Origin: Closterium sp. NIES-65
Lineage: Eukaryota; Streptophyta; Zygnematophyceae; Desmidiales; Closteriaceae
Direction of reading: 5' to 3'
DNA: 64,000 nucleotides
Assembly: GCA_948144175.1 (NCBI GenBank)
Contig: CANXME010000529.1
Location: 1 to 64,000 of the forward strand
Shown here: positions 1 to 64,000 of the stretch, one piece after another
How the letters are laid out: every line of letters begins with the position of its first letter
Numbering within the stretch: position 1 is the first letter of the stretch
Made by a program: the position numbers and the translations under genes
The notes under the pieces: generated by a model
Told to the model about the DNA's origin: nothing
Database searches by the model: none
Seen by the model: only the letters and a program-made list of their open reading frames with translations

Positions 1-3000
1 AAAAGTCATCACATGTATATGCAAGTGCACGCCCTGGGAGACCATCAGTGCGATGTGGAATTTCTCATTCTGCCGGTCTCTCCAATGCCACAATGCACCC
101 CCTCGTTCTGTCTCACCCACCTATGACATGCATGTTTGTGCTCGCATGCATGCACCTGGGAGACATGCATGCACCTGGGAGACATGCATGCACCTGGGAG
201 ACATGCACGCACCTGGGAGAAATGCACGCACTTGGGAGATCTGGACGCACCTGGGAGACCATCAGCGCGATGTGGAAGTTTCTCATCTGCCGGTTGGTTT
301 CTCAACGCAACAAACCCCTCATCTGTCTCGCCCACCTATGACGTGCGTGTTTGTGCCCACACGCACGCACCTGGGAGACCATCAGCGCGATGTGGAAGTT
401 CCTCATTTGGCGGTTTCTCAACGCAATGATTCCCTCATCCTGTTTGGCACCTGGCGGGGTTCAAAAGTGGCACGAGGAGTTGGGTGAAAGTGTCACGCAT
501 GTCACAAAGAGTTCAGTGCAGAAAATACTAGTCCACATTGTAGAGGTTTTTGGGGAGTCAAAAGCAGTTCTTCACCCCCACACACACCTCCAAATAGTTC
601 TCCACCTTCCCCCCTCCCCTCCAAACCCAGCCCGCCCCCCCCCCCTCCCCCCCACACCCTTCCAGCCTACTCACCTTCCGCTCCGCAGTTCCAGCTGAAG
701 TTGTCATTGCTGCGTCCCTCCCCTCCTCCCCATTCGCCTCGTTGTGCTGCCGGGGAGGGAGAGAGAATGGGGTCAGGGGCCAGAGGGGGAGGTGTGGGAA
801 AGAAGGAAGGGAACAGGGAAGGGGTGGGGAATGGGAGGGGGGGCGGGGGGAAGAGGGAGGAAGGACATGAGGGAAGCAGAGAGGATGAGATTGGAAGAGT
901 TTTGGGGGCATCTAAACCAGGAAAGGTAGGGGAAGGAAGGGAACGGGCAGAGGAGATGAGTGCGAACAGGGGGTAAGGGGATGTGAGTAAGGCTGGGGGG
1001 AAGGTGGGGAGAGGGGAAAGAGGGAACGAAATAGAATTACTAATGCCACTACTTCCTTTCTTTTGTTGCGTTTTTTACCTTGACGTTGTAAGACACGAGG
1101 TCCCTGAGTGTGAAACCGTCGTGAGCGATGACAAAGTTAATGCTGTGGTAGGGCTTGCGCTGATTGACCTGCCCGTGGTTACGCGGAGAGCAGGGGAGGG
1201 ATATGCAAGGGATATGATAGGCATGAGGACTTCGTTCTCCCGGGCCACAGAGATGACAGCAACATGAACAGCCAGAGATAAGCATGGTAACATATGGTAA
1301 ATATCCATTTTTGATCCCATGACAGGGAATGGCATGGCAAACACATGTCATCTCACATGGTACACGTCATCTCACATGGTACGTGTCATTCACATGGTGC
1401 GTGTCATCTCACATGGTGCGTGTCATCTCACATGGTGCGTGTCATCTCACATGGTACGTGTCATCTCACAAGTTACATGTCATCTCACATGGCACATGTC
1501 ATCTCAAATGGTACATGTCATCTCACATGGTACATGTCATCTAACATGGCACATGTCATCTCACGTGGTACAGGTCATCTCACACAGAACGTGTCATCTC
1601 ACATGGTACGAGTCATCTCACATGGTACGTGTCATCTCACATGGTACATGTCAGCGGATCCAGCCAGTCGAGTGGCAAACGGCCCTTCATGGCCCTCATC
1701 GCCCTTAATGAATTTGCGCACGTCGTCTCGATACTTGCCGTTCCACTCCGCCCACTGAGATGAAGGTGATGGAAGCACGGCATGGGGATGATGGGGATGG
1801 CATGGCAGGGGGGGTGGGGCGACGGAAGCATGGCATGGGTGGAGAAGGAAGGGTGTGACATCCATGACATACAACCAATGACAGCTCAAGGGCCCCTTCA
1901 TGCCCTCATCGCCCTTGATGAACTTGCGCACGTCGTCTCGGTACTTGCCGTTCCACTCCGCCCACCTGGGATGATGGTGATGGCGGCATGAAATGGCAGG
2001 GGGGGGGGGCGACGGCAGCATGGCATGAGTGGAAAAGGAAGGGTGGTATCATACATGATCATCCATGGCATACAGTCAATGACAGCTCAACGGCCCCTTC
2101 ATGCCCTCATCACCCTTGATGAACTTGCGCACGTCGTCTCGGTACTTGCCGTTCCACTCCGCCCACCTGGGATGATGGTGATGGCAGCATGCATGGCGAT
2201 GATGGTGATGGCAGCATGGCATGGCATGGGGATGGGGCGATGGCAGCATGGCACAGGTGAAAGGAAGGGTGTTACCATCCATGATAGATCATTGATGAGT
2301 GCAGCATGTCATGAGTTTCCTTTCCTATATGACTCAACAGGCAAGGTGTTACCTGTTCCAGTTTGTAAGGGCGTTACCAGTGGGGAAGGCGTTACCTGGT
2401 CAGTTTGTGAAGGCGTTACCAGTGGGGAAGGCGGTTACCATGGTCCAGTTTGTGAAGGCGTTACCAGTGGGGAAGGCGTTACCTGGTCCAGTTTTGTGAG
2501 GGCGTTACCAGTGGGGAAGGCGTTACCTGGTCCAGTTGGGCAAGGCTACCTGTCCTATTCAAGGAAGGTCTTACCTGTCCCAGTTGGGAAGCTTCCCACT
2601 TGGTAGAGTCCCCCACAGTCCCACGGCTCTGCGATCAGCTTGCACTTGGATAGCACCTCGTCCTTGGCAATGGCCTGATGGGGAAGGGGAGGGGGGAAGT
2701 GTGGGAACAGGAGGGGAAGGGGGAGTCGAGGGATGGGAGGAGTGGGAGGTGGGGCGAAACCTATGGTCACCTCCTAGAGTCCCCCACAGTTCAGGGCTCC
2801 GCGATGGGCTTGCACTTTGACAGCACCTAGTCTGTCAAAGGCAATGGCCTTATGAAAGAGGGGGGGGGAGGTTGAGAGGTGGTAGGGCGTGAAGAAAGAC
2901 GGGATGAGAGGAGAGGGGGGTAGGGATGTGACCAATCACTCACCCAAATCATTCACCCGACCCCAGTCACCCACTCCATTCCCTTACCCGATTGAAAGGA

Positions 3001-6000
3001 GGCACTTTGAGGAGCTCTCCATCAGCCTCAGCACAAGGTGACTTTTGAGTCGACTCAAAAGTCACTTTGAGGAGCTCTCCATCAGCCCTCTCAGCACAAG
3101 GTGACTTTTGAGTCGACTCAAAAGTCACTTTGAGGAGCTCTCCATCAGCCCCTCAGCACAAGGTGACTTTTGAGTCGACTCAAAAGTCACTTTGAGGAGC
3201 TCTCCATCAGCCTCAGCACAAGGTGACTTTTGAGTCGACTCAAAAGTCACTTTGAGGAGCTCTCCATCACCCCTCAGCACAAGTCACTGGGGAGGTCAAG
3301 TAAGTGAGGAGATCACTTGCTGCAGTCCCTCGCCCCAACTACTCATCCAATGCCCATCCCAATCACGTACCCGAATGAGAGGAGGCGCTGTTGAGGAGCT
3401 CTCCATCAGCCCTTGGCACAAGTCACTGGGGAGGTCGAGTAAGAGAGGAAATCATTATCCCCAATTTCTCTCCCCAACTACTCGTCCAAAACCCATCCCA
3501 ATCACGTACCCGAATGAGAGGAGGCGCTGTGAGGGGCTCTCCATCGGTCCCTCGGCACAAGGGACACTGGCGAGGTCAAAGCGGAACCCATCCACGTGGT
3601 ACTCCTGGAGGGAGAGGGAGGGGTGTGCGAAGGGGAGAAGAAGAGAGCGGTGAGCAGCGGTGAAAAGGGTTGAGGAGCAGTGGGGGGGGCCTTTGAGGGG
3701 CTCTCCCTCGGTCCCTCGGCACAGGACACTGGCGAGGTCCAAAGCGGAACCCATCCACGTGGTACTCCTGATGGAAGAGGGCGGGAGTGAACGGGACGGA
3801 GGAGACGATATGATTGGTAGGGAGTCAGTGCAAAGGGCACTGGCAAGGTCAAGCGATCCATACGTAGTACTTAGGTGTGCGTGGAAAAGAAGTGTAGGCT
3901 CACTCTCACTCTCACCTCTCACATCACATCACATCACATCACATCACATCACATCACATCACATCACATCACATCACATCACATCGCACCTGTGCTCCCT
4001 CCCTGCCTCCTCCCCCTTCTCCTCTCCCCCATCTCATCCTGCACCCAGTGCCGGAGGCTATCCAGGATCATCTGCATCACCACCGGGTGGTTACAGTTGA
4101 GCGTGCCCCCTCTTCCCATCTCCCCCTTTCTGTCACAACCTCTCCTTATCTCCCCGTCTGCTTTACTCCCCTTCTCACCCTCTACCCCTCCCAATCCCCC
4201 CGCCTCACCTGCACCCAGTGCCGGTGGCTATCCAGGATCATCTGCATCACCACCGGGTGGTTACAGTTGAGCGTGTTACCACACCTGACTGCTTCCTCTC
4301 TCAGTATCTTGTCAGCCTTACTTCCCCACATTCCCACCCGACATGGCCCCTCTTGTACTCTCTGTACGCCCCTCCCCTCAGCCTCACCTGCACCCAGTGC
4401 CGGAGGCTATCCAGGATCATCTGCATCACCACCGGGTGGTTACAGTTGAGCGTGTTACCACACCCAGCATAATTCGCCAGTTGCACATAGCTGTTCGGCT
4501 GAACGATGTAGTATGTCTGGGGGTTAGGAAAGAGGGGCGGGGAGGAGAGGTGGGACGGGGGTTGGGAAAGAGGGGAGGGGAGGAGAGGTGGGGACGGGGG
4601 TTGGGAAAGAGGGGCGGGGAGGGGGAGTGGGGATGGGAGGTGGGGAGGCATTGGCTTGGGAATGAAGGACAGGTAGCAGCCAAGGACGAGGAGGGAATTT
4701 CAGCCCCTTGTTTTTCCCAGACGGGGTTTTGGAGTCCACTCATCAAAAGTCACCTCGAATCAATGAATGGACTCTGCTTCACCCTCACCCATCTGGTTCT
4801 GCTTCCTTCCCACCTTGCTGTCAATGCCCCGGAACAAGGTCGTATACGGGAAGGTACCATCAGCCTCGTTGGTGTGGTTGTAAACCACATCCTGTATCAC
4901 CTCCACCCCCGCCGCATGCAACCACTTCGCCCCTGCTCTTCCCCTACTTCCCACCTTGTTCGTTTGACTGCCCACCCGCATGCACAGCTTCATCCCCAAC
5001 CTGCACCCACTACATCCAGGCGCACACCTTGTTGTCAATCCCCCGGAAAGAGGTCGTACATGGAAAGGTGTCGTCAGCCTCGTTGGTGCGGTTGTAAACC
5101 ACATCCCGTAACACCTCCACCCCCGCCACATGCACCCGATTCACCCCCGCTGCATGCAGCTTTTTTACCGTGCCCTTAACCACAGGGCCACTTAGAGGGA
5201 AGCAGCCTCACAGGCTCATACCTTGTTGTCAATCCCCTGGAAGGAGGTCGTATATGGAAAGGTGTCGTCAGCCTCGTTGGTGCGGTTGTAAACCACATCC
5301 AGAGTCACCTCCACCCCTGCTCCATGCAGCTTTTTCACCGTCTCCTTCACCTCCCTCGCTGCTGCTGCTGCTGCTGCCTCTCAGAAGGCTACTCAATAGG
5401 AAGGAGACAACATCAGAGTCTCGTACCTTGTTGTCGATGCCGCGGAACGAGGTGGTATACGGGAAGGTGTCGTCAGCCTCGTTGGTGTGGTTGTATACCA
5501 CATCTAGAATCACCTCCACCCCCTCCGCATGCAGCTTTTTCACCATCTCCTTCACCTCCCTTGCTGCTGCTACAGGACCGCCGCCGTTAGAGGCGAAGCG
5601 GGACATGGGGGCGAAGAAGTTGACAGTGGAGTAGCCCCACGTGTTCACCTGGGGGGTTGGGAGAAACAAGGAACGTAGCAGAGAGGAGTTGAAGGCGGTT
5701 GAAGGTGGTACTGTGGTCCCCAGCGTTGGAGGCGAAGTGAGACATGGGGGTGAAGAAGTTGACAGTAGCCCCACGTGTTCACCTGTGGAAGAGGGAGAGA
5801 GGGGTTGAAGGCGGTTGAATCTGGTTAGAGGTTCATGTGACGACATGGCATGCAGCTTCTTCACCATCTCCTTCACCTCTCGTGCTGCTGCCACGGGGCC
5901 ACCAGTGTTAGAGGCGAAGCGGGACATGGGGGCAAAGAAGTTGACCGAGGAGTACCCCCACGTGTTCACCTGTTGGTGGTGTGGGAATGTGGCAGGGAAA

Positions 6001-9000
6001 CGGGTTGAAGGTGGTTAGATGTACATGTGATGCCACTGCATGCAGCTTCTTCACCATCTCCTTCACCTCTCGTGCTGCTGCCACAGGGCCACCAGTGTTA
6101 GAGGCGAAGCGGGACATGGGGGCAAAGAAGTTGACCGAGGAGTACCCCCACGTGTTCACCTGTTGGTGGTGTGGGAATGTGGCAGGGAAACGGGTTGAAG
6201 GTGGTTAGATGTACATGTGATGCCACTGCATGCAGCTTCTTCACCATCTCCTTCACCTCCCGCGCTGCTGCCACGGGGCCACCAGCATTGGAGGCGAAGC
6301 GGGACATGGGGCAAAGAAGTTGACCGTGGAGTACCCCCACGTGTTCACCTGTGGGGGAGGAATTGTGGCAGGGAAGGGTTGAAAGCGGTAGAAGGTGGTT
6401 AGAAGTAGATGTGACGACATGGCATGCAGCTGCTTCACCATCTCCTTTCACTCCAAGCTCTTCCTGGTTTCAGGGCTCCAATGTGGTCACAGGAATTGGG
6501 GCGGGGCGCCTCTGCAACTCCATCTCGTCATACTCAAAGATGGGCAGCAGCTCCACCACTGCCACTCCGCTGCCTTCTTCACCCCATCATACTGCATTCC
6601 ACGCCAGATCTACCTTATCTGAGAAACCTAGAGCACTATACCATGTGGTCTCGGGGGTTAGGGCGCCTCTGGAAAACCACCGTGTTCACCCCCAAGTGCC
6701 TTCATTGGCTTCACTTCACCTCATCCCACTGCCTTCCACCTCATCTACCTTATCTGAGAAATCTAGAGCACCATACCATGTGGTCGCGGGGGTTGGGGCG
6801 CCTCTGGAACTCCATCTCATCGTACTCGAAGATGGGCAGCAGCTCCACCGCGTTCACGCCCAGCTGCACCAGGTGCTGCACCTGCATGCATCGAACACGG
6901 GCCACATATGGGTGTATGTGCACGCACGTTAACTCCTGGCGGCAGCAGCTCCACCGCGTTCACGCCCAGCTGCACGAGGTGCTGCACCTGCACGCATGGG
7001 ATATGGACAAGCGGGTGGAGTGCAGGGACTGTATGGGTTGAAATTCATGCACATGAATGAAGGCGCACATCAGCTCAACTGCGCTCACTCACGCCCAGCT
7101 GCACCAGGTGCTGCACCTGCAGGCATGCCACGTGGTAACACAGAAACACGGTGGGTCATGGGAACACACACACAGGGTCGCACATGCAGTCATTCCATAA
7201 ACGCGTTCACATGGGAAGCAACGCAATAGCACGCAGCAGCATGTCACACTAACGCTTACCACCACCTACAGAAACAAAAAAATTAAATGGTTCCACCTTT
7301 GACTTGCACACCCTACCTTATCCGCAACAGCTGAGTAGCTTCCTCGTCCTCCCCTCCTCGACCCCACTAGAGGGATCTGCAGTGTATGCCCGCACGTTCA
7401 TCTCGTATATAATCACGTCTTTCTGCAAACATACAGGAGCACACGAGAGGACAACATGGAGTAGGGATAGAGGCAACAGTCACTATAACTGAGCAGGAAT
7501 ACTAGCTTCCCATGCCACTAGCTATCCCCCCTCCCTCCATCTCACTCCATCTCACTCATTCCCCAGCGATTTACAGGCTTCTTTCTCCAATACAGACAGC
7601 ACTTCTTTTTCGCTCGCTCCTCAACCCCCAACCCACCCACGCACTGCAGTGCAGACACAGGCGCAAACTCAACCTGGAAAGGAGGTGACTTTTGAGTTGA
7701 CTCAAAAGTCGCTGCAGTGGAGATACTGGGACAGACTAAACCTGAAAACCGAAACCTCAACCCCGAAACCTTAACCCCGAAACCCTTTCCCCGAAACCCT
7801 CCCCTTTCATACCTCGGGAATAGGCTTTCTCTTGGCTTCCGCCTCTCCCCAATCGAACGGCTCAGATTCAAAGTCAAAAGTGCCGTACATCTGAGCCATC
7901 CGTTGGCTCCCATCCCCAAATTTCCTTCTCCCATCCACGAGGGGTGCGTAGGGGTCTATCAGCAATAGGGAAGGGTCGAATCGGTGGCCTTCTCCCCACC
8001 CCTTTGGACCGTCCACCTTATAAGCATACAGCATACCGCATAGAGGCACGTTCTGAGGAGACGAGGCAGGGGGGGAAAAAAAGGAAGGTTGAACGATGAC
8101 ACCTGAAATAGAAGGGTATTAACTTAGTTCAGAGCTATGTTTGGCCGTTTTGATATAAGGCGACAGAAGGGAGAGAAGGCAGCCATTCACAAGTCACCCC
8201 ATCAGGACTGCTCACCTCCACAGAAGCATGCCAGATGTCGCCCGTTCGTTGGCTGTTGGGATCCAGGGCAATCTCGAGATCAGGAGGCGAGCCCTGCTTA
8301 CCGGACAGGAACCTGTGCGGAGAAGAGTGAGGGGAACGAGAGGGGGTAGCAAGGAGGAGAGGCTGGAGCTGAACCGATTAATCCTACTAGGACCTAATCT
8401 GGTACCTGATCTCATACGGAATTGAATCTGTGAGGGTCCAGAGACAGCGTGATAGTGGAATGGAAATGGCATCTTGGGGTAAAGATTGACATGGCCTACA
8501 CGCAGGAATTCACGGCTGTAGCGCGACTGAAGACTTAGAGGCAGAGGCTCACGGCTGTAGCGTGGCTAGAGAAAAGTGCAAAGTTGACGGTTCCTCGAGC
8601 AGGCAAAGAGTCACCGCTGTAGCCTGACTAGAAACTTACAGGCAGAGGGTCACGGCTGTAGCATGCTTGGAGAAGAGAGCAAAGTTGACGGTTCCTCGAG
8701 CAGGCAACCTGCTGTAACCGTCTAGCTTGGGTCGCTTCTCCACTAGAGACGGGCCCAGAGGGGAAGGTGAGCCGGTTCCAACCTTCACTTGTGACGCAGG
8801 GACGGGTGTGCTATAAGCGAGTGTTGTTACAACGGAGGAACGTCGCCAGGATGACCACGGGGGCGAAGCTGGGGGGATAGAGGTGGAATCCGATCTCGAG
8901 CCGCGCATGCCCTGAAAGGGATGACGTGTACACGTAGATCAGAAAACGGAAACGGTATGCGTGAGATGTGTTGTTAGCATGCTAAGGAATGATGATGCCA

Positions 9001-9421
9001 ATGACATTGGCAATGAATACGACAACGCCATTTGAGGTGTTCGAGACCATCAATCCGATCTCAAGTTACGCATGTCTTGGAAGGTAGACGATCAGTGATT
9101 ACCATGATCGTGAGGACGATGGCGACGGAAACGACGATATCGATGGGGATGGCTATGGTGATGCTGATCACATCAGATTCATCATCTACCGGCAAAGGCG
9201 AATCATCCAACTTTTCCTACCTTGAAACTTGGAGTCAGCTCCTTGACGAAAACACGCCTTCCGATAGTACACGTGTCCAATGTAGAAACCCTTCGGACGA
9301 ATCCCAGGCTGCCAGGTGGCGCCGCGGCGAAAGTGCTCGCAGGCGGCCTGACGATGCTCGCCTGAGCATTCATGACGAATGCGTCACCAGACGGAATGCC
9401 GGATACTACGCCGGAAATCAT
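1..9421 (-). CDS. ISA3: Isoamylase-type starch debranching enzyme, ISA3-like (partial, 3' end off window)
   Basis: Plastid enzyme that hydrolyses alpha-1,6 branches of glucan; ISA3 acts mainly in starch breakdown (family knowledge). Exons read by eye: 9221-9421 (transit-peptide-like start MISGVVSG), 8640-8911 (CBM48, [19 protein letters not shown]), 8216-8312, 7813-8052 ([15 protein letters not shown]), 7422 to about 7345 ([13 protein letters not shown]), 6777-6881 ([16 protein letters not shown]), 5427-5648 ([32 protein letters not shown]), 4388-4516 ([12 protein letters not shown]), about 3700-3770 (EYHVDGFRF with the catalytic-Asp region), 2575-2674 ([13 protein letters not shown]), 1641-1754 ([19 protein letters not shown]), 1079-1168 ([18 protein letters not shown]), 675-746 ([23 protein letters not shown]), and one ending at 371 ([14 protein letters not shown]). 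The HNEANG and [11 protein letters not shown] segments fit ISA3 better than ISA1/2. Exons 2-5 and 7-8 join in phase. One base appears to be missing at three places (about 2590, 1754 and 705), so the gene may be decaying or misread. The exon linking SSG to VQHLVQ was not found. Confidence 0.85.
36..300 (-). repeat. Exon-end/donor minisatellite of ISA3 (LMVSQ|GT)
   Basis: Copies of the [14 protein letters not shown] exon end lie at about 36-80 and 255-300, downstream of the best copy (371-430). Between them, at about 140-250, is a short tandem array of roughly 18-20 bp units. Read on the minus strand, each unit is the exon end TCTCCCAG followed by the donor GTGCATGCATG. The copy at 36-80 is frameshifted ([14 protein letters not shown]). 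Confidence 0.75.
1344..1650 (-). repeat. 19-bp minisatellite built from exon end plus 5' splice donor of ISA3
   Basis: About 16 tandem units of roughly 19 bp. On the minus strand each reads TACCAT|GTGAGATGACACG or a close variant. TACCAT is the last two codons of the exon 1641-1754 (ADMYH) and GTGAGATG is its splice donor. The array starts directly at that junction and extends into the downstream intron, so it is an amplified exon-intron border and not an unrelated satellite. Confidence 0.85.
1890..2180 (-). repeat. Two 5' echo copies of the ISA3 [11 protein letters not shown] exon
   Basis: Partial copies at about 1890-1968 and 2080-2168 repeat the first half of the exon at 1641-1754 ([20 protein letters not shown]). 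Both keep a CAG acceptor followed by GTGGGCGG. That junction G is absent from the apparent main exon at 1754 and is the base expected to complete the Arg codon carried over from the previous exon. Both diverge after KG, replacing the [13 protein letters not shown] end by unrelated codons. They lie upstream of the main exon. Confidence 0.8.
2340..2560 (-). repeat. Exon-end/donor repeat of the ISA3 CGGLYQVG exon
   Basis: About four units of roughly 44-46 bp, each with two GGTAACGCC blocks on the minus strand. They resemble the end of exon 2575-2674 (CCAACTGGGACAG) plus its GTAAG donor, and lie directly downstream of it. A 5' echo of the same exon (AIA.D...CGGL) lies upstream at about 2770-2850. 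Confidence 0.65.
2985..3560 (-). repeat. Tandem echoes of the ISA3 EYHVDGFRF exon with 28-bp perfect palindromes
   Basis: Between 3001 and 3260 a unit of about 60-63 bp is repeated four times. Each unit carries a fragment of the exon's 3' part (minus strand GAGAGCTCCTCAAAGTG) and a perfect 28-bp palindrome made of GTGACTTTTGAGTC plus its reverse complement. The palindromes lie at 3038-3065, 3101-3128, 3163-3190 and 3223-3250. Further 3' echoes without palindromes lie at 3260-3300, 3360-3430 and 3490-3560. A second, longer copy of the exon start ([14 protein letters not shown]) is at about 3545-3605. Confidence 0.8.
3917..3986. repeat. (ACATC)n microsatellite
   Basis: About 13-14 perfect tandem copies of the pentamer ACATC inside the ISA3 intron between the [12 protein letters not shown] exon and the EYHVDGF exon. 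It is not derived from an exon edge as far as I can see. Confidence 0.9.
4040..4280 (-). repeat. Two 3' echo copies of the ISA3 [13 protein letters not shown] exon
   Basis: Copies at about 4040-4100 and 4210-4275 repeat the last part of exon 4388-4516 ([20 protein letters not shown]). The 4210-4275 copy keeps the CAG|GTGAGG donor. Both lie downstream of the full exon and lack its first half ([17 protein letters not shown]). Confidence 0.85.
4800..5340 (-). repeat. Three 3' echo copies of the ISA3 [11 protein letters not shown] exon
   Basis: Copies at about 4815-4915, 5035-5145 and 5225-5340 repeat the second half of exon 5427-5648 ([18 protein letters not shown] to FRGIDNKV). All lie downstream of the full exon. 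None carries the first half (VNTWGYS to KKLHA). Confidence 0.85.
5700..6355 (-). repeat. 5' echo copies of the ISA3 [18 protein letters not shown] exon
   Basis: Three long copies (about 5850-5970, 6040-6160 and 6230-6350) and one short copy (about 5725-5780) repeat only the first half of exon 5427-5648, from VNTWGYS to KKLHA. They carry the preceding acceptor region and lie upstream of the full exon. The 5850-6210 copies and their intron spacers are nearly identical, forming a tandem repeat of about 190 bp. This is the mirror image of the 3' echoes of the same exon at 4800-5340. Confidence 0.9.
6465..7125 (-). repeat. 5' and 3' echoes flanking the ISA3 [16 protein letters not shown] exon
   Basis: The full exon is 6777-6881. 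Copies of its start ([10 protein letters not shown], preceded by CAG) lie upstream at about 6940-6990 and 7085-7125. Copies of its end ([15 protein letters not shown] and the DHMV donor region) lie downstream at about 6465-6560 and 6640-6670. Confidence 0.8.
7685..7712. repeat. Degenerate copy of the 28-bp palindrome
   Basis: A near-palindrome of the same design as those at 3038-3250 (GTGACTTTTGAGTTGACTC and an arm close to its reverse complement), with two mismatching base pairs. It lies alone in the intron between exons 7422 and 7813 of ISA3, more than 4 kb from the array. Confidence 0.8.
8480..8630 (-). repeat. 3' echo of the ISA3 CBM48 exon
   Basis: Downstream of exon 8640-8911 are copies of its end ([27 protein letters not shown] and further CTACAGCCGTGA fragments), complete with nearby GTAAG/CTAAG donor variants. 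The copy keeps the exon reading frame for about 20 codons. Confidence 0.8.
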
Positions 9422-10291
9422 GCACGCTAAACGCGACGACGTCTTTTCCGTAGACGCCTCGAACAGATGAATATGACGCTAGATTTTCCGACTGTGTACT
9501 GGAAGCTGATGATGACTTGTAGAGACAGCGCTTGAGGCAGGAGACCTGGCTTTTGACGACACGACCGATTCTCCTAGAGTGCACGAGCTTTGTGTGGTCG
9601 GAGACAGACGAATGGAAGCTTTGAGATTCGTTCCTCTAGTCTCCAACACGAGACTCACTCAGGCCTCCTGATAGGATTCAGAGGATCGTTGCAACCCGAA
9701 GTCACACGCTTTGACAACCCACCACCGTTGCTGGAGGGGAAATGGTTTGCATGAACAATCAGCTCAATGATCCGTCGTAAGTGGTTACCACCACAAGCAC
9801 TTCGCTTCCGGCCTAATGGGTCAAAAATGCGAGTTGTCGTCTTTCGCCACGCTTATTTCGTTCGACAACTCCAAGGGTCCTCCAGCAGCAATCCCAAATC
9901 TCCTGCGGCACAATTCTAGCATCGATCCTGCCGAGCGATTGGAGGGGCGGAAGCTGGGCCGTGTTGATTGGCTCGACGGAGCTTTTCTGCAATTGGTCGG
10001 TGAAGCGAAGGTGGCGAAAACGGAGATATTTGTAGCGCCGGTTCGGGTAAGTTGAGAACGATTGTGTGGGTTCGTGATTCCTCAAGTAAAAACTGAACTA
10101 AAAACAACGAACTCTGTAAAACAATCCAAATATGTGTAATAGAAGATTCCAATTTGAGCATTTGGGAAGCATGATGTATGGAAACTGAACAGCTTCAACT
10201 GATTGTAAAACACCTTGCATTCAAATTCACAAGATGAGTGTCACGCTCACAAAAAGGATTTGCAATCATACAAATGACATTTAAAAAGGTC
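9422..10291. other. Intergenic: ISA3 upstream region and NDUFA5 3' flank
   Basis: No gene recognised. It should hold the ISA3 promoter/5' UTR (right of 9421 on the minus strand) and the NDUFA5 3' UTR. Short ORFs on both strands here match nothing I know. Confidence 0.5.
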
Positions 10292-11582
10292 TCAGCTTCT
10301 GTGGTCCGGAACATGAGAAGGGACATCTCCAAATGTTTCCTCAATCTCAATCTTGTGGCCTTCTGGGACCTCCCATGGCTTCCACTCTGCTTGTTGGGAG
10401 AAGAACCACACACAGCACCAACGTTGTGGGCAAGACACGCCACTCCCACACACCCCATCACACGCACGCACGCACACACAACGCATGCACTCCCCCCCCC
10501 TCCCCCAACACACCCACACATGCACACAAACAAAAGTACACACAAGCACAATCACACTCGTGAGAACCCATGGAATCAGCTGATCCAAAGGCCTGAAGCA
10601 ACTGGCCAGCCCAAGACCCATCACAGGAACAAACTGTGGCCACAGGCCACAATCCCCTACTCCGAACGTATAAGCACAACTTAGCCCTCTGTCCACCTAC
10701 TCCTCACACACAAACCCTACTTACCGATCGTCAACCCAGCGTTGTACAGTTACAGAGCTCGTCTAAGGCCAACGGGCCCTTGGCCTCGAAAAATCCGGAG
10801 CACTTCGGGAAGAGCACATGACATCTCGCGGTACTATAGTATCACTGTACCCGCTAGGGAACTCCTGAGGCGTCCCGGCATAAGCGACACCATGACAGCT
10901 CGCAGAACTACCGTACTACGTAGAAGACAATAATGACGTCTCAAGCTTGGGCATGATACTGAGAGCGTGCAATACAGTTCCATTTAGGAGGTTGCGAGTT
11001 GCGAGCACCGTGGGGATACCAGGGCGGACCGCAGACGCACGCGAATCGACCGTAGCAATCTAACTCGATGGCAACCCTCTCTGAACCTACGCCCTCGCCT
11101 CATGCAACGATCGCGACACATGGAACTCACTCGCGACGGCGGCGAGTTTGCAGATCGCGAATCCACGGAGTTGTAACGCACCGCTGCAATCTTTCTCCTA
11201 CTATCGAGACCTGCTACCCAATACTGCTCAGCACGACGGGAATCGTACTGGCTAACAGGACGAGAGTCTCACCAGCCATCTTAGGAATCAGTTCTAGCTC
11301 GTCCTTAGCTTGCTCGATCAGCTCCTCCACCTGTCCGCATTGCACGCGCGCTTCGATCTGCTCCGCTTCCTGCTCCTCCTCGCACACCGCGAGCCGCTGC
11401 CGCGTCAGCGCCTCCACGTTCTGCCTGTACACGGCCTCCTGAGGAATCACCTGAACGGCGCTTAGGGTTTGGTTGTAGAGGCCGATGAGCACCTGACGCG
11501 CGTTGGGGACAACATCGAGGCCGACGATGCCCGTCGACTCCTTCGCCTGCGCGAACAGCGCTCCTAACCGTCGACTCAACAT
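10292..11582 (-). CDS. NDUFA5: NADH:ubiquinone oxidoreductase subunit NDUFA5 (B13), complex I
   Basis: Accessory subunit of mitochondrial complex I, in the peripheral matrix arm. Two exons: 11273-11582 and 10292-10386, with intron 10387-11272 (donor GTGAGA, acceptor AAGCAG). The split Glu codon joins IPKMA to EWKPWEVPEGHKIE. Product is 134 aa. Family landmarks are TGIVGLDVVPNAR near residue 16, the VYRQNVEALTRQRL stretch, CGQVEELIEQAKDELELIPK, and the C-terminal PSHVPDHRS. The start was set at MLSRRLGALFAQ (ATG 11582-11580) because family members begin close to that motif; an in-frame upstream ATG at 11648 would add 22 residues. The intron carries an ACAC-rich tract at about 10445-10560. Unlike its neighbours, this gene has no echo copies of its exons. 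Confidence 0.93.
10445..10560. repeat. CA-rich low-complexity tract in NDUFA5 intron
   Basis: Imperfect ACAC/CACG/CCCC-rich tract in the single NDUFA5 intron. Simple sequence with no exon-derived units seen. Confidence 0.7.
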
Positions 11583-11679
11583 GGCGGCTTGTGTACAATG
11601 GAGTACAGAAAGCACAGCAAGAGGAGAACCGACTGCAAAATAAAACAAGTCGGATTATTTACTGTTCAGACGCAGATGT

Positions 11680-11761
11680 GCGTTCATGCCGGAGTGGTTA
11701 ACGGGACAGACTTGAAATCTGTTGGGCTACGCCCTCGCAGGTTCGAATCCTGCTGAACGCG
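11680..11761 (+). tRNA. tRNA-Ser (anticodon UGA)
   Basis: The acceptor stem GCGTTCA pairs perfectly with TGAACGC (11754-11760), with discriminator G at 11761. The anticodon stem ACAGA/TCTGT encloses loop CTTGAAA, giving anticodon TGA at 11713-11715. A long variable arm, as in class II serine tRNAs, precedes the T arm GCAGGTTCGAATCCTGC. No intron. A T6 run at 11763-11768 fits a Pol III terminator. CCA is not encoded, as expected for a nuclear gene. Confidence 0.93.
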
Positions 11762-11762
11762 A

Positions 11763-11768
11763 TTTTTT
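11763..11768 (+). terminator. Pol III T-run after tRNA-Ser
   Basis: Six consecutive T residues starting two bases after the tRNA 3' end, the usual RNA polymerase III stop signal. Confidence 0.8.
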
Positions 11769-11902
11769 CCCACATGGTCCTTATGGTGGATATACGCCCT
11801 ACATGTCCTTTTGGTGCTTCCTACTCATCAGTCCAACCCCCTTTTTACTTTCACCTGCTCATCATAAGCTTGCACAACTTTATCTCCTCATCAAGAGCTT
11901 GC

Positions 11903-12233
11903 TGTTACGAGTGCAATTGAGTGAGCGAGCAAGGAGTGCACTATCGAAGCAAAAGTACAATGAGCGAAGGCATGAGCGAAGAATATATAGCGAAAATACA
12001 GTGGTAACGGTAATGGACTGTGGTTGTCGCGCGACGGGCCTGGGACTGAGGTTGGGGAAAATGTCGAAGCGGAGGCCCGGAGCGCGGGTTACCCGCCGAA
12101 CCGTGAGGTCGGGGTGCGACGTGCGAAGGTGGCGGGAGGATTGTTGATGCGAGGGTTGCGACTCGTAACGGTGCTGACAGTGGTGTACGCGCTGAGCGGG
12201 GACGTGAAGTAAGGAAAAGGAATTTTCCTTACA
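11903..12233 (-). repeat. Gypsy 1 3' LTR (left copy)
   Basis: Begins TGTTACGAGTGCAATTGAG and ends AATTTTCCTTACA. Homologous to the split right LTR and to both LTRs of gypsy 2. Confidence 0.9.
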
Positions 12234-12259
12234 CTACCCCCCCCCTAAGGAGGTCCACC

Positions 12260-15200
12260 TTACGAGAGCGCGTGTACATCCTTGAAGTTTCGGCTGCGCA
12301 GATATTCGGTGAGGACGGGGTGGTTTTCGATTCTGTGCAGGGGAACCCAGTTGTCTTCGATGGGTGTACGGTCTTTCCAGCGGAACAGGAACTCGATCCT
12401 TCGGGCTCCTCGAGGGTCACGAACTCTGTGGCTCAGAATTTTCTCGGGGATGATGATTGGTTCAGTCGGCGGTCGTATCATGCTGGCTAGGCGATTACGT
12501 GGCAGTTGGCTCGTGGACGGGACGTAAGGGCGAAGTAGGCTGACGTGGAATGAGGGGCTGACGTACCAGTCAGCGGGGAGGAGGAGGTGGGCGGTGACGG
12601 GCGTAATCATGTGGCTTATGCGAAATGGCCCGCAATATCGGGGGCGGAGTTTTGGGGTGATGGGCAGTCCGAGGTTCTGAGTGTCGAGTAAAACTAGGTC
12701 GTCAGGTTGGTAAGTGACAGGTCGGCGGTGGCGGTCGGCGTTGCGTTTAGCGATGATGTTCGATTTTTTTATTGCGTCTGCTGCCCGGGTCCGTGATGCT
12801 TGTAATATTTCGGCGAACTGTTGTGCTCGTGGCACTGGGTTGTCGGGATTCGGGGTCATGCGTACTGTCGGGTATTTGTCAGAATGTTATCTTATGCTCT
12901 AGCCTGTAGTGGGGTGCTCTATAGCGAGTACAACCCTTCTAGGGTTTGCTATTTGTATCCCCATTCTTGCTAGTGCATCCCTCCTTCTCTCTTCTAACTT
13001 TCACATGCTATCAGAGCAGGTCGATCCCCTTGGATCGATCCTGTGGGTGGGCTTACCACCTCGTTGCTTCCGCTGCAACTACTACTGCTACTCTCTGTGC
13101 CGCACGCCCCGTGGCGTGCGGCTGTTTTTCTTCCCGCCGTGCGCCCCGAGGCGCGCGGCGGTTTTCTGCCCGCCGTGCGCCCCGAGGCGCGCGGCGGCTC
13201 TCTGCCCGTTGTGCGCCCCGAGGCGCGCGGCGGGCTTCTGCCCCGTCGTTCGGCGCGTCGTCCTCTGGAGCGTCGCGACGGGCGACGGGGACCCGCGCGT
13301 CGCCCCCCTTCACCCGTCTTGGCCTGCGCGCGGCCCGTACAGGCGGCGCGCGGCCCGTACGGGCTGCGCCAGGCCCGCGTGCGACCCGTACGGGCGGCGT
13401 CAGCCCCGTGCGCGGCCCGTACGGACGGCGCCAGTCCCGCGCGCGACTCGGGCCGCCTGCGCGCGGCTCGGGCGTCTGTACCAGGCCCGTGGTGGTCCCG
13501 TTCCTCGCTGCCCCTGCCCTCCCCGCTGTCCCCCAGTGCTTCTAATGGCGCCCCACCCCTCCTACTCCCCATTCTCCTGAATTAGGGTTTGGGGGTGAGG
13601 GGTATGGGGGTGACCTCACTGGGTGCCGTTCCCTGCTCCTCCTCCTCCTCCTCCTCCGTCTCCCTGTGCTGCAGCTGTCGCTGAGGGGGGGTGGACGTGT
13701 TGGAGCCGGTGGAGTGGTACTAAGGGGGGGTGAAGGGGGAGTGGAGCTAGCGGTGTAGCAGCGGGTGTGTGCCAGGGGGGAGTGGGATAGTTTGGGGAAG
13801 CTGAATGGAGGTTGCCGTCGTGTCGCCAGCAGCACCTGTAGTCCGGGGAGTTGCTCCAGTAGCCCAGTCGTAGCCAGCTGTGCCAGCCGCCCGTGGGCCC
13901 GTTGCTCGTCTGCCGCTACTTTAGCCGCGGGGCCAGTTACTCCAGTATTCCGGAGCGTTGTTCCGGTAGCCGCTGTGCCAGTGTGCCTCTTGTTGCCCGT
14001 GTGTCTGCAGCTTCATCCGTCGCCTCCTATCTCCTCTCCTCTCACTCTCTCTCCTCCTCCTCACTTGCCCGTTGTGACTACCACTAGCTTTGCTCATAAT
14101 TGTGAACTTTAAACTATTGCTTCTTGAACTTGTGCTCAGAATGTGTGGTGACATTGTGATCCACCCTGAGCTTGTACTGCTTTACTTGCTCTGCTGATTA
14201 CACCCAACTTTTGCTATGGGGGTGTGTCAGAATGTTATCTTATGCTCTAGCCTGTAGTGGGGTGCTCTATAGCGAGTACAACCCTTCTAGGGTTTGCTAT
14301 TTGTATCCCCATTCTTGCTAGTGCATCCCTCCTTCTCTCTTCTAACTTTCACAGTCTTGTCCATAGTTCAGGTAAAATGGTGACTGTTGGGTCGTGGCGG
14401 ACGGTGAGTTGTTGTATGCGAATTCAATGAGTGGCAGCTGTTGTTCCCAGGTGCTTGGGTCGTCGCACGTGGCTCGGATGAGTAGCTCCATAGTCTGGTT
14501 TGTCCGTTCTGTCTGTCCGTCTGTTTCGGGGTGGTACGAAGAACTGAACTGTAGTCGCGTGCCGAACTGCTGCCACAGGTTACGCCAGAAGTTGCTGGTG
14601 AATTTCGTGTTGCGGTCGTTGATGATCGGTGATGGTATCCCATGTAGTCAAACGACGGTGGAGATGAAGAGTCGAGCTGTTTCTTCGGCTGTTATCGATT
14701 TTTTGCAGGTTGCGAAATGTGTCATTTTCGTCAGTCGATCGACGACGACCAGGATCGCGTCGTTCCCACTCGCCCCGGCCGGTAACCCCGTGACCAAGTC
14801 CATCGTCACCTGCTGCCAAGCACGCTCTGGGGGTGGTATCGGCTGCAACTGTCCTGCCAGCCGCTGCCGTGATGATTTCCTGAGCTAGCAAGTGGGACAC
14901 GATGCCACGTGTCGTTGTACGTCGGTCAACATTTCGGGCCAGTAATAATACCGCTGCAGCTGCTGCCGTGTTTTCTCTACCCCGAAATGCCCCGAGGTAA
15001 CTCCGTCGTGTGCCTCCTGTAATAGTAATTCCCGTAGCAGTGTGTACCCTGGTACCCACATGCGGCCGGTCCCAGTTTTTACGTAATAGTCTCCTTTTGC
15101 TGCTGCAAATTGCTGCGAATTTCCTCATGTGAAGAATGGATCCGTTTGGTACCCATGGGTGAATAGGCCTGTCAGTAGTGGGCTTGTCTGGGTGAGTAGT

Positions 15201-15378
15201 ATTGCATGGATCTGGGCAGTGGGGCGGGTGCGTCGGCGATGTTCGAGGCTCCCTTTTTGTAGGTGACCGTGTAGTGAAAGTTGGACTCGAGAAAGTCGAG
15301 CCAGCGAATCTGTCGTGGGTTGAGGTGTGGCTGTGCGCGAAGGTACTGTAGTGATTTATGGTCTGTCCGTACTGTCAC
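12260..15378 (-). pseudogene. Gypsy 1 pol 3' part: RNase H end, integrase, chromodomain (interrupted)
   Basis: Minus-strand fragments. 15172-15378 is the end of RNase H (TVRTDHKSLQYLRAQPHL). 14360-15128 is integrase in broken frames, including QPIPPPERAWQQVTMDLVTG with the first catalytic Asp and LVVVDRLTKMTHF. After the insertion 12877-14353, 12260-12859 gives the C terminus: SNIIAKRNADRHRRP, a linker, then a chromodomain-like ILSHRVRDPRGARRI ... RWKDRTPIEDNWVPL and stop. The chromodomain is thought to steer integration to particular chromatin in this class. Gypsy 2 provides the uninterrupted counterpart. Confidence 0.85.
12877..14353 (+). mobile_element. Small non-autonomous LTR element 1 (copia-derived, LARD/TRIM-like)
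   Basis: Two identical 129-bp LTRs (12877-13005 and 14225-14353; TGTCAGAATG ... TTTCACA) with target duplication gtatt/gtctt (one mismatch). After the left LTR, TGCTATCAGAGCAGG fits an initiator-Met tRNA primer site; before the right LTR, ATGGGGGTG is the polypurine tract. The internal 1.2 kb has no protease, integrase or RT. Its start (repeated CGCACGCCCCGTGGCGTGCG-like motifs) and end (GTGATCCACCCTGAGCTTG) match the leader and 3' tail of copia 1, so it looks like a deletion derivative mobilised in trans. LTR identity suggests recent insertion. Confidence 0.88.
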
Positions 15379-15864
15379 GTCTGCGAAAATGAACGAGAAA
15401 AGGATGAACTATGAAAGAGTTGGGTACAAGTACTAACCCTAATTGGGTTGTACCCCTTATGGGCTACCCCACCATAGCCTACACAAAAGCATAAGCTATG
15501 ATGTTCTGACACACCCCCATAGGCAAAGTGGGGGAGAACAAGGGGTCACAAGACCAGTCAAGCAAAGCAAAGCAAGCTCAGGGTGGATCACAAAGTCACC
15601 ACACATTCCGAGCACAAGTTCAAGGCCACAAGGCCAGTTCACATGCAGGAGTACATATATATATAAAAGGCTAGACAAGCAAGAGCAGGTGTATATATAT
15701 ATGTAACAGTACAAACAAGGTCAAGGGGTGAGCAAGTGAGGCAAGGCAGGCACAAGACCCAGCTGAGTACAGAAGCGCTGATGATCACAAGGCGCAAGTG
15801 CCTTGGTGAAGATATCAGCAGTGTTGGCCTCAGAGGCCACGTACGCAAAACGCAGCTGACCACG

Positions 15865-18800
15865 CTACTGCAGCTCACGAGCAAGAAAGTAGCGGAGAGC
15901 AATGTGCTTCGTTCTGTGCTCCAGTCGCTGCTCCCGACACAAGGCCAGCATGGCCTTGTTGTCTACGTACAGCACTGGAGGAGAACGAGGCGGCTCTCCG
16001 AGGTCAGTCAGCAGGTAGGTGAGCCAGCGAAGCTCCTGAGCAGCCATGGCTCCTGTGTAGATCTCAGCCTCACAACTAGAGCCGAGAACAGAAGACGAGC
16101 GAGTAGCCCGCAACGAAACAGAGCCGGAACCAAGGCAGAAGGTGTAACCCTGTGACGACCGCTGCGTAGCCTGGTCGTCAGCCCAAGAAGCGTCTGCGTG
16201 CCCAGTGAGGACCACTGGACTCTGCCCTCCAAGCACAAGCCCCATGCCCGACGTACTGCACAAGTAGCGCAACACCCTCTTCGCTGCAGCCATTTGCTCT
16301 GGTCGGTGTCTCCCATGAGCAACATAGCGTGCGAGAATGCTAAGAGGGTATGCAAGGTCAGGTCGTGTGCAGGTCATCAGGTACATGAGGCAGCCAACAA
16401 GCTCTGGGTACGGGCCACTCGACTCTACGGACTCATCCAAAGGCAGAGCTGAGAGCGAGTGGCGAGTAGGCAGAGGAGTGGCCTGAGGCGAGGAGTACGT
16501 GAAGCCGAAGCGCTGAAGGACCTGCTGCACCATGTGTGACTGAGTAAGGGTAATGGTGCGGCGTGCTCTGTCCCGGGTGATCTGCAAGCCAAGGTAGGTG
16601 CGCAGTTCACCCAGGTCAGTGCACGTTTTTCTCTTCTGCAGCTCGGACTTCACGTGGGCGAGTCAAGCAGTATCAGCTGTGGCAAAGACCAAGTCGTTGA
16701 CGTACACGAGGATGTAGAACGGCGGCAAAGAAGTGTCGGTGCGCAGAAACAGCGACGGGTCAGCAGTAGAGGGAGCAAACCCAAGAGCCGCAAGTGTAGT
16801 CCTCACTATGTCGTGCCACTCACGCGGTGCCTGGCGAAGACCATAGACTGGCCGCCGGAGGCTCCACTGGGAGCCAGGAGGAAAAGTCCCAGTGAAGCCA
16901 GGTGGGCGGCGCAGCCAGATCTCCTCGTGCAGGCTGCCTTGCAGGAAAGCTGTGCTGAAGTCAAGAGAGTGTAGCTCGTAGTCACGGTGAGCAGCTACGT
17001 GCAGTAGTACCCGAAGAGTGGTCATCTTCGGGGTGGGAGAGAAGGTCTGAAAGTAGTCAACTCCCTGCCGCTAACTGAAGCCACAAGCCACGTAACGCGC
17101 CTTGAAGACAGGCGGAGAACCCGGCGGCCGCTTCACCCTGAAAATCCACATGCCACTGACGATGTTCGCCCCAGGCGGGGGAACCTCGTCAACGTAGGTG
17201 CCTGTGGACTTCCAGGAAGCCATCTGTGCGTCTATAGCTGCCTACCACCGAGAGGAGTAGGGACCCTCTATCGCCTCCGCGTAAGAGCGTGGAGTCGGGA
17301 TGTCAAGTGCATCCGGGTCTCCCTCACGGGTAAGCAGTACGGACACGAGATGAGGTGAAGCAGCGGCCAAGCACTGGAACTCCTCGTGCCTGTCCTCAAG
17401 GACGTCCGTGCCAAGGGCACACTCACCCCCGACGGACGGAGGACAGACAGACTCAGACTCAGCAACAAGACTGGCGGCGTAGTCTAGGCGACAGCGAGCA
17501 GCAAAGTCGACGAGCTCAGCAACTAGGGCAGACGCAGCAGTGGACTCAAAGGAAGGGTCAGTGACAACAGTAGCAAGGAGACGCGTGACAGTAGGACTGG
17601 CAGCACGAAGAGAGTCCGACTTCGGGTCGGCAAGAGCAGGAAGAGAAGACTCAGGAGAAGGTAAAGGGGCACGCAGAGGAGCAGTGGACGGACGCAGAGA
17701 CATCCGGTGCGTGCCAGGGACAGGAGGAGGACGCTGACGCGAACCGCGACCACTAGTGCGAGCAGCACGGACAGGCGACGCAGGGCGAGACGCAGGCTCA
17801 CGACGCTCAGCAAGACCTCCAGAAGGACCAGTGTAGGGAGACGGAGCAGGCAGTGGGGAGGCCGGCTGTAACTGTAACACTGACGAGACAGGCTGTGGAC
17901 ACTCTAAGGGAGGAGGAGGACCAGTAGAAGGCGGGAGACCAAGAACCTGCTGAAGGAGCAGAACGAAGTACGGCCGAGGCCGCGCGGCGACTCCAGACAC
18001 AGCATGGACAGCACCAGTACCCCCAGCGGCAGCACCAGCACCAGTAGCACCTCCAGCTCCAGTACCTCCAGCAGCACCTGTAGCACCCCCAGCAGGACCG
18101 CCTCCAGGACCGACAGTAGTAGCCTCCGCGCCAACACCCGCAGCAGCTCCAGCTCCAGAAGTACCCGCAGGCCCAGCAGCTCTAGTACTCCTAGTACGAG
18201 CACCTCCGGGGCCCGCGGCACCAGCACCCTCAACAGCAGCAGAACCTCCAGTACACGCAGCACCTCCAGCTCCAGCAGCTCGCCTCCAGCGCCGGGCAAA
18301 CCACTCACGCAGCTCCTGTGGAGAGAGTGGCTCCCGGCGAGACGAAGCACCCGGAGAACCGCCAGGCACAGCACCGCCAGACGCCACACGAGCAGGCTCA
18401 GCTCCCTCAGGCTCAGCACCTCCAGGCATAGCACCTCCAGGCGTAGCACCCCCAGGCGTAGCACCCCCAGGCTCAGCACCCCCAGGCTCAGCACTCCCAG
18501 GCTCAACACCCCCAGGCTCAGCACCCCCAGGCTCAGCACTCCCTGGCTCAGCACCCCTAGGCTCAGCACCCACAGGCTCAGCACCCCCAGGCGTAGCACC
18601 CACACGCTAAGCACCCCCAGAGTCAGCACCCCCAGGCTTAGCACCCTCAACAGCACCAGAGTCACCAGCGACCTCGAGAGGCTCAACAACGTCTACCTGG
18701 GACACACCTGAAGGGGGAAGACCCTGAGGGGGGAGGGGGTCTACCGGGGGGGGACCTGGCACAAGGAAGAGCGGTGGCGGGGGGAGGGACGGAGTGCGGT

Positions 18801-20698
18801 AGGGGAAGAGACGGTAGTAGGGGACCGACTCATCGAACGTGACATCCTGGGAGGACAAAACACGGCGAAGGGTGGGGTGGTAGAACTGCCACCCTGGCGC
18901 GTCAGGGGGGAAACCCAGGAAGACGCAGGGAGCAGCACGAGGGGACAGCTTGTCCGCAGACAAGTCGCGGACAAACGCCCGAGATCCCCAGACACGGAAC
19001 GCAGACGCATCGCCAACCTTCCCCGTCCACAGCAAAGCTGGGGAGGTCTCCAACATTGAGACCCTGGGCTGAAGGTTGATCTGATGCGCCGCGTACCGGA
19101 CCGCAAACGGCCACAGAAAATGGGGGGCAGCCGCATGCATCATGGACGTACGGGCGACGTCCATGACCATGCCAATGCGGCGCTCAGCAATCCCATTTTG
19201 CTGTGGAGAGTTCGGAAGCGTGAAGGTCTGGCGGATGCCTCGTGCACGACAGTAGGCTCGCAGAAGGCCAGAGGAGAACTCTCCGCCTCTGTCAGAGTGC
19301 AGACGCAGAACAGGAAAGTCCGAGCCGAAGCTCCGCCTGAGCTGGAGACGAGCTGCGCGGATCCAGTCGATCAACACCTCAGTGACATCACCCTTGCTGC
19401 GCAAGGGGAAGACTGTGGTGTAACGCGAGTAGTCGTCAACCACTAGCAGGAAGTAGCGCTCGTGAGCCTGTCCACGGACGCGGGCCGGGCCCCACACGTC
19501 CATGTGAAGCGTCTGCAGCTGGGCCTCTGTCGGAGGAAACTGAGAGGAGTGAGGGGCAGCCCACTGCCGCCCCTCGACCCAGGGGACGCAGGTAGGGCCA
19601 GGCCCCGGAGGAAGGGGAGGGAGGGACCGGGGAAGACCAGAGACAAGAACACGGGAGGCCATGCTTTGGAGACGAAGCAGGGAGGGGTGACCAAGGCGGT
19701 GGTGCCAGAGGAGAGTCTCGTGAGACAGGAGGCGACACGAGCAGGGGGCACACTCAGGACCAGACCTGGACGCTGCAGCTAACACCTGACCCAACGCAGC
19801 TACCTGACCAGACGCAGGGACTGGAGGAGACGCAGTGGTCAGTGTGTACAGGCTCGACCCCGGCCGACGTGTAAACGTGGCCAGGTGTCGACCTGTCCGT
19901 GCAGTGGGTCAGCCGCTGACTCGCAGAAGTGAACTGGTGAACCCCCGCATCCTGTAGGTCAGCACCACTCACCAAGTTCGTAGAGAACAAGGGGAGGTAA
20001 AGACCAGACAGGGTGCCAGAGGGGGCCGCCGGACACGGGAGGACAGTGGAGAAGTGAGCAAGGGCAGGACCCCCAGAGGGGTCTGCCAGAGAGACTGCAA
20101 CTGGCCGACCAAGCGGCGTGAGTGTGGTGCGGTCTCGAAAGAAGGAGCGGGAAGCCCCCGAGTCAAGAGTGAAGGTGTGAGAGGCCGGAGCCGACGCGGT
20201 ACCTGAGAGAGCAGACTCACCCGCACCTGAGGAAGCAGACTCACTAGCACCTAGAGCAGCAGCCGCACCTGTACCTAGAGCAGGAGACTCACTAGCACCC
20301 AGAGCTGCAGCCTCACCAGCAGCTAGAGCAGCAGGCTCTATACTCGGGTCAGGCGGTACGCATAGGTGACCGGCACGGTCAGCACTAGTAGGCAATGCAT
20401 ACATGGCAGTGAGAATAGCATCATAGTCAAGAGCAAATATATCTACCCTCTGCTTAAGCAACTCCACCCAGTCGGGGAGCTCAGCCTCGTCGCCAAACTC
20501 GGTACGCTAGGCGTCGCTCAGACGGGCGAAGCAGCGGGACTGTGTGTGACTAGGTGTCCCACAAGGCTGACCAGTCCGAGCACCAGTGCGAATCATGTAA
20601 GAGCAGCGAACAGAACTGAGAGACCCTCTACTCTGAGCGTACCACTCACGAAGCTGCTGGGGCGTGAGAGACGCGCGTGGGCGTCGCTGGAGCTGCAT
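15865..20698 (-). pseudogene. Copia 1 gag-pol (degenerate)
   Basis: Order on the minus strand: gag end (20507-20698, LTPQQLREWYAQ, TQSRCFARLSDA); a protease-bearing segment (19754-20467, FTLDSGASRSFF); integrase (18607-19794, HHRLGH, core VVDDYSRYTTVF, LHSDRGGEF, NSPQQNGIAERR); a low-complexity GGAEPGGA linker (17242-18603); RT (16663-17025, DYELHSLDFSTAFLQG); and RT end/RNase H (15865-16653, DASWADD, SSCEAE, YVDNKA). The RT catalytic motif reads YVND where copia 2 has YVDD. Several stops and frame changes break the reading frame. Homology to copia 2 is strong throughout. Confidence 0.9.
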
Positions 20699-20989
20699 CT
20701 GGCCGCCGCCAGTAGTAGTAGCAGCAGTAGTGGTAGCAGTAGCAGCGCCGCCACCCCTACAACCCCAACCAGCGTACCACTCACGCAGCTGCTAGGGCGT
20801 GAGGGACTCACGCGGACGTCGCTGGGGCTGCATATGGCTCCGCCAATAGAAGCAGGAGCAGAAGTAACAGCAGTAAGGCAGGCAGCCAGGCAGGCCGAAA
20901 GGCAGGCAGGCAGGCAAGCACGCGGCGGGCAGCGCGCTAGCAGTGCAGGGGCTCACCAGTGGTGGGAAGAGCAGGCTCGGCGACTCGGC

Positions 20990-21770
20990 GACTCGGCGGT
21001 GCGGGTCGCTTGGGCGGCTCGGCGGCACAGCGGCTCGGCAGCAACTGCGGCTCGGCGGATCGGGCGACTCGGGCGGCTCGGCGGCAACTGCGGCTCGGCG
21101 ACTCGGCGGCTCGGGTGGCTCGGGCGGCTCGGCGGTACGGCGGCTCGGCAGCAACTGCAGCTCGGCGGCTCGGCGACCCGGCGGCTCGGGCGGCTCAGGT
21201 GGCGTTGCGGTTCGGGCGGCTCGGGTGGCTCGGGCGGCTCGGCAGCAGCTCGGCGGCGCCGGCGGCTCGGTGGTGACGGCGGGGCCGCTTGGGGACGGCG
21301 GCGGGGCCGGGTGGAGCGGCGACGGGGCCAGCAGAGGCGGCACTGGGGCCGCAGGGTAGGCGACGGGGCCAGCAGAGGCGGCGCCGGGGCCGGGAAGGGC
21401 GGCGCTGGGGCCGCAGAGGTAGGCGACGGGGCCAGCAGAGGCGGCGCCGGGGCCGGGAAGGGCGGCACCGGGGCCGCAAAGGTAGGCGACGGGGCCAGCA
21501 AAGGCGGCGCTGGGGCCGGGAAGGGCGGCGTTGGGGCCAGCAGAGGTGGCGCCGGGGCCGGGAAGGGCAGCGCCGGGGCCGGGAAGGGCAGCGCCGGGGC
21601 CGCAGGGGTAGGCGACGGGGCCAGCAGAGGCGGGGCCGGGTCGGGAAGGGCGGCGTCGGGGTCGCCGGGGTAGGCAACGGGGCCAGCCTTGGTGGCGCCG
21701 GGGCCGAGAAGGGTGGAGCCGGGGCCGGGATGGGCGGCGCCGGGGCCGCAGGGGTAGGTGACGGGGCCGC
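20990..21770. repeat. GC-rich tandem repeats in copia 1 leader
   Basis: Two blocks: GGCGGCTCGG-type decamer-like repeats at about 20990-21290, then a longer unit containing GGGGCCAGCAGAGGCGGCG repeated at about 21300-21770. They lie between the 5' LTR and the gag remnants. Open frames here are by-products of GC-rich repeats, and I assign no protein. Confidence 0.75.
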
Positions 21771-22200
21771 TAGGGCGGCGGATCGGGGCCGCGAGGGCGG
21801 CGCGACGCGGCCGCTAGGGCGGCGCGACGAGATGGGGCCGCGACGGGGCAGCGAGGGGTCGCGCGCGGCTCCTCAGGGCGCCGCGATGGGGTAGCGGGGA
21901 GTGGCGCGTCTAGAAGGAACGGGGCCGCGCGCCTCGGGGCGCGCGCCAGAGAGAAAATCGCCGCGCGCCATAGGTCGCACGCCACGGGGCGTGCGACAGA
22001 TCGAGTAGCAGCGGAAGCAGTAGTAGGGCCCACAGGCCAGGAGCATATGTGCTCTAAAACCATGTGAAAATGAACGAGAAAAGGATGAACTATGAAAGAG
22101 TTGGGTACAAGTACTAACCCTAATTGGGTTGTACCCCTTATGGGCTACCCCACTATAGCCTACACAAAAGCATAAGCTATGATGTTCTGACAACGTCTGC

Positions 22201-24553
22201 GCCGGTCAAGTAACAGCGCCACACTTTGAACGCGTGCACGATCGTAAGCATTTCGCGGTCGTGTATCGGGTAATTTTTCTCGGGCGGATGCAGTTTTCGT
22301 GACTCGTATGCGATGGGCTATAGGCCGTTGCCGAAGTCCTGTAGCAGTACGGCTCCGATGGCGATGTCGCTTGCATCGGTAACTACTTCGAATGGGCGGT
22401 GTGGGTCGGCGATGCGCAGTACGGGCGGGGAACAGAGAACAGTTTTCAGGGCAGAGAAGGCAGCATGCTCTTTCGCCCCCCACGTAAAAATGACCCCCTT
22501 CCGTAACAAGTCCGTCAGCGGTGCAGTTAACCGTGCCATGTCGGGGACGAACCGACGCACGTAATTGACGAAACCTAAAAAGCTCTGTAGTTCCGTGATA
22601 TTCGTCGGGGGGTGCCAGGCTTTGACCGTGTCTAATTTCTTCGGGTCAATTTCGACCCCGGCCTCCGAAATAACGTGCCCCAAAAATTCTAGCCTGTCCT
22701 GAAAAAACTCGCACTTGGAACCCTTGGTCAGTAGTCGGTGCCTGCCTAAAATCTTTAACACTGCTTCCAGATCCGCTAAGTGCTGCTGTTTGTCGCGACT
22801 GTAGACGAGGATGTCGTCGAGGTAAACTATCACGCATTTATCTAAAAGTGGCCTAAACGCCTCGTTCATGGTCATCTAAAATGTCGCTGGTGCGTTGGTC
22901 AACCCGAAAGGCATCACGGTGTACTCGAATGACCCGTACCTAGTCCGGAAAGCTGTTTTGGCGCAGTCTGATGGTTCGACCCTAATCTGATGGTAACCTC
23001 CCCGTAAATCTATTTTCGAAAAAAAACCCGTGCTGTTCGTGTTGTAGAGGCGTCTCCTCTACCTTGCAGGAACTCTAAGTTGTATCAAACGATAGAGCAC
23101 AGTCTCGGCTTTCCAACGAGCCGTCAAACACGTTAATTGCCCAAGTATACGCCGAGATATTGGCGTCCACGTGAATACTAGTGCACTTAGAAGCAAGGAT
23201 AGACCTCTCTGGAATTTTGGTTCGAATTGACCATGTACAAGAGGGTTCAGGATTTCAATATTATCCATGCAATACAAAGCATACATATTTATATGAACTG
23301 CAAAACGTCGAATCGCACATGTAACCTCAAACCGCGGTACACTTGAATGTTCGGATAACATTTCGAAGGGGTGAAATTCGAGTCTCGAATTTCACCGAAT
23401 CGAACTCTCCCTGAGTCTCGATTCTTCCTGTGCTGCCATCTGCCAAGTCTCTCGAACTCAACCTGCACTTTCTCGAGACCTGCAGTGAACACATTCGGAA
23501 GCAACACATTCGGTGGGTTGGGGGCATATCAATCGCCCCACCACCACCTTGCTTCCAACACACGCCACCTCCAACAGTTCGCAGTTGGTTGATCAGTTCG
23601 TCGGCGCGGGGAATGGGGTACCGTGACTTGACTGTTACCCTGTTGAGCGCTCGGTAATCGATGCACATGCGAAACCCTTTGTCTTTCTTTTGCGTGAACG
23701 GTATCGGTGCGGCGAACGGTGACGAGCTCGGTCGGATGAATTTCTTCTCTAACAAGTAATGTAACTGCTTCCTCAGTTCGTTGAGCTCGGGCTGTGTCAG
23801 TCTGAACTGTCGCTGTACAGTTGGCTGTGCCCCCGGTTCTAATTCTATTCGGTGGTCATGTGCTCGCTGAGGTGGCAGTCCTTCCGGTAAGTCGTCGGGA
23901 AAAATCCCGGGGTATCGTTTCAACAGTTCGTGTAGTTCGGGCGGTACTGCTGCCAGCAGTTTCTTGAAATCACTCGGCTGCTCTGCTCCTTCTACAACTG
24001 AAATGTCTACTGCGTACACGTCAGCTCCAGCAGCGAGAGCCCGTTTCATGGTGACGGCGTTGACGTGTACCGTTGAAGACTCGGGCGACTGCCATCGAGG
24101 TAGCTCAACCCAGTTACCGCTACTTCGCACGGTGCAGCTACCCGTCGTCTGGTCAATTCGCGGGTTATACCGTCGCAGCCAATCACGTCCCAGTAAAATG
24201 TCGTGCCCATCGAGTGTCGTCGCGAGCATTTCCTGTGTGACGCCGAAATTTCCCCCGCAGCGGACTTAAACTCTCTCCACCTTTTCCCGTATGGCCAGTG
24301 GCGTGCCGTCAACTAAGCGTGCATCTATCTCAGGTAAGCAACGGCTAAGTGCCAGTTGCAGTCTGCGTGCAGTTGCGGTATTAACTAAACTGTGACTTGC
24401 TCCTCCGTCGATAAAAATCTTCACTGCTGCTCCCTGTATTTTCTCGTGGATCAGTACTGGGCAATCCGTAGCTGTTCCCTCCTTATTCGTCCGAGCTCGA
24501 TCGATAGCATGAATCTGTACTGTGACTTGGTGAGGGTCGGTGGGGTTGGGCAA
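22201..24553 (-). pseudogene. Gypsy 1 protease, RT and first part of RNase H
   Basis: Protease at 24266-24553 ([19 protein letters not shown]). Then 23585-24229 covers [15 protein letters not shown] to the start of RT ([20 protein letters not shown]). The solo LTR (23040-23576) interrupts RT. 22318-22875 continues with [14 protein letters not shown], the thumb, LGFVNYVRRFVPDMARL and RNase H VVTDASDIAIGAVL. A stop follows FGNGL and the region runs to the copia 1 insertion at 22192. Another in-frame stop precedes [11 protein letters not shown]. Confidence 0.88.
23040..23576. mobile_element. Solo LTR of an unrelated LTR retrotransposon
   Basis: A 537-bp insertion in the gypsy 1 RT region, found by alignment with the uninterrupted gypsy 2 sequence at about 59865-59890. 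It starts TGTTG and ends CAACA and is flanked by a perfect 5-bp duplication gttcg (23035-23039 and 23577-23581). It shares no sequence with the gypsy or copia LTRs here, holds no coding region and is visibly less GC-rich. A whole element reduced by LTR-LTR recombination is the simplest reading; orientation is unknown. Confidence 0.8.
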
Positions 24554-24585
24554 GCAGGCAGTCTCGTCAGTAGTTGGCCCGATTC

Positions 24586-25768
24586 CTACTGACTGCTGGC
24601 GTTTCCCTGCCTTGGAGACTCCCTCCCCTGCTCAGCTCCGCGGCGCCTCAGCTCCAACGGGCATTCACTCTTGCGATGGCCCGGCTTATTGCAAGCAAAG
24701 CAGCGCCCCTTAAACGGCGCGGCAGCTGTATTCCTCGCAACGGCATGTACGGTGGCGTGCTCGATCGGTCCCCGAGGACGATGTCCGTAGTAGGACCCCG
24801 GTCTTGGACGGCACAAAATGTCGCAAAATGTCGCATTCGGCGCGAGGATCTCGTTGAAGTTCGAGAGCTCGCGTAGCATGATCTCGTGCGAGATGTCCGG
24901 CTTCAGCCCTCTAACGTAACGGTCCACCCGCTCCGCTTCGTGCATGTAGCCGACTTGTTCGCATAATGCGTGAAAACAACTCGTATAGTCTTGAACCGAC
25001 CCGAGTTGCCGCCAAGTATGCAGTCTCTGACGCGCCGAAATAGAAGCCGCGATCGGCTTGAAGCGTGCCCGAAGCCCTGCGCACCACGCATCCCACGTGC
25101 TGTATTGGGCGGTTTCGCAGAATGAGCTCCAAGTGACAGCTGGACCCGTGGGCCCTTCCTCTTGCGACGGTGGCTCGTAGGCGCGTGGCGACGTCACGAT
25201 GACTCGCCACCAGTCCATGGCGGGGCCCCTCAGCAGCGAGACGGCATATCGGATCTTCGCTGCGTCCGACTCGACGTAATTCGCGTCAAAGAAGACGTTC
25301 ATCGTGAAGACCCACGCCTGAACCGTCGGACCTCTACGATGGCTTGGGTCGAAGCAGGGCGGGCGTTGCGGCTTGAGTGGCATTGGTGCCATAAATGGCC
25401 TGTTCGCCACTTGTCGCCGCGAACTCCACATGCCCACGGGCTTCACGAGGCTCCCGCGGGCTTGGTGCGACCCTGTTTCCTCCCATGCCAGGCATCGGCT
25501 GGGCGGCGCCATCACTGGCTGCACCTGAGCGCTGTCCCACGCTTGCGTGTTGTGTTGGTGTGCCGGACGAAATGACGATCGGCTCGTTCGATTGTGCAGA
25601 TGCATTTGTCAGTGCGTGTGGTGGCGCTGGAGTATTCACTGTGGATCGCTGACGTGCGGAGTCACGTTCCGCCGTGAGCGTCACAATTTCGAGCGCCAAT
25701 TCTTCAACTTGGCGCACCAGACGGTCAAGCTCCTCCTGCGTCAACGTCGCGAGCGTGAATTTAGCCAT
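24586..25768 (-). pseudogene. Gypsy 1 gag (frameshifted)
   Basis: Starts [20 protein letters not shown] (ATG at 25768). Runs through a coiled-coil-like N terminus and the retrotransposon gag domain ([41 protein letters not shown]) to a CCHC zinc knuckle [15 protein letters not shown] frameshift at about 25395 separates the N-terminal part from the rest, and another change near LAPNATFCDIL disturbs the segment before the knuckle. Gypsy 2 gag is the intact homologue. Confidence 0.88.
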
Positions 25769-25858
25769 GGCGGGGGTGTCGGGCAAGCTCAACGAGAGCC
25801 TCTGTCGTGGCCGTGCGTGCACTACGAGCGGCGGTGCTGTGTCGCTGAGAGACGTCCA

Positions 25859-25875
25859 CCCCCCCCCCCCCCCCC
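25859..25875. repeat. Poly-C run in gypsy 1 leader
   Basis: A run of about 17 C between the primer site and gag. The equivalent place in gypsy 2 (62153-62162) has a shorter C run, so this is a length-variable homopolymer. Confidence 0.8.
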
Positions 25876-26595
25876 AAAATTGAGATAGTGGGGAAGCGAA
25901 GGTGTGGGTGCGGTCTGAGAAGAGATCGTAGGCTCTGTATACCAAGTGTTACGATTACAATTGAGTGAGCGAGCGAGGAGTGCACTATCGAAGCAAGAGT
26001 ACAATGAGCGAAGGCATGAGCGAAGGCATGAGCGAAGAATATGTAGTAAGAATACAATGGTAACGGTAATGGACTGTGGTTGTCGCGCGACGGGCCTGGG
26101 ACTGAGGTTGGGGAAAATGTCGAAGCGGAGGCCCGGAGGCCCGGAGCGCGGGTTACCCGCCGAGCCGTGAGGTCGGGGTGCGACGTGCGAAGGTGGCGGG
26201 AGGATTGTCGATGTGAGGGTTGCGAGTGGTAACGGTGTTAGAATCTAGCAGCAGGAATGGGTGCATTGAACAGAGATGTGGGTACATATGCTAACCCTAA
26301 TTTGGGTTGTACCCCTTATGGGCTACCCCACTACAGCCTACATAGCACAAGCATTATCATAGTTTGACACACCCCCATAGGCAAAGTGGGGGAGAGCAAG
26401 GGGTCACAAGACCAGTCAAGAGAAGCAAAGCAAGCTCAGGGTGGATCACAACGTCACCACACACACTGAGCACAAGGAAAGGGCCACAAGGCCAGTTTAC
26501 ATGCAGAGGTATATATGCAACAATAGCATCACAGTTATCTCTACCTAGCAAAGCAAGCAAGCAGGTATATATATAGATCACAGTACAAACAAGGT

Positions 26596-29500
26596 CTACA
26601 GCAAGTGAGGAAACGTAGGCACCAGGTTTAACAAAGTACAGAAACGCTGATGATCACCAGACGGAAGTGCCTTGGTGAATATATCAGCAGTGTTGGCCCG
26701 AGTGGCCACGTGAGCAAGACGAAGCTGACCTCGCTGCTGCAACTCTCGAGCAAGGAAGTAACGCAGAGCGATGTGCTTCGTTCTGTGCTCCAGTCTGTGC
26801 TCCTCACACAAGGCGATGGCGGCCTTGTTGCCTACGTACAGCACTGGAGGAGAACGAGGCCGCTCTCCCAGGTCGGTCAGCAGGTAGGTGAGCCAGCGTA
26901 GCTCCTGTGCAGCCATGGTTGTGGCGTAGATCTCAGCCTCACAACTAGAGCCGAGAACAGAAGATGAGCATGTAGACCACCAAGAAACAGAGCCAGAGCC
27001 AAGGCTGAAGGTGTAACCCTGTGACGACCACTGTGTAGCCTGGTCGTCAACCCAAGAAGCGTCCGAGTGCCCAGTGAGGACAACAGGGCTCCGCCCTCCA
27101 AGCACGAGCCCCATGCCCGATGTACTGCACAAGTAGCGCAGTACCCTCTAAGCAGCAGCCATGTGCTCCGGTCGGTGCCTACCGGGAGCCACGTAGCGAG
27201 CGAGAAGGCCAAGAGGGTACGCAAGGTCAGGACGAGTGCAGGTCATCAGGTACATGAGGCAGCCCACTAGCTCTGGGTAAGGACCACTCGGCTCTACGGA
27301 CTCGTCCGAAGGTGGAGCTGAGAGCGAGTGACCTGTAGCCAGAGGAGTGTGCTGTGGCGAGGACCAGGTGAAGCCGAAGCGCTGAAGGACCTGCTGCACC
27401 ATGTGTGACTGAGTCAGTGTGATGGTGCGGCGTGCTCTGTCCCGGGTGATCTGCAAGCCAAGGTAGCTGCGCAGCTCACCCAGGTCTGTGCACGTGTGTC
27501 TCTTCTGCAGCTCCGACTTCACTAGGGCGAGAGCCTCAGTGTCCGCAGTGGCAAAGACCAAGTCGTCGACGTACACGAGGATGTAGAACGGCAGCATCGA
27601 AGTGTTAATGCGCGGAAACAGCGACGGGTCAGCAGTAGAAGGCGCGAACCCAAGAGCCGCAAGTGTCGTCCTCAGTGTGTCGTGCCACTCACGTGGCGCC
27701 TGGCGGAGACCGTAGACCAGCCGCCGGAGGCTCCACTGGGTACCAAGAGGGAACGACCCAGTGAAGCCAGGAGAGCGGCGCAGCCAGATCTCCTCGTGCA
27801 GGCTGCCCTGTAAGAAAGCTGTGCTGAAGTCAAGAGAGTGAAGCTCGTAGTCACGCTGAGCGGCAACGTGCAGCAGCACCTGAAGAGTGGTCATCTTCGG
27901 GGTGGGGGAGAAGGTCTGGAAGAAATCAACTCCCTCTCGCTGACTGAAACCTCGAGCAACGTAACGAGCCTTGAAGACAGGCGGAGAACCTGGCGGCCGC
28001 TTCACCCTGAAAATCCACATGCCACTAACGATGTTCGCCCCAGGAGGAGGAACCTCGTCGACGTAGGTGCCTGTGGACTTCCAGGATGCCATCTCTGCGT
28101 CCATGGCTGTCTTCCACTGAGAGGAGTACTCACCCGCGATCGCCTCAGCGTAAGAGCACGGGGTCGGGATGTCTGGAGCATCCGGGTCTCCCTCAGGGGC
28201 AAGCAGCATGGACACGAGATGAGTCGCAGCGGCTGCAAGACACTCAAGGTCCTCCTGCCTGTCCTCAAGGACATCCGTGCCAAGAGCACAGTCACCCCCG
28301 ACGGACGGAGGACAGACAGACTCAGACTCATCAACAAGACTAGCGGCATAGTCTACACGACAGGCAACAGCAAAGTCAACAGACGCAGCCGCAGACTCAA
28401 ACGACGGGTCAGTGACAACTGTGGCTAGCAGACGTGTGACAGTAGGGCTAGCAGCACGAACGCGGTCAGACAGAGGCTCACGAACGGTAGGCAGAGAAGA
28501 CACAGGAGGGGATGGCAGGGGAACACGCTGCGGAGGAGAGGAAGGACGACGAACTACGAGGTGGGTGCTAGGGACAACCAGCTGACGCTCACGAGGAACA
28601 CGACGACCAAAACGACCAGAACGGAAATGCGAGACAGGACGCGACGCAGGCTCACGACGCTCAGTAAGACCCCCTGACTGCTCAGTGTAAGGAGAAGGAG
28701 CAGGCAGCGGTGAGCCAGGCTGTAACGGAAGACTAGTAGACGAAGGGAGACTAGGAACCTGGCGAAGTACAGAGTCAGACGGTGGCTGAGAGGACGGAGA
28801 CGGCGGAGCAAAGAACAGGCGTGGTTGTGCAGTGCCACCACCACCAGCAGCTCCAGCACCCCCAGCAGCTACAGCACCTCCAGCATCACCTGACCCCTCA
28901 GCGCCAGCTCCTCCAGGACCAGCTCCACCAGTAGCAGCACCCTCAGAACCAGCACCTCCAGTCCCAGGGTCCCCAGCCTCAGTGTCACCAGCAGCAGCAC
29001 CCCCAGACCCAGGGTCTCCAGCAGTAGCACCGTCAGGCTCAGCACCTCCAGCCCCTGCAGCTCCAGTACCTCCAGTACGAGCACCTCCGGGACCAGCACC
29101 ACTCCCAGCTCCAGTGACGGCAGTAGAAGTACCTCCAACGGCAGATCGCCGAGCTCCAGAAGCGCGACCCTGACGGCGACCGTACCAGACGTGCAGCTGC
29201 TGAAAGGTGAGAGGTACACGTGGACGAAGGCGGCTACTCCAAGGAGACTGCGCAACAGCAGACTCAGAACCCTCAGCGCCAGCACCCGCAGCAGCTCCAG
29301 GACCTCCTGCGCCAGTACCCTCAGCAGCTCCAGAACCTCCAGCTCCAGAACCTCTAGCACCAGCACCCGCAGCAGCTCCAGAACCTCCAGCTCCAGCACC
29401 CTTTGCAGCTCCTGAACCTCCAGCAGAAACAATTCCAGTAGCAGAGTCACCGGCTCCAGCGCCTCTCTCAGCAAGGCCCCTAGCTCCAACAGCGCGACCC

Positions 29501-31749
29501 TGATGGCCAACGTACCACTCACGCAGCTGCTGTGGAGAAAGAGGGAGTCGACGACGAGAGTGCAGCGGCGAGGTACCAGCGGAGCGACTACGGAGACGGC
29601 TGCCCCAGGGAGACCGCTCACCAGACGCCTCAGCGCTCCTAGGTGCAGCACCCCCAGACTCAGTACCCCCAAGCTCAGCACCCCCAGACTCCTCACGCCC
29701 AGACTCAGCACCCCAAGTCTCCGCACCCCCAAGCTCCGCACCCCCAGGCTTCGCAACCCCAGGCTCAGCACCCCTAGGCTCAGCACCCCCAGGCTCCGCA
29801 CCCCAAGGCTCAGCACCCCCAGTAGCAGCACCCCGAGCAGGACCACCCTCAGCAGGACCTGAGTCACCACTGACCTCAACCGGCGCAGGCAAGAGAGGAG
29901 GGTCTACCTGAGACACACCTGAAGGAGCAGGACTGGGAGTGGGGAGGGGGTCTACCTGGGGAGCACCTGGAGCGAGGAAGAGCGGCAGGGGGGGGAGAGG
30001 GGCAGTGCGGTAGGGGAAGAGACGGTAAAAGGGAACTGACTTGTCAAACGTGACGTCCTGAGAGGGGAAGACACGGCACGAGGTGGGGTGGTAAAACTGC
30101 CAACCAGGCGCGTCAGGGACAAAGCCAAGGAAGACACAGGGAACAGCGCGGGCGGAGATCTTGTCCGCGGTGGTATCGCGGACAAAGGCACGAGCACCCC
30201 AGACCCAGAAACGCGACGCATCGCCAACCTTCCCCGTCCACAGCAGTGTGGGCGAGGTCTCCGGCAAGGAGACACGGGGCCAGAGGTTGAGCTGATGCGC
30301 GGCGTACCGGACCGCAAACGGCCACAGAAAATGGGGGGCAGCTACATGGATCATGGAGGTACGAGCGACCTCCATGACCAAGCCAATGCGGCGCTCAGCA
30401 ACCCCATTCTGCTGCGGAGAGGCCGGAAGCGTGAACGACTGGGTGATGCCGTGCTCCTCACAGAAGGCTGCCAAGAGGTCGGAAGAAAACTCACCACCTC
30501 TGTCAGAGTGCAGATGCAGGACGGGAAACTCCGTCCCGAACCGCTCGCGGAGCTGGAGACGAGTAGCGCGGATCCAAGGGTTCAAAACATCAGGGACCTC
30601 ACCCTTGGTGCGCAAGGAGAAAACCGTGGTGTAACGCGTGTAGTCGTCGACGACCAGCAGGAAGTACCGCTCGTGGCCCTGTCCATGGACGCGGGCTGGG
30701 CCCCACACGTCCAGGTGGAGAGTATGCAGGGGAGCCTCTGTGGGAGGGAACGAGGAGGAGTGAGGAGCGGCGCGCTGCCGCCCCTCGACACAGGGAAGAC
30801 AGGGAGGAGCAGGCGAGGGTGGGAGGGGAGGGAGAACCCTGGGGAGACCAGAGACAAGGACACGACGGTGCATGCTGTGAAGGCCCTGCACCGAGGGGTG
30901 ACCAAGGTGGTGGTGCCAAAGGAGGGTCTGGTGCGACAAGGCGCGACAAGAGCAGGGGGCCGACAACTGACCTGACGCAGATGCAGACGCAGACGCAGCT
31001 ACCTGAGGGAAATCAGTGGTCAGTGTGTATAGGCCCGACCCCGGCTGCCGAGTGAAGGTAGCCAGGTGATGACCCGTCTGAGCACACATGCAGTGTGTCA
31101 CACGCTCGTAGGCAGGGGTGAACTAGTGAGCACCCGCGTCCTGGAGCGCAAAACCCGCCACCAAGTTTGTAGAGAACGAGGGGAGATAAAGACCCGACAG
31201 TGTGTCGGACGGGACAGCAGGACAAGGGAGGACAGTGGAGGAGGTCGAACGGACTGGACCCCCAGAGGGGTCTGCCAGGGAGACTGGAACCGGCCGACTG
31301 AGCGGCGTGACGGTGGTGCTGTCACGAAAGAAGGAGCGAGAAGCACCAGAGTCAAGTGTGAAGGTGTACAAGGCCTGAGCAGGTGCAGTACCAGAGAGAG
31401 CAGACTCACCAACACCTGGAGCAGCAGCCTCACCAGTTCCTAGAGCAGGAGACACACTAGCCCCTAGAGCAGCAGCCTCACCAGCACCTAGAGCAGCAGG
31501 CTCTATACCTGGGTCAGGCGGTACGCACAGCTAACACGCACGGTCAGCACTAGTAGGCAATGCATACATGGCAGTGAGAATAGCATCATAGTCAAGAGCA
31601 AATATATCTACCCTCTGCCCAAGTAGCTCCACCCAGTCGGGGAGCTCAGCCTCGTCGCCAAACTCGGTACGCCGGGCGTCGCTCAGACGGGCGAAGCAGC
31701 GGGACTGTGTGTGACTAAGCGTCCCGCAAAGCCTGACCAGTCCGAGCAC
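26596..31749 (-). pseudogene. Copia 2 gag-pol polyprotein, nearly intact with three TAG stops
   Basis: One long frame (27148-31101, 1317 codons) covers GAG-pre-integrase (LLWHHHLGHPSVQGL), the integrase core (WGPARVHGQ, VVDDYTRYTTVF, LHSDRGGEFSS, SPQQNGVAERR), a low-complexity GGAEPG/GAGAGG linker, RT (LDFSTAFLQGSLHEE, YVDDLVFATADTE) and most of RT-RNase H. It ends at a TAG replacing Lys in AAKRVLRYL; the same frame resumes at 26596-27132 (DASWVDD, SSCEAEIY) to a natural end. Upstream, TAG replaces Gln after DAGAH (about 31120) and another TAG follows DRAC (about 31530). The protease has FTLDSGASRSFF. RNase H reads YVGNKA where copia 1 has YVDNKA, so a catalytic Asp may be lost. Confidence 0.9.
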
Positions 31750-32099
31750 TAGTGCGAATGACGTACGGGCAGCGAACGGTACTCAGATACCCTCTAGTAT
31801 GAGCGTACCACTCACGACGCTGCTGGGGCGTGTGAGACTCGCGCGGACGTCGTTGGAGCTGCATCTAGCCACCGCCAGTAGCAGCAGTAGTAGTAGTAGC
31901 AGTAGTAGCAGCAGTAACAGCAGTAGCAGCAGTGGCAGCGCGGCCACCCCTACAACCCCAACTAGCGTACCACTCACTAAGCTGCTGGGGCGTGAGGGAC
32001 TCACGCGGACGTCGCTGGAGCTGGATCTGGCCACTGTCAGTAGCAGCAGTAGCAGTAGCAATAGCAGTAGCAGTAGTAGCAGCAGCAGCGCGTGCAGGG

Positions 32100-33240
32100 C
32101 AGGCGCGGCAGGCAGGCAGGCAGGCCGGCAAGCAGGCAGGCAGGCAGGAGGCAGGCAGGCAGGAGGCAGGCCGGCAGGCAGGCAGGCTGGCGGCATCGCA
32201 CGAACAAGGTAGGTGCTCACCAGTGGCAGGCAGGGCCGGCGCTCGGCGGGGCCGCAACAGCGGCCGCAGAGTAGGGCCGCGTCGGCGGTAGGGCAGGTCC
32301 GCGACAGGTGCTGCAGGGCGGGGCCGTGACAGCTGCAGGGCGGGGCCGTGACAGCTGCAGGGCGGGGCCGCAACGGCGGCAGAAGGCTCCGCGGCAGCTG
32401 CTGCAGGGCAGGGCAGGACCGCGGCAGGAGGCTCCACGGCAGCTGGTGCAGGGTGGGGCCGCGACTGCGGCAGAAGGCTCCGCGACAGCTGCTGCAGGGC
32501 AGGGCCGCGACGGCGGCAGGAGGCTCCGCGGCAGCTGCTGCAGGGCAGGGCCGCGACTGTAGTACGGCGCTCCGTGGCAGCTGCTGCAGGAGCGACGGTG
32601 GCAGTCAGGCAGGGGCGGCGTCCAGGGGCAGCCGCGAGGAACAGAGGCAGCCGCGGTGCGCGAGGCTGCAGCGCGCTGCGCGAGCTGCGAACGCGGCGCG
32701 CGGGGCTGCAGCGCGATGCGCTAAACCCTAAACGCGGCGCGCGGGCAGCGAACGCGACGCGCGGGGCTGCAGCGCGACGCGCAGGCAGCGGGCGCGACGC
32801 GCAGGGCTGCAGCACGACGCGCGGGCAGCGGACGCGACGCGCGGGGCTGCAGTGCGACGCGCTTGCTGCGAACGCGACGCGCGGGGCTGCAGCACAACGC
32901 AAGGGCAGCGGGCGCGTCGCGTGGGGCAACGACCTGGCCTGACGGGCTTGCAGGGGCGGCACGCGGGCCTGACGGGCCTGCAGGGGCGGCTAGCGGGCCT
33001 GACGGGCCTGCAGGGGCGGCTAGCGGGCCTGACGGGTCTGCAGGGGCGGCTAGCGGGCCTGCAGGGGCGGCTAGCAGGCCTGACGGGCCTGCAGGGGCGG
33101 CGCTCTGGCCTGACGGGCCTTCAGGGGCGGCTCGCGGGCCTGACGGGCCTGCAGGGACGGCTAGTGGGCCTGACGGGCTTGCAGGGGCGGCTCGCGGGTC
33201 GTACGGGCCTGCAGGGACGGCGCGCTGGCCTAGGGCAGCA
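32100..33240. repeat. Tandem repeats in the copia 2 leader
   Basis: Three kinds: (GGCAGGCA)n-like at about 32100-32190; a block with GCAGCTGCTGCAGGGC at about 32300-32600; and roughly ten 30-bp units containing GGGCCTGACGGGCCTGCAGG at about 32940-33235. All lie between the 5' LTR and gag. No protein is supported. Confidence 0.8.
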
Positions 33241-33699
33241 GTAGGCAGCGCGAGGGCTGCAGGACGGCGCGTGCAGTGCAGCACGTCACAAGGCGAGGCA
33301 GGCAGGTAGGCAGGCGCACGTGGCGTAGCGTGGTAACCGCAACGGTAGGTGGGCCCGAAAAAAACGGTCCTACGGACCTAGTGCTCTGAAACCATGTTAG
33401 AATCTAGCAGCAGGAATGGGTGCATTGCATTGAACCATGATGTGGGTACATATGCTAACCCTAATTTGGGTTGTACCCCTTATGGGCTACCCCACTACAG
33501 CCTACACAACACAAGCATTATCATAGTTCGACAAACAGTGCTGACTGTGGTGCTACAGTGGTGTACGCGCTGAGCGGGGACGCGAAGTAAGGAAAAGGAA
33601 TTTTCCTTACACTTGCTAAACTTTCGTTATTCATACCGTTAAGACGAATGATGCTGGAGTCACAGCAATTCAGTATAACCAACAACAAATGACAGCGGG

Positions 33700-34010
33700 G
33701 AACTCTACCCTGTCATTTCCTCTGCATCATCTCCTGCTGTTGCAGTACACATGCACCAAAATCCTGAAACATATCTCATGGCAAGAACCAGCCAGTGTCC
33801 CTTGCCTTCTCTCGTGCCTTCTCCAGTGTGAAGCTACCACATTCAATAGGATATCAGCAACCAAATTTCTTTTTCCTTTCATGAAAACAGGCCAGTGTGT
33901 CCTGTCCTGTACCGTATTTTCTCGCATCTTCTCCTGCCGCTGCAGCACCAGAGGTTCAGGGCTACAGAAAGACCGTCAGCGCGCTGTCAAATTCCTTACA
34001 ACCAGCAACA
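33700..34010 (-). repeat. 3' echoes of the last CDKG exon
   Basis: Downstream of the stop at 34022 is a copy of the last exon (about 33895-34000: [19 protein letters not shown]) and a weaker one at about 33715-33760. They keep the CCTGCCGCTGCAGC block. This places exon copies beyond the gene's own terminal exon. Confidence 0.75.
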
Positions 34011-34021
34011 AGGAAAGAATC

Positions 34022-37000
34022 TCATGAAAACAGGCCAGTGTGTCCTGTCTTTTCTCGCATCTTCTCCTGCCGCTGCAGCTCCTTCAGAGGGTCAGGGCTC
34101 CGGAAAGACCTTCGGCGCCGGCTGCATACAAAGGAGTGAGAAAATGGAGGGACACAACGAGACATGGTGCAATGTAAGGCTGCCACGGAGAGAAACATTT
34201 ACCATTCTGAAGGATGGGATGCGATAATTTACAGGCATACCGTTCTTTTTCATTCAAGATGGGAAACTCCGGCATGTCTTGCTGCGCCTTCAGCAGAGGC
34301 TCCTCCCTAAACCATGATTGGTTTGCAAACGAGTGGCACAATACCAATATGAAGCATGGGAAGAGAAGACAGGCGTACCGTTCTTTCTCGTTCAAGATGG
34401 GAAACTCGGGCATGTCTTGCTGCGCCTTCAGCAGAGGCTCCTCCCTAAACCATGACTGGTTTGCAAATGAGTGGCACAATACCAATATGAAGCATGGGAA
34501 GAGAAGACAGGCGTACCGTTCTTTCTCGTTCAAGATCGGAAACTCGGGCATGTCTTGCTGCGCCATCGGCAGCGGCTCCTCCCTAAACCACGCGTGATTC
34601 GCCGCATCCGCAGCACTGATCCGACGGCTGGGATCGCACGCGAGCATCCGCGACAGCAAATCAAACCCCGCCTCTGACAGCGTCGGCTTCCCGCCAATCG
34701 AAATCGCCGGAAACAGCTCCCTCAGCCGATTCACCGTGAAAGACGGAAACCGGGCTCCCTTTTTGCACGCGGGCAGCTCCGAAAACCCTCGCCAGGTGTC
34801 GTCAGTGGGGGTGCCGAGGAGCGAGAAGATCTTTTGCAGCTGCTCTATTTCGGATTCTCCTTTGAAGAGTGGTTTCTTGGTCATTATTTCGGCCATGATG
34901 CATCCCATGGACCACACGTCGATGGCCGTGGAATACTCCTTTTGGCCCAGCAGCAGCTCAGGTGCTCTGGCGGGCGGTGGGTGATGGGTGATGGGAGGAG
35001 AGAGAACGAAGTGAGTGGGGGGGATGAGAAGAGAAATGAGCGCATTTGTGGAAAATCACCACTCACCCGTACCACAATGCATCCTAGAGACCACCCATCT
35101 ATGGCTATTTGTGGAACACTCCTTTTGCCACAGCAGCAGCTCTGGTATTGGCATACTTGTGGCACAGTGTAAGGAACACTCACCGTTACCATAGGGTAAC
35201 CACAGGCTGTGTATACAGGCGCAGCGGATTCCCATACTGCCGCACCAGACCAAAGTCATATCTTGATCCCCCCGGCATTGTTCATGAGCAGATTCACGCA
35301 TACCATGCACCTGCAGCCCAGCACACCTATAGCAAAGAAGACTCCTGCAGGGTACCCCAGAGTAAAACTGAAAATCACCACTCACCGGTACCACAGAGTA
35401 ACCACAGGCTGAGTGTACGGCCGCAGCGGCGGATCCCCATACCGCCTCGCCAGGCCATAATCACATATCCTGATCCCCATACCGCCTCGCCAGGCCATAA
35501 TCACATATCCTGATCCCCATACCGCCTCGCCAGGCCATAATCACATATCCTGATCCCCATACCGCCTCGCCAGGCCATAATCACATATCCTGATCCCCAT
35601 ACCGCCTCGCCAGGCCATAATCACATATCCTGATCCCCATACCGCCTCGCCAGGCCATAATCACATATCCTGATCCCCATACCGCCTCGCCAGGCCATAA
35701 TCACATATCCTGATCCCCATACCGCCTCGCCAGGCCATAATCACATATCCTGATCCCCATACCGCCTCGCCAGGCCATAATCACATATCCTGATCCCCAT
35801 ACCGCCTCGCCAGGCCATAATCACATATCCTGATCCCCATACCGCCTCGCCAGGCCATAATCACATATCCTGATCCCCATACCGCCTCGCCAGGCCATAA
35901 TCACATATCCTGATCCCCATACCGCCTCGCCAGGCCATAATCACATATCCTGATCCCCATACCGCCTCGCCAGGCCATAATCACATATCCTGATCCCCAT
36001 ACCGCCTCGCCAGGCCATAATCACATATCCTGATCCCCATACCGCCTCGCCAGGCCATAATCACATATCCTGATCCCCATACCGCCTCGCCAGGCCATAA
36101 TCACATATCCTGATCCCCATACCGCCTCGCCAGGCCATAATCACATATCCTGATCCCCATACCGCCTCGCCAGACCATAATCACATATCCTGATCCCCAT
36201 ACCGCCTCGCCAGGCCATAATCACATATCCTGATCCCCATACCGCCTCGCCAGGCCATAATCACATATCCTGATCCCCATACCGCCTCGCCAGGCCATAA
36301 TCACATATCCTGATCCCCATACCGCCTCGCCAGGCCATAATCACATATCCTGATCCCCATACCGCCTCGCCAGGCCATAATCACATATCCTGATCCCCAT
36401 ACCGCCTCGCCAGGCCATAATCACATATCCTGATCCCCATACCGCCTCGCCAGGCCATAATCACATATCCTGATCCCCATACCGCCTCGCCAGGCCATAA
36501 TCACATATCCTGATCCCCATACCGCCTCGCCAGGCCATAATCACATATCCTGATCCCCATACCGCCTCGCCAGGCCATAATCACATATCCTGATCCCCAT
36601 ACCGCCTCGCCAGGCCATAATCACATATCCTGATCCCCATACCGCCTCGCCAGGCCATAATCACATATCCTGATCCCCATACCGCCTCGCCAGGCCATAA
36701 TCACATATCCTGATCCCCATACCGCCTCGCCAGGCCATAATCACATATCCTGATCCCCATACCGCCTCGCCAGGCCATAATCACATATCCTGATCCCATA
36801 CCGCCTCGCCAGACCATAATCACATATCCTGATCCCCATACCGCCTCGCCAGGCCATAATCACATATCCTGATCCCCATACCGCCTCGCCAGGCCATAAT
36901 CACATATCCTGATCCCCATACCGCCTCGCCAGGCCATAATCACATATCCTGATCCCCATACCGCCTCGCCAGGCCATAATCACATATCCTGATCCCCATA

Positions 37001-40000
37001 CCGCCTCGCCAGGCCATAATCACATATCCTGATCCCCATACCGCCTCGCCAGGCCATAATCACATATCCTGATCCCCATACCGCCTCGCCAGGCCATAAT
37101 CACATATCCTGATCCCCATACCGCCTCGCCAGGCCATAATCACATATCCTGATCCCCATACCGCCTCGCCATGCCATAATCACATATCCTGATCCCCATA
37201 CCGCCTCGCCAGGCCATAATCACATATCCTGATCCCCATACCGCCTCGCCAGGCCATAATCACATATCCTGATCCCCATACCGCCTCGCCAGGCCATAAT
37301 CACATATCCTGATCCCCATACCGCCTCGCCAGGCCATAATCACATATCCTGATCCCCATACCGCCTCGCCAGGCCATAATCACATATCCTGATCCCCATA
37401 CCGCCTCGCCAGGCCATAATCACATATCCTGATCCCCATACCGCCTCGCCAGGCCATAATCACATATCCTGATTCCCATACCGCCTCGCCAGGCCATAAT
37501 CACATATCCTGATCCCCATACCGCCTCGCCAGGCCATAATCACATATCCTGATCCCCATACCGCCTCGCCAGGCCATAATCACATATCCTGATCCCCATA
37601 CCGCCTCGCCAGGCCATAATCACATATCCTGATCCCCATACCGCCTCGCCAGGCCATAATCACATATCCTGATCCCCATACCGCCTCGCCAGGCCATAAT
37701 CACATATCCTGATCCCCATACCGCCTCGCCATGCCATAATCACATATCCTGATCCCCATACCGCCTCGCCAGGCCATAATCACATATCCTGATCCCCATA
37801 CCGCCTCGCCAGGCCATAATCACATATCCTGATCCCCATACCGCCTCGCCAGGCCATAATCACATATCCTGATCCCCATACCGCCTCGCCAGGCCATAAT
37901 CACATATCCTGATCCCCATACCGCCTCGCCAGGCCATAATCACATATCCTGATCCCCATACCGCCTCGCCAGGCCATAATCACATATCCTGATCCCCATA
38001 CCGCCTCGCCAGGCCATAATCACATATCCTGATTCCCATACCGCCTCGCCAGGCCATAATCACATATCCTGATCCCCATACCGCCTCGCCAGGCCATAAT
38101 CACATATCCTGATCCCCATACCGCCTCGCCAGGCCATAATCACATATCCTGATCCCCATACCGCCTCGCCAGGCCATAATCACATATCCTGATCCCCATA
38201 CCGCCTCGCCATGCCATAATCACATATCCTGATCCCCATACCGCCTCGCCAGGCCATAATCACATATCCTGATCCCCATACCGCCTCGCCATGCCATAAT
38301 CACATATCCTGATCCCCCCCGCGTTGTTCATGAGCAACGACTCACTGTGCAGAAGAAAACATTTGTGATATGAGTTGGCTCGTACCTGTACCATAGGGTA
38401 GCCACAGGCTGGGTGTACGGCTGCAGCGGATCCCCATACTGCCTCGCCAGGCCAAAGTCACGTCACACCTGCAGTACACAGACACTTGTACCGCAGGGAA
38501 AAGAACACCTACCTGTACCACAGGGTAACCACGGGCTGAGTGTACGGCCGAAGCGGATCCCCATATTGTCTCGCCAGGCCAAAATCGCATATCTTGATCC
38601 CCCCCGCGTTGTTCATGAGCAGATTCGACGTCTTCAGATCCCGATGCAGCACCCAATTCGCATGCATGTAGCTTATCCCCTCTAGAAGCTGCTTCACTAA
38701 ACACTTCACCTCCGCCTGCCCGAAGGGCCTTGGCATTGCGTCTAAAAGCACCTTTAAGTCATGCTCTACATATTCCATCACCATGAAAACCCGATCCATG
38801 GATGAATTAACTACCATCTCCTTCACCCCCACGATCGCCGGGTGGTCTAGAGACAATAGTATATTAATCTCCCGGAGCGACGTCAGCGGGAAACCCTCTC
38901 GCTCCTTCTCCATCTTGACTCGTTTGAGAGCATAAATCTCCCCGGTTTCTTTGTCCCGAGCGCGATGCACCACACCGTACACGCCCTCCCCGAGCACGTC
39001 GAGCCGTTCAAAAGAGTCCACACTGCGACAGCCGCCGAATATGGCTTTCACCGCTGCTGCATCGGCTGCTGCTTCTGCTGCTGCTTCTGCTGCTCCTGCT
39101 TCTGACAACGATGGATCATAGGGAAGAGGAGACGTGGAGCTCTCCCGGAACTTATCATCCCTCCTTCGATCATCAATCCCTTCGTTATCTCCTTTTCTAT
39201 CCACATCACCCTCATCCTCGTCCTTACCCTCACCATCAGCCTCCCTCTCTGCCTTCTTCCTCCCCTCTTCGATACCTCCCCCACCTTCTCCTTCCTTCAC
39301 ACTCTCACCCCCTCTACTGCCAACCTCTTCACTATCACCACCCTCCCTCCACCTCCTCTTGCTCCTACCTCCCTCCTGCTCCTCCCCTTTTCCCTTCCCC
39401 TTCCCGTTCCCCTCCTCATCTCCCTCCCCCTCCCCCTCCCCCTCCCCCTCCATAGTATTAGCCCCCCCGTCTCTCCTTCCACCCCTATCATTAGGGGTAT
39501 TATCCCCCGTTCTACCCTCCTCATCCGGGGTACTAACCCTCATTCTACCCTCCTCATCCGGGGTATTAACCCTCGCTCTACCCTCCTCATCTGCTCCCTC
39601 TCCTGCTCCTTCCCCTGCTCCCTCCTCCTCCTCCTCTTCATCCAACCATCTGCTACCCCATTTCGAACCACCCACTCCCTCCGTTCGCTCCCTTCCCTCC
39701 TCCTCCTTCCCCCCTTCCTCCTCCCCATGCCCTGCCGCCATATCCCCCACCTCACCTTCCTCTCTCCACCCTTCCTTCTCTCCCTCTCCGCCACTCATCT
39801 CCTCCTCTCCCCCCCTTGCTCTCCCCTTTCTCCCTTCATCCCCCTTTCCCTTCCCTTCCATCCCTTCTTCCATATCTCCCACTTCATCATCTCCCCACCT
39901 GCTCCTCTTTACACTTCCCCCTACTCTCTTCCTCTCCTCTCCTTCCTCCAATTCCTCTCCATCCTCCCTCCGACCTCTCTTCTTACCCCCCTCCCCCTCC

Positions 40001-43000
40001 CCGTCCTCCTCTTCCCCCTCCCCCCACTCCGCCCCTCCCTCCCCCGCCTCTCTCTCTCTCCGTGCCAGCTCAGCAATTAGCCTCATCCTCTCTCTCTTCC
40101 TAGCTTCCAATTCCTCCTCTACCGCACTTCTATTCCCCTTGCTCAATAACCCTGTTCCTTGTCCTCCTTCCGCAAGGGCACTGCTGCTCTTGTCATCTCC
40201 AGGCCTCAATCCCCCACTTCTCACATCCCCACTCCGCGCATCCCCCCCCTCCCTCCCTCCATCATAACCCATGCCTCTTGCCATACCTCTACCCATGCCC
40301 CTACCCATGCCTCTGCCCATCTCCCCATCCATACCACCCCCCCCCCTACCCCCATCCCTACCCATGCCTCTTCCCATTCCCCTCCCCAAGTCGTTCATAC
40401 CCCCCCTCCCCATTCCCCTGCCCATTTCCCCATCCATGCCCCCCCTCCCCATTCCCCTGCCCATCCCGCCCCTCCCCACGCCCCACTCCCTGCCTCGCCC
40501 CCTCCCCGTCATAGCCCCATCCCCAGCCCTCCATGTTCCCTCCCCTTGCCACTCCTCCCCAGGCCTCCGGGTTTCATCCCCCTTCCACCCATCCCCGGGC
40601 CTCCTTGCCCCATCCCCCTTCCACCCCTCACGGCTCCTCCCTTCACCAGCCCTCCCCTCTGCCCACTCCTCGCCAGGTCTCCCATCCCCCCCTTGATCTC
40701 TCAAAAAGCTCCTGCCTCTCCCACCCACAGGCCCCCCTCTTCTCATCTCCCCTTCCTCGTCCCTCCGCTCGTCCTCATCTCCTGTGTCCTCTCCTCGCCT
40801 CTCCTCCCCTCTCCTCTCCTGTTCTCCTGCCTTTCGAAAAGAAGGCTTCTGAAACTCGCTGCTGCCGCCCCTGCCCCTCCCGTCCCCACTTCCCCTCCCA
40901 TCCCCACTGCCCCTCTCATCCCCTCTCCCCTCCTTCTGTCCTCTCCCTTCCACCCCCTCTGACCCACCATGATCCTCCTCTGAACCATCCCTTCTCACTC
41001 TCCCCTCCCTCCTCTTCGCCTCCCTCCCTCTCTCTTCTCCTCCTCTCTCATCCCTACCCATCCCCCTCCTCCCTCTCTCATCTCGCTCCCCCTCTTCCCT
41101 CCCTTTCTCTTCCTTTCCTCGATCTTCTTTCACCCTCCTCTCCTCCTCTCTCCCTTCCCTCCCATGCTCTCCCCTATCCCTATCCTTCTCCTCCTTCCTC
41201 TTCCGTCCCTTCTCCTCCTCCCTCTTCCCCTCACGACCATCCTGCCCACTCTCTCGATGCCCAACCTTATGCCTCCCTTTCTCCCTCCCCTCCTCCCCCT
41301 CATCCTCTCTCTCCCTCTTCCTACCACCTGCCTTGTCACGACCATGCCTATCTGTTTCTTTCTCCCCATCCTTCTGCCCATCCTTGTGCCTACTTTCGCG
41401 TTCCTTCCCACGCCCGTCCCCACGATCCCTTGTCTCCTCACCTCCAACCATTGACGCCTTTTCCTTATCACTACTTCGTCCCCTTACTTCTCTCTCTCTG
41501 TCTCTCCTTTCTTTTGCTTCCCCTTTTGGTCCCTCTCTCTCCCTCTCTTTCTCCTTCTCCTTCAACCTTTCTTTTTCTCGCTCCCTTTCCTTCTCGTGGC
41601 CTTTTCCGCTTTCCCTCTCCTCCCTCCTCTCCCCTCCTTTCCCTCCATCCTTCTCCCTCCTTTCCCTCTCCCGCCTCCTCAACTCATCCCCCTTATCATC
41701 TCTCTCCTCCCTTTCTCTTTCCTTCTCATGCCCCTTCTCCCTCCCCCCCTCCTTGTCACGCCTCCTCTCATTTTCTCTACCCCTCTCATGCCCCCTCTCC
41801 TTCTCTCCCCCCCTCTCCCTCTCCTTCTCTTTCTCCCTCTCCTTCTCCTTCTCCTTCTCCTTCTCCCTCCCCTTCTCCCTCTCCCTCTCCCTCACCTTCT
41901 CCCTCTCTCCTCTCTCCTTCTCCCCGTCCCCCCTGTGCACTTCTCTCCTTTCCCTCCCTCCCTCCCTTCCTCCGCTCCCCTGCCCCTCATGCAGCTCCTC
42001 CTCTTCCCGTTCCAATTGCTGCAAGTCTCTTTGTGACCCCCGCCTCACACCCATGCCTTTCCCTCGCAACCCACCCCTTTCACCCTCCTCTTCCTTCCCT
42101 ATCTTCCCTACCTCTTTTCTCCTTCCTCCCTCTCCTCCCTCTCCTCCTCCCCCCTCCCTCAGATCCCCTATTGAGCCTCTCCTAACGCCCATGCCCCCAA
42201 CCGCCCTTGCACCAACCCTCTCGGCCTCCTCTCTCACTTCCCCTGCCTCTCCCTTCCGTCTCTCCTCTACCTCCTCTCTCCCCTCTCTACCCTCTCTCCT
42301 CTCTCTCTCCTCTCTCTTCCCTCTTTTTCCACCCTCCTCTCCCTCCCCTCGCTCTAACTCATTCAAATCTCCTCTGGAGCCCTGCCGTATTCCCATTCCT
42401 GTCGTGTTTTGGATCGACTCAAAACACAACTCCTTTACATCTCCTCTGGACCCTCGTCGTACACCCATTCCTGTCCCACCACCCCTTTCACCAGCACCCT
42501 TATCGTTCCCCTCATCCCTCCCCTCACCCCTCCCCTCACCTCTCACCTCACGCCTCTCCATAGCCCTCCCCCTCCTCCACGTCTCCTCCCCCTCCTCACT
42601 CGCCTCGCTATCACTCAAATCAGACGCAGACAAAGACAGCTCCGATGATTCCTCACTGCTACTGCTGCTGCTACTGCTCCCGCTCTTCCTCCTCCCAGCC
42701 TCTGCAGACCTCTGTTCGGCAGCCACACCTGCAATGACCTCCCGTCCTCCCTTCTCAAGAGAAACTTCTTTCGAGTCTTGTGTTGGGAGTTCCCCCTGGC
42801 CTGCAGGTGTAAAGCCTTGTTGTTCCAAGTCCGCCCTCTGCTGCTCCTCTTTCCCGCTTGCACTGCCATGACCCTGCCCTCTCTCTCCTCCTGCTCCACT
42901 CGCTTTCTGAGGCGCCTCATAAGCTAAACCATCGTGGTTCGAACCCCTCTCTCCTCCTGCCCTACTCGCAATGAGCACGTCACTGTCTCTGTCTCTGACT

Positions 43001-45489
43001 CTAGTCCTGTCTCTTTCCCCGTTCCTCTCTGCACCTTTCCCTTCCCCATACCTTTCATCCTCTCCTGCTACCCCTGCTGGAATCTTCCTAATTCTAGCGT
43101 CCTCACTCGCCGCACTCTCGTCCCCTCCCCCACTATCTCTTCCCCTCCTCATGTCGTCCTTCACGCCACCCAATTCCCGCCTCTCCTCCCCCTCTGATCC
43201 TCCCATCTTTCCAGGATCTCTATTTCCTTCTTCTCCTTCTCTCTCTCGCTCATTGCCCCAATAACCCTGCTCTCCCTCGTCTTCGCTCTCTCCCTCCCCC
43301 CAATCCACCCTCTCCTCCTCCTCCCCCTCCTCCTCCTTATCCTCCTCCCCCTCCCTCTCTCTCACTCGCTCTCCCCTGCCTGCCTCCCCCTTCGTCTTTA
43401 TCTCATTTCCTCCTATTCCCTCCGCCTCCCCGTTGCCAACCCCCGTTTCTATCACCCTAGCCCTCTCCTGCGGCTCTTGCTCCTCTTCCAACTCGTTTAG
43501 GTCATCCATCCAATTCTTCTCCGCATTATCACGCTCCTTACTATCACGCTCATCCCTATCACGCTCATCCCTATCACGCTCATCCCTATCACGTTCCCGC
43601 TCCTTACTATCACGCTCCTTAAAGTCACTCCCCCCGCCTCCATCAAACTCCCCTTCCTCAATCTCCCCCTCCTCTCCCCCCACCGCCATCCCCTCTTTCT
43701 CCTCCCATGCCCCACCGCCCATCTCCCCATCCTCCTCCTCATCAATACGATCATCACCACTCCCAACCGCATCTCTTTCCCTTCCAACCCCCACGTCACC
43801 CCTCTCCCCCCTCTCCTCCCTCACCCCCTGGTCCTCAAACCCCTCGTACCCCCCTCCCCTGTTCTCGCCCTCCTCCCTCTCCTCCCCATCCCACCCCATC
43901 GCTTCTTCCCCTTCTTCTAGTTCCCCAAAACTCGGCCGCACTATAGCCTCCGCTCCCAAACGGCTTCCATTGAACTCCCTTCCCCTCTCGCTCCTCTCGC
44001 TTCTCTCGCTCCTCTCGCGTGAACCGTCCTTTGAATAAGCGCCTCTTTCTCGTGACTTGTCTCTAGAAGAAGCGTCCTTTTCTATCGAGTTGTCTTGTAA
44101 CGAAGCACCTCTAGCTGCACTCATTTCCACACACAGCGGGCTCCGACCAGCCTGGAAGCTCCTCACTCTCCGCTCGCTATTGTCACGCCCGTCAGAATCC
44201 CCCTTGCTCTGACTGTGACTGTGATTGTGGCTGTGCGAGGGCGAGTCCTTCTGCCAGTGGTGTGGGTATGGCCTACCCTCCCTCTCCTTCTCCCTCTCTC
44301 TCTCCCGCTCCCTGCTCCCTGCTCTCTCCATACTCCCCTTCCTCTCTCTGCTTCCCCAGCTCTCCACACTCCCCCTCCTCTCCACACGCCCCCTCTCCTC
44401 GCTTCTCCCCTCCCTGCCGCCCATATCACTCCCTCCCCGCTCCCTGCTGCTTCCGCGAAGCTGCTCCTTCTTATGCGGACTGCCGTCCGAACCCAATCGG
44501 GACCAGACCCCTTTACGCGTTACAGTGTTACCATCCCCATGATCCCGCTCATCCGTTCTCTCTTCCCTTTTCTCCTCCCTCCTCTCCTCCCTTCTCTCGT
44601 CCCTTCTTTCCTCCCTCTCCTCCCTCTCTTCCTCCCTTCCGTCCACCCGCCCATCCCTCCCACCTCTCACGTCGCCTTCACTCCTCCCCCCTCGCTCCGC
44701 CCAATCAGCCCCCCTGCTCCTCCCCATCCCCAGCTCGCCAGCCCCCCTTCCGCTTCCGTCCCTCCCCCACCGCCCCCCTCTTCCGCCTCTAAATCCGCCA
44801 TCACCCCTGCCCTCCCTTCCAAATCTCCCCCTCCCACCACCCCAATTCCCGTCGCCGCCCCTCTCCTCCCTACCGAACCTCCCCCTCAGGCCTCCCATTC
44901 CCGAACCTACATCCCCCCTTCCACCCCCCCCACGGAACCGCGGCTCCCGGTCCTCTCTCCCCTCACCGCTTGCCTCCTTTCCCCCGTCCCGCGCCTCTCG
45001 TTCCGCACCTTGCAGATGCATCAGCGGAGTTCTTTCCCCTCCATGCGGGCGCATAGGCGAATCCCTGTCTCTGTCCCTGTCCCTGTCTCTGTCTCTGTCT
45101 CTGTCTCTATCCCTTTCATGTCCAGTGGCCCTCAGTCTCTCGCGGAGATCTTCATTTGAAACCCTAACTCCTCCTCCTCCTCTCCTGTCGCCGGGACCTC
45201 TCGGCGGTAATCCACGGTCGTCCTTTTCTTTGACACTTCTCGCCAAATCTCCACCGTCCCTTGGATGAGCTGAGGCCATTACCGGATCCCTCGACGAACG
45301 TTCCTGGTAGTTTCCCCTCCATTTCTCGCCATCGGAACAATCGACACCGTCCGATCTCCGTCCTCCCCCGCGCGTATCTCCAAAACTCCTCCCAGCCGTC
45401 GATCTGTCATCGGAATGATGCCTTCCAGCAACTCTGGCCGTTAATTCAGCAGACAGACCTTTTCGCTCTGGAGGTTCCGGATCCATCAA
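34022..45489 (-). CDS. CDKG: Cyclin-dependent kinase, CDKG/CDK11 (PITSLRE) type, giant N-terminal region
   Basis: Nuclear Ser/Thr kinase; CDK11/CDKG members act with L-type cyclins in transcription and splicing (family knowledge). Exons 38513-45489, 34517-34966 and 34022-34121 join in frame through split Arg codons (AG|A and CG|C), giving 2508 aa. The kinase domain starts near residue 2160: Gly loop GEGVYG, Lys about 2189, the signature PLTSLREIN about 2201, HRDLK about 2282, DFG about 2302, then [20 protein letters not shown] and GTPTDDTW; the tail [16 protein letters not shown] is typical of CDKG. Residues 1-2150 are almost all R/E/D/G/K/S, with RD, RE and MGRGMGRG repeats, longer than any family member I know. 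The start is the first ATG of the frame ([11 protein letters not shown]). Confidence is high for the kinase and moderate for the start. Confidence 0.93.
34230..34507 (-). repeat. Two 3' echo copies of CDKG exon 2
   Basis: Two tandem copies of about 127 bp repeat the end of exon 2 ([23 protein letters not shown]) with its CG|GTAYGCC donor. They are separated by intron sequence encoding CHSFANQS. They lie in intron 2, downstream of the full exon, whose version reads [11 protein letters not shown]. Confidence 0.9.
35065..35270 (-). repeat. Echoes of CDKG exon 2 start and exon 1 end in intron 1
   Basis: At about 35070-35150 is a degraded copy of the exon 2 start ([12 protein letters not shown] for [12 protein letters not shown]), on the upstream side of exon 2. 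At about 35171-35270 is a degraded copy of the exon 1 end (the DFGLxRQYGxP and TQPVVTLWY segments), on the downstream side of exon 1. Confidence 0.75.
35446..38314 (-). repeat. 40-bp satellite (about 71 copies) derived from the DFG segment of CDKG
   Basis: Near-perfect head-to-tail array filling most of CDKG intron 1. The minus-strand unit encodes [13 protein letters not shown], a copy of [13 protein letters not shown] in exon 1 (38560-38600). The 40-bp period is not a multiple of three and all frames have stops, so it is non-coding as an array. Variation is slight: a few units with AGACC or ATGCC for AGGCC, two GATTCCC, and one 1-bp deletion near 36797. That homogeneity suggests recent expansion or ongoing exchange. 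Copy number may be inexact in the assembly. Confidence 0.95.
38390..38470 (-). repeat. 3' echo of CDKG exon 1
   Basis: Copy of [24 protein letters not shown] just downstream of the real exon end at 38513, with a TAC AG|GTACGAG donor-like junction. A third copy borders the satellite at about 35381-35470. Confidence 0.85.
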
Positions 45490-46524
45490 AACCGGGATCG
45501 GGAAACCCTAATGCACAAATTGATTAAAAAAGGAACAAGTTGGCCCACACCGAAATTAGGGAAATTAATGGAAAAATTAAACTAGGAAAATTGCAGGATC
45601 CACGAAAGCTAGTCAAACGTACATGGCCTCCAGTACGCGTCGGATCCGATCGGACGGTCCCGATTCAACCTCCGCCGCTCGTCCTAATCCAAGGCTGTTA
45701 CAAACCTCCAATGCCCGCCGACGCAGCCAAGGGAAATGGCAGTATCGAGAAAAGAGACGCGTACGGATAGGATAAGAAAAGAATCTGGCGATTCAGAAGA
45801 CCACTATTGACCAGAAAAACGAATTGGTAAGAGGAAAAACAACGGATGGTGGTGGATAAGGTAAGGTACAAATTGCATGCCCTGAGGTCAGAGTCTCAAG
45901 CAGGCTTCCCCAGCCCGGTGTCCTTCGACTTCACTCGCCTGTCGTGTGGAGAATCTTGAGGTTGGTGCAAAAGTTTTCAACGGGTACAGAGATTTTCCTC
46001 GTTAAGTAATTTTCACACTCTAAGAACTACGATGAAGCTGAGTTATAATTGATTTTACACTCTAGACAGCACATGCATATACATGGGATTTGTTCCTCTT
46101 ATTGAACGATGCCTCTCCACAGCCTAAGTACTCTAGAAGTGAAATTCCTGCATGCTAATAACCAGCACAACAATTAATACAAATGTCATCTTTCAATTTC
46201 TAGGTATTCAATTCAAACTTCACTCACAAAACAGGATCAGCACTTATTCACACTATGATGGTCACTTCGTGTGACTCACCCTACACTACTGCACCATTCT
46301 AAGCAAGTGCGCTACAGTAAAAGCACCATCTCAGGTTTATAATCAAGACTATCAGGACACAAATCACACTCCATCTGAAACATGGACCACTTCGTTCCAG
46401 GAAGCTTCATGAGCTTCCAACATACCATTAGAAAACCATCGTCCTGTCCTTTTCTTTTGAAGGACCCAGCTGGAGCTAATTTGTATTACTCACTACTAGC
46501 AAACGGTCAGCTTCCTTAGCTGTC
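45490..46524. other. Intergenic: CDKG upstream region and receptor-kinase 3' flank
   Basis: About 1 kb with no recognised gene; lower GC than its neighbours, especially 46000-46500. It should contain the CDKG promoter/5' UTR and the receptor kinase 3' UTR. No exon echoes were seen. Confidence 0.5.
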
Positions 46525-49500
46525 CTAACTATTTGCTGCTGGGGCAGCAGCAGCAGCAGCATCTGCAGATGCATAATTATCGTACTCATCCCCTTTATTG
46601 CCTCCCTCGTTACCATCCTCACTACTCAGAGTAGCTGCTGGTACATCCTCTGCAAGTTCATTGCTACGGTCATGAGGGTCATAGGTGTCGTACAGGACGG
46701 GCTGATTCGAGGTTTGAGAGGTCTCAAAGAGGGTGTTGCTGGAGTCGGGAGGATTGTACGTGTCGTATGGAAGGGGCTGGTTTGAGAGCAGCAGGGATCC
46801 GTAGGGGGAGTTGTCAGTGGTTAGGGTTGAATGCTCCTGGTCATGCTGTGGGAGGGGAGGTGGGAGCGGGTAGGGAGGGAACAGAGGGACGAGGGATGAG
46901 GGTTAGAAGGTTAGGGAGTTTAGCAGCAGTGTCAGTGGTTAGGGTTAAATGCTCCTGGTCATGCTGTGAGAATGGAGAGCGGGGAGGGAGAGCGGGGAGG
47001 AAGAGAGAGAGGGGAGACAGTGGAGGGAGGAGATTTGAAGGGAAAGAGGAGGTTTGTGCACTACAGTCACATGAATTACTACAACACAACACTCGATACA
47101 GTCACACTCACCAGAGCCTCCATTCACTCACCCTACTTGCATACAATGCTCCAGTCACACTCGATACAGTAACACACTCACTAAAGTTACACTCACCAAA
47201 GCCTCGAGTCTCTTCAACAGCTGCACCACCTCCCCCATGGGGGGGCAGTCTGTCGGTTCAGCTGCCTGCCATACACCTGCCTGCCATACACGCCTTACTC
47301 ATAGCAGTCACGCACATTACTTGCACACAATGCTCCAGTCACACTCGATACAGTAACACACTCACTACAGTCACACTCACCAGGGCCTCTAGTCTCTTCA
47401 ATGACTGAACCACCTCGCCCATGGGGGGTCGGTCTGTCGGCTCAGCAGCCACACACGCCTGTGCCACGGCTGCTGCTTGCTCCAGATCACTAAGTGACAC
47501 CTGGCGGTGCGATGGGAAGGGGGGGAGCATTATACAGATGAGACTGGGGGCGCATTCCTGGTGTGTGGAGGGGGGAGAGGGAGGGTTCGTTGCCTGTCGG
47601 TTCAGCCGCCACACACGCCTGTGCCACGGCTGCTGCTTGCTCCAGATCACTGGGTGATACCTGATGGTGTGACAGGGAAAGGGGGGAGCATGTACAAATG
47701 AGAACAGGGGAGGGGAGGGAGTTGCACATTGATCAACGCCCATCAAGCCCGTACACAAAGGCATTTGGCCAAGCAAAATTGGTGGTAGCCTCATGGAGCG
47801 CATACCTACCTAGGCAAACAAACAGGCCACCAGAGTCAAGAAAATCCAAGAGAGTCTCACCTGGGAAGCAATCTTGGGGTCCAAAAGCTCGTCTAGTCTT
47901 CCAGCATTCCCCAAGCGAGGTCGCGCCCACGTGACTAGTCTTCCAAAACACCTGGGAAGCTCGTCTAGTCTTCCAAAACACCAGGCAAACACCTGGGAAG
48001 CTCGTCTAGTCTTCCAAAACACCAGGCAAACACCTGGGAAGCTCGTCTAGTCTCACCTGGGAGCGTCTCACCTGGGAGCGTCTCACCTGGGAAGCAATCT
48101 TGGGGTCCAAAAGCTCGTCTAGTCTTCCAGCATTCCCCAAGCGAGGCCGCGCCCACGTGACTAAGTTCTCATCTCCAGGGGGTTGGCTCATGTCGACGGG
48201 CTTCCTCCCTGTGAGCAGCTCCAGAAGCACCACGCCATAGCTGTACACGTCACTGGCTACCACGAGATGCCCCGTCATTGCGTATTCTGGGGCCACATAG
48301 CTGGGTAGAGGGAGAGGGAGGGGAAGGGAAGGGCAGGCCGCAGGGGGGGGGGGGGGGGGGGGGGGGTGATGTCCACAGGCTTCCTCCCTCCTTGTGAGCA
48401 GCTCCAGCAGCAGCACGCCATAGCTGTACACGTCTGATGCAACCACCAGGTGACCCGTCATGGCGTATTCCGGGGCGACATACCTGGGAGGAATGGGGAG
48501 GGGCAGGGGCAGGAGTGGAAGAGGCGGTGAGAGTGGGGCAAGGGCTGGCTCATGTCGACGGGCTTCCTCCCTGTGAGCGGCTCTAAAAGCGCCACGCCAT
48601 GGCTGTACACGTCTGATGCAACCACCAGGTGACCCGTCATTGCATACTCTGGAGCGACGTAGCTGGGTAGAACGAGAGGGAGGGTAAGGGAAGGGCAGGG
48701 GAGGGAGGAGGCAATGACGGGGGCGGCTGGGTCATGTCCACGGGATTCCTGCCTGTGAGCGGCTCTAAAAGCACCACGCCATAGCTGTACACGTCACTGA
48801 CAACCAGGAGGTGACCCGTCATTGCGTACTCTGGCGAGAAAACTGTTCTCGATGAATAGTTGTAGGTAGAGCCACACCACAGGCATTGCAAAGGCTTCCC
48901 GCCTTCCTGCGTCTCACCCAATCACACATGCCCCTCACTGACTCACCCAAACGTGCCCATGACTCGGGTCGAGATGTATCCCTCGGGTCCCTCCGGTGCA
49001 GGTTTCGCCAGCCCGAAATCCGCCACCTTAGCGAGAAAGTCATTCTCGAGAAGGATGTTGGAGGACTTGAGGTCACGGTGAATGACAAGCGGCTGAGAGT
49101 CCTCGTGCAGATACGCCAGCCCCCTCGCTGCCCCTAGCGCTACCCTCATGCGCGTTGCCCAATCCAGCACGATCTCCTTGGAGAAGGAGCCTGGTGGGGG
49201 AAGAAAAGGAGGGGAGGGGAGGGGAGGGGAGGGGCAAGGGAGGACTTGAGGCCGCAGTGAATGGCGAGCGGCTGTGAGTCCTCGTGCAGATATGCCAGCC
49301 CCCTCGCTGCCCCTAGCGCTACCCTCATGCGCGTCGCCCAATCCAGCACGATCTCCTTGGAGAAGGAGCCTGGTGGGGGAAGAAAAGGAGGGGAGGGGAG
49401 GGGAGGGGAGGGGCAAGGGAGGACTTGAGGCCGCAGTGAATGGCGAGCGGCTGTGAGTCCTCGTGCAGATAGGCCAGCCCCCTCGCTGCTCCCAGTGCCA

Positions 49501-52500
49501 CCCGCACGCGTATTGCCCAGTCCAGCACAATCTCTTAGGAGAAAGAGCCTGGAAGGGGGGGAGGTGGAGGGGAGGGAAGGTGGAGGGGAGGGAAGGTGGA
49601 GGGGAGGGATGCGGTGGCAGCAGGGGAGAGAGAGAAGGAGAGCGAGTGGGGAGGTTGGCGTGAAAGTCGTTCTTTGGGAGGATGTTGGAGGAGTTGAGGT
49701 CGCAGTGAATCGGGGGGGGCTGTGAGTCCTCGTGTCGATAGGCCAAGCCCCTCGCTGCCATCGATGGGATGGGAGGGGATGGGAGGGGGTGGGAGGGGGT
49801 GGGGAGGGATGGGAGGGGATGGGAAGGGATGGGAGGGGATGGGAGAGGATGGGAGGGAATGGGAGGGAATGGATGCAATGGGAGGGAGCATGGGACAGTA
49901 GCCTATGAGCTTCACGAGGTTGCAGTGGTGCAGGCAGCTCAGCATCTCCTCCTCCACCACAAACTCGCCCAGGGAGGGGAGCGTACCCACCCACCCACCA
50001 TGCAATGAGACATATCCTGAGACCTAGAAAAGCAAAATGCAAGGGGAAGGACACCCACCATGCAGCCAGGCTTCCAGGCTGCCGTTGGAAACGAGCTCAT
50101 AACACAGCAGCTGGTGGTGGTGGGAGGCGCAGTAGCCTATCAGCTTGACCAGATTCCGGTGGTGCAGGCGGGTCAGCATCTCCACCTCCACCACAAACTC
50201 GCTCAGGGCACAGAAGGGAAGGAAGGGAGGGCACTTACCATGCAGCCAGGCTTCCAAGCTTCCGTTGGGAACAAGCTCGTAGCACAGCAGCTGGTGGTGG
50301 TGGGAGGCACAATAGCCAATCAGCTTGACCAGATTCCAGTGGTGCAGGCGGGTCAGCATCTCCACCTCCACCACAAACTCGCTCGGGGAGGAGGGTGGTG
50401 GGGCACCCACCCATTCACCCACCCACCAACCCACCCGCCCACCTACCCACCCAGCCAGCCGCCATGCAAGCAGACGTGCTAGCAGCAGGAGGAGGAAAAC
50501 ATACCATGCAGCCAGGCCTCCAGGCTCCCATTGGGAACAAGCTCGTAGCACAGCAGCTGGTGGTGGTGGGAGGCGCAGTAGCCAATCAGCTTGACCAGAT
50601 TCCGGTGGTGCAGGCGGCTGAGCATCTCCACCTCCACCACAAACTCGCGCTCGCCCTGCCCGCCCCCTCCGCCTCCCCCCTTGGCGCGCCCGCTGCCTGT
50701 CATGCGCAGGCGGGTGAGCCGCTTCACTGCCACCTCCTGCCCGTTCTTCAGCCTCCCCCGGTATACTCGCCCGAACCCTCCCTCCCCTAGGTAATTGGCG
50801 TGATCAAAACTGGGAAGATTCAAGAAGAAAGGGGGAAGGGGGGGGGGGAGGGGGGGGATGAGGAGGTGACTCGCAGGCGGGTGAGCCGCTTCACTGCCAC
50901 CTCCTGCCCGTTCTTCAGCCGCCCCCGGTACACGCGCCCGAACCCTCCCTCCCGTAGATAGTTTCCGTGGTCGAAACTGGAGCAGGGGTGGGGAAAGGAA
51001 GAAGGGAAAAGGGGGTGAGCTGAGGGGGTGCTCCCGCTGCCGGTCATGCGCAGGCGGGTGAGGCGCTTCACAGCCACATCCTGCCCGTTCTTCAGCCTCC
51101 CTCTGTACACGCGACCGAACCCGCCCTCTCCCAGGTAGTTGGCGGGGTCGAAACTGGGGGGCAAAGGGAGAAAGGAGGGAGGAAGGGATGAGGGGGTGGG
51201 TGGGCGGGTGAGGCGCTTCACTGCTACCTCCTGCCCGTCCTTCAGCCTCCCTCTGTAGATGCGGCCGAACCCGCCCTCCCCTAGATAGTTCCCGTGATCA
51301 AAACTGTGAGGGGGTTGGGGAGTAAACGAGGAAGGAGAGAGGAAGGGACGAGGGGGTAGGTGAGTGTGTGAGGCGCTTCACTGCAAGCTGCTAGCACCGT
51401 ACATAATAGTAGCCTCTGCCAGCACCGTACATAATAGTAGCCTCTGCCAGCACCGTACATAATAGTAGCCTCTGCCAGCAACGTACATAATAGTAGCCTC
51501 TGCCAGCACCGTACATAATAGTAGCCTCTGCCAGCACCGTACATAATAGTAGCCTCTGCCAGCAACGTACATAATAGTAGCCTCTGCCAGCACCGTACAT
51601 AATAGTAGCCTCTGCCAGCACCGTACTTATTAGTAGCCTCTGCCAGCAACGTACATAATAGTAGCCTCTGCCAGCACCGTACATAATAGTAGCCTCTGCC
51701 AGCACCGTACATAATAGTAGCCTCTGCCAGCAACGTAACTATTAATAGCCTGTGCCAGCAACGTACTTATTAGTAGCCTCTGCCAGCTCAGCAAATGTGA
51801 AGACTCGAACGCTCATTGGCCGAGGGAGAGAGGACTGATTCGTTGACTCGGCCACTGGTGTCTCCTGCATTCCCATTCCACTCCCCCTGTCAACCCCACT
51901 GCCACCACCACCGTTCCCTCCACCTCCCTCTCCCCCTCCTCCTCCTCCCCCTCCTCCTTCTCCACCTCCTCCTCCCTCTTTTCCTCTTCCGCTACCATTC
52001 TCACTGTTGTCACACCCGTGATAGCCATCCGCAGCACCATTCCCTTGGGAACCTTCCTTTCGCTCTGACGCATTTTGGGCAGCAGCAGCGGACGAAGCTT
52101 CCCTCACCATCTGACGAATCTTCTCCTCCTCCCCCCCTTTCTCCATGTCCCTACCGCCTTTCCCCCTCCCAGGCACGCAGCAGCAGCAGTATATCGTGAT
52201 TATAACGATCAGCGCTATAAGCACCGCCGCCCCTGCCAGTAACCCTATTAGTGCTACCGTGCTTATACCGCTGCTGCTACCACTGCTCCCATTGCCCTCA
52301 CTCCCGCTATTACTGCTACTGCTGCTCTCACTGCTACTGCTGCTGCTGTTGCCGCTGCTCTCACCACCGTTAGATTTGTTATCTGTGCCATTTGAGTTGG
52401 ATTGATCCGACGGTGGCGCAGGTACGGGGGCTTGGGGTGGCGGAGGGGGAGGCGGAGGGGGTGGGGGACCTGGCGCAAATGGGTAGGAAAAAGCGGCACG

Positions 52501-53851
52501 AGGGGGAATGGGGTCATAAGGGGGAAGGGGATCACGAGGGGGAAGGGGAGCATAAGGGGGGAGCGGAGCACGAGAGGGAAGGGGGGGCATAAGGGGGAAG
52601 CGGAGCACGAGAGGGAAGCGGGGCATAAGGGGGAAGCGGAGCACGAGAGGGAAGCGGGGCATAAGGGGGAAGCGGAGCACCAGGGAAATGCGGGAAAAAG
52701 GACATGCGGGGGAAGAGGAGCACGAGGGGAAAGGGGGCATGGGGAGGAAGGGGAGCACGAGGGGAAAGCGGGGAAGGCAGGAAATGAGCGCGAGGGGGAG
52801 CGGGAGCGTACTGTGAGGGGGTGGTGGCGGCGGCGCTAGTTGCACCAGGCTGATCAACGTGTAGTTACTGAATTCGCTGGGGTCGAGCAGCACTCAGCAG
52901 CTACTCAGCACAGCGGGAGGGAGGGTGCTTACAGCGGAGGTGCTTACTGTAAGGGGGTGGCGGCGGCGGCGCTAGTTGCACCAGGCTGATCAACGTGTAG
53001 TTACTGAACAAATTCGGGTCGAGTGTAACTTGTCGTCGCGAAAGCCGCTGGCGAGTGCTGTTCACGAACTTTGGCGAAAACGTGACGTCGTGGCTCGGCA
53101 GTAACCATAGGGTTACCGCCGCGCTGCTACCATCGGTTCGCTGCAGCGCATTTCGCTGGATTTGATCTTCCTGCAAGGATAGCTCCCGCGCAAGAACCTG
53201 GATAAACGGCCGGAAATTTTTCTCGATATCCGACGCGTTAGCAAACTCAATCTTCAACTCCAACGGCCGCACGCACGAGCAATTCCCCTTGGTCGCGGAG
53301 GGACTCAGCGCCTCCCACTCGCGGTTTCCGCACGCGCCCGCGCAAATATCCGCTGCTGTCGCTCTTTCCGCGAGAGAGCGGGGCCGCGTCCGACCGTTTG
53401 AAAAGGAATCAGGAGTAAGAGAGGGCTCAGATACAGACCCAGGCGTCAATGCGCTTCGGACGACGGGTACGAGGAGGGATAGAAGCACCGGGAGCAGCAG
53501 CAGCAACAGCTTCAGCCGCCGATTCCGCCATGGACCGCGGTTTGACTCAGGATGAAGACAGCCTCGGGAGCTACGACCGCTATATACGCTTCTCGGCTTA
53601 TCAGAGCTGGATCGTCTGATGTTCCGATTAGAGCTGCTTCGATTGTGGGCATTGAGGCTCGAGCAGAGCCCAGCCTTCTTAGATGCGTCATGAGAATTAA
53701 CACTTACGTTCTGACACTTAAACTTAAGTGCGTAACAATCTGAGGCGACATTGTGGCTGGAATGTTCTCTACTGCTGGAACTTAACTCAATTGCATCTCT
53801 CTTAGATGTAATGATCTGGTCGACAACGAGGCGTGGCACCGTGACAGTCAT
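46525..53851 (-). CDS. ALE2-like receptor-like Ser/Thr protein kinase
   Basis: Single-pass plasma-membrane receptor kinase; Arabidopsis ALE2 acts in epidermal specification (family knowledge). Seven exons: 52948-53851, 51767-52469, 50505-50809, 48947-49190, 48087-48300, 47381-47500 and 46525-46845. All phases agree and give 936 aa. Order: hydrophobic stretch about 114-134, ectodomain with [24 protein letters not shown] and [11 protein letters not shown], a Pro-rich then Ser/Gly-rich stalk, TM about 370-395 followed by CCCC, Gly-rich juxtamembrane, kinase about 537-830 (GEGGFG, VAVK 565, HRD 675, DFG 695, [33 protein letters not shown]), and an acidic tail ending AAANS. Being an RD kinase it is probably active. 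Oddity: the only in-frame Met lies about 113 residues before the hydrophobic stretch, so the true start may be in an unseen exon. Confidence 0.92.
46905..46965 (-). repeat. 5' echo of receptor-kinase exon 7
   Basis: A copy of CACAG|CATGACCAGGAGCAT and the following ACCACTGAC, about 100 bp upstream of the real exon 7 start at 46845. It diverges after TTDT. Confidence 0.8.
47195..47670 (-). repeat. Echoes flanking receptor-kinase exon 6
   Basis: The full exon is 47381-47500. A 3' echo ([17 protein letters not shown]) lies downstream at about 47195-47245. A 5' echo ([19 protein letters not shown], preceded by a CAG acceptor region) lies upstream at about 47595-47665. Confidence 0.85.
47865..48080 (-). 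repeat. 3' echoes of receptor-kinase exon 5 ([12 protein letters not shown])
   Basis: Immediately downstream of exon 5 (end 48087) is a chain of short repeats of the exon end TTCCCAG plus GTGAGACGC/GTGTTTGCC, then a longer copy of [13 protein letters not shown] at about 47865-47925. The TCTTCCAAAACACC block recurs three times. Confidence 0.8.
48343..48366 (+). repeat. Poly-G run (24 G)
   Basis: Uninterrupted run of about 24 G on the plus strand (C on the sense strand), between exon 5 and its first 5' echo. Length may vary between molecules. Confidence 0.85.
48370..48850 (-). repeat. Three 5' echo copies of receptor-kinase exon 5
   Basis: Copies at about 48370-48480, 48550-48660 and 48730-48845 repeat the exon start ([20 protein letters not shown] to TGRKPVDM), the first two with a CCCAG acceptor (one CCCAG|CTACGTC intact, one altered to GTATGTC). 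All lie upstream of the full exon 48087-48300 and stop before ENLVTW. Confidence 0.9.
49225..49760 (-). repeat. Three 5' echo copies of receptor-kinase exon 4
   Basis: Copies at about 49230-49370, 49415-49550 and 49665-49760 repeat the start of exon 4 ([31 protein letters not shown]). They run as far as the HRDLKSS segment, which is altered to HCGLKSS in two copies, removing the catalytic HRD. They lie upstream of the full exon 48947-49190. Confidence 0.9.
49890..50390 (-). repeat. Three 3' echo copies of receptor-kinase exon 3
   Basis: Copies at about 49895-49970, 50060-50205 and 50240-50385 repeat the exon end ([20 protein letters not shown] to [10 protein letters not shown]). The two longer copies keep CATG|GTGGGT or CATG|GTAAGT donors. 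All are downstream of the full exon 50505-50809. Confidence 0.9.
50870..51310 (-). repeat. Three 5' echo copies of receptor-kinase exon 3 (Gly-loop segment)
   Basis: Copies at about 50870-50985, 51035-51155 and 51205-51305 repeat [20 protein letters not shown] through [10 protein letters not shown]. Each has a CAG|TTTYGA acceptor and an open frame, with small substitutions ([28 protein letters not shown]). They lie upstream of the full exon. None has the downstream [10 protein letters not shown] part or an obvious donor. Confidence 0.9.
51392..51785 (-). repeat. 28-bp minisatellite from the end of receptor-kinase exon 2
   Basis: About 14 units. The minus-strand unit is GCTACTATTATGTACGGTGC plus TGGCAGAG. 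The first, non-degenerate unit at 51760-51785 contains the real exon end GCTACTAATAA|GTACGTTGC (LAEATN). The array begins at that splice donor and runs into the intron, repeating the donor-like GTACGT/GTACGG each time. Confidence 0.9.
52805..52885 (-). repeat. 3' echo of receptor-kinase exon 1
   Basis: Copy of [20 protein letters not shown] with a CACA|GTACGC donor, downstream of the real exon end at 52948 (TACA|GTAAGC). Sequence between 52500 and 52800 is made of GC-rich short repeats with no supported exon. Confidence 0.85.
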
Positions 53852-54902
53852 ATGGCTGCTTTTCCAGGCGCCTCAATAAACGAGCGGCAACGCGGTTGTA
53901 TCAGTCATATGGATGCGCCAGGGTGGTCCCTGGTTACGGACAGATGGTCCAAACAGGGAGTCGGGAATTGCGAGCTAGGATACGGGTGGGATGCACCGAT
54001 GGGATGCACCAGCGCACCAACAGCGCCTATACAACGCGAATCGAGCGTACAAATCGCTGTTAGTGACGACGGGCTAATCGTGCGCGAACGTATTTACTAT
54101 AAGACAGTAGGTCCTACTAAGAAAAAATATCTGGGCTCTGGAGTTTCGGGCTGTGGTATAGACAGGATAGTCAGGACACCACGTACGGAAATAGAACCTA
54201 CCTGTCGGGCACGCAACAAATAAATTTACAGATAGAGACTAGTCAACGATCATGAATAATGTGGTCACAGGATTCAGTACAGTTTGTGCTTGAACGCCCC
54301 AGCACATAAGCCAGTCAACTCCAGGTCCAGCTTCCTACAGCATGGTATGACAATGGCAACCCCTATGTTGTGGTATATGCATGGTGAACCAGAGCAACCT
54401 AGGGGATGGGGGCCTGGGGCTCGAAATAAGTTCCTACATGCGAGTACAACTGTTCCGAACAGCGGGTGACCTTGGGAAAGGGCTTTGATTTGGGCCTTTC
54501 AGGTCCGTTTCCGGACCAGCCCAGCCGAACCGGAAAGGAATAGAGAATGAAACTTTCAGTACAACTCAGGTGGTGGCGCACGCACCACAAGTTCAAGAAT
54601 TTTCTGCCCAGAGCCTGCGCTTCGTCTATTCAACAGCGGGAGTAGGTAGAACACCAAAATTTTGGCCCACAACGAGTCGTTCTGGCAAGAATTTGACAAT
54701 GGGGGCAGCGACTTCCGCCAAACCAAAATCCTGGTCTGGGAAGGCGCCGAATCGCGACAACATTGGGCTTCGCGGTTCGAGAAGTTCGAGCGGCTGCCGC
54801 AACAGAATTCCACGAAGCACCCCCCTCCGCGTACTGTATCCCTGCGGTGGGAAACCGACCAATCACTGCTGAACGACTGTGATGAAGTGTAGTGTTTGAG
54901 GT
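53852..54902. other. Intergenic: upstream of receptor kinase, left of gypsy 2
   Basis: No recognised gene. Short ORFs on both strands match nothing I know. It may contain the receptor-kinase promoter and perhaps a missing 5' exon carrying the start codon. Confidence 0.45.
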
Positions 54903-55244
54903 TGTTACGAGTGCAATGGAGTAAGTGAACGAGAATTGCACTACCTAAGCAAAAATACAATGAGCGAAGGCATGAGCGAAGAATATATAGCGAAACTACA
55001 GTGGTAACGGTAATGGACTGTGGTTGTCGCGTGACGGGCCTGGGACTGAGGTTTGGGAAAGTGTCGAAGCGGAGGCCCGGAGCGCGGGTTACCAGCCGAG
55101 CCGTGAGGTTGGGGTGCGATGTGCGAAAATGGCGGGCTGATTGTCGATGCGAGGGTCGCGAGTGGTAACGGTGCTGACTGTGGTGCTATAGTGATGTACG
55201 CGTTGAGCAGGGATGCGAAGTAAGGAAAAATGATTTTCCTTACA
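54903..55244 (-). repeat. Gypsy 2 3' LTR (left copy)
   Basis: 342 bp, TGTTACGAGTGCAATGGAG ... TTTTCCTTACA; equal in length to the right copy 62235-62576, with few differences. Confidence 0.92.
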
Positions 55245-57491
55245 CTACCCCTAAGGAGGTCTTCCTTACGAAAGTGCGTGGACGTCCCTGAAGTTTCGGC
55301 TGCGCAGATATTCGGTGAGAACAGGGTGGTTTTCGATTCTGTCCAGGGGAACCCAATTGTCTTCGGTGGGTGTATGGTCTTTCCAGCGGATCAGGAACCC
55401 GATCTTTCGGGCTCCTTGAGGGTCACGAACTCTGTGGCTCAGGATTTTGTCGGGGGCGATGATTGGTTCGGTTGGCGGTCGTGCCATGCTGGCTGGGCGA
55501 TTGCGTGGGAGTTGGCTTGAAGATGGGACGTAGGGGCGAAGCAGGCTGACGTGGAACGAGGGGCTGACGTACCAGTCAGCAGGGAGGAGGAGGTGGGCGG
55601 TGACGGGTGTTATCATGTGACTGATACGAAATGGCCCACAGTATCGGGGGCGGAGTTTGGGTCTGATGGGCAGTCGGAGGTTCTGGGTGTCGAGTAAAAC
55701 TAGGTCGTCGGGCTGGTAAGTGGAAGGTCTACGGGCGTTGCGTTTAGCGATGATGTTCGATTTTTTTATTGCGTCTGCTGCCCTGGTCCGTGCCGCTTGC
55801 AGAATTTCAGCGAACTGTTGCGCACGTGGAACCGGGTTGTCGGGATTCGGGGTCATGGGTACTGTTGGGTCTTGTCCGTAATTCAGGTAAAACGGTGACT
55901 GTTGGGTCGTGGCGGGTGGGGCGTTGTTGTATGCGAATTCGATGAGTGGCAGTTGTTGCTCCCACGTGTTTGGATCGTCGCACGTGGCCCTAATGAGTTG
56001 CTCCATGGTTTGATTTGTCCGTTCTGTATGTCCGTCTGTTTCGGGGTGATACGATGAACTAAACTGTAGTCGCGTGCCGAACTGCTGCCACAGGTTCCGC
56101 CAGAAGTTGCTGGTAAACTTCGTGTCTCTGTCGCTCATGATTGATGCTGGTATCCCATGCAGTCGAACGACGGTAGAGATGAAGAGGCGGGCTGTTTCTT
56201 CGGCTGTGATTGATTTCTTGCAGGCTGCGAAGTGTGCCATTTTCGTCAGTCGATCAACGACGACTAGGATCGCGTCATTCCCACTCGCTCCAGCCGGTAA
56301 CCCCGTGACGAAGTCCATCGTCACCTGCTGCCAAGCACGCTCTGGGGGTGGGATTGGTTGCAACTGTCCCGCCGGCCGCTTCCGGGTTGACTTCATGATC
56401 TGGCAAGTGGGACACGATGCCACGTGTCGCTGTACGTCGGTCAACATTTCGGGCCAATAATAATACCGCTGCAGCTGCTGCCGTGTTTTCTCTACTCCGA
56501 AATGTCCCGAGGTCACTCCGTCATGTGCCTCCTGTAACAGTAATTCTCGTAGCAGTGTGTACCCTGGTACCCAGATGCGTTCGGTCCCAGCTTTTACATA
56601 ATAGATTCCCTTGGCTGCTGCAAATTGCTGCGAGTTTCCTCCTGTGAAGAATGGGTCCCTTTGGTATCCGTGGGTAAATAGTCCTGTCAGTAGCGGGCTG
56701 GTCTGGGCGAGTAGTATCGCATGGATCTGGACAGTGGGGCGGGTCAGTGCGTCGGCGATATTCGAGGCTCCTTTTTTATAGGTGACCGTGTAGTGGAAAT
56801 TTGACTCGAGGAAATCGAGCCACCGAATCTGTCGTGGGTTGAGGTGGGGCTGTGCGCGGAGGTATTGTAGGGATCGGTGGTCTGTCCGTACTGTCACGTC
56901 TGCGCCGGTCAAGTAGCAGCGCCACACTTTGAACGCATTCACGATCGCGAGCATTTCGCGGTCGTGTATCGTGTAATTTCGTTCGGGCGGATGCAGTTTT
57001 CGTGATTCGTATGCGATGGGCTGTAGGCCGTTGCTGAAGTCTTGCAACAGTTCGGCTCCAATGGCGATGTCGCTTGCGTCTGTAACATCTTCGAAGGGGC
57101 GATGTAGGTCAACGATGCGCAGGACGGGTGGAGAACAGAGAACATTTTTCAGGGCAGAGAAGGCAGTATGCTCTTTCTCCCCCCACGTAAAAACGACCCC
57201 CTTGCGTAGTAAGTCTGTCAGCGGGGCAGTAATCGTGCCATGTCGGGGACGAACCGACGAACATAATTAACGAACCCTAAAAAACTCTGCAGTTCCGTGA
57301 TGTTCGTCGGGGGACGCCACGCTTTGACCGTATCCAGCTTCTTGGGGTTGATTTCGACTCCAGCCTCCGAAATAATGTGCCCTAAAAATCCTAGCCTGTC
57401 CCGAAAAAACTCGCACTTAGACCCTTTGGTGAGTACTCGATGTTCCTCTAAAATTTTAAACACTGCTTCGAGATCTACTAAGTGCTGCTGC

Positions 57492-59615
57492 TGTCAGAAT
57501 ATATTTGCTGTCTAGCCTGCAGTGGGGTACTCTGTAATGAGTACAACCCAATTTAGGGCAATGTACTTGTATCCCAACTCTTGCTAGTCACCTCTCTTCC
57601 CTTCCAATTTCTCGACTCTCACCTAACCCACTCGAACTCACCTATCTCCTAGTGTGGGCCTAGGCTACTAAGCCTAGGCCCCACACCTAATATTTTCACA
57701 TGTTATCAGAGCCCGTTCTACCTTGGCCTGTGGGCCCCTATGCTTCCGCTGTAGTCCTTCCGCGCGGCGATTTTTTTTTTAGGATTTCGGAGTTTTTCAT
57801 CCCGCCGTGCGCTCGGGGCGCGCGGCGGTTTTCCCGTCCTTCGAAGCGCCCTCGGGGGGCCTGCGCGCTGCCCTCCCCGCTGCTCGTCGCGACGTCCGTG
57901 CGGGACCCGCGCGGCGCCGCCCTACTTGTCGCGACGTCCGTGCGGGACCCGCGGGGCGTCGCCCCTGCTCGTCGCGACGCCCGTGCAGGATCCGCGGGGC
58001 GCCGTCAGAGCCAGCAGCAACCGCCGCCAGAGCCTACAGCAGCGGCCGCCACCACCCAGCAGCAGCAGCCGCCGCCAGGCCTGCAGCAGCTGCTGCCACC
58101 GCGCCTGCAGCAGTAGCCCCTGCAACGCCCGCCACTGCAGCAGCAGCCCATGGAGCCGCCGCCCCAGCAGCAGCCGCCCCTGGAGCCGTCACTGCAGCAG
58201 CCGCTCCTGCAGCAGCAGCCTCAGGTGCAGCCGCCCCAGCAGCAGCCGCCCCTGGACCCGGTACGCCCTGTGCTGCCCGTGCCTGTGCTGCCCTGTGCTG
58301 CCCGTGCCTGTTGCTGCCCGTGCCTGTGCTGCCCGTGCCTGTGCTGCCCGTGCCTGTGCTGCCCGTGCCTGTGCTGCCCGTGCCTGTGCTGCCCATGCCT
58401 GTGCTGCCCGTGCCTGTTGCTGCCCGTGCCTGTGCTGCCCGTGCCTGTGCTGCCCGTGCCTGTTGCTGCCCGTGCCTGTGCTGCCCGTGCCTGTGCTGCC
58501 CGTGCCTGTGCTGCCCGTGCCTGTGCTGCCCGTGCCTGTTGCTGCCCGTGCCTGTGCTGCCTGTGCCTGTGCTGCCCGTGCCTGTGCTGCCCGTGCCTGT
58601 GCTGCCCGTGCCTGTTGCTGCCCGTGCCTGTGCTGCCCGTGCCTGTGCTGCCCGTGCCTATTGCTGCCCGTGCCTGTGCTGCCCGTGCCTGTGCTGCCCG
58701 TGCCTGTTGCTGCCCGTGCCTCGTGCTCGCGCCCTCGTGCGCTCTGCTACTGTCTGCGCCCTCGTGCGCACTGTTCCCCCCCCCCCCCCCCCGTTTGCGG
58801 GTGTGGGGGTGCTCCGTTTGTGTCGCCCCTTCCTTCTCCTCCTCCGTCATCTCCCACTGCTGCAGCTGTCGCTGAGGGGGGTGGTTGTGTGGGAGACTGG
58901 GGTTTAGGGTTTAAGGGGGGTGCGTGGGAGTGGAGCTAGGGGTGTAGCAGCGGGTGTGTGTCAGGGGGGTGGGACTGTTTGTGGGAGGTTGAGCGGAGGC
59001 TGCCGTCTTGTAGTCCGCAGCACCTGTAGTCCGGGGCGCTGTCCTGGTAGCCCAGTGAGCCTGCTGCGCCTGTCGCCCGTGGGTCCGTTACTCCTGCCGC
59101 TCTTCGTAGCCGCCGAGCCAGTTACTCCAGTAGTCCGGGGCGCTGTCCCGGTAGCCACTGTGCCAGCCGCTCCTGTTGCCCGTGTGTCTGCAGCTTCAGC
59201 CGTCGCCTCCTATCTCCTCTCCTCTCACTCTCCCTCCTCCTCCTCACTTGCCCGTTGTGACCACCACTAGCTTTGCTGATAATTGTGCACTTTAACTATT
59301 GCTTCTTGAACTTGTGCTCAGAATGTGTGGTGACATTGTGATCCACCCTGAGCTTGTACTGCTTTGCCTGCTCTGCTGATTTCACCCCACTTTGGCTATG
59401 GGGGTGTGTCAGAATATATTTGCTGTCTAGCCTGCAGTGGGGTACTCTGTAATGAGTACAACCCAATTTAGGGCAATGTACTTGTATCCCAACTCTTGCT
59501 AGTCACCTCTCTTCCCTTCCAATTTCTCGACTCTCACCTAACCCACTCGAACTCACCTATCTCCTAGTGTGGGCCTAGGCTACTAAGCCTTGGCCCCACA
59601 CCTAATATTTTCACA
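57492..59615 (+). mobile_element. Small non-autonomous LTR element 2 (copia-derived)
   Basis: LTRs of 209 bp (57492-57700, 59407-59615; TGTCAGAATA ... TTTTCACA) with a single visible difference. Target duplication gctgc/ggtgc (one mismatch). Primer site TGTTATCAGAGCCCG; polypurine tract CTATGGGGGTG. The internal region lacks pol. It shares the 3' tail (GTGGTGACATTGTGATCC, GAGCTTGTACTGCTTT) with small element 1 but has a longer LTR and a different middle. It interrupts gypsy 2 RT just after the catalytic YLDD. Confidence 0.9.
58261..58725 (+). repeat. 15-bp GC-rich minisatellite inside small element 2
   Basis: About 30 copies of TGTGCTGCCCGTGCC, some with an extra TTGC. It is open in all three forward frames, giving artefactual CCPCLCCPC or LPVPV peptides. 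It is followed by a run of C at about 58775-58792. Confidence 0.9.
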
Positions 59616-60872
59616 GGTGCTTGTCGCGATTGTAAACGAGGATGTCGTCGAGGTAGACTATCACGCATTTATCTAAGAGTGGCCTAAACGCCTCGTTCAT
59701 GGTTTTCTGAAATGTTGCGGGCGCGTTGGTCAGCCCAAAAGGCATTACCGTGTACTCGAACGACCCGTACCTAGTCCTAAATGCTGTCTTGGCGCAGTCC
59801 GACGGTTCGACCCTAATCTGATGGTAACCCCCCCGTAAGTCTATTTTCGAAAATACCCGTGCTGTTCGCAGTTGGTCGATCAGTTCGTCGGCGCGGGGAA
59901 TGGGGTACCGCGATTTGACTGTTACCCTGTTAAGCGCTCGGTAATCGATGCACATGCGAAACCCTCCGTCTTTTTTTGGTGTGAACAGGATCGGTGCGGC
60001 GAACGGTGACGAGCTCGGTCGGATAAACTGCTTCTCTAACAAATAATCTAACTGCTTCCTTAGTTCGTCGAGCTCGGGCTGTGTCAGCCTGAACTGGCGC
60101 TGTACAGTTGGCGGTGCCCCCGGTTCTAACTCGATCCTATGGTCATGCGCCCGCTGAGGTGGCAGCCCTTGCGGTAAGTCGTCTGGAAAAATCCCCAGGT
60201 ACCGTTTCAACAGTTCCTGAAGTTCGGGCGGTACTGCTGCCAACATTTTATGAAAATCGCTTGGCTGCTCCTCTTTTTCCACTAATGCTATATCCACTGC
60301 GTACACGTCAGCTCCAGCGGCGACAACCCGTTTCACCGTGATGGCGTTGACGTGGACCGTTGAAGACTCGGGTGATCGCCAGCGAGGTAGTTCGACCCAG
60401 TTACCACTACTTCGCACGGTGCAGCTACCCGTCGTCCAGTCAATTCGCGGGTTATACCGTCGCAGCCAATCACGCCCCAATAAAATATCGTGCCCATCCA
60501 ATGTCGTTGCGAGCATTTCCTGTGTAAACCCGAAGTTCCCTCCGCAACGGACTTTTACTCGCTCCACCTTTTCCCGTATGGCCAGTGGCGTACCGTCGAC
60601 TAAGCGTGCGTCTATCTCAGGTAGGCAACGGTTAAGTGTTAACTGTAGTTTTCTTGCGGTTGCGGTATTAACAAAACTGTGACTCGCTCCTCCATCAATA
60701 AAAATATTCACTGCTGCTCCCTGTATTTTCCCGTGGATCAGTACTGGGCAATCCGTCGCTGTACCCTCCTTATTCATCCGAGCCCGATCGATGGCGTGAA
60801 TCGGTACTGTGACTCGGTGAGGGTCGGTGCAGTTGGGCGAGCAGGCAGTCTCGTCAGTAGTTGTCCCAACTT

Positions 60873-62051
60873 CTACTGACTGCTGGCGTTTCCCTGCCTC
60901 TGAGACTCCCTCCCCTGCTCTGCTCCCCGGCGCCTCAGCTCCTCTGGGCATTCGCTCTTGCGATGGCCCGGCCTGTTGCAAGCAAAGCAGCGCCCCTTAA
61001 ACGGTGCGGCAGCTACATTTGTTGCAACGACGTGTACAGTGGCGTGCTCGGTCGGTCCCCGAGGGCGATGTCCGTAGTAGGACCCCGGTCTCGGTCGGCG
61101 TAGAATGTCAATTTTCTTGGCGAGCGCGAGAATCTCGTTGAAGTTGGAGAGTCCGCGCAACATGATTTCGTGCGAGATATCCGGCTTCAGCCCTCCGACG
61201 TAACGGTCCACCCGCTCCGCTTCGTGCATGTAGCCGACCTGCTCGCAAAGTGCGAGAAAACCGCTCGTATAATCTTGAACCGACCCGAGCTGCCGCCAAG
61301 TGCGCAGTCTCTGACGCGCCGAAATGGAAGCCGCAATCGGCTCGAAGCGCGCCCGAAGCCCTGCGCACCACGCATCCCACGTGCTGTATTGGGCGGTCTC
61401 GCAGAACGAACTCCAGGTGACAGCTGGACCCGTGGGCCCTTCCTCGTGCGACGGTGGCTCGTAGGCGCGTGGTGACGTCACGATGACTCGCCACCAGTCC
61501 ATGGCGGGGCCCCTTAGTAGCGAAACTGCATACCGAATCTTCGCGGCGTCCGACTCGACGTAGTTCGCGTCGAAGAAGACGTTCATCGTGAAGACCCACG
61601 ATTGAACCGTCGTACCTCCACATTGGCTTGGGTCGAAGCAGGGCGGGCGTTGTGGCTTGAGCGGCATTGGTGCCATAATGGCCTGTTCGCCACTTGTCGC
61701 CGCGAATTCCACGTGCCGACGGGCTTCACGGGGCTCTTGCGGGCTTGGTACGACCCCGCTTCCTCCCATGCCAGGCATCGGCTGGGCGACGCCATCACTG
61801 GCTGCGCCTGAGCGTTGTCCCATGCTCTCGTGTTGCGTTGGTGTGCCGGACGAAATGATGATCGGCTCGTCCGATTGTGCAGATGCATTTGGTAGTGCGT
61901 GTGATGTCGCTAGAATGTTCACCGTGGATTGTTGACGGGCGGAGTCACGTTCCGCCGTGAGCGTCGCGATTTCGAGCGCCGAGTCTTCAAGTTGGCGCAC
62001 GAGACGATCAAGCTGCTCCTGTGTCAATGTGGCGAGCGTGAAATCGGCCAT
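60873..62051 (-). CDS. Gypsy 2 gag polyprotein
   Basis: Intact 392-residue frame from [20 protein letters not shown] (ATG at 62051, chosen because the gypsy 1 homologue starts at the same place; an upstream in-frame ATG at 62117 lies in the leader). An N-terminal coiled-coil-like segment ([20 protein letters not shown]) is followed by the retrotransposon gag domain ([62 protein letters not shown]) and a CCHC zinc knuckle [14 protein letters not shown]. It forms the particle and binds the RNA genome (family knowledge). It ends NASSQ, with pol overlapping in the -1 frame. Confidence 0.92.
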
Positions 62052-62234
62052 GGCGGGGGTGTCGGGCGAGCTCAGCGAGAGCCTCGGTCGTGGCCGTGCG
62101 TGCTTACGAGAGAGCACTACGAGCGGCGGTGCTATATCGCTGAGAGACGTCTACCCCCCCCCAAAAATTGAGATAGCGGGGAAGCGAAAATGTGGGTGCG
62201 GTCCGCGAGGAGATCGTAGGCTCTGAATACCAAG

Positions 62235-62576
62235 TGTTACGAGTGCAATTGAGTAAGTGAATGAGAATTGCACTACCGAAGCAAAAATACAATGAGCGAA
62301 GGCATGAGCGAAGAATATATAGCGAAACTACAGTGGTAACGGTGATGGAATGTGGTTGTCGCGTGACGGGCCTGGGACTGAGGTTTGGGAAAGTGTCGAA
62401 GCGGAGGCCCGGAGCGCGGGTTACCAGCCGAGCCGTGAGGTTGGGGTGCGATGTGCGAAAATGGCGGGCTGATTGTCGATGCGAGGGTCGCGAGTGGTAA
62501 CGGTGCTGACAGTGGTGCTATAGTGATGTACGCGTTGAGCAGGGATGCGAAGTAAGGAAAAATAATTTTCCTTACA
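62235..62576 (-). repeat. Gypsy 2 5' LTR (right copy)
   Basis: 342 bp, same ends as the left copy, followed by the target duplication gaggt. The primer site lies just left of 62235. Confidence 0.92.
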
Positions 62577-62890
62577 GAGGTGAAGCGAAATACACTAGTG
62601 ACGGGGATATGGTGTTGAAAATAGTGGAAACGGAGCAGCAGCAGGTAATCCCGGTAACCTCCTCTCCTTCTAGGGTACCTGTAAGTGAAGCCTTGTGAAA
62701 AGAATAGCAAATTGCCAGGCTCCCATTAGCACATACGGTACTAGTTAACACCGTACTTCTGTGGCAGTCCATGACAAGCTTTATATCCCGCAAGCAGGAC
62801 ACTGTAACACATGTTAATGAGGCACGTGTTTTGCAACCAGACCACAAATTCTTGTATCAAAACTCCAGCCACACCGGATCTTGAATATGC

Positions 62891-63960
62891 TTAATCAGAA
62901 TCCTTCTTCCCAGCATCTCCACTTCCCAATCCGGTCTCCAAGTCTCTCCGTACCTCCCCTCTCCCAACCCCGCCAATGCTACCCACACCCGAACCTGATC
63001 TCTGTGGCCGCGACTGCTTCGGGGACTGCTTTGGCACAAGACCTACCGTGCTACCAGCGGCGCCGCCGCTGCTACTGCCACTGACTGCTGCTGCTATGGG
63101 AGAGGAGGGGTAGAGGAGAGAGGACATGCCCACTAGCTGTGCCACGACTGCACATGCCATCACATAGGTCTTCCAGCCCTGCACGGTGATGGGATGTACA
63201 GATGATTAAGGAACAAGGATGTTCTGCCCTTTAGCTGAGATTGTGGGGAGAGATGTGTAATGAAGGATGACAATGGGTTGGGGTGTGCACATGAGAATTG
63301 GGGCGGTGGGATGATAAGGGGATGAGATGGCGGGAGTGTGGGATGGGATGGGAAAATGGAATGGATTGGGAGGTGGGATGGTGGGGAAACAAGGAGTTAT
63401 GGCAGGATGGAGGCTTTCTCACCTTATTGCGAGGGTTTTGTGCATCGAAGATCTTGAGAGCGAGGATGATGGCGACGAATGCTTTGAGTCGACTCGAAAC
63501 ACACCCGGATACAACGCCACGTGTGGGTTGCCACTCACCTTATTGCGAGGGTTTTGTGCGTCAAAGATCTTGAGAGCGAGGATGATGGCGATGAATCCAC
63601 AGATGATCACCAGCCGTCCCACCTGAAAAAGGAGGGAAAATGGGAGGGCAAGGCGGGAGAGGAGGGGGTGTATGAAGTGGAGGAGAGAGAGATCTTGAGT
63701 GACTGTTGCTTCGCAGCCTGTGTATCCACAGCCTCGATTGGGGCATCAATCTTGAGAGCGAGAATGATGGAGATGAATCCACGGATGATGACAAGCCGAC
63801 CCACCTGGTGGGGTCAAACAGGGGAGGGGGGGAAGAAAGTGGGGGAGAAAGAGAACATCTGCGAATGTTGCTTAAAGAGAACCAATGCCACGCATGAAGC
63901 ATCAACCTTAAGATCGGGAATGACTGATGATGACCAGTTGCCCTACCTGTGGGGTCGAAC
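62891..63960 (-). CDS. Unidentified membrane protein, C-terminal exons (5' part off window)
   Basis: Two exons are clear: 63539-63622 (VGRLVIICGFIAIILALKIF ... NPRNK, donor GTGAGT) and 62891-63178 (GWKTYVMACAVVAQLVGMSS to the stop after GKKDSD), joined in phase 0. Each encodes one strongly hydrophobic segment. The last about 60 residues are hydrophilic and Gly/Ser-rich (AVSGSSSGGAAGS, then GSGVGSIGGVGRGEVRRD), probably a soluble tail. I do not recognise the family. Transcription comes from beyond the right edge. Gypsy 2 ends about 310 bp downstream of the stop. Exon-edge echoes flank the first exon, as in the other genes of the window. Confidence 0.7.
63423..63500 (-). repeat. 3' echo of the membrane-protein exon
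   Basis: Copy of the exon end (IILALKIFDAQNPRNK with a GTGAGAAAG donor) downstream of the full exon 63539-63622. It is followed on its upstream side by a GAGTCGACTC palindrome like the core of those in ISA3. Confidence 0.85.
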
Positions 63961-63965
63961 AGGGC
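63745..63965 (-). repeat. 5' echoes of the membrane-protein exon
   Basis: Copies of the exon start (CAG|GTGGGTCGGCTTGTCATC, RLVIIRGFISIILALKI) at about 63745-63808, and a weaker copy at about 63905-63960. Both lie upstream of the full exon and diverge before DAQNPRNK. Confidence 0.85.
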
Positions 63966-64000
63966 AGGAAGGGAGGGAGCGCAGGTTTCCAATAACCACC

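Follow-up and report, generated by a model that had tools for sequence, protein, structure and literature searches.

Partial exon copies and local tandem duplication in the introns of three Closterium genes

The window analysed here, 64,000 nucleotides of Closterium sp. NIES-65, carries genes for isoamylase 3 (ISA3), CDKG and an ALE2-like receptor kinase that harbor partial copies of their own exons, referred to below as echoes. All three genes and their echoes lie on the minus strand. ISA3 extends past the left edge of the window, and spliced alignment to the predicted Closterium proteins P0241 (NIES-64) and P0242 (NIES-68) yielded 14 exons over 371..9421: exons 1-7 at 9221-9421, 8640-8911, 8216-8312, 7813-8052, 7317-7422, 6777-6881, and 5427-5648, and exons 8-14 at 4388-4516, 3510-3604, 2575-2674, 1641-1754, 1079-1168, 675-746, and 371-450, with the edges of exons 5 and 13 set by hand. 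Frame errors in this copy of ISA3 are absent on contig C277, which bears a second copy of the locus and whose 14 joined exons are stop-free. Both CDKG exons were taken from reading frames and splice signals, exon 1 at 38513..39045, with its 5' end and hence upper limit uncertain, and exon 2 at 34517..34966. For the kinase (46528..50809), spliced alignment to the predicted proteins P0121 (Closterium NIES-54) and P0122 (Naga37s-1) gave five exons, at 50505-50809, 48947-49190, 48087-48300, 47381-47500, and 46528-46845, the model ending at 50809 upstream. Each of these 21 exons, extended by 150 bp per side, was searched against its own gene.

In ISA3, the 3' part of exon 2 recurs downstream at an offset of 101 bp (8510..8606). 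Exon 6 is flanked upstream by copies of its 5' part (6941-7127 and 7068-7126) and downstream by a copy of its 3' part (6577-6674) and an internal piece (6503-6557). Upstream of exon 7, a tandem array (5724..6447) with a period of ~190 and 3.3 copies comprises four acceptor-bearing copies of the exon's 5' part (5724-5825, 5848-5986, 6038-6176, and 6228-6399) and an internal piece (6422-6447); downstream of this exon, its 3' part recurs three times (4812-4920, 5026-5145, and 5083-5366). Exon 8 is followed by two copies of its 3' part with the donor (4033..4285), and exon 11 is preceded by two of its 5' part with the acceptor (1894..2284), both pairs delimited by search and alignment. Exon 9 has an upstream copy of its 5' part with the acceptor (3691..3785) and downstream echoes, two with donor and four internal, which now form a 60-bp array (2969..3436). 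An upstream copy of the 5' part (2775..2872) and a short downstream copy of the 3' part (2343-2369) belong to exon 10, and exon 14 is followed by two copies of its 3' part (27-82 and 245-323). The search returned no echo for 6 of the 14 ISA3 exons.

Downstream of CDKG exon 1, its 3' part recurs at 35155-35295, 35384-35478, and 38383-38459, together with a 40-bp minisatellite built of exon 1 sequence, with 72 units in the window (35432-38310). CDKG exon 2 is accompanied by downstream copies of its 3' part with the donor, with period 138 (34200..34452), and by an upstream copy of its 5' part (35077..35146). In the kinase, exon 1 has three upstream copies of its 5' part with the acceptor (50872..51309) and downstream copies of its 3' part, two with donor and one internal (49896..50382). 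Upstream copies of the 5' part, in each case two with acceptor and one internal, precede exon 2 (49239..49759, period ~179) and exon 3 (48357..48834, period ~183); exon 3 is also followed by a copy of its 3' part with the donor (47850-47937) and two short internal pieces (47957-47975 and 47998-48016). Exon 4 shows its 5' part upstream (47594-47703) and its 3' part downstream (47089-47128 and 47121-47266), and exon 5 its 5' part upstream (46930..46990). As a check for a transposon-derived insertion, a 301-bp piece around kinase exon 3, the one unit searched, was compared with the genome; its matches were confined to this locus and its second copy.

The initial annotation had stated that copies of the 5' part of an exon lie upstream of it and copies of its 3' part downstream. 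This polarity is borne out in ISA3, CDKG, and the kinase, the genes covered by our counts in the window: the search returned 124 rows, comprising 20 acceptor-side copies, 22 donor-side copies, and 82 internal pieces, and all 20 acceptor-side copies were upstream and all 22 donor-side copies downstream. All 42 edge copies lie in the adjoining intron, counting 7 that lie beyond the outermost modelled exon. Inverted and full-exon copies, which according to the initial annotation would speak against polarity if a genome-wide survey showed them as often as polarised ones, numbered zero and zero among the 124 rows. Most internal pieces (71 of 82) are units of the CDKG 40-bp array, and the other 11 all lie on the side of their own exon half, one of them barely. 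Among copies that extend to the splice site, 19 of 19 retain the acceptor AG and 16 of 18 the donor GT. Offsets to the nearest copy range from 101 to 266 bp (median 170, 23 families); copies are generally adjacent or nearly so, and the gap between them is often diverged sequence. Self-matches across the window were direct in 386 cases and inverted in 8, the closest inverted pair being 1.4 kb apart, and local matches in the three gene regions were direct in 155 cases and inverted in none. The copies are thus local, direct, and extend into introns, in agreement with their earlier description as DNA-level duplications. In the right-edge gene, local direct repeats are real as well (63418-63480 with 63534-63596, 95%).

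The same arrangement was observed elsewhere. On C277, 20 of 20 acceptor-side and 20 of 20 donor-side copies were polarised, and all 13 internal pieces outside the 40-bp array lay on the expected side. Among five kinase loci on other contigs, three had echoes, with 21 of 21 edge copies polarised, 3 of which depend on an uncertain exon end, and two had none; this accords with the suggestion that the habit is common in the genome. The five loci contained two local inverted matches, and one internal piece (in L025) was on the "wrong" side of an exon whose 3' end is uncertain. Ten arbitrary genome stretches had local direct repeats in 9 cases and inverted repeats in none, with coverage of 0-100%. 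Near-identical copies of the locus differ in unit number, as expected from tandem duplication: 180 bp at 50159, one unit length of a kinase exon-1 echo, are missing from C277, the 40-bp CDKG array has 72 units in the window and 39 on C277, the echo array of ISA3 exon 9 lacks a 61-bp stretch on contig C1906, and 15- and 28-bp units also differ. The initial annotation had allowed for an assembly artefact, here of a poorly polished long-read contig, and the window contig is indeed error-rich over its first ~4.7 kb, with 1-bp indels relative to C277. However, its errors are small indels, not duplications. Because the copies differ from their exon by up to about 27% and recur on separately assembled contigs (echoes of all three genes on C277, those of ISA3 also on C1906, and others at the outside loci), we regard an artefact as scarcely credible.

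Echoes might be made by a process aimed at splice junctions, such as slippage or microhomology repair at exon edges, as had been proposed earlier. Acceptor or donor dinucleotides are often within the duplicated unit, and in the kinase, the gene with the largest excess, 7 of 8 edges are spanned by duplications versus 5.2 expected (sd 1.3). Over eight genes, however, duplications span 24 of 56 splice edges versus 26.0 expected at random positions, and arrays confined to intron sequence are common. Moreover, duplicated coverage on the intron side rises away from the edges, from 39% within 50 bp to 62% at 100-200 bp, 78% at 200-400 bp, and 85% beyond, where the bin is probably mostly the intron with the CDKG array. 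Junction targeting is therefore very improbable. Nor, contrary to what had been argued, is stopping inside exons unexpected: besides the random number of spanned edges, exactly one splice edge is cut in 26% of cases when units with the observed offsets are placed at random. When random tandem duplications that leave every exon intact were simulated forward, only 5'-upstream and 3'-downstream partial copies resulted, the side of each truncated copy being fixed by geometry in the script. Full-exon copies, expected in 12.6% of junction hits, were found in 0 of 23 families (P = 0.046), an absence that exceeds chance only weakly. On C277, intron length correlated with duplicated fraction (Spearman 0.89, P 9e-7, n = 18), and the five introns without duplication measure 163-390 bp; long introns are mostly duplicated sequence. 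Given no excess at edges, this composition of long introns, and the unit differences between locus copies, we are confident that introns of this Closterium genome grow by local tandem duplications of ~100-270 bp, of which the echoes are the visible part.

Under this reading, stretches of about 100-270 bp would be duplicated locally, head to tail, making introns longer, and units would be gained and lost afterwards. A duplication straddling an acceptor would yield the intron end and exon start twice; since the downstream one alone runs on into the remainder of the exon, the truncated copy would come to lie upstream; across a donor, the truncated copy would necessarily lie downstream. Whole-exon or within-exon duplications would alter the mRNA and be expected to be removed. 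Polarity would then follow from head-to-tail geometry and the survival of one uninterrupted exon; it is no special habit, and no process directed at splice sites is needed. We infer that the units arise by unequal exchange or replication slippage and that full-exon copies are lost through selection.

How exons and echoes have diverged is less simple. Among 33 families with 70 copies, 11 of them internal pieces, exon-echo differences amount to 5.8% at codon positions 1+2 and 21.5% at position 3, a ratio of 0.27 (interval over families 0.22-0.36). A ratio of at least half would be expected of a dead copy evolving neutrally. GC3 values are 76.3% for echoes and 76.0% for exons, and echoes hold 5 stops in 1150 codons; with the ratio of 0.27, this makes plain duplication and decay an incomplete account. 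One alternative is that selection keeps the echoes, as decoy splice sites or alternative coding units. Their coding-like divergence (dN/dS about 0.12 for exon-echo pairs in the window genes) and the retention of AG/GT in 35 of 37 cases fit this view, and the Naga37s-1 kinase prediction, ambiguous past exon 4, continues beyond the exon-4 donor, the aligner having put 35 bp of its tail in the echo at 47092-47126; the other three predicted Closterium proteins, in contrast, fit the exon models without echo sequence. We estimate that 35 of 37 is about chance for copies with ~5-7% change of their own. Near-identical locus copies differ in their echoes by 11 changes at positions 1+2 and by 4 at position 3; this split is close to neutral (about 10:5), unlike the 0.27 ratio (P = 0.003), and speaks against coding constraint on echoes now, although numbers are small and some differences on the window contig may be assembly errors. 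True exons (3:5) do not differ significantly from echoes in this respect (Fisher P = 0.18). Internal AG-GT sites that would allow one copy to take the place of another occur in 6 of 22 families on C277 versus 6.5 expected, and 27 of 30 indels within exon-derived parts break the frame, although some of these may also be assembly errors. Selection on echoes, including the decoy splice sites proposed initially, is therefore improbable.

Conversely, each echo could simply have been copied from its own exon and have decayed freely since, which is our preferred explanation of intron growth without any further layer. The neutral recent differences, the frame-breaking indels, and per-base position 3/position 2 ratios of 2.1 for G and 2.6 for C, near the permitted 2, agree with free decay. 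Yet the position 1+2/position 3 ratio excludes 0.5 in the window genes and at three other loci, A and T differ six to eight times more often at position 3 than at position 2, and GC3 is not lowered. Under free decay, the mutation rate of synonymous sites would have to be about double that of other exon sites, but intron flanks differ by 13.0-15.5% for all four bases, with no base preference that could produce this. Free decay alone is accordingly doubtful, if less so than selection. Most of the coding-signature divergence probably predates the death of the copy. A second layer may be added to tandem growth, in which exon and echo would have acquired much of their divergence before either had ceased to code; the simplest route would be exchange or duplication of units between diverged haplotypes. 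An echo would then have been dead for less time than its synonymous divergence implies. We consider the chances of this layer about evenly balanced. More speculatively, and with a rather small chance of being correct, exon edges might act as interchangeable units, with repeated swaps between a live edge and its echoes through unequal exchange or gene conversion, a reading that fits because long-term divergence is coding-like and present-day differences are neutral. Selection would then see each unit in turn, echo arrays would be stores of synonymous variants for living exons, and intron growth would be a by-product of exon-edge turnover.

Several known systems resemble parts of this picture. 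Duplications inside genes, to which the echoes belong in kind, are reportedly common (internal gene duplication, Gao & Lynch 2009, cited in PMC4974935). Minisatellites or VNTRs vary in unit number, as does the 40-bp array with its 72 or 39 units; unlike them, most Closterium echo families consist of one to four units, which are diverged and offset by about 170 bp. In the tandem-duplication model of intron gain ascribed to Hellsten 2011 (cited in PMC4974935), an exonic AGGT is said to be duplicated to give a new intron. The mutation type is shared, but in Closterium existing introns lengthen, and the 6 of 22 families (6.5 expected) mean that a duplicated AGGT supplying both splice sites is at chance level. 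A potato RdRp gene gained a new intron when a tandem duplication crossed one of its intron-exon boundaries (PMC4974935). Its head-to-tail duplicate likewise holds an intron end and the next exon start, so that splice signals are copied too, and it represents one event, whereas Closterium has many copies in most long introns; we saw no good sign that the latter are spliced in. The initial assertion that no such process had been described was therefore too strong, at least for a single gene. Single cases are published; we did not find an echo density like that of this Closterium genome.

A truncated exon copy marks a junction whose tandem duplication lengthened an intron, a rule of general use. 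In annotating such genomes, echoes with intact splice signals must be allowed for, and the combination of coding-like long-term with neutral recent divergence renders exchange between exons and intronic copies testable. The echoes also provide a countable route of intron growth in an alga closely related to land plants.

Partial copies of exons in the adjoining introns, here termed echoes, were consistently polarized. Exon models for ISA3 (371..9421) and the ALE2-like receptor kinase gene (46528..50809) were derived from Closterium proteins and those for CDKG (34517..39045, upper limit uncertain) by frame reading, and each of the 21 exons, extended by 150 bp in both directions, was matched against its own gene, exon overlaps below 15 bp being dropped. 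Among the 124 matches in these three (-) strand genes, 20 carried the 5' edge of their exon and 22 the 3' edge, the former being located upstream in 20/20 cases and the latter downstream in 22/22; the remaining 82 carried no edge, and 71 of them were units of a single 40-bp array. The 42 edge copies represent 23 exon-edge families. The same comparison on C277, a contig with a second copy of these genes, placed 20/20 5' copies upstream and 20/20 3' copies downstream. Five kinase loci on other contigs were picked by us from kinase matches, and 15 of their 21 aligned exons were used, since the remainder looked doubtful. Three of the five displayed the pattern (edge copies 11/11 and 10/10), with two exon ends, behind three of these copies, being mere alignment ends, and no echoes were detected at the other two (L024 and L027). 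A single internal piece, a copy with neither edge, lay on the wrong side of its exon half at L025. Neither whole-exon nor inverted copies, for which a check had been proposed, occurred among the 124 matches from the 21 exons of ISA3, CDKG, and the kinase gene. Thus, the rule of the initial annotation, that 5' parts of exons are copied upstream and 3' parts downstream, was borne out by all edge copies in the window genes, all 40 on C277, and all 21 at the three outside loci. The pattern is real and strong, and it is present at several loci of this genome. At the right edge of the window (63418-63974), a further gene contains local direct repeats, with 95% identity over 63 bp at an offset of 116 and a longer 67% match at an offset of 182.

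The polarity rule can be attributed to tandem duplication across a splice edge. Upon head-to-tail duplication of a segment comprising the end of an intron and the start of an exon, the second copy would continue into the exon, leaving it intact, and the first copy would be truncated and situated upstream; a duplication spanning a donor would do the reverse, with the truncated copy downstream. No alternative arrangement can arise from a single tandem duplication if the exon is to remain whole. When this geometry was applied by script to simulated random duplications with ISA3-like exon lengths, 1022 upstream 5' and 1101 downstream 3' partial copies were obtained, and 406 full-exon duplications in addition if these were allowed. 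Nearest copies of echo families are offset by 101-266 bp (median 170), near the sizes of nucleosomes and Okazaki fragments, a closeness that may hint at replication. Units with the observed offsets, placed randomly on the real exon maps, fell into introns only in 62% of cases, within an exon in 8%, and over a whole exon in 4%, and cut exactly one splice edge in 26%, which removes the grounds for regarding duplications that stop inside exons as unexpected. It had also been stated that no described process or genome with such a general habit was known. A single event of this type is already known (PMC4974935, excerpt), whereas in the titles and abstract openings of the open-licence PubMed Central literature we found no description of polarized partial exon copies as a habit of a genome, and none of duplications at this density or of how they affect the length of introns.

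Slippage or microhomology repair at splice junctions was among the causes initially suspected, and there is no excess of duplications at splice edges. Local duplications spanned 24 of the 56 internal splice edges in eight genes, compared with 26.0 for edges shifted randomly: 12/26 in ISA3 (expected 13.4), 7/8 in the kinase gene (expected 5.2, standard deviation 1.3), 0/2 in CDKG (expected 1.5), and 5/20 at the five outside loci (expected 5.9). Moreover, coverage by local duplications on the intron side rises away from the edge, from 39% within 50 bp and 37% at 50-100 bp to 62% at 100-200 bp, 78% at 200-400 bp, and 85% deeper, the last value probably reflecting mainly the CDKG intron with its 40-bp array. 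Both observations argue against a process acting at splice junctions. In exons, coverage was 48% over the first 25 bp and 21% further in, beyond 100 bp. Duplications are dense in introns and become sparse within exons, a distribution to be expected if coding sequence has little tolerance for them.

Selection for decoy splice sites, the other cause proposed, finds no backing in the splice dinucleotides. Echoes reaching them kept AG in 19/19 and GT in 16/18 cases, which by our estimate is about what neutrality predicts for copies that have themselves changed by approximately 5-7%. An internal AG|GT that would allow one copy to replace another was present in 6 of 22 families, compared with 6.5 expected. 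Predicted proteins of strains NIES-64, NIES-68, and NIES-54 fit the exon models without echo sequence. The predicted kinase of Naga37s-1 continues beyond the exon-4 donor, and the aligner put 35 bp of its tail in an exon-4 echo (window 47092-47126); this may represent a prediction fault or use of the echo in that strain.

The kinase and ISA3 queries, joined by hand from the window, showed 91% identity to a predicted protein of Closterium sp. NIES-54 and 96% identity to one of Closterium sp. NIES-64, respectively. The published NIES-65 assembly (876 Mb) was generated from haploid cells with PacBio and Canu, and duplicate copies in haploid strains were read as aneuploidy or segmental duplication (PMC10407611, excerpt). 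Across the window contig C529, C277, and C1906, the last with a third ISA3 copy, the same genes are present two to three times in near-identical form in the assembly of this haploid alga, in agreement with the copy-number variation in that excerpt. Identity of C277 to the window was 99.7% over 1-36997, 98.2% over 36752-57492 (gap columns counted), and 99.0% over 59619-64000; the ISA3 copy on C1906, the only gene compared there, showed 44 substitutions in 11979 aligned bases. We rejected the fall from 99.7% to 98.2% as a sign of exchange, as it consists mostly of gap columns, the two stretches showing 88 differences in 37 kb and 85 in 20.8 kb. Numerous 1-bp indels relative to C277 were found at window 1-4711, and the ISA3 exon frame errors of the window copy are absent from C277, indicating that this contig end is poorly polished. 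On C277, the 14 joined ISA3 exons contain no stop. Among the scored candidates from the kinase and ISA3 searches, no diverged second copy of either gene was detected in this genome.

Codon positions were counted on C277 for the window genes and also at the three outside loci, leaving out exon overlaps below 30 bp and units of the 40-bp array, in a total sample of 33 families with 70 copies, including 11 internal pieces. In a dead copy, positions 1 and 2 are free in the echo and nearly fixed in the exon, and position 3 is free in both, so that the ratio of changes at positions 1 and 2 to those at position 3 should be at least half. Exon-echo differences amounted to 5.3%, 6.3%, and 21.5% at positions 1, 2, and 3, and the ratio was 0.27 (interval over families 0.22-0.36), with separate values of 0.27 for the window genes and 0.28 for the three outside loci. 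GC3 was 76.3% in echoes and 76.0% in exons, and the comparison of exon and echo in the window genes yielded a dN/dS of 0.12, 5 of the 1150 codons being stops. It therefore appears unlikely that the echoes are neutral debris, copied from their own exons and decaying freely ever since, given that even the upper end of the interval lies below the neutral minimum; yet position 3 exceeded position 2 by only 2.1-fold for G and 2.6-fold for C, near what a neutral echo allows. The excess was 8-fold for A and 6-fold for T; these two bases, together with position 1, account for most of the surplus. Mutation bias was considered as its cause and set aside, position 3 exceeding position 2 for every base, without being cleanly excluded in view of the values for G and C. 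Intron flanks displayed no base preference (13.0-15.5%), which argues that base composition does not account for the position-3 excess. As a neutral yardstick, these flanks are unreliable because pyrimidine tracts misalign.

Recent changes tell a different story. Within echoes, C529 and C277 differed by 6 changes at positions 1 and 2 and 2 at position 3, and C1906 and C277 by 5 and 2, respectively; the pooled 11:4 agrees with the neutral 10:5 and departs from the ratio of 0.27 (P = 0.003). True exons showed 3:5, a contrast to the echoes that is not significant at these small numbers (Fisher P = 0.18). Both results are most simply reconciled if most of the divergence between exon and echo accumulated when both sequences were coding, the echo having died more recently. 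Such a combination of coding-like divergence and a young dead copy would result from meiotic exchange in the zygote between diverged haplotypes, and repeated role swaps between edge and echo would have the same outcome. We consider it improbable that exon edges and echoes are interchangeable, trading places repeatedly by unequal exchange or gene conversion; the near-neutral G and C ratios lowered our weight on such trading and raised that on neutral debris. The divergence pattern remains puzzling against the neutral recent change.

Outside the three genes, LTR retrotransposon regions occupy 11903-33613 and 54903-62576. Copia-type domains (RVT_2, integrase) lie at 27154-31122, and a copy related to them is situated near 15400-20950. 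Ty3-type domains, among them a sub-threshold chromodomain, occur at 55269-57266 and 59614-62150, and pieces related to these at 11903-26237. A stretch of approximately 2.1 kb (57492-59618) is bounded by 212-bp direct repeats (57492-57703 and 59407-59618; 99% alike), and positions 57493-59618 are absent from C277, consistent with a putative LTR-type insertion in one copy only. Upstream of the modelled CDKG exon, approximately 6 kb (39000-45000) consist of 70-93% C+T on the + strand, with a GC skew of -0.73 over 40-44 kb. Long + strand open frames are present there, and the one scanned had no Pfam match.

A 40-bp minisatellite at 35432-38310, with units 99% alike, stems from an internal coding piece of CDKG exon 1 and resides in the next intron, comprising 72 units on C529 and 39 on C277. 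A 28-bp array (51388-51787) upstream of kinase exon 1 shows three unit-size differences between these contigs. In the stretches aligned up to window 57492, all indels of at least 10 bp between C529 and C277 were repeat-unit sized: 180 bp in the kinase exon-1 echo, 15 bp twice, and, in the 28-bp array, 28 bp twice and 18+10 bp. The alignment of 59619-64000 was gap-free. On C1906, the echo array of ISA3 exon 9 is shorter by 61 bp and an exon-7 echo by 48 bp; the other large differences of this contig are a 24-bp simple repeat and 23 and 301 bp outside modelled exons. Repeat units are still changing. On C277, intron length in the three genes correlated with the duplicated fraction (0.89, P = 9e-7, 18 introns). 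Introns free of duplication, five in number, measured 163-390 bp, and the 11 that are more than half duplicated 435-2227 bp. Introns in this alga grow by such local duplications.
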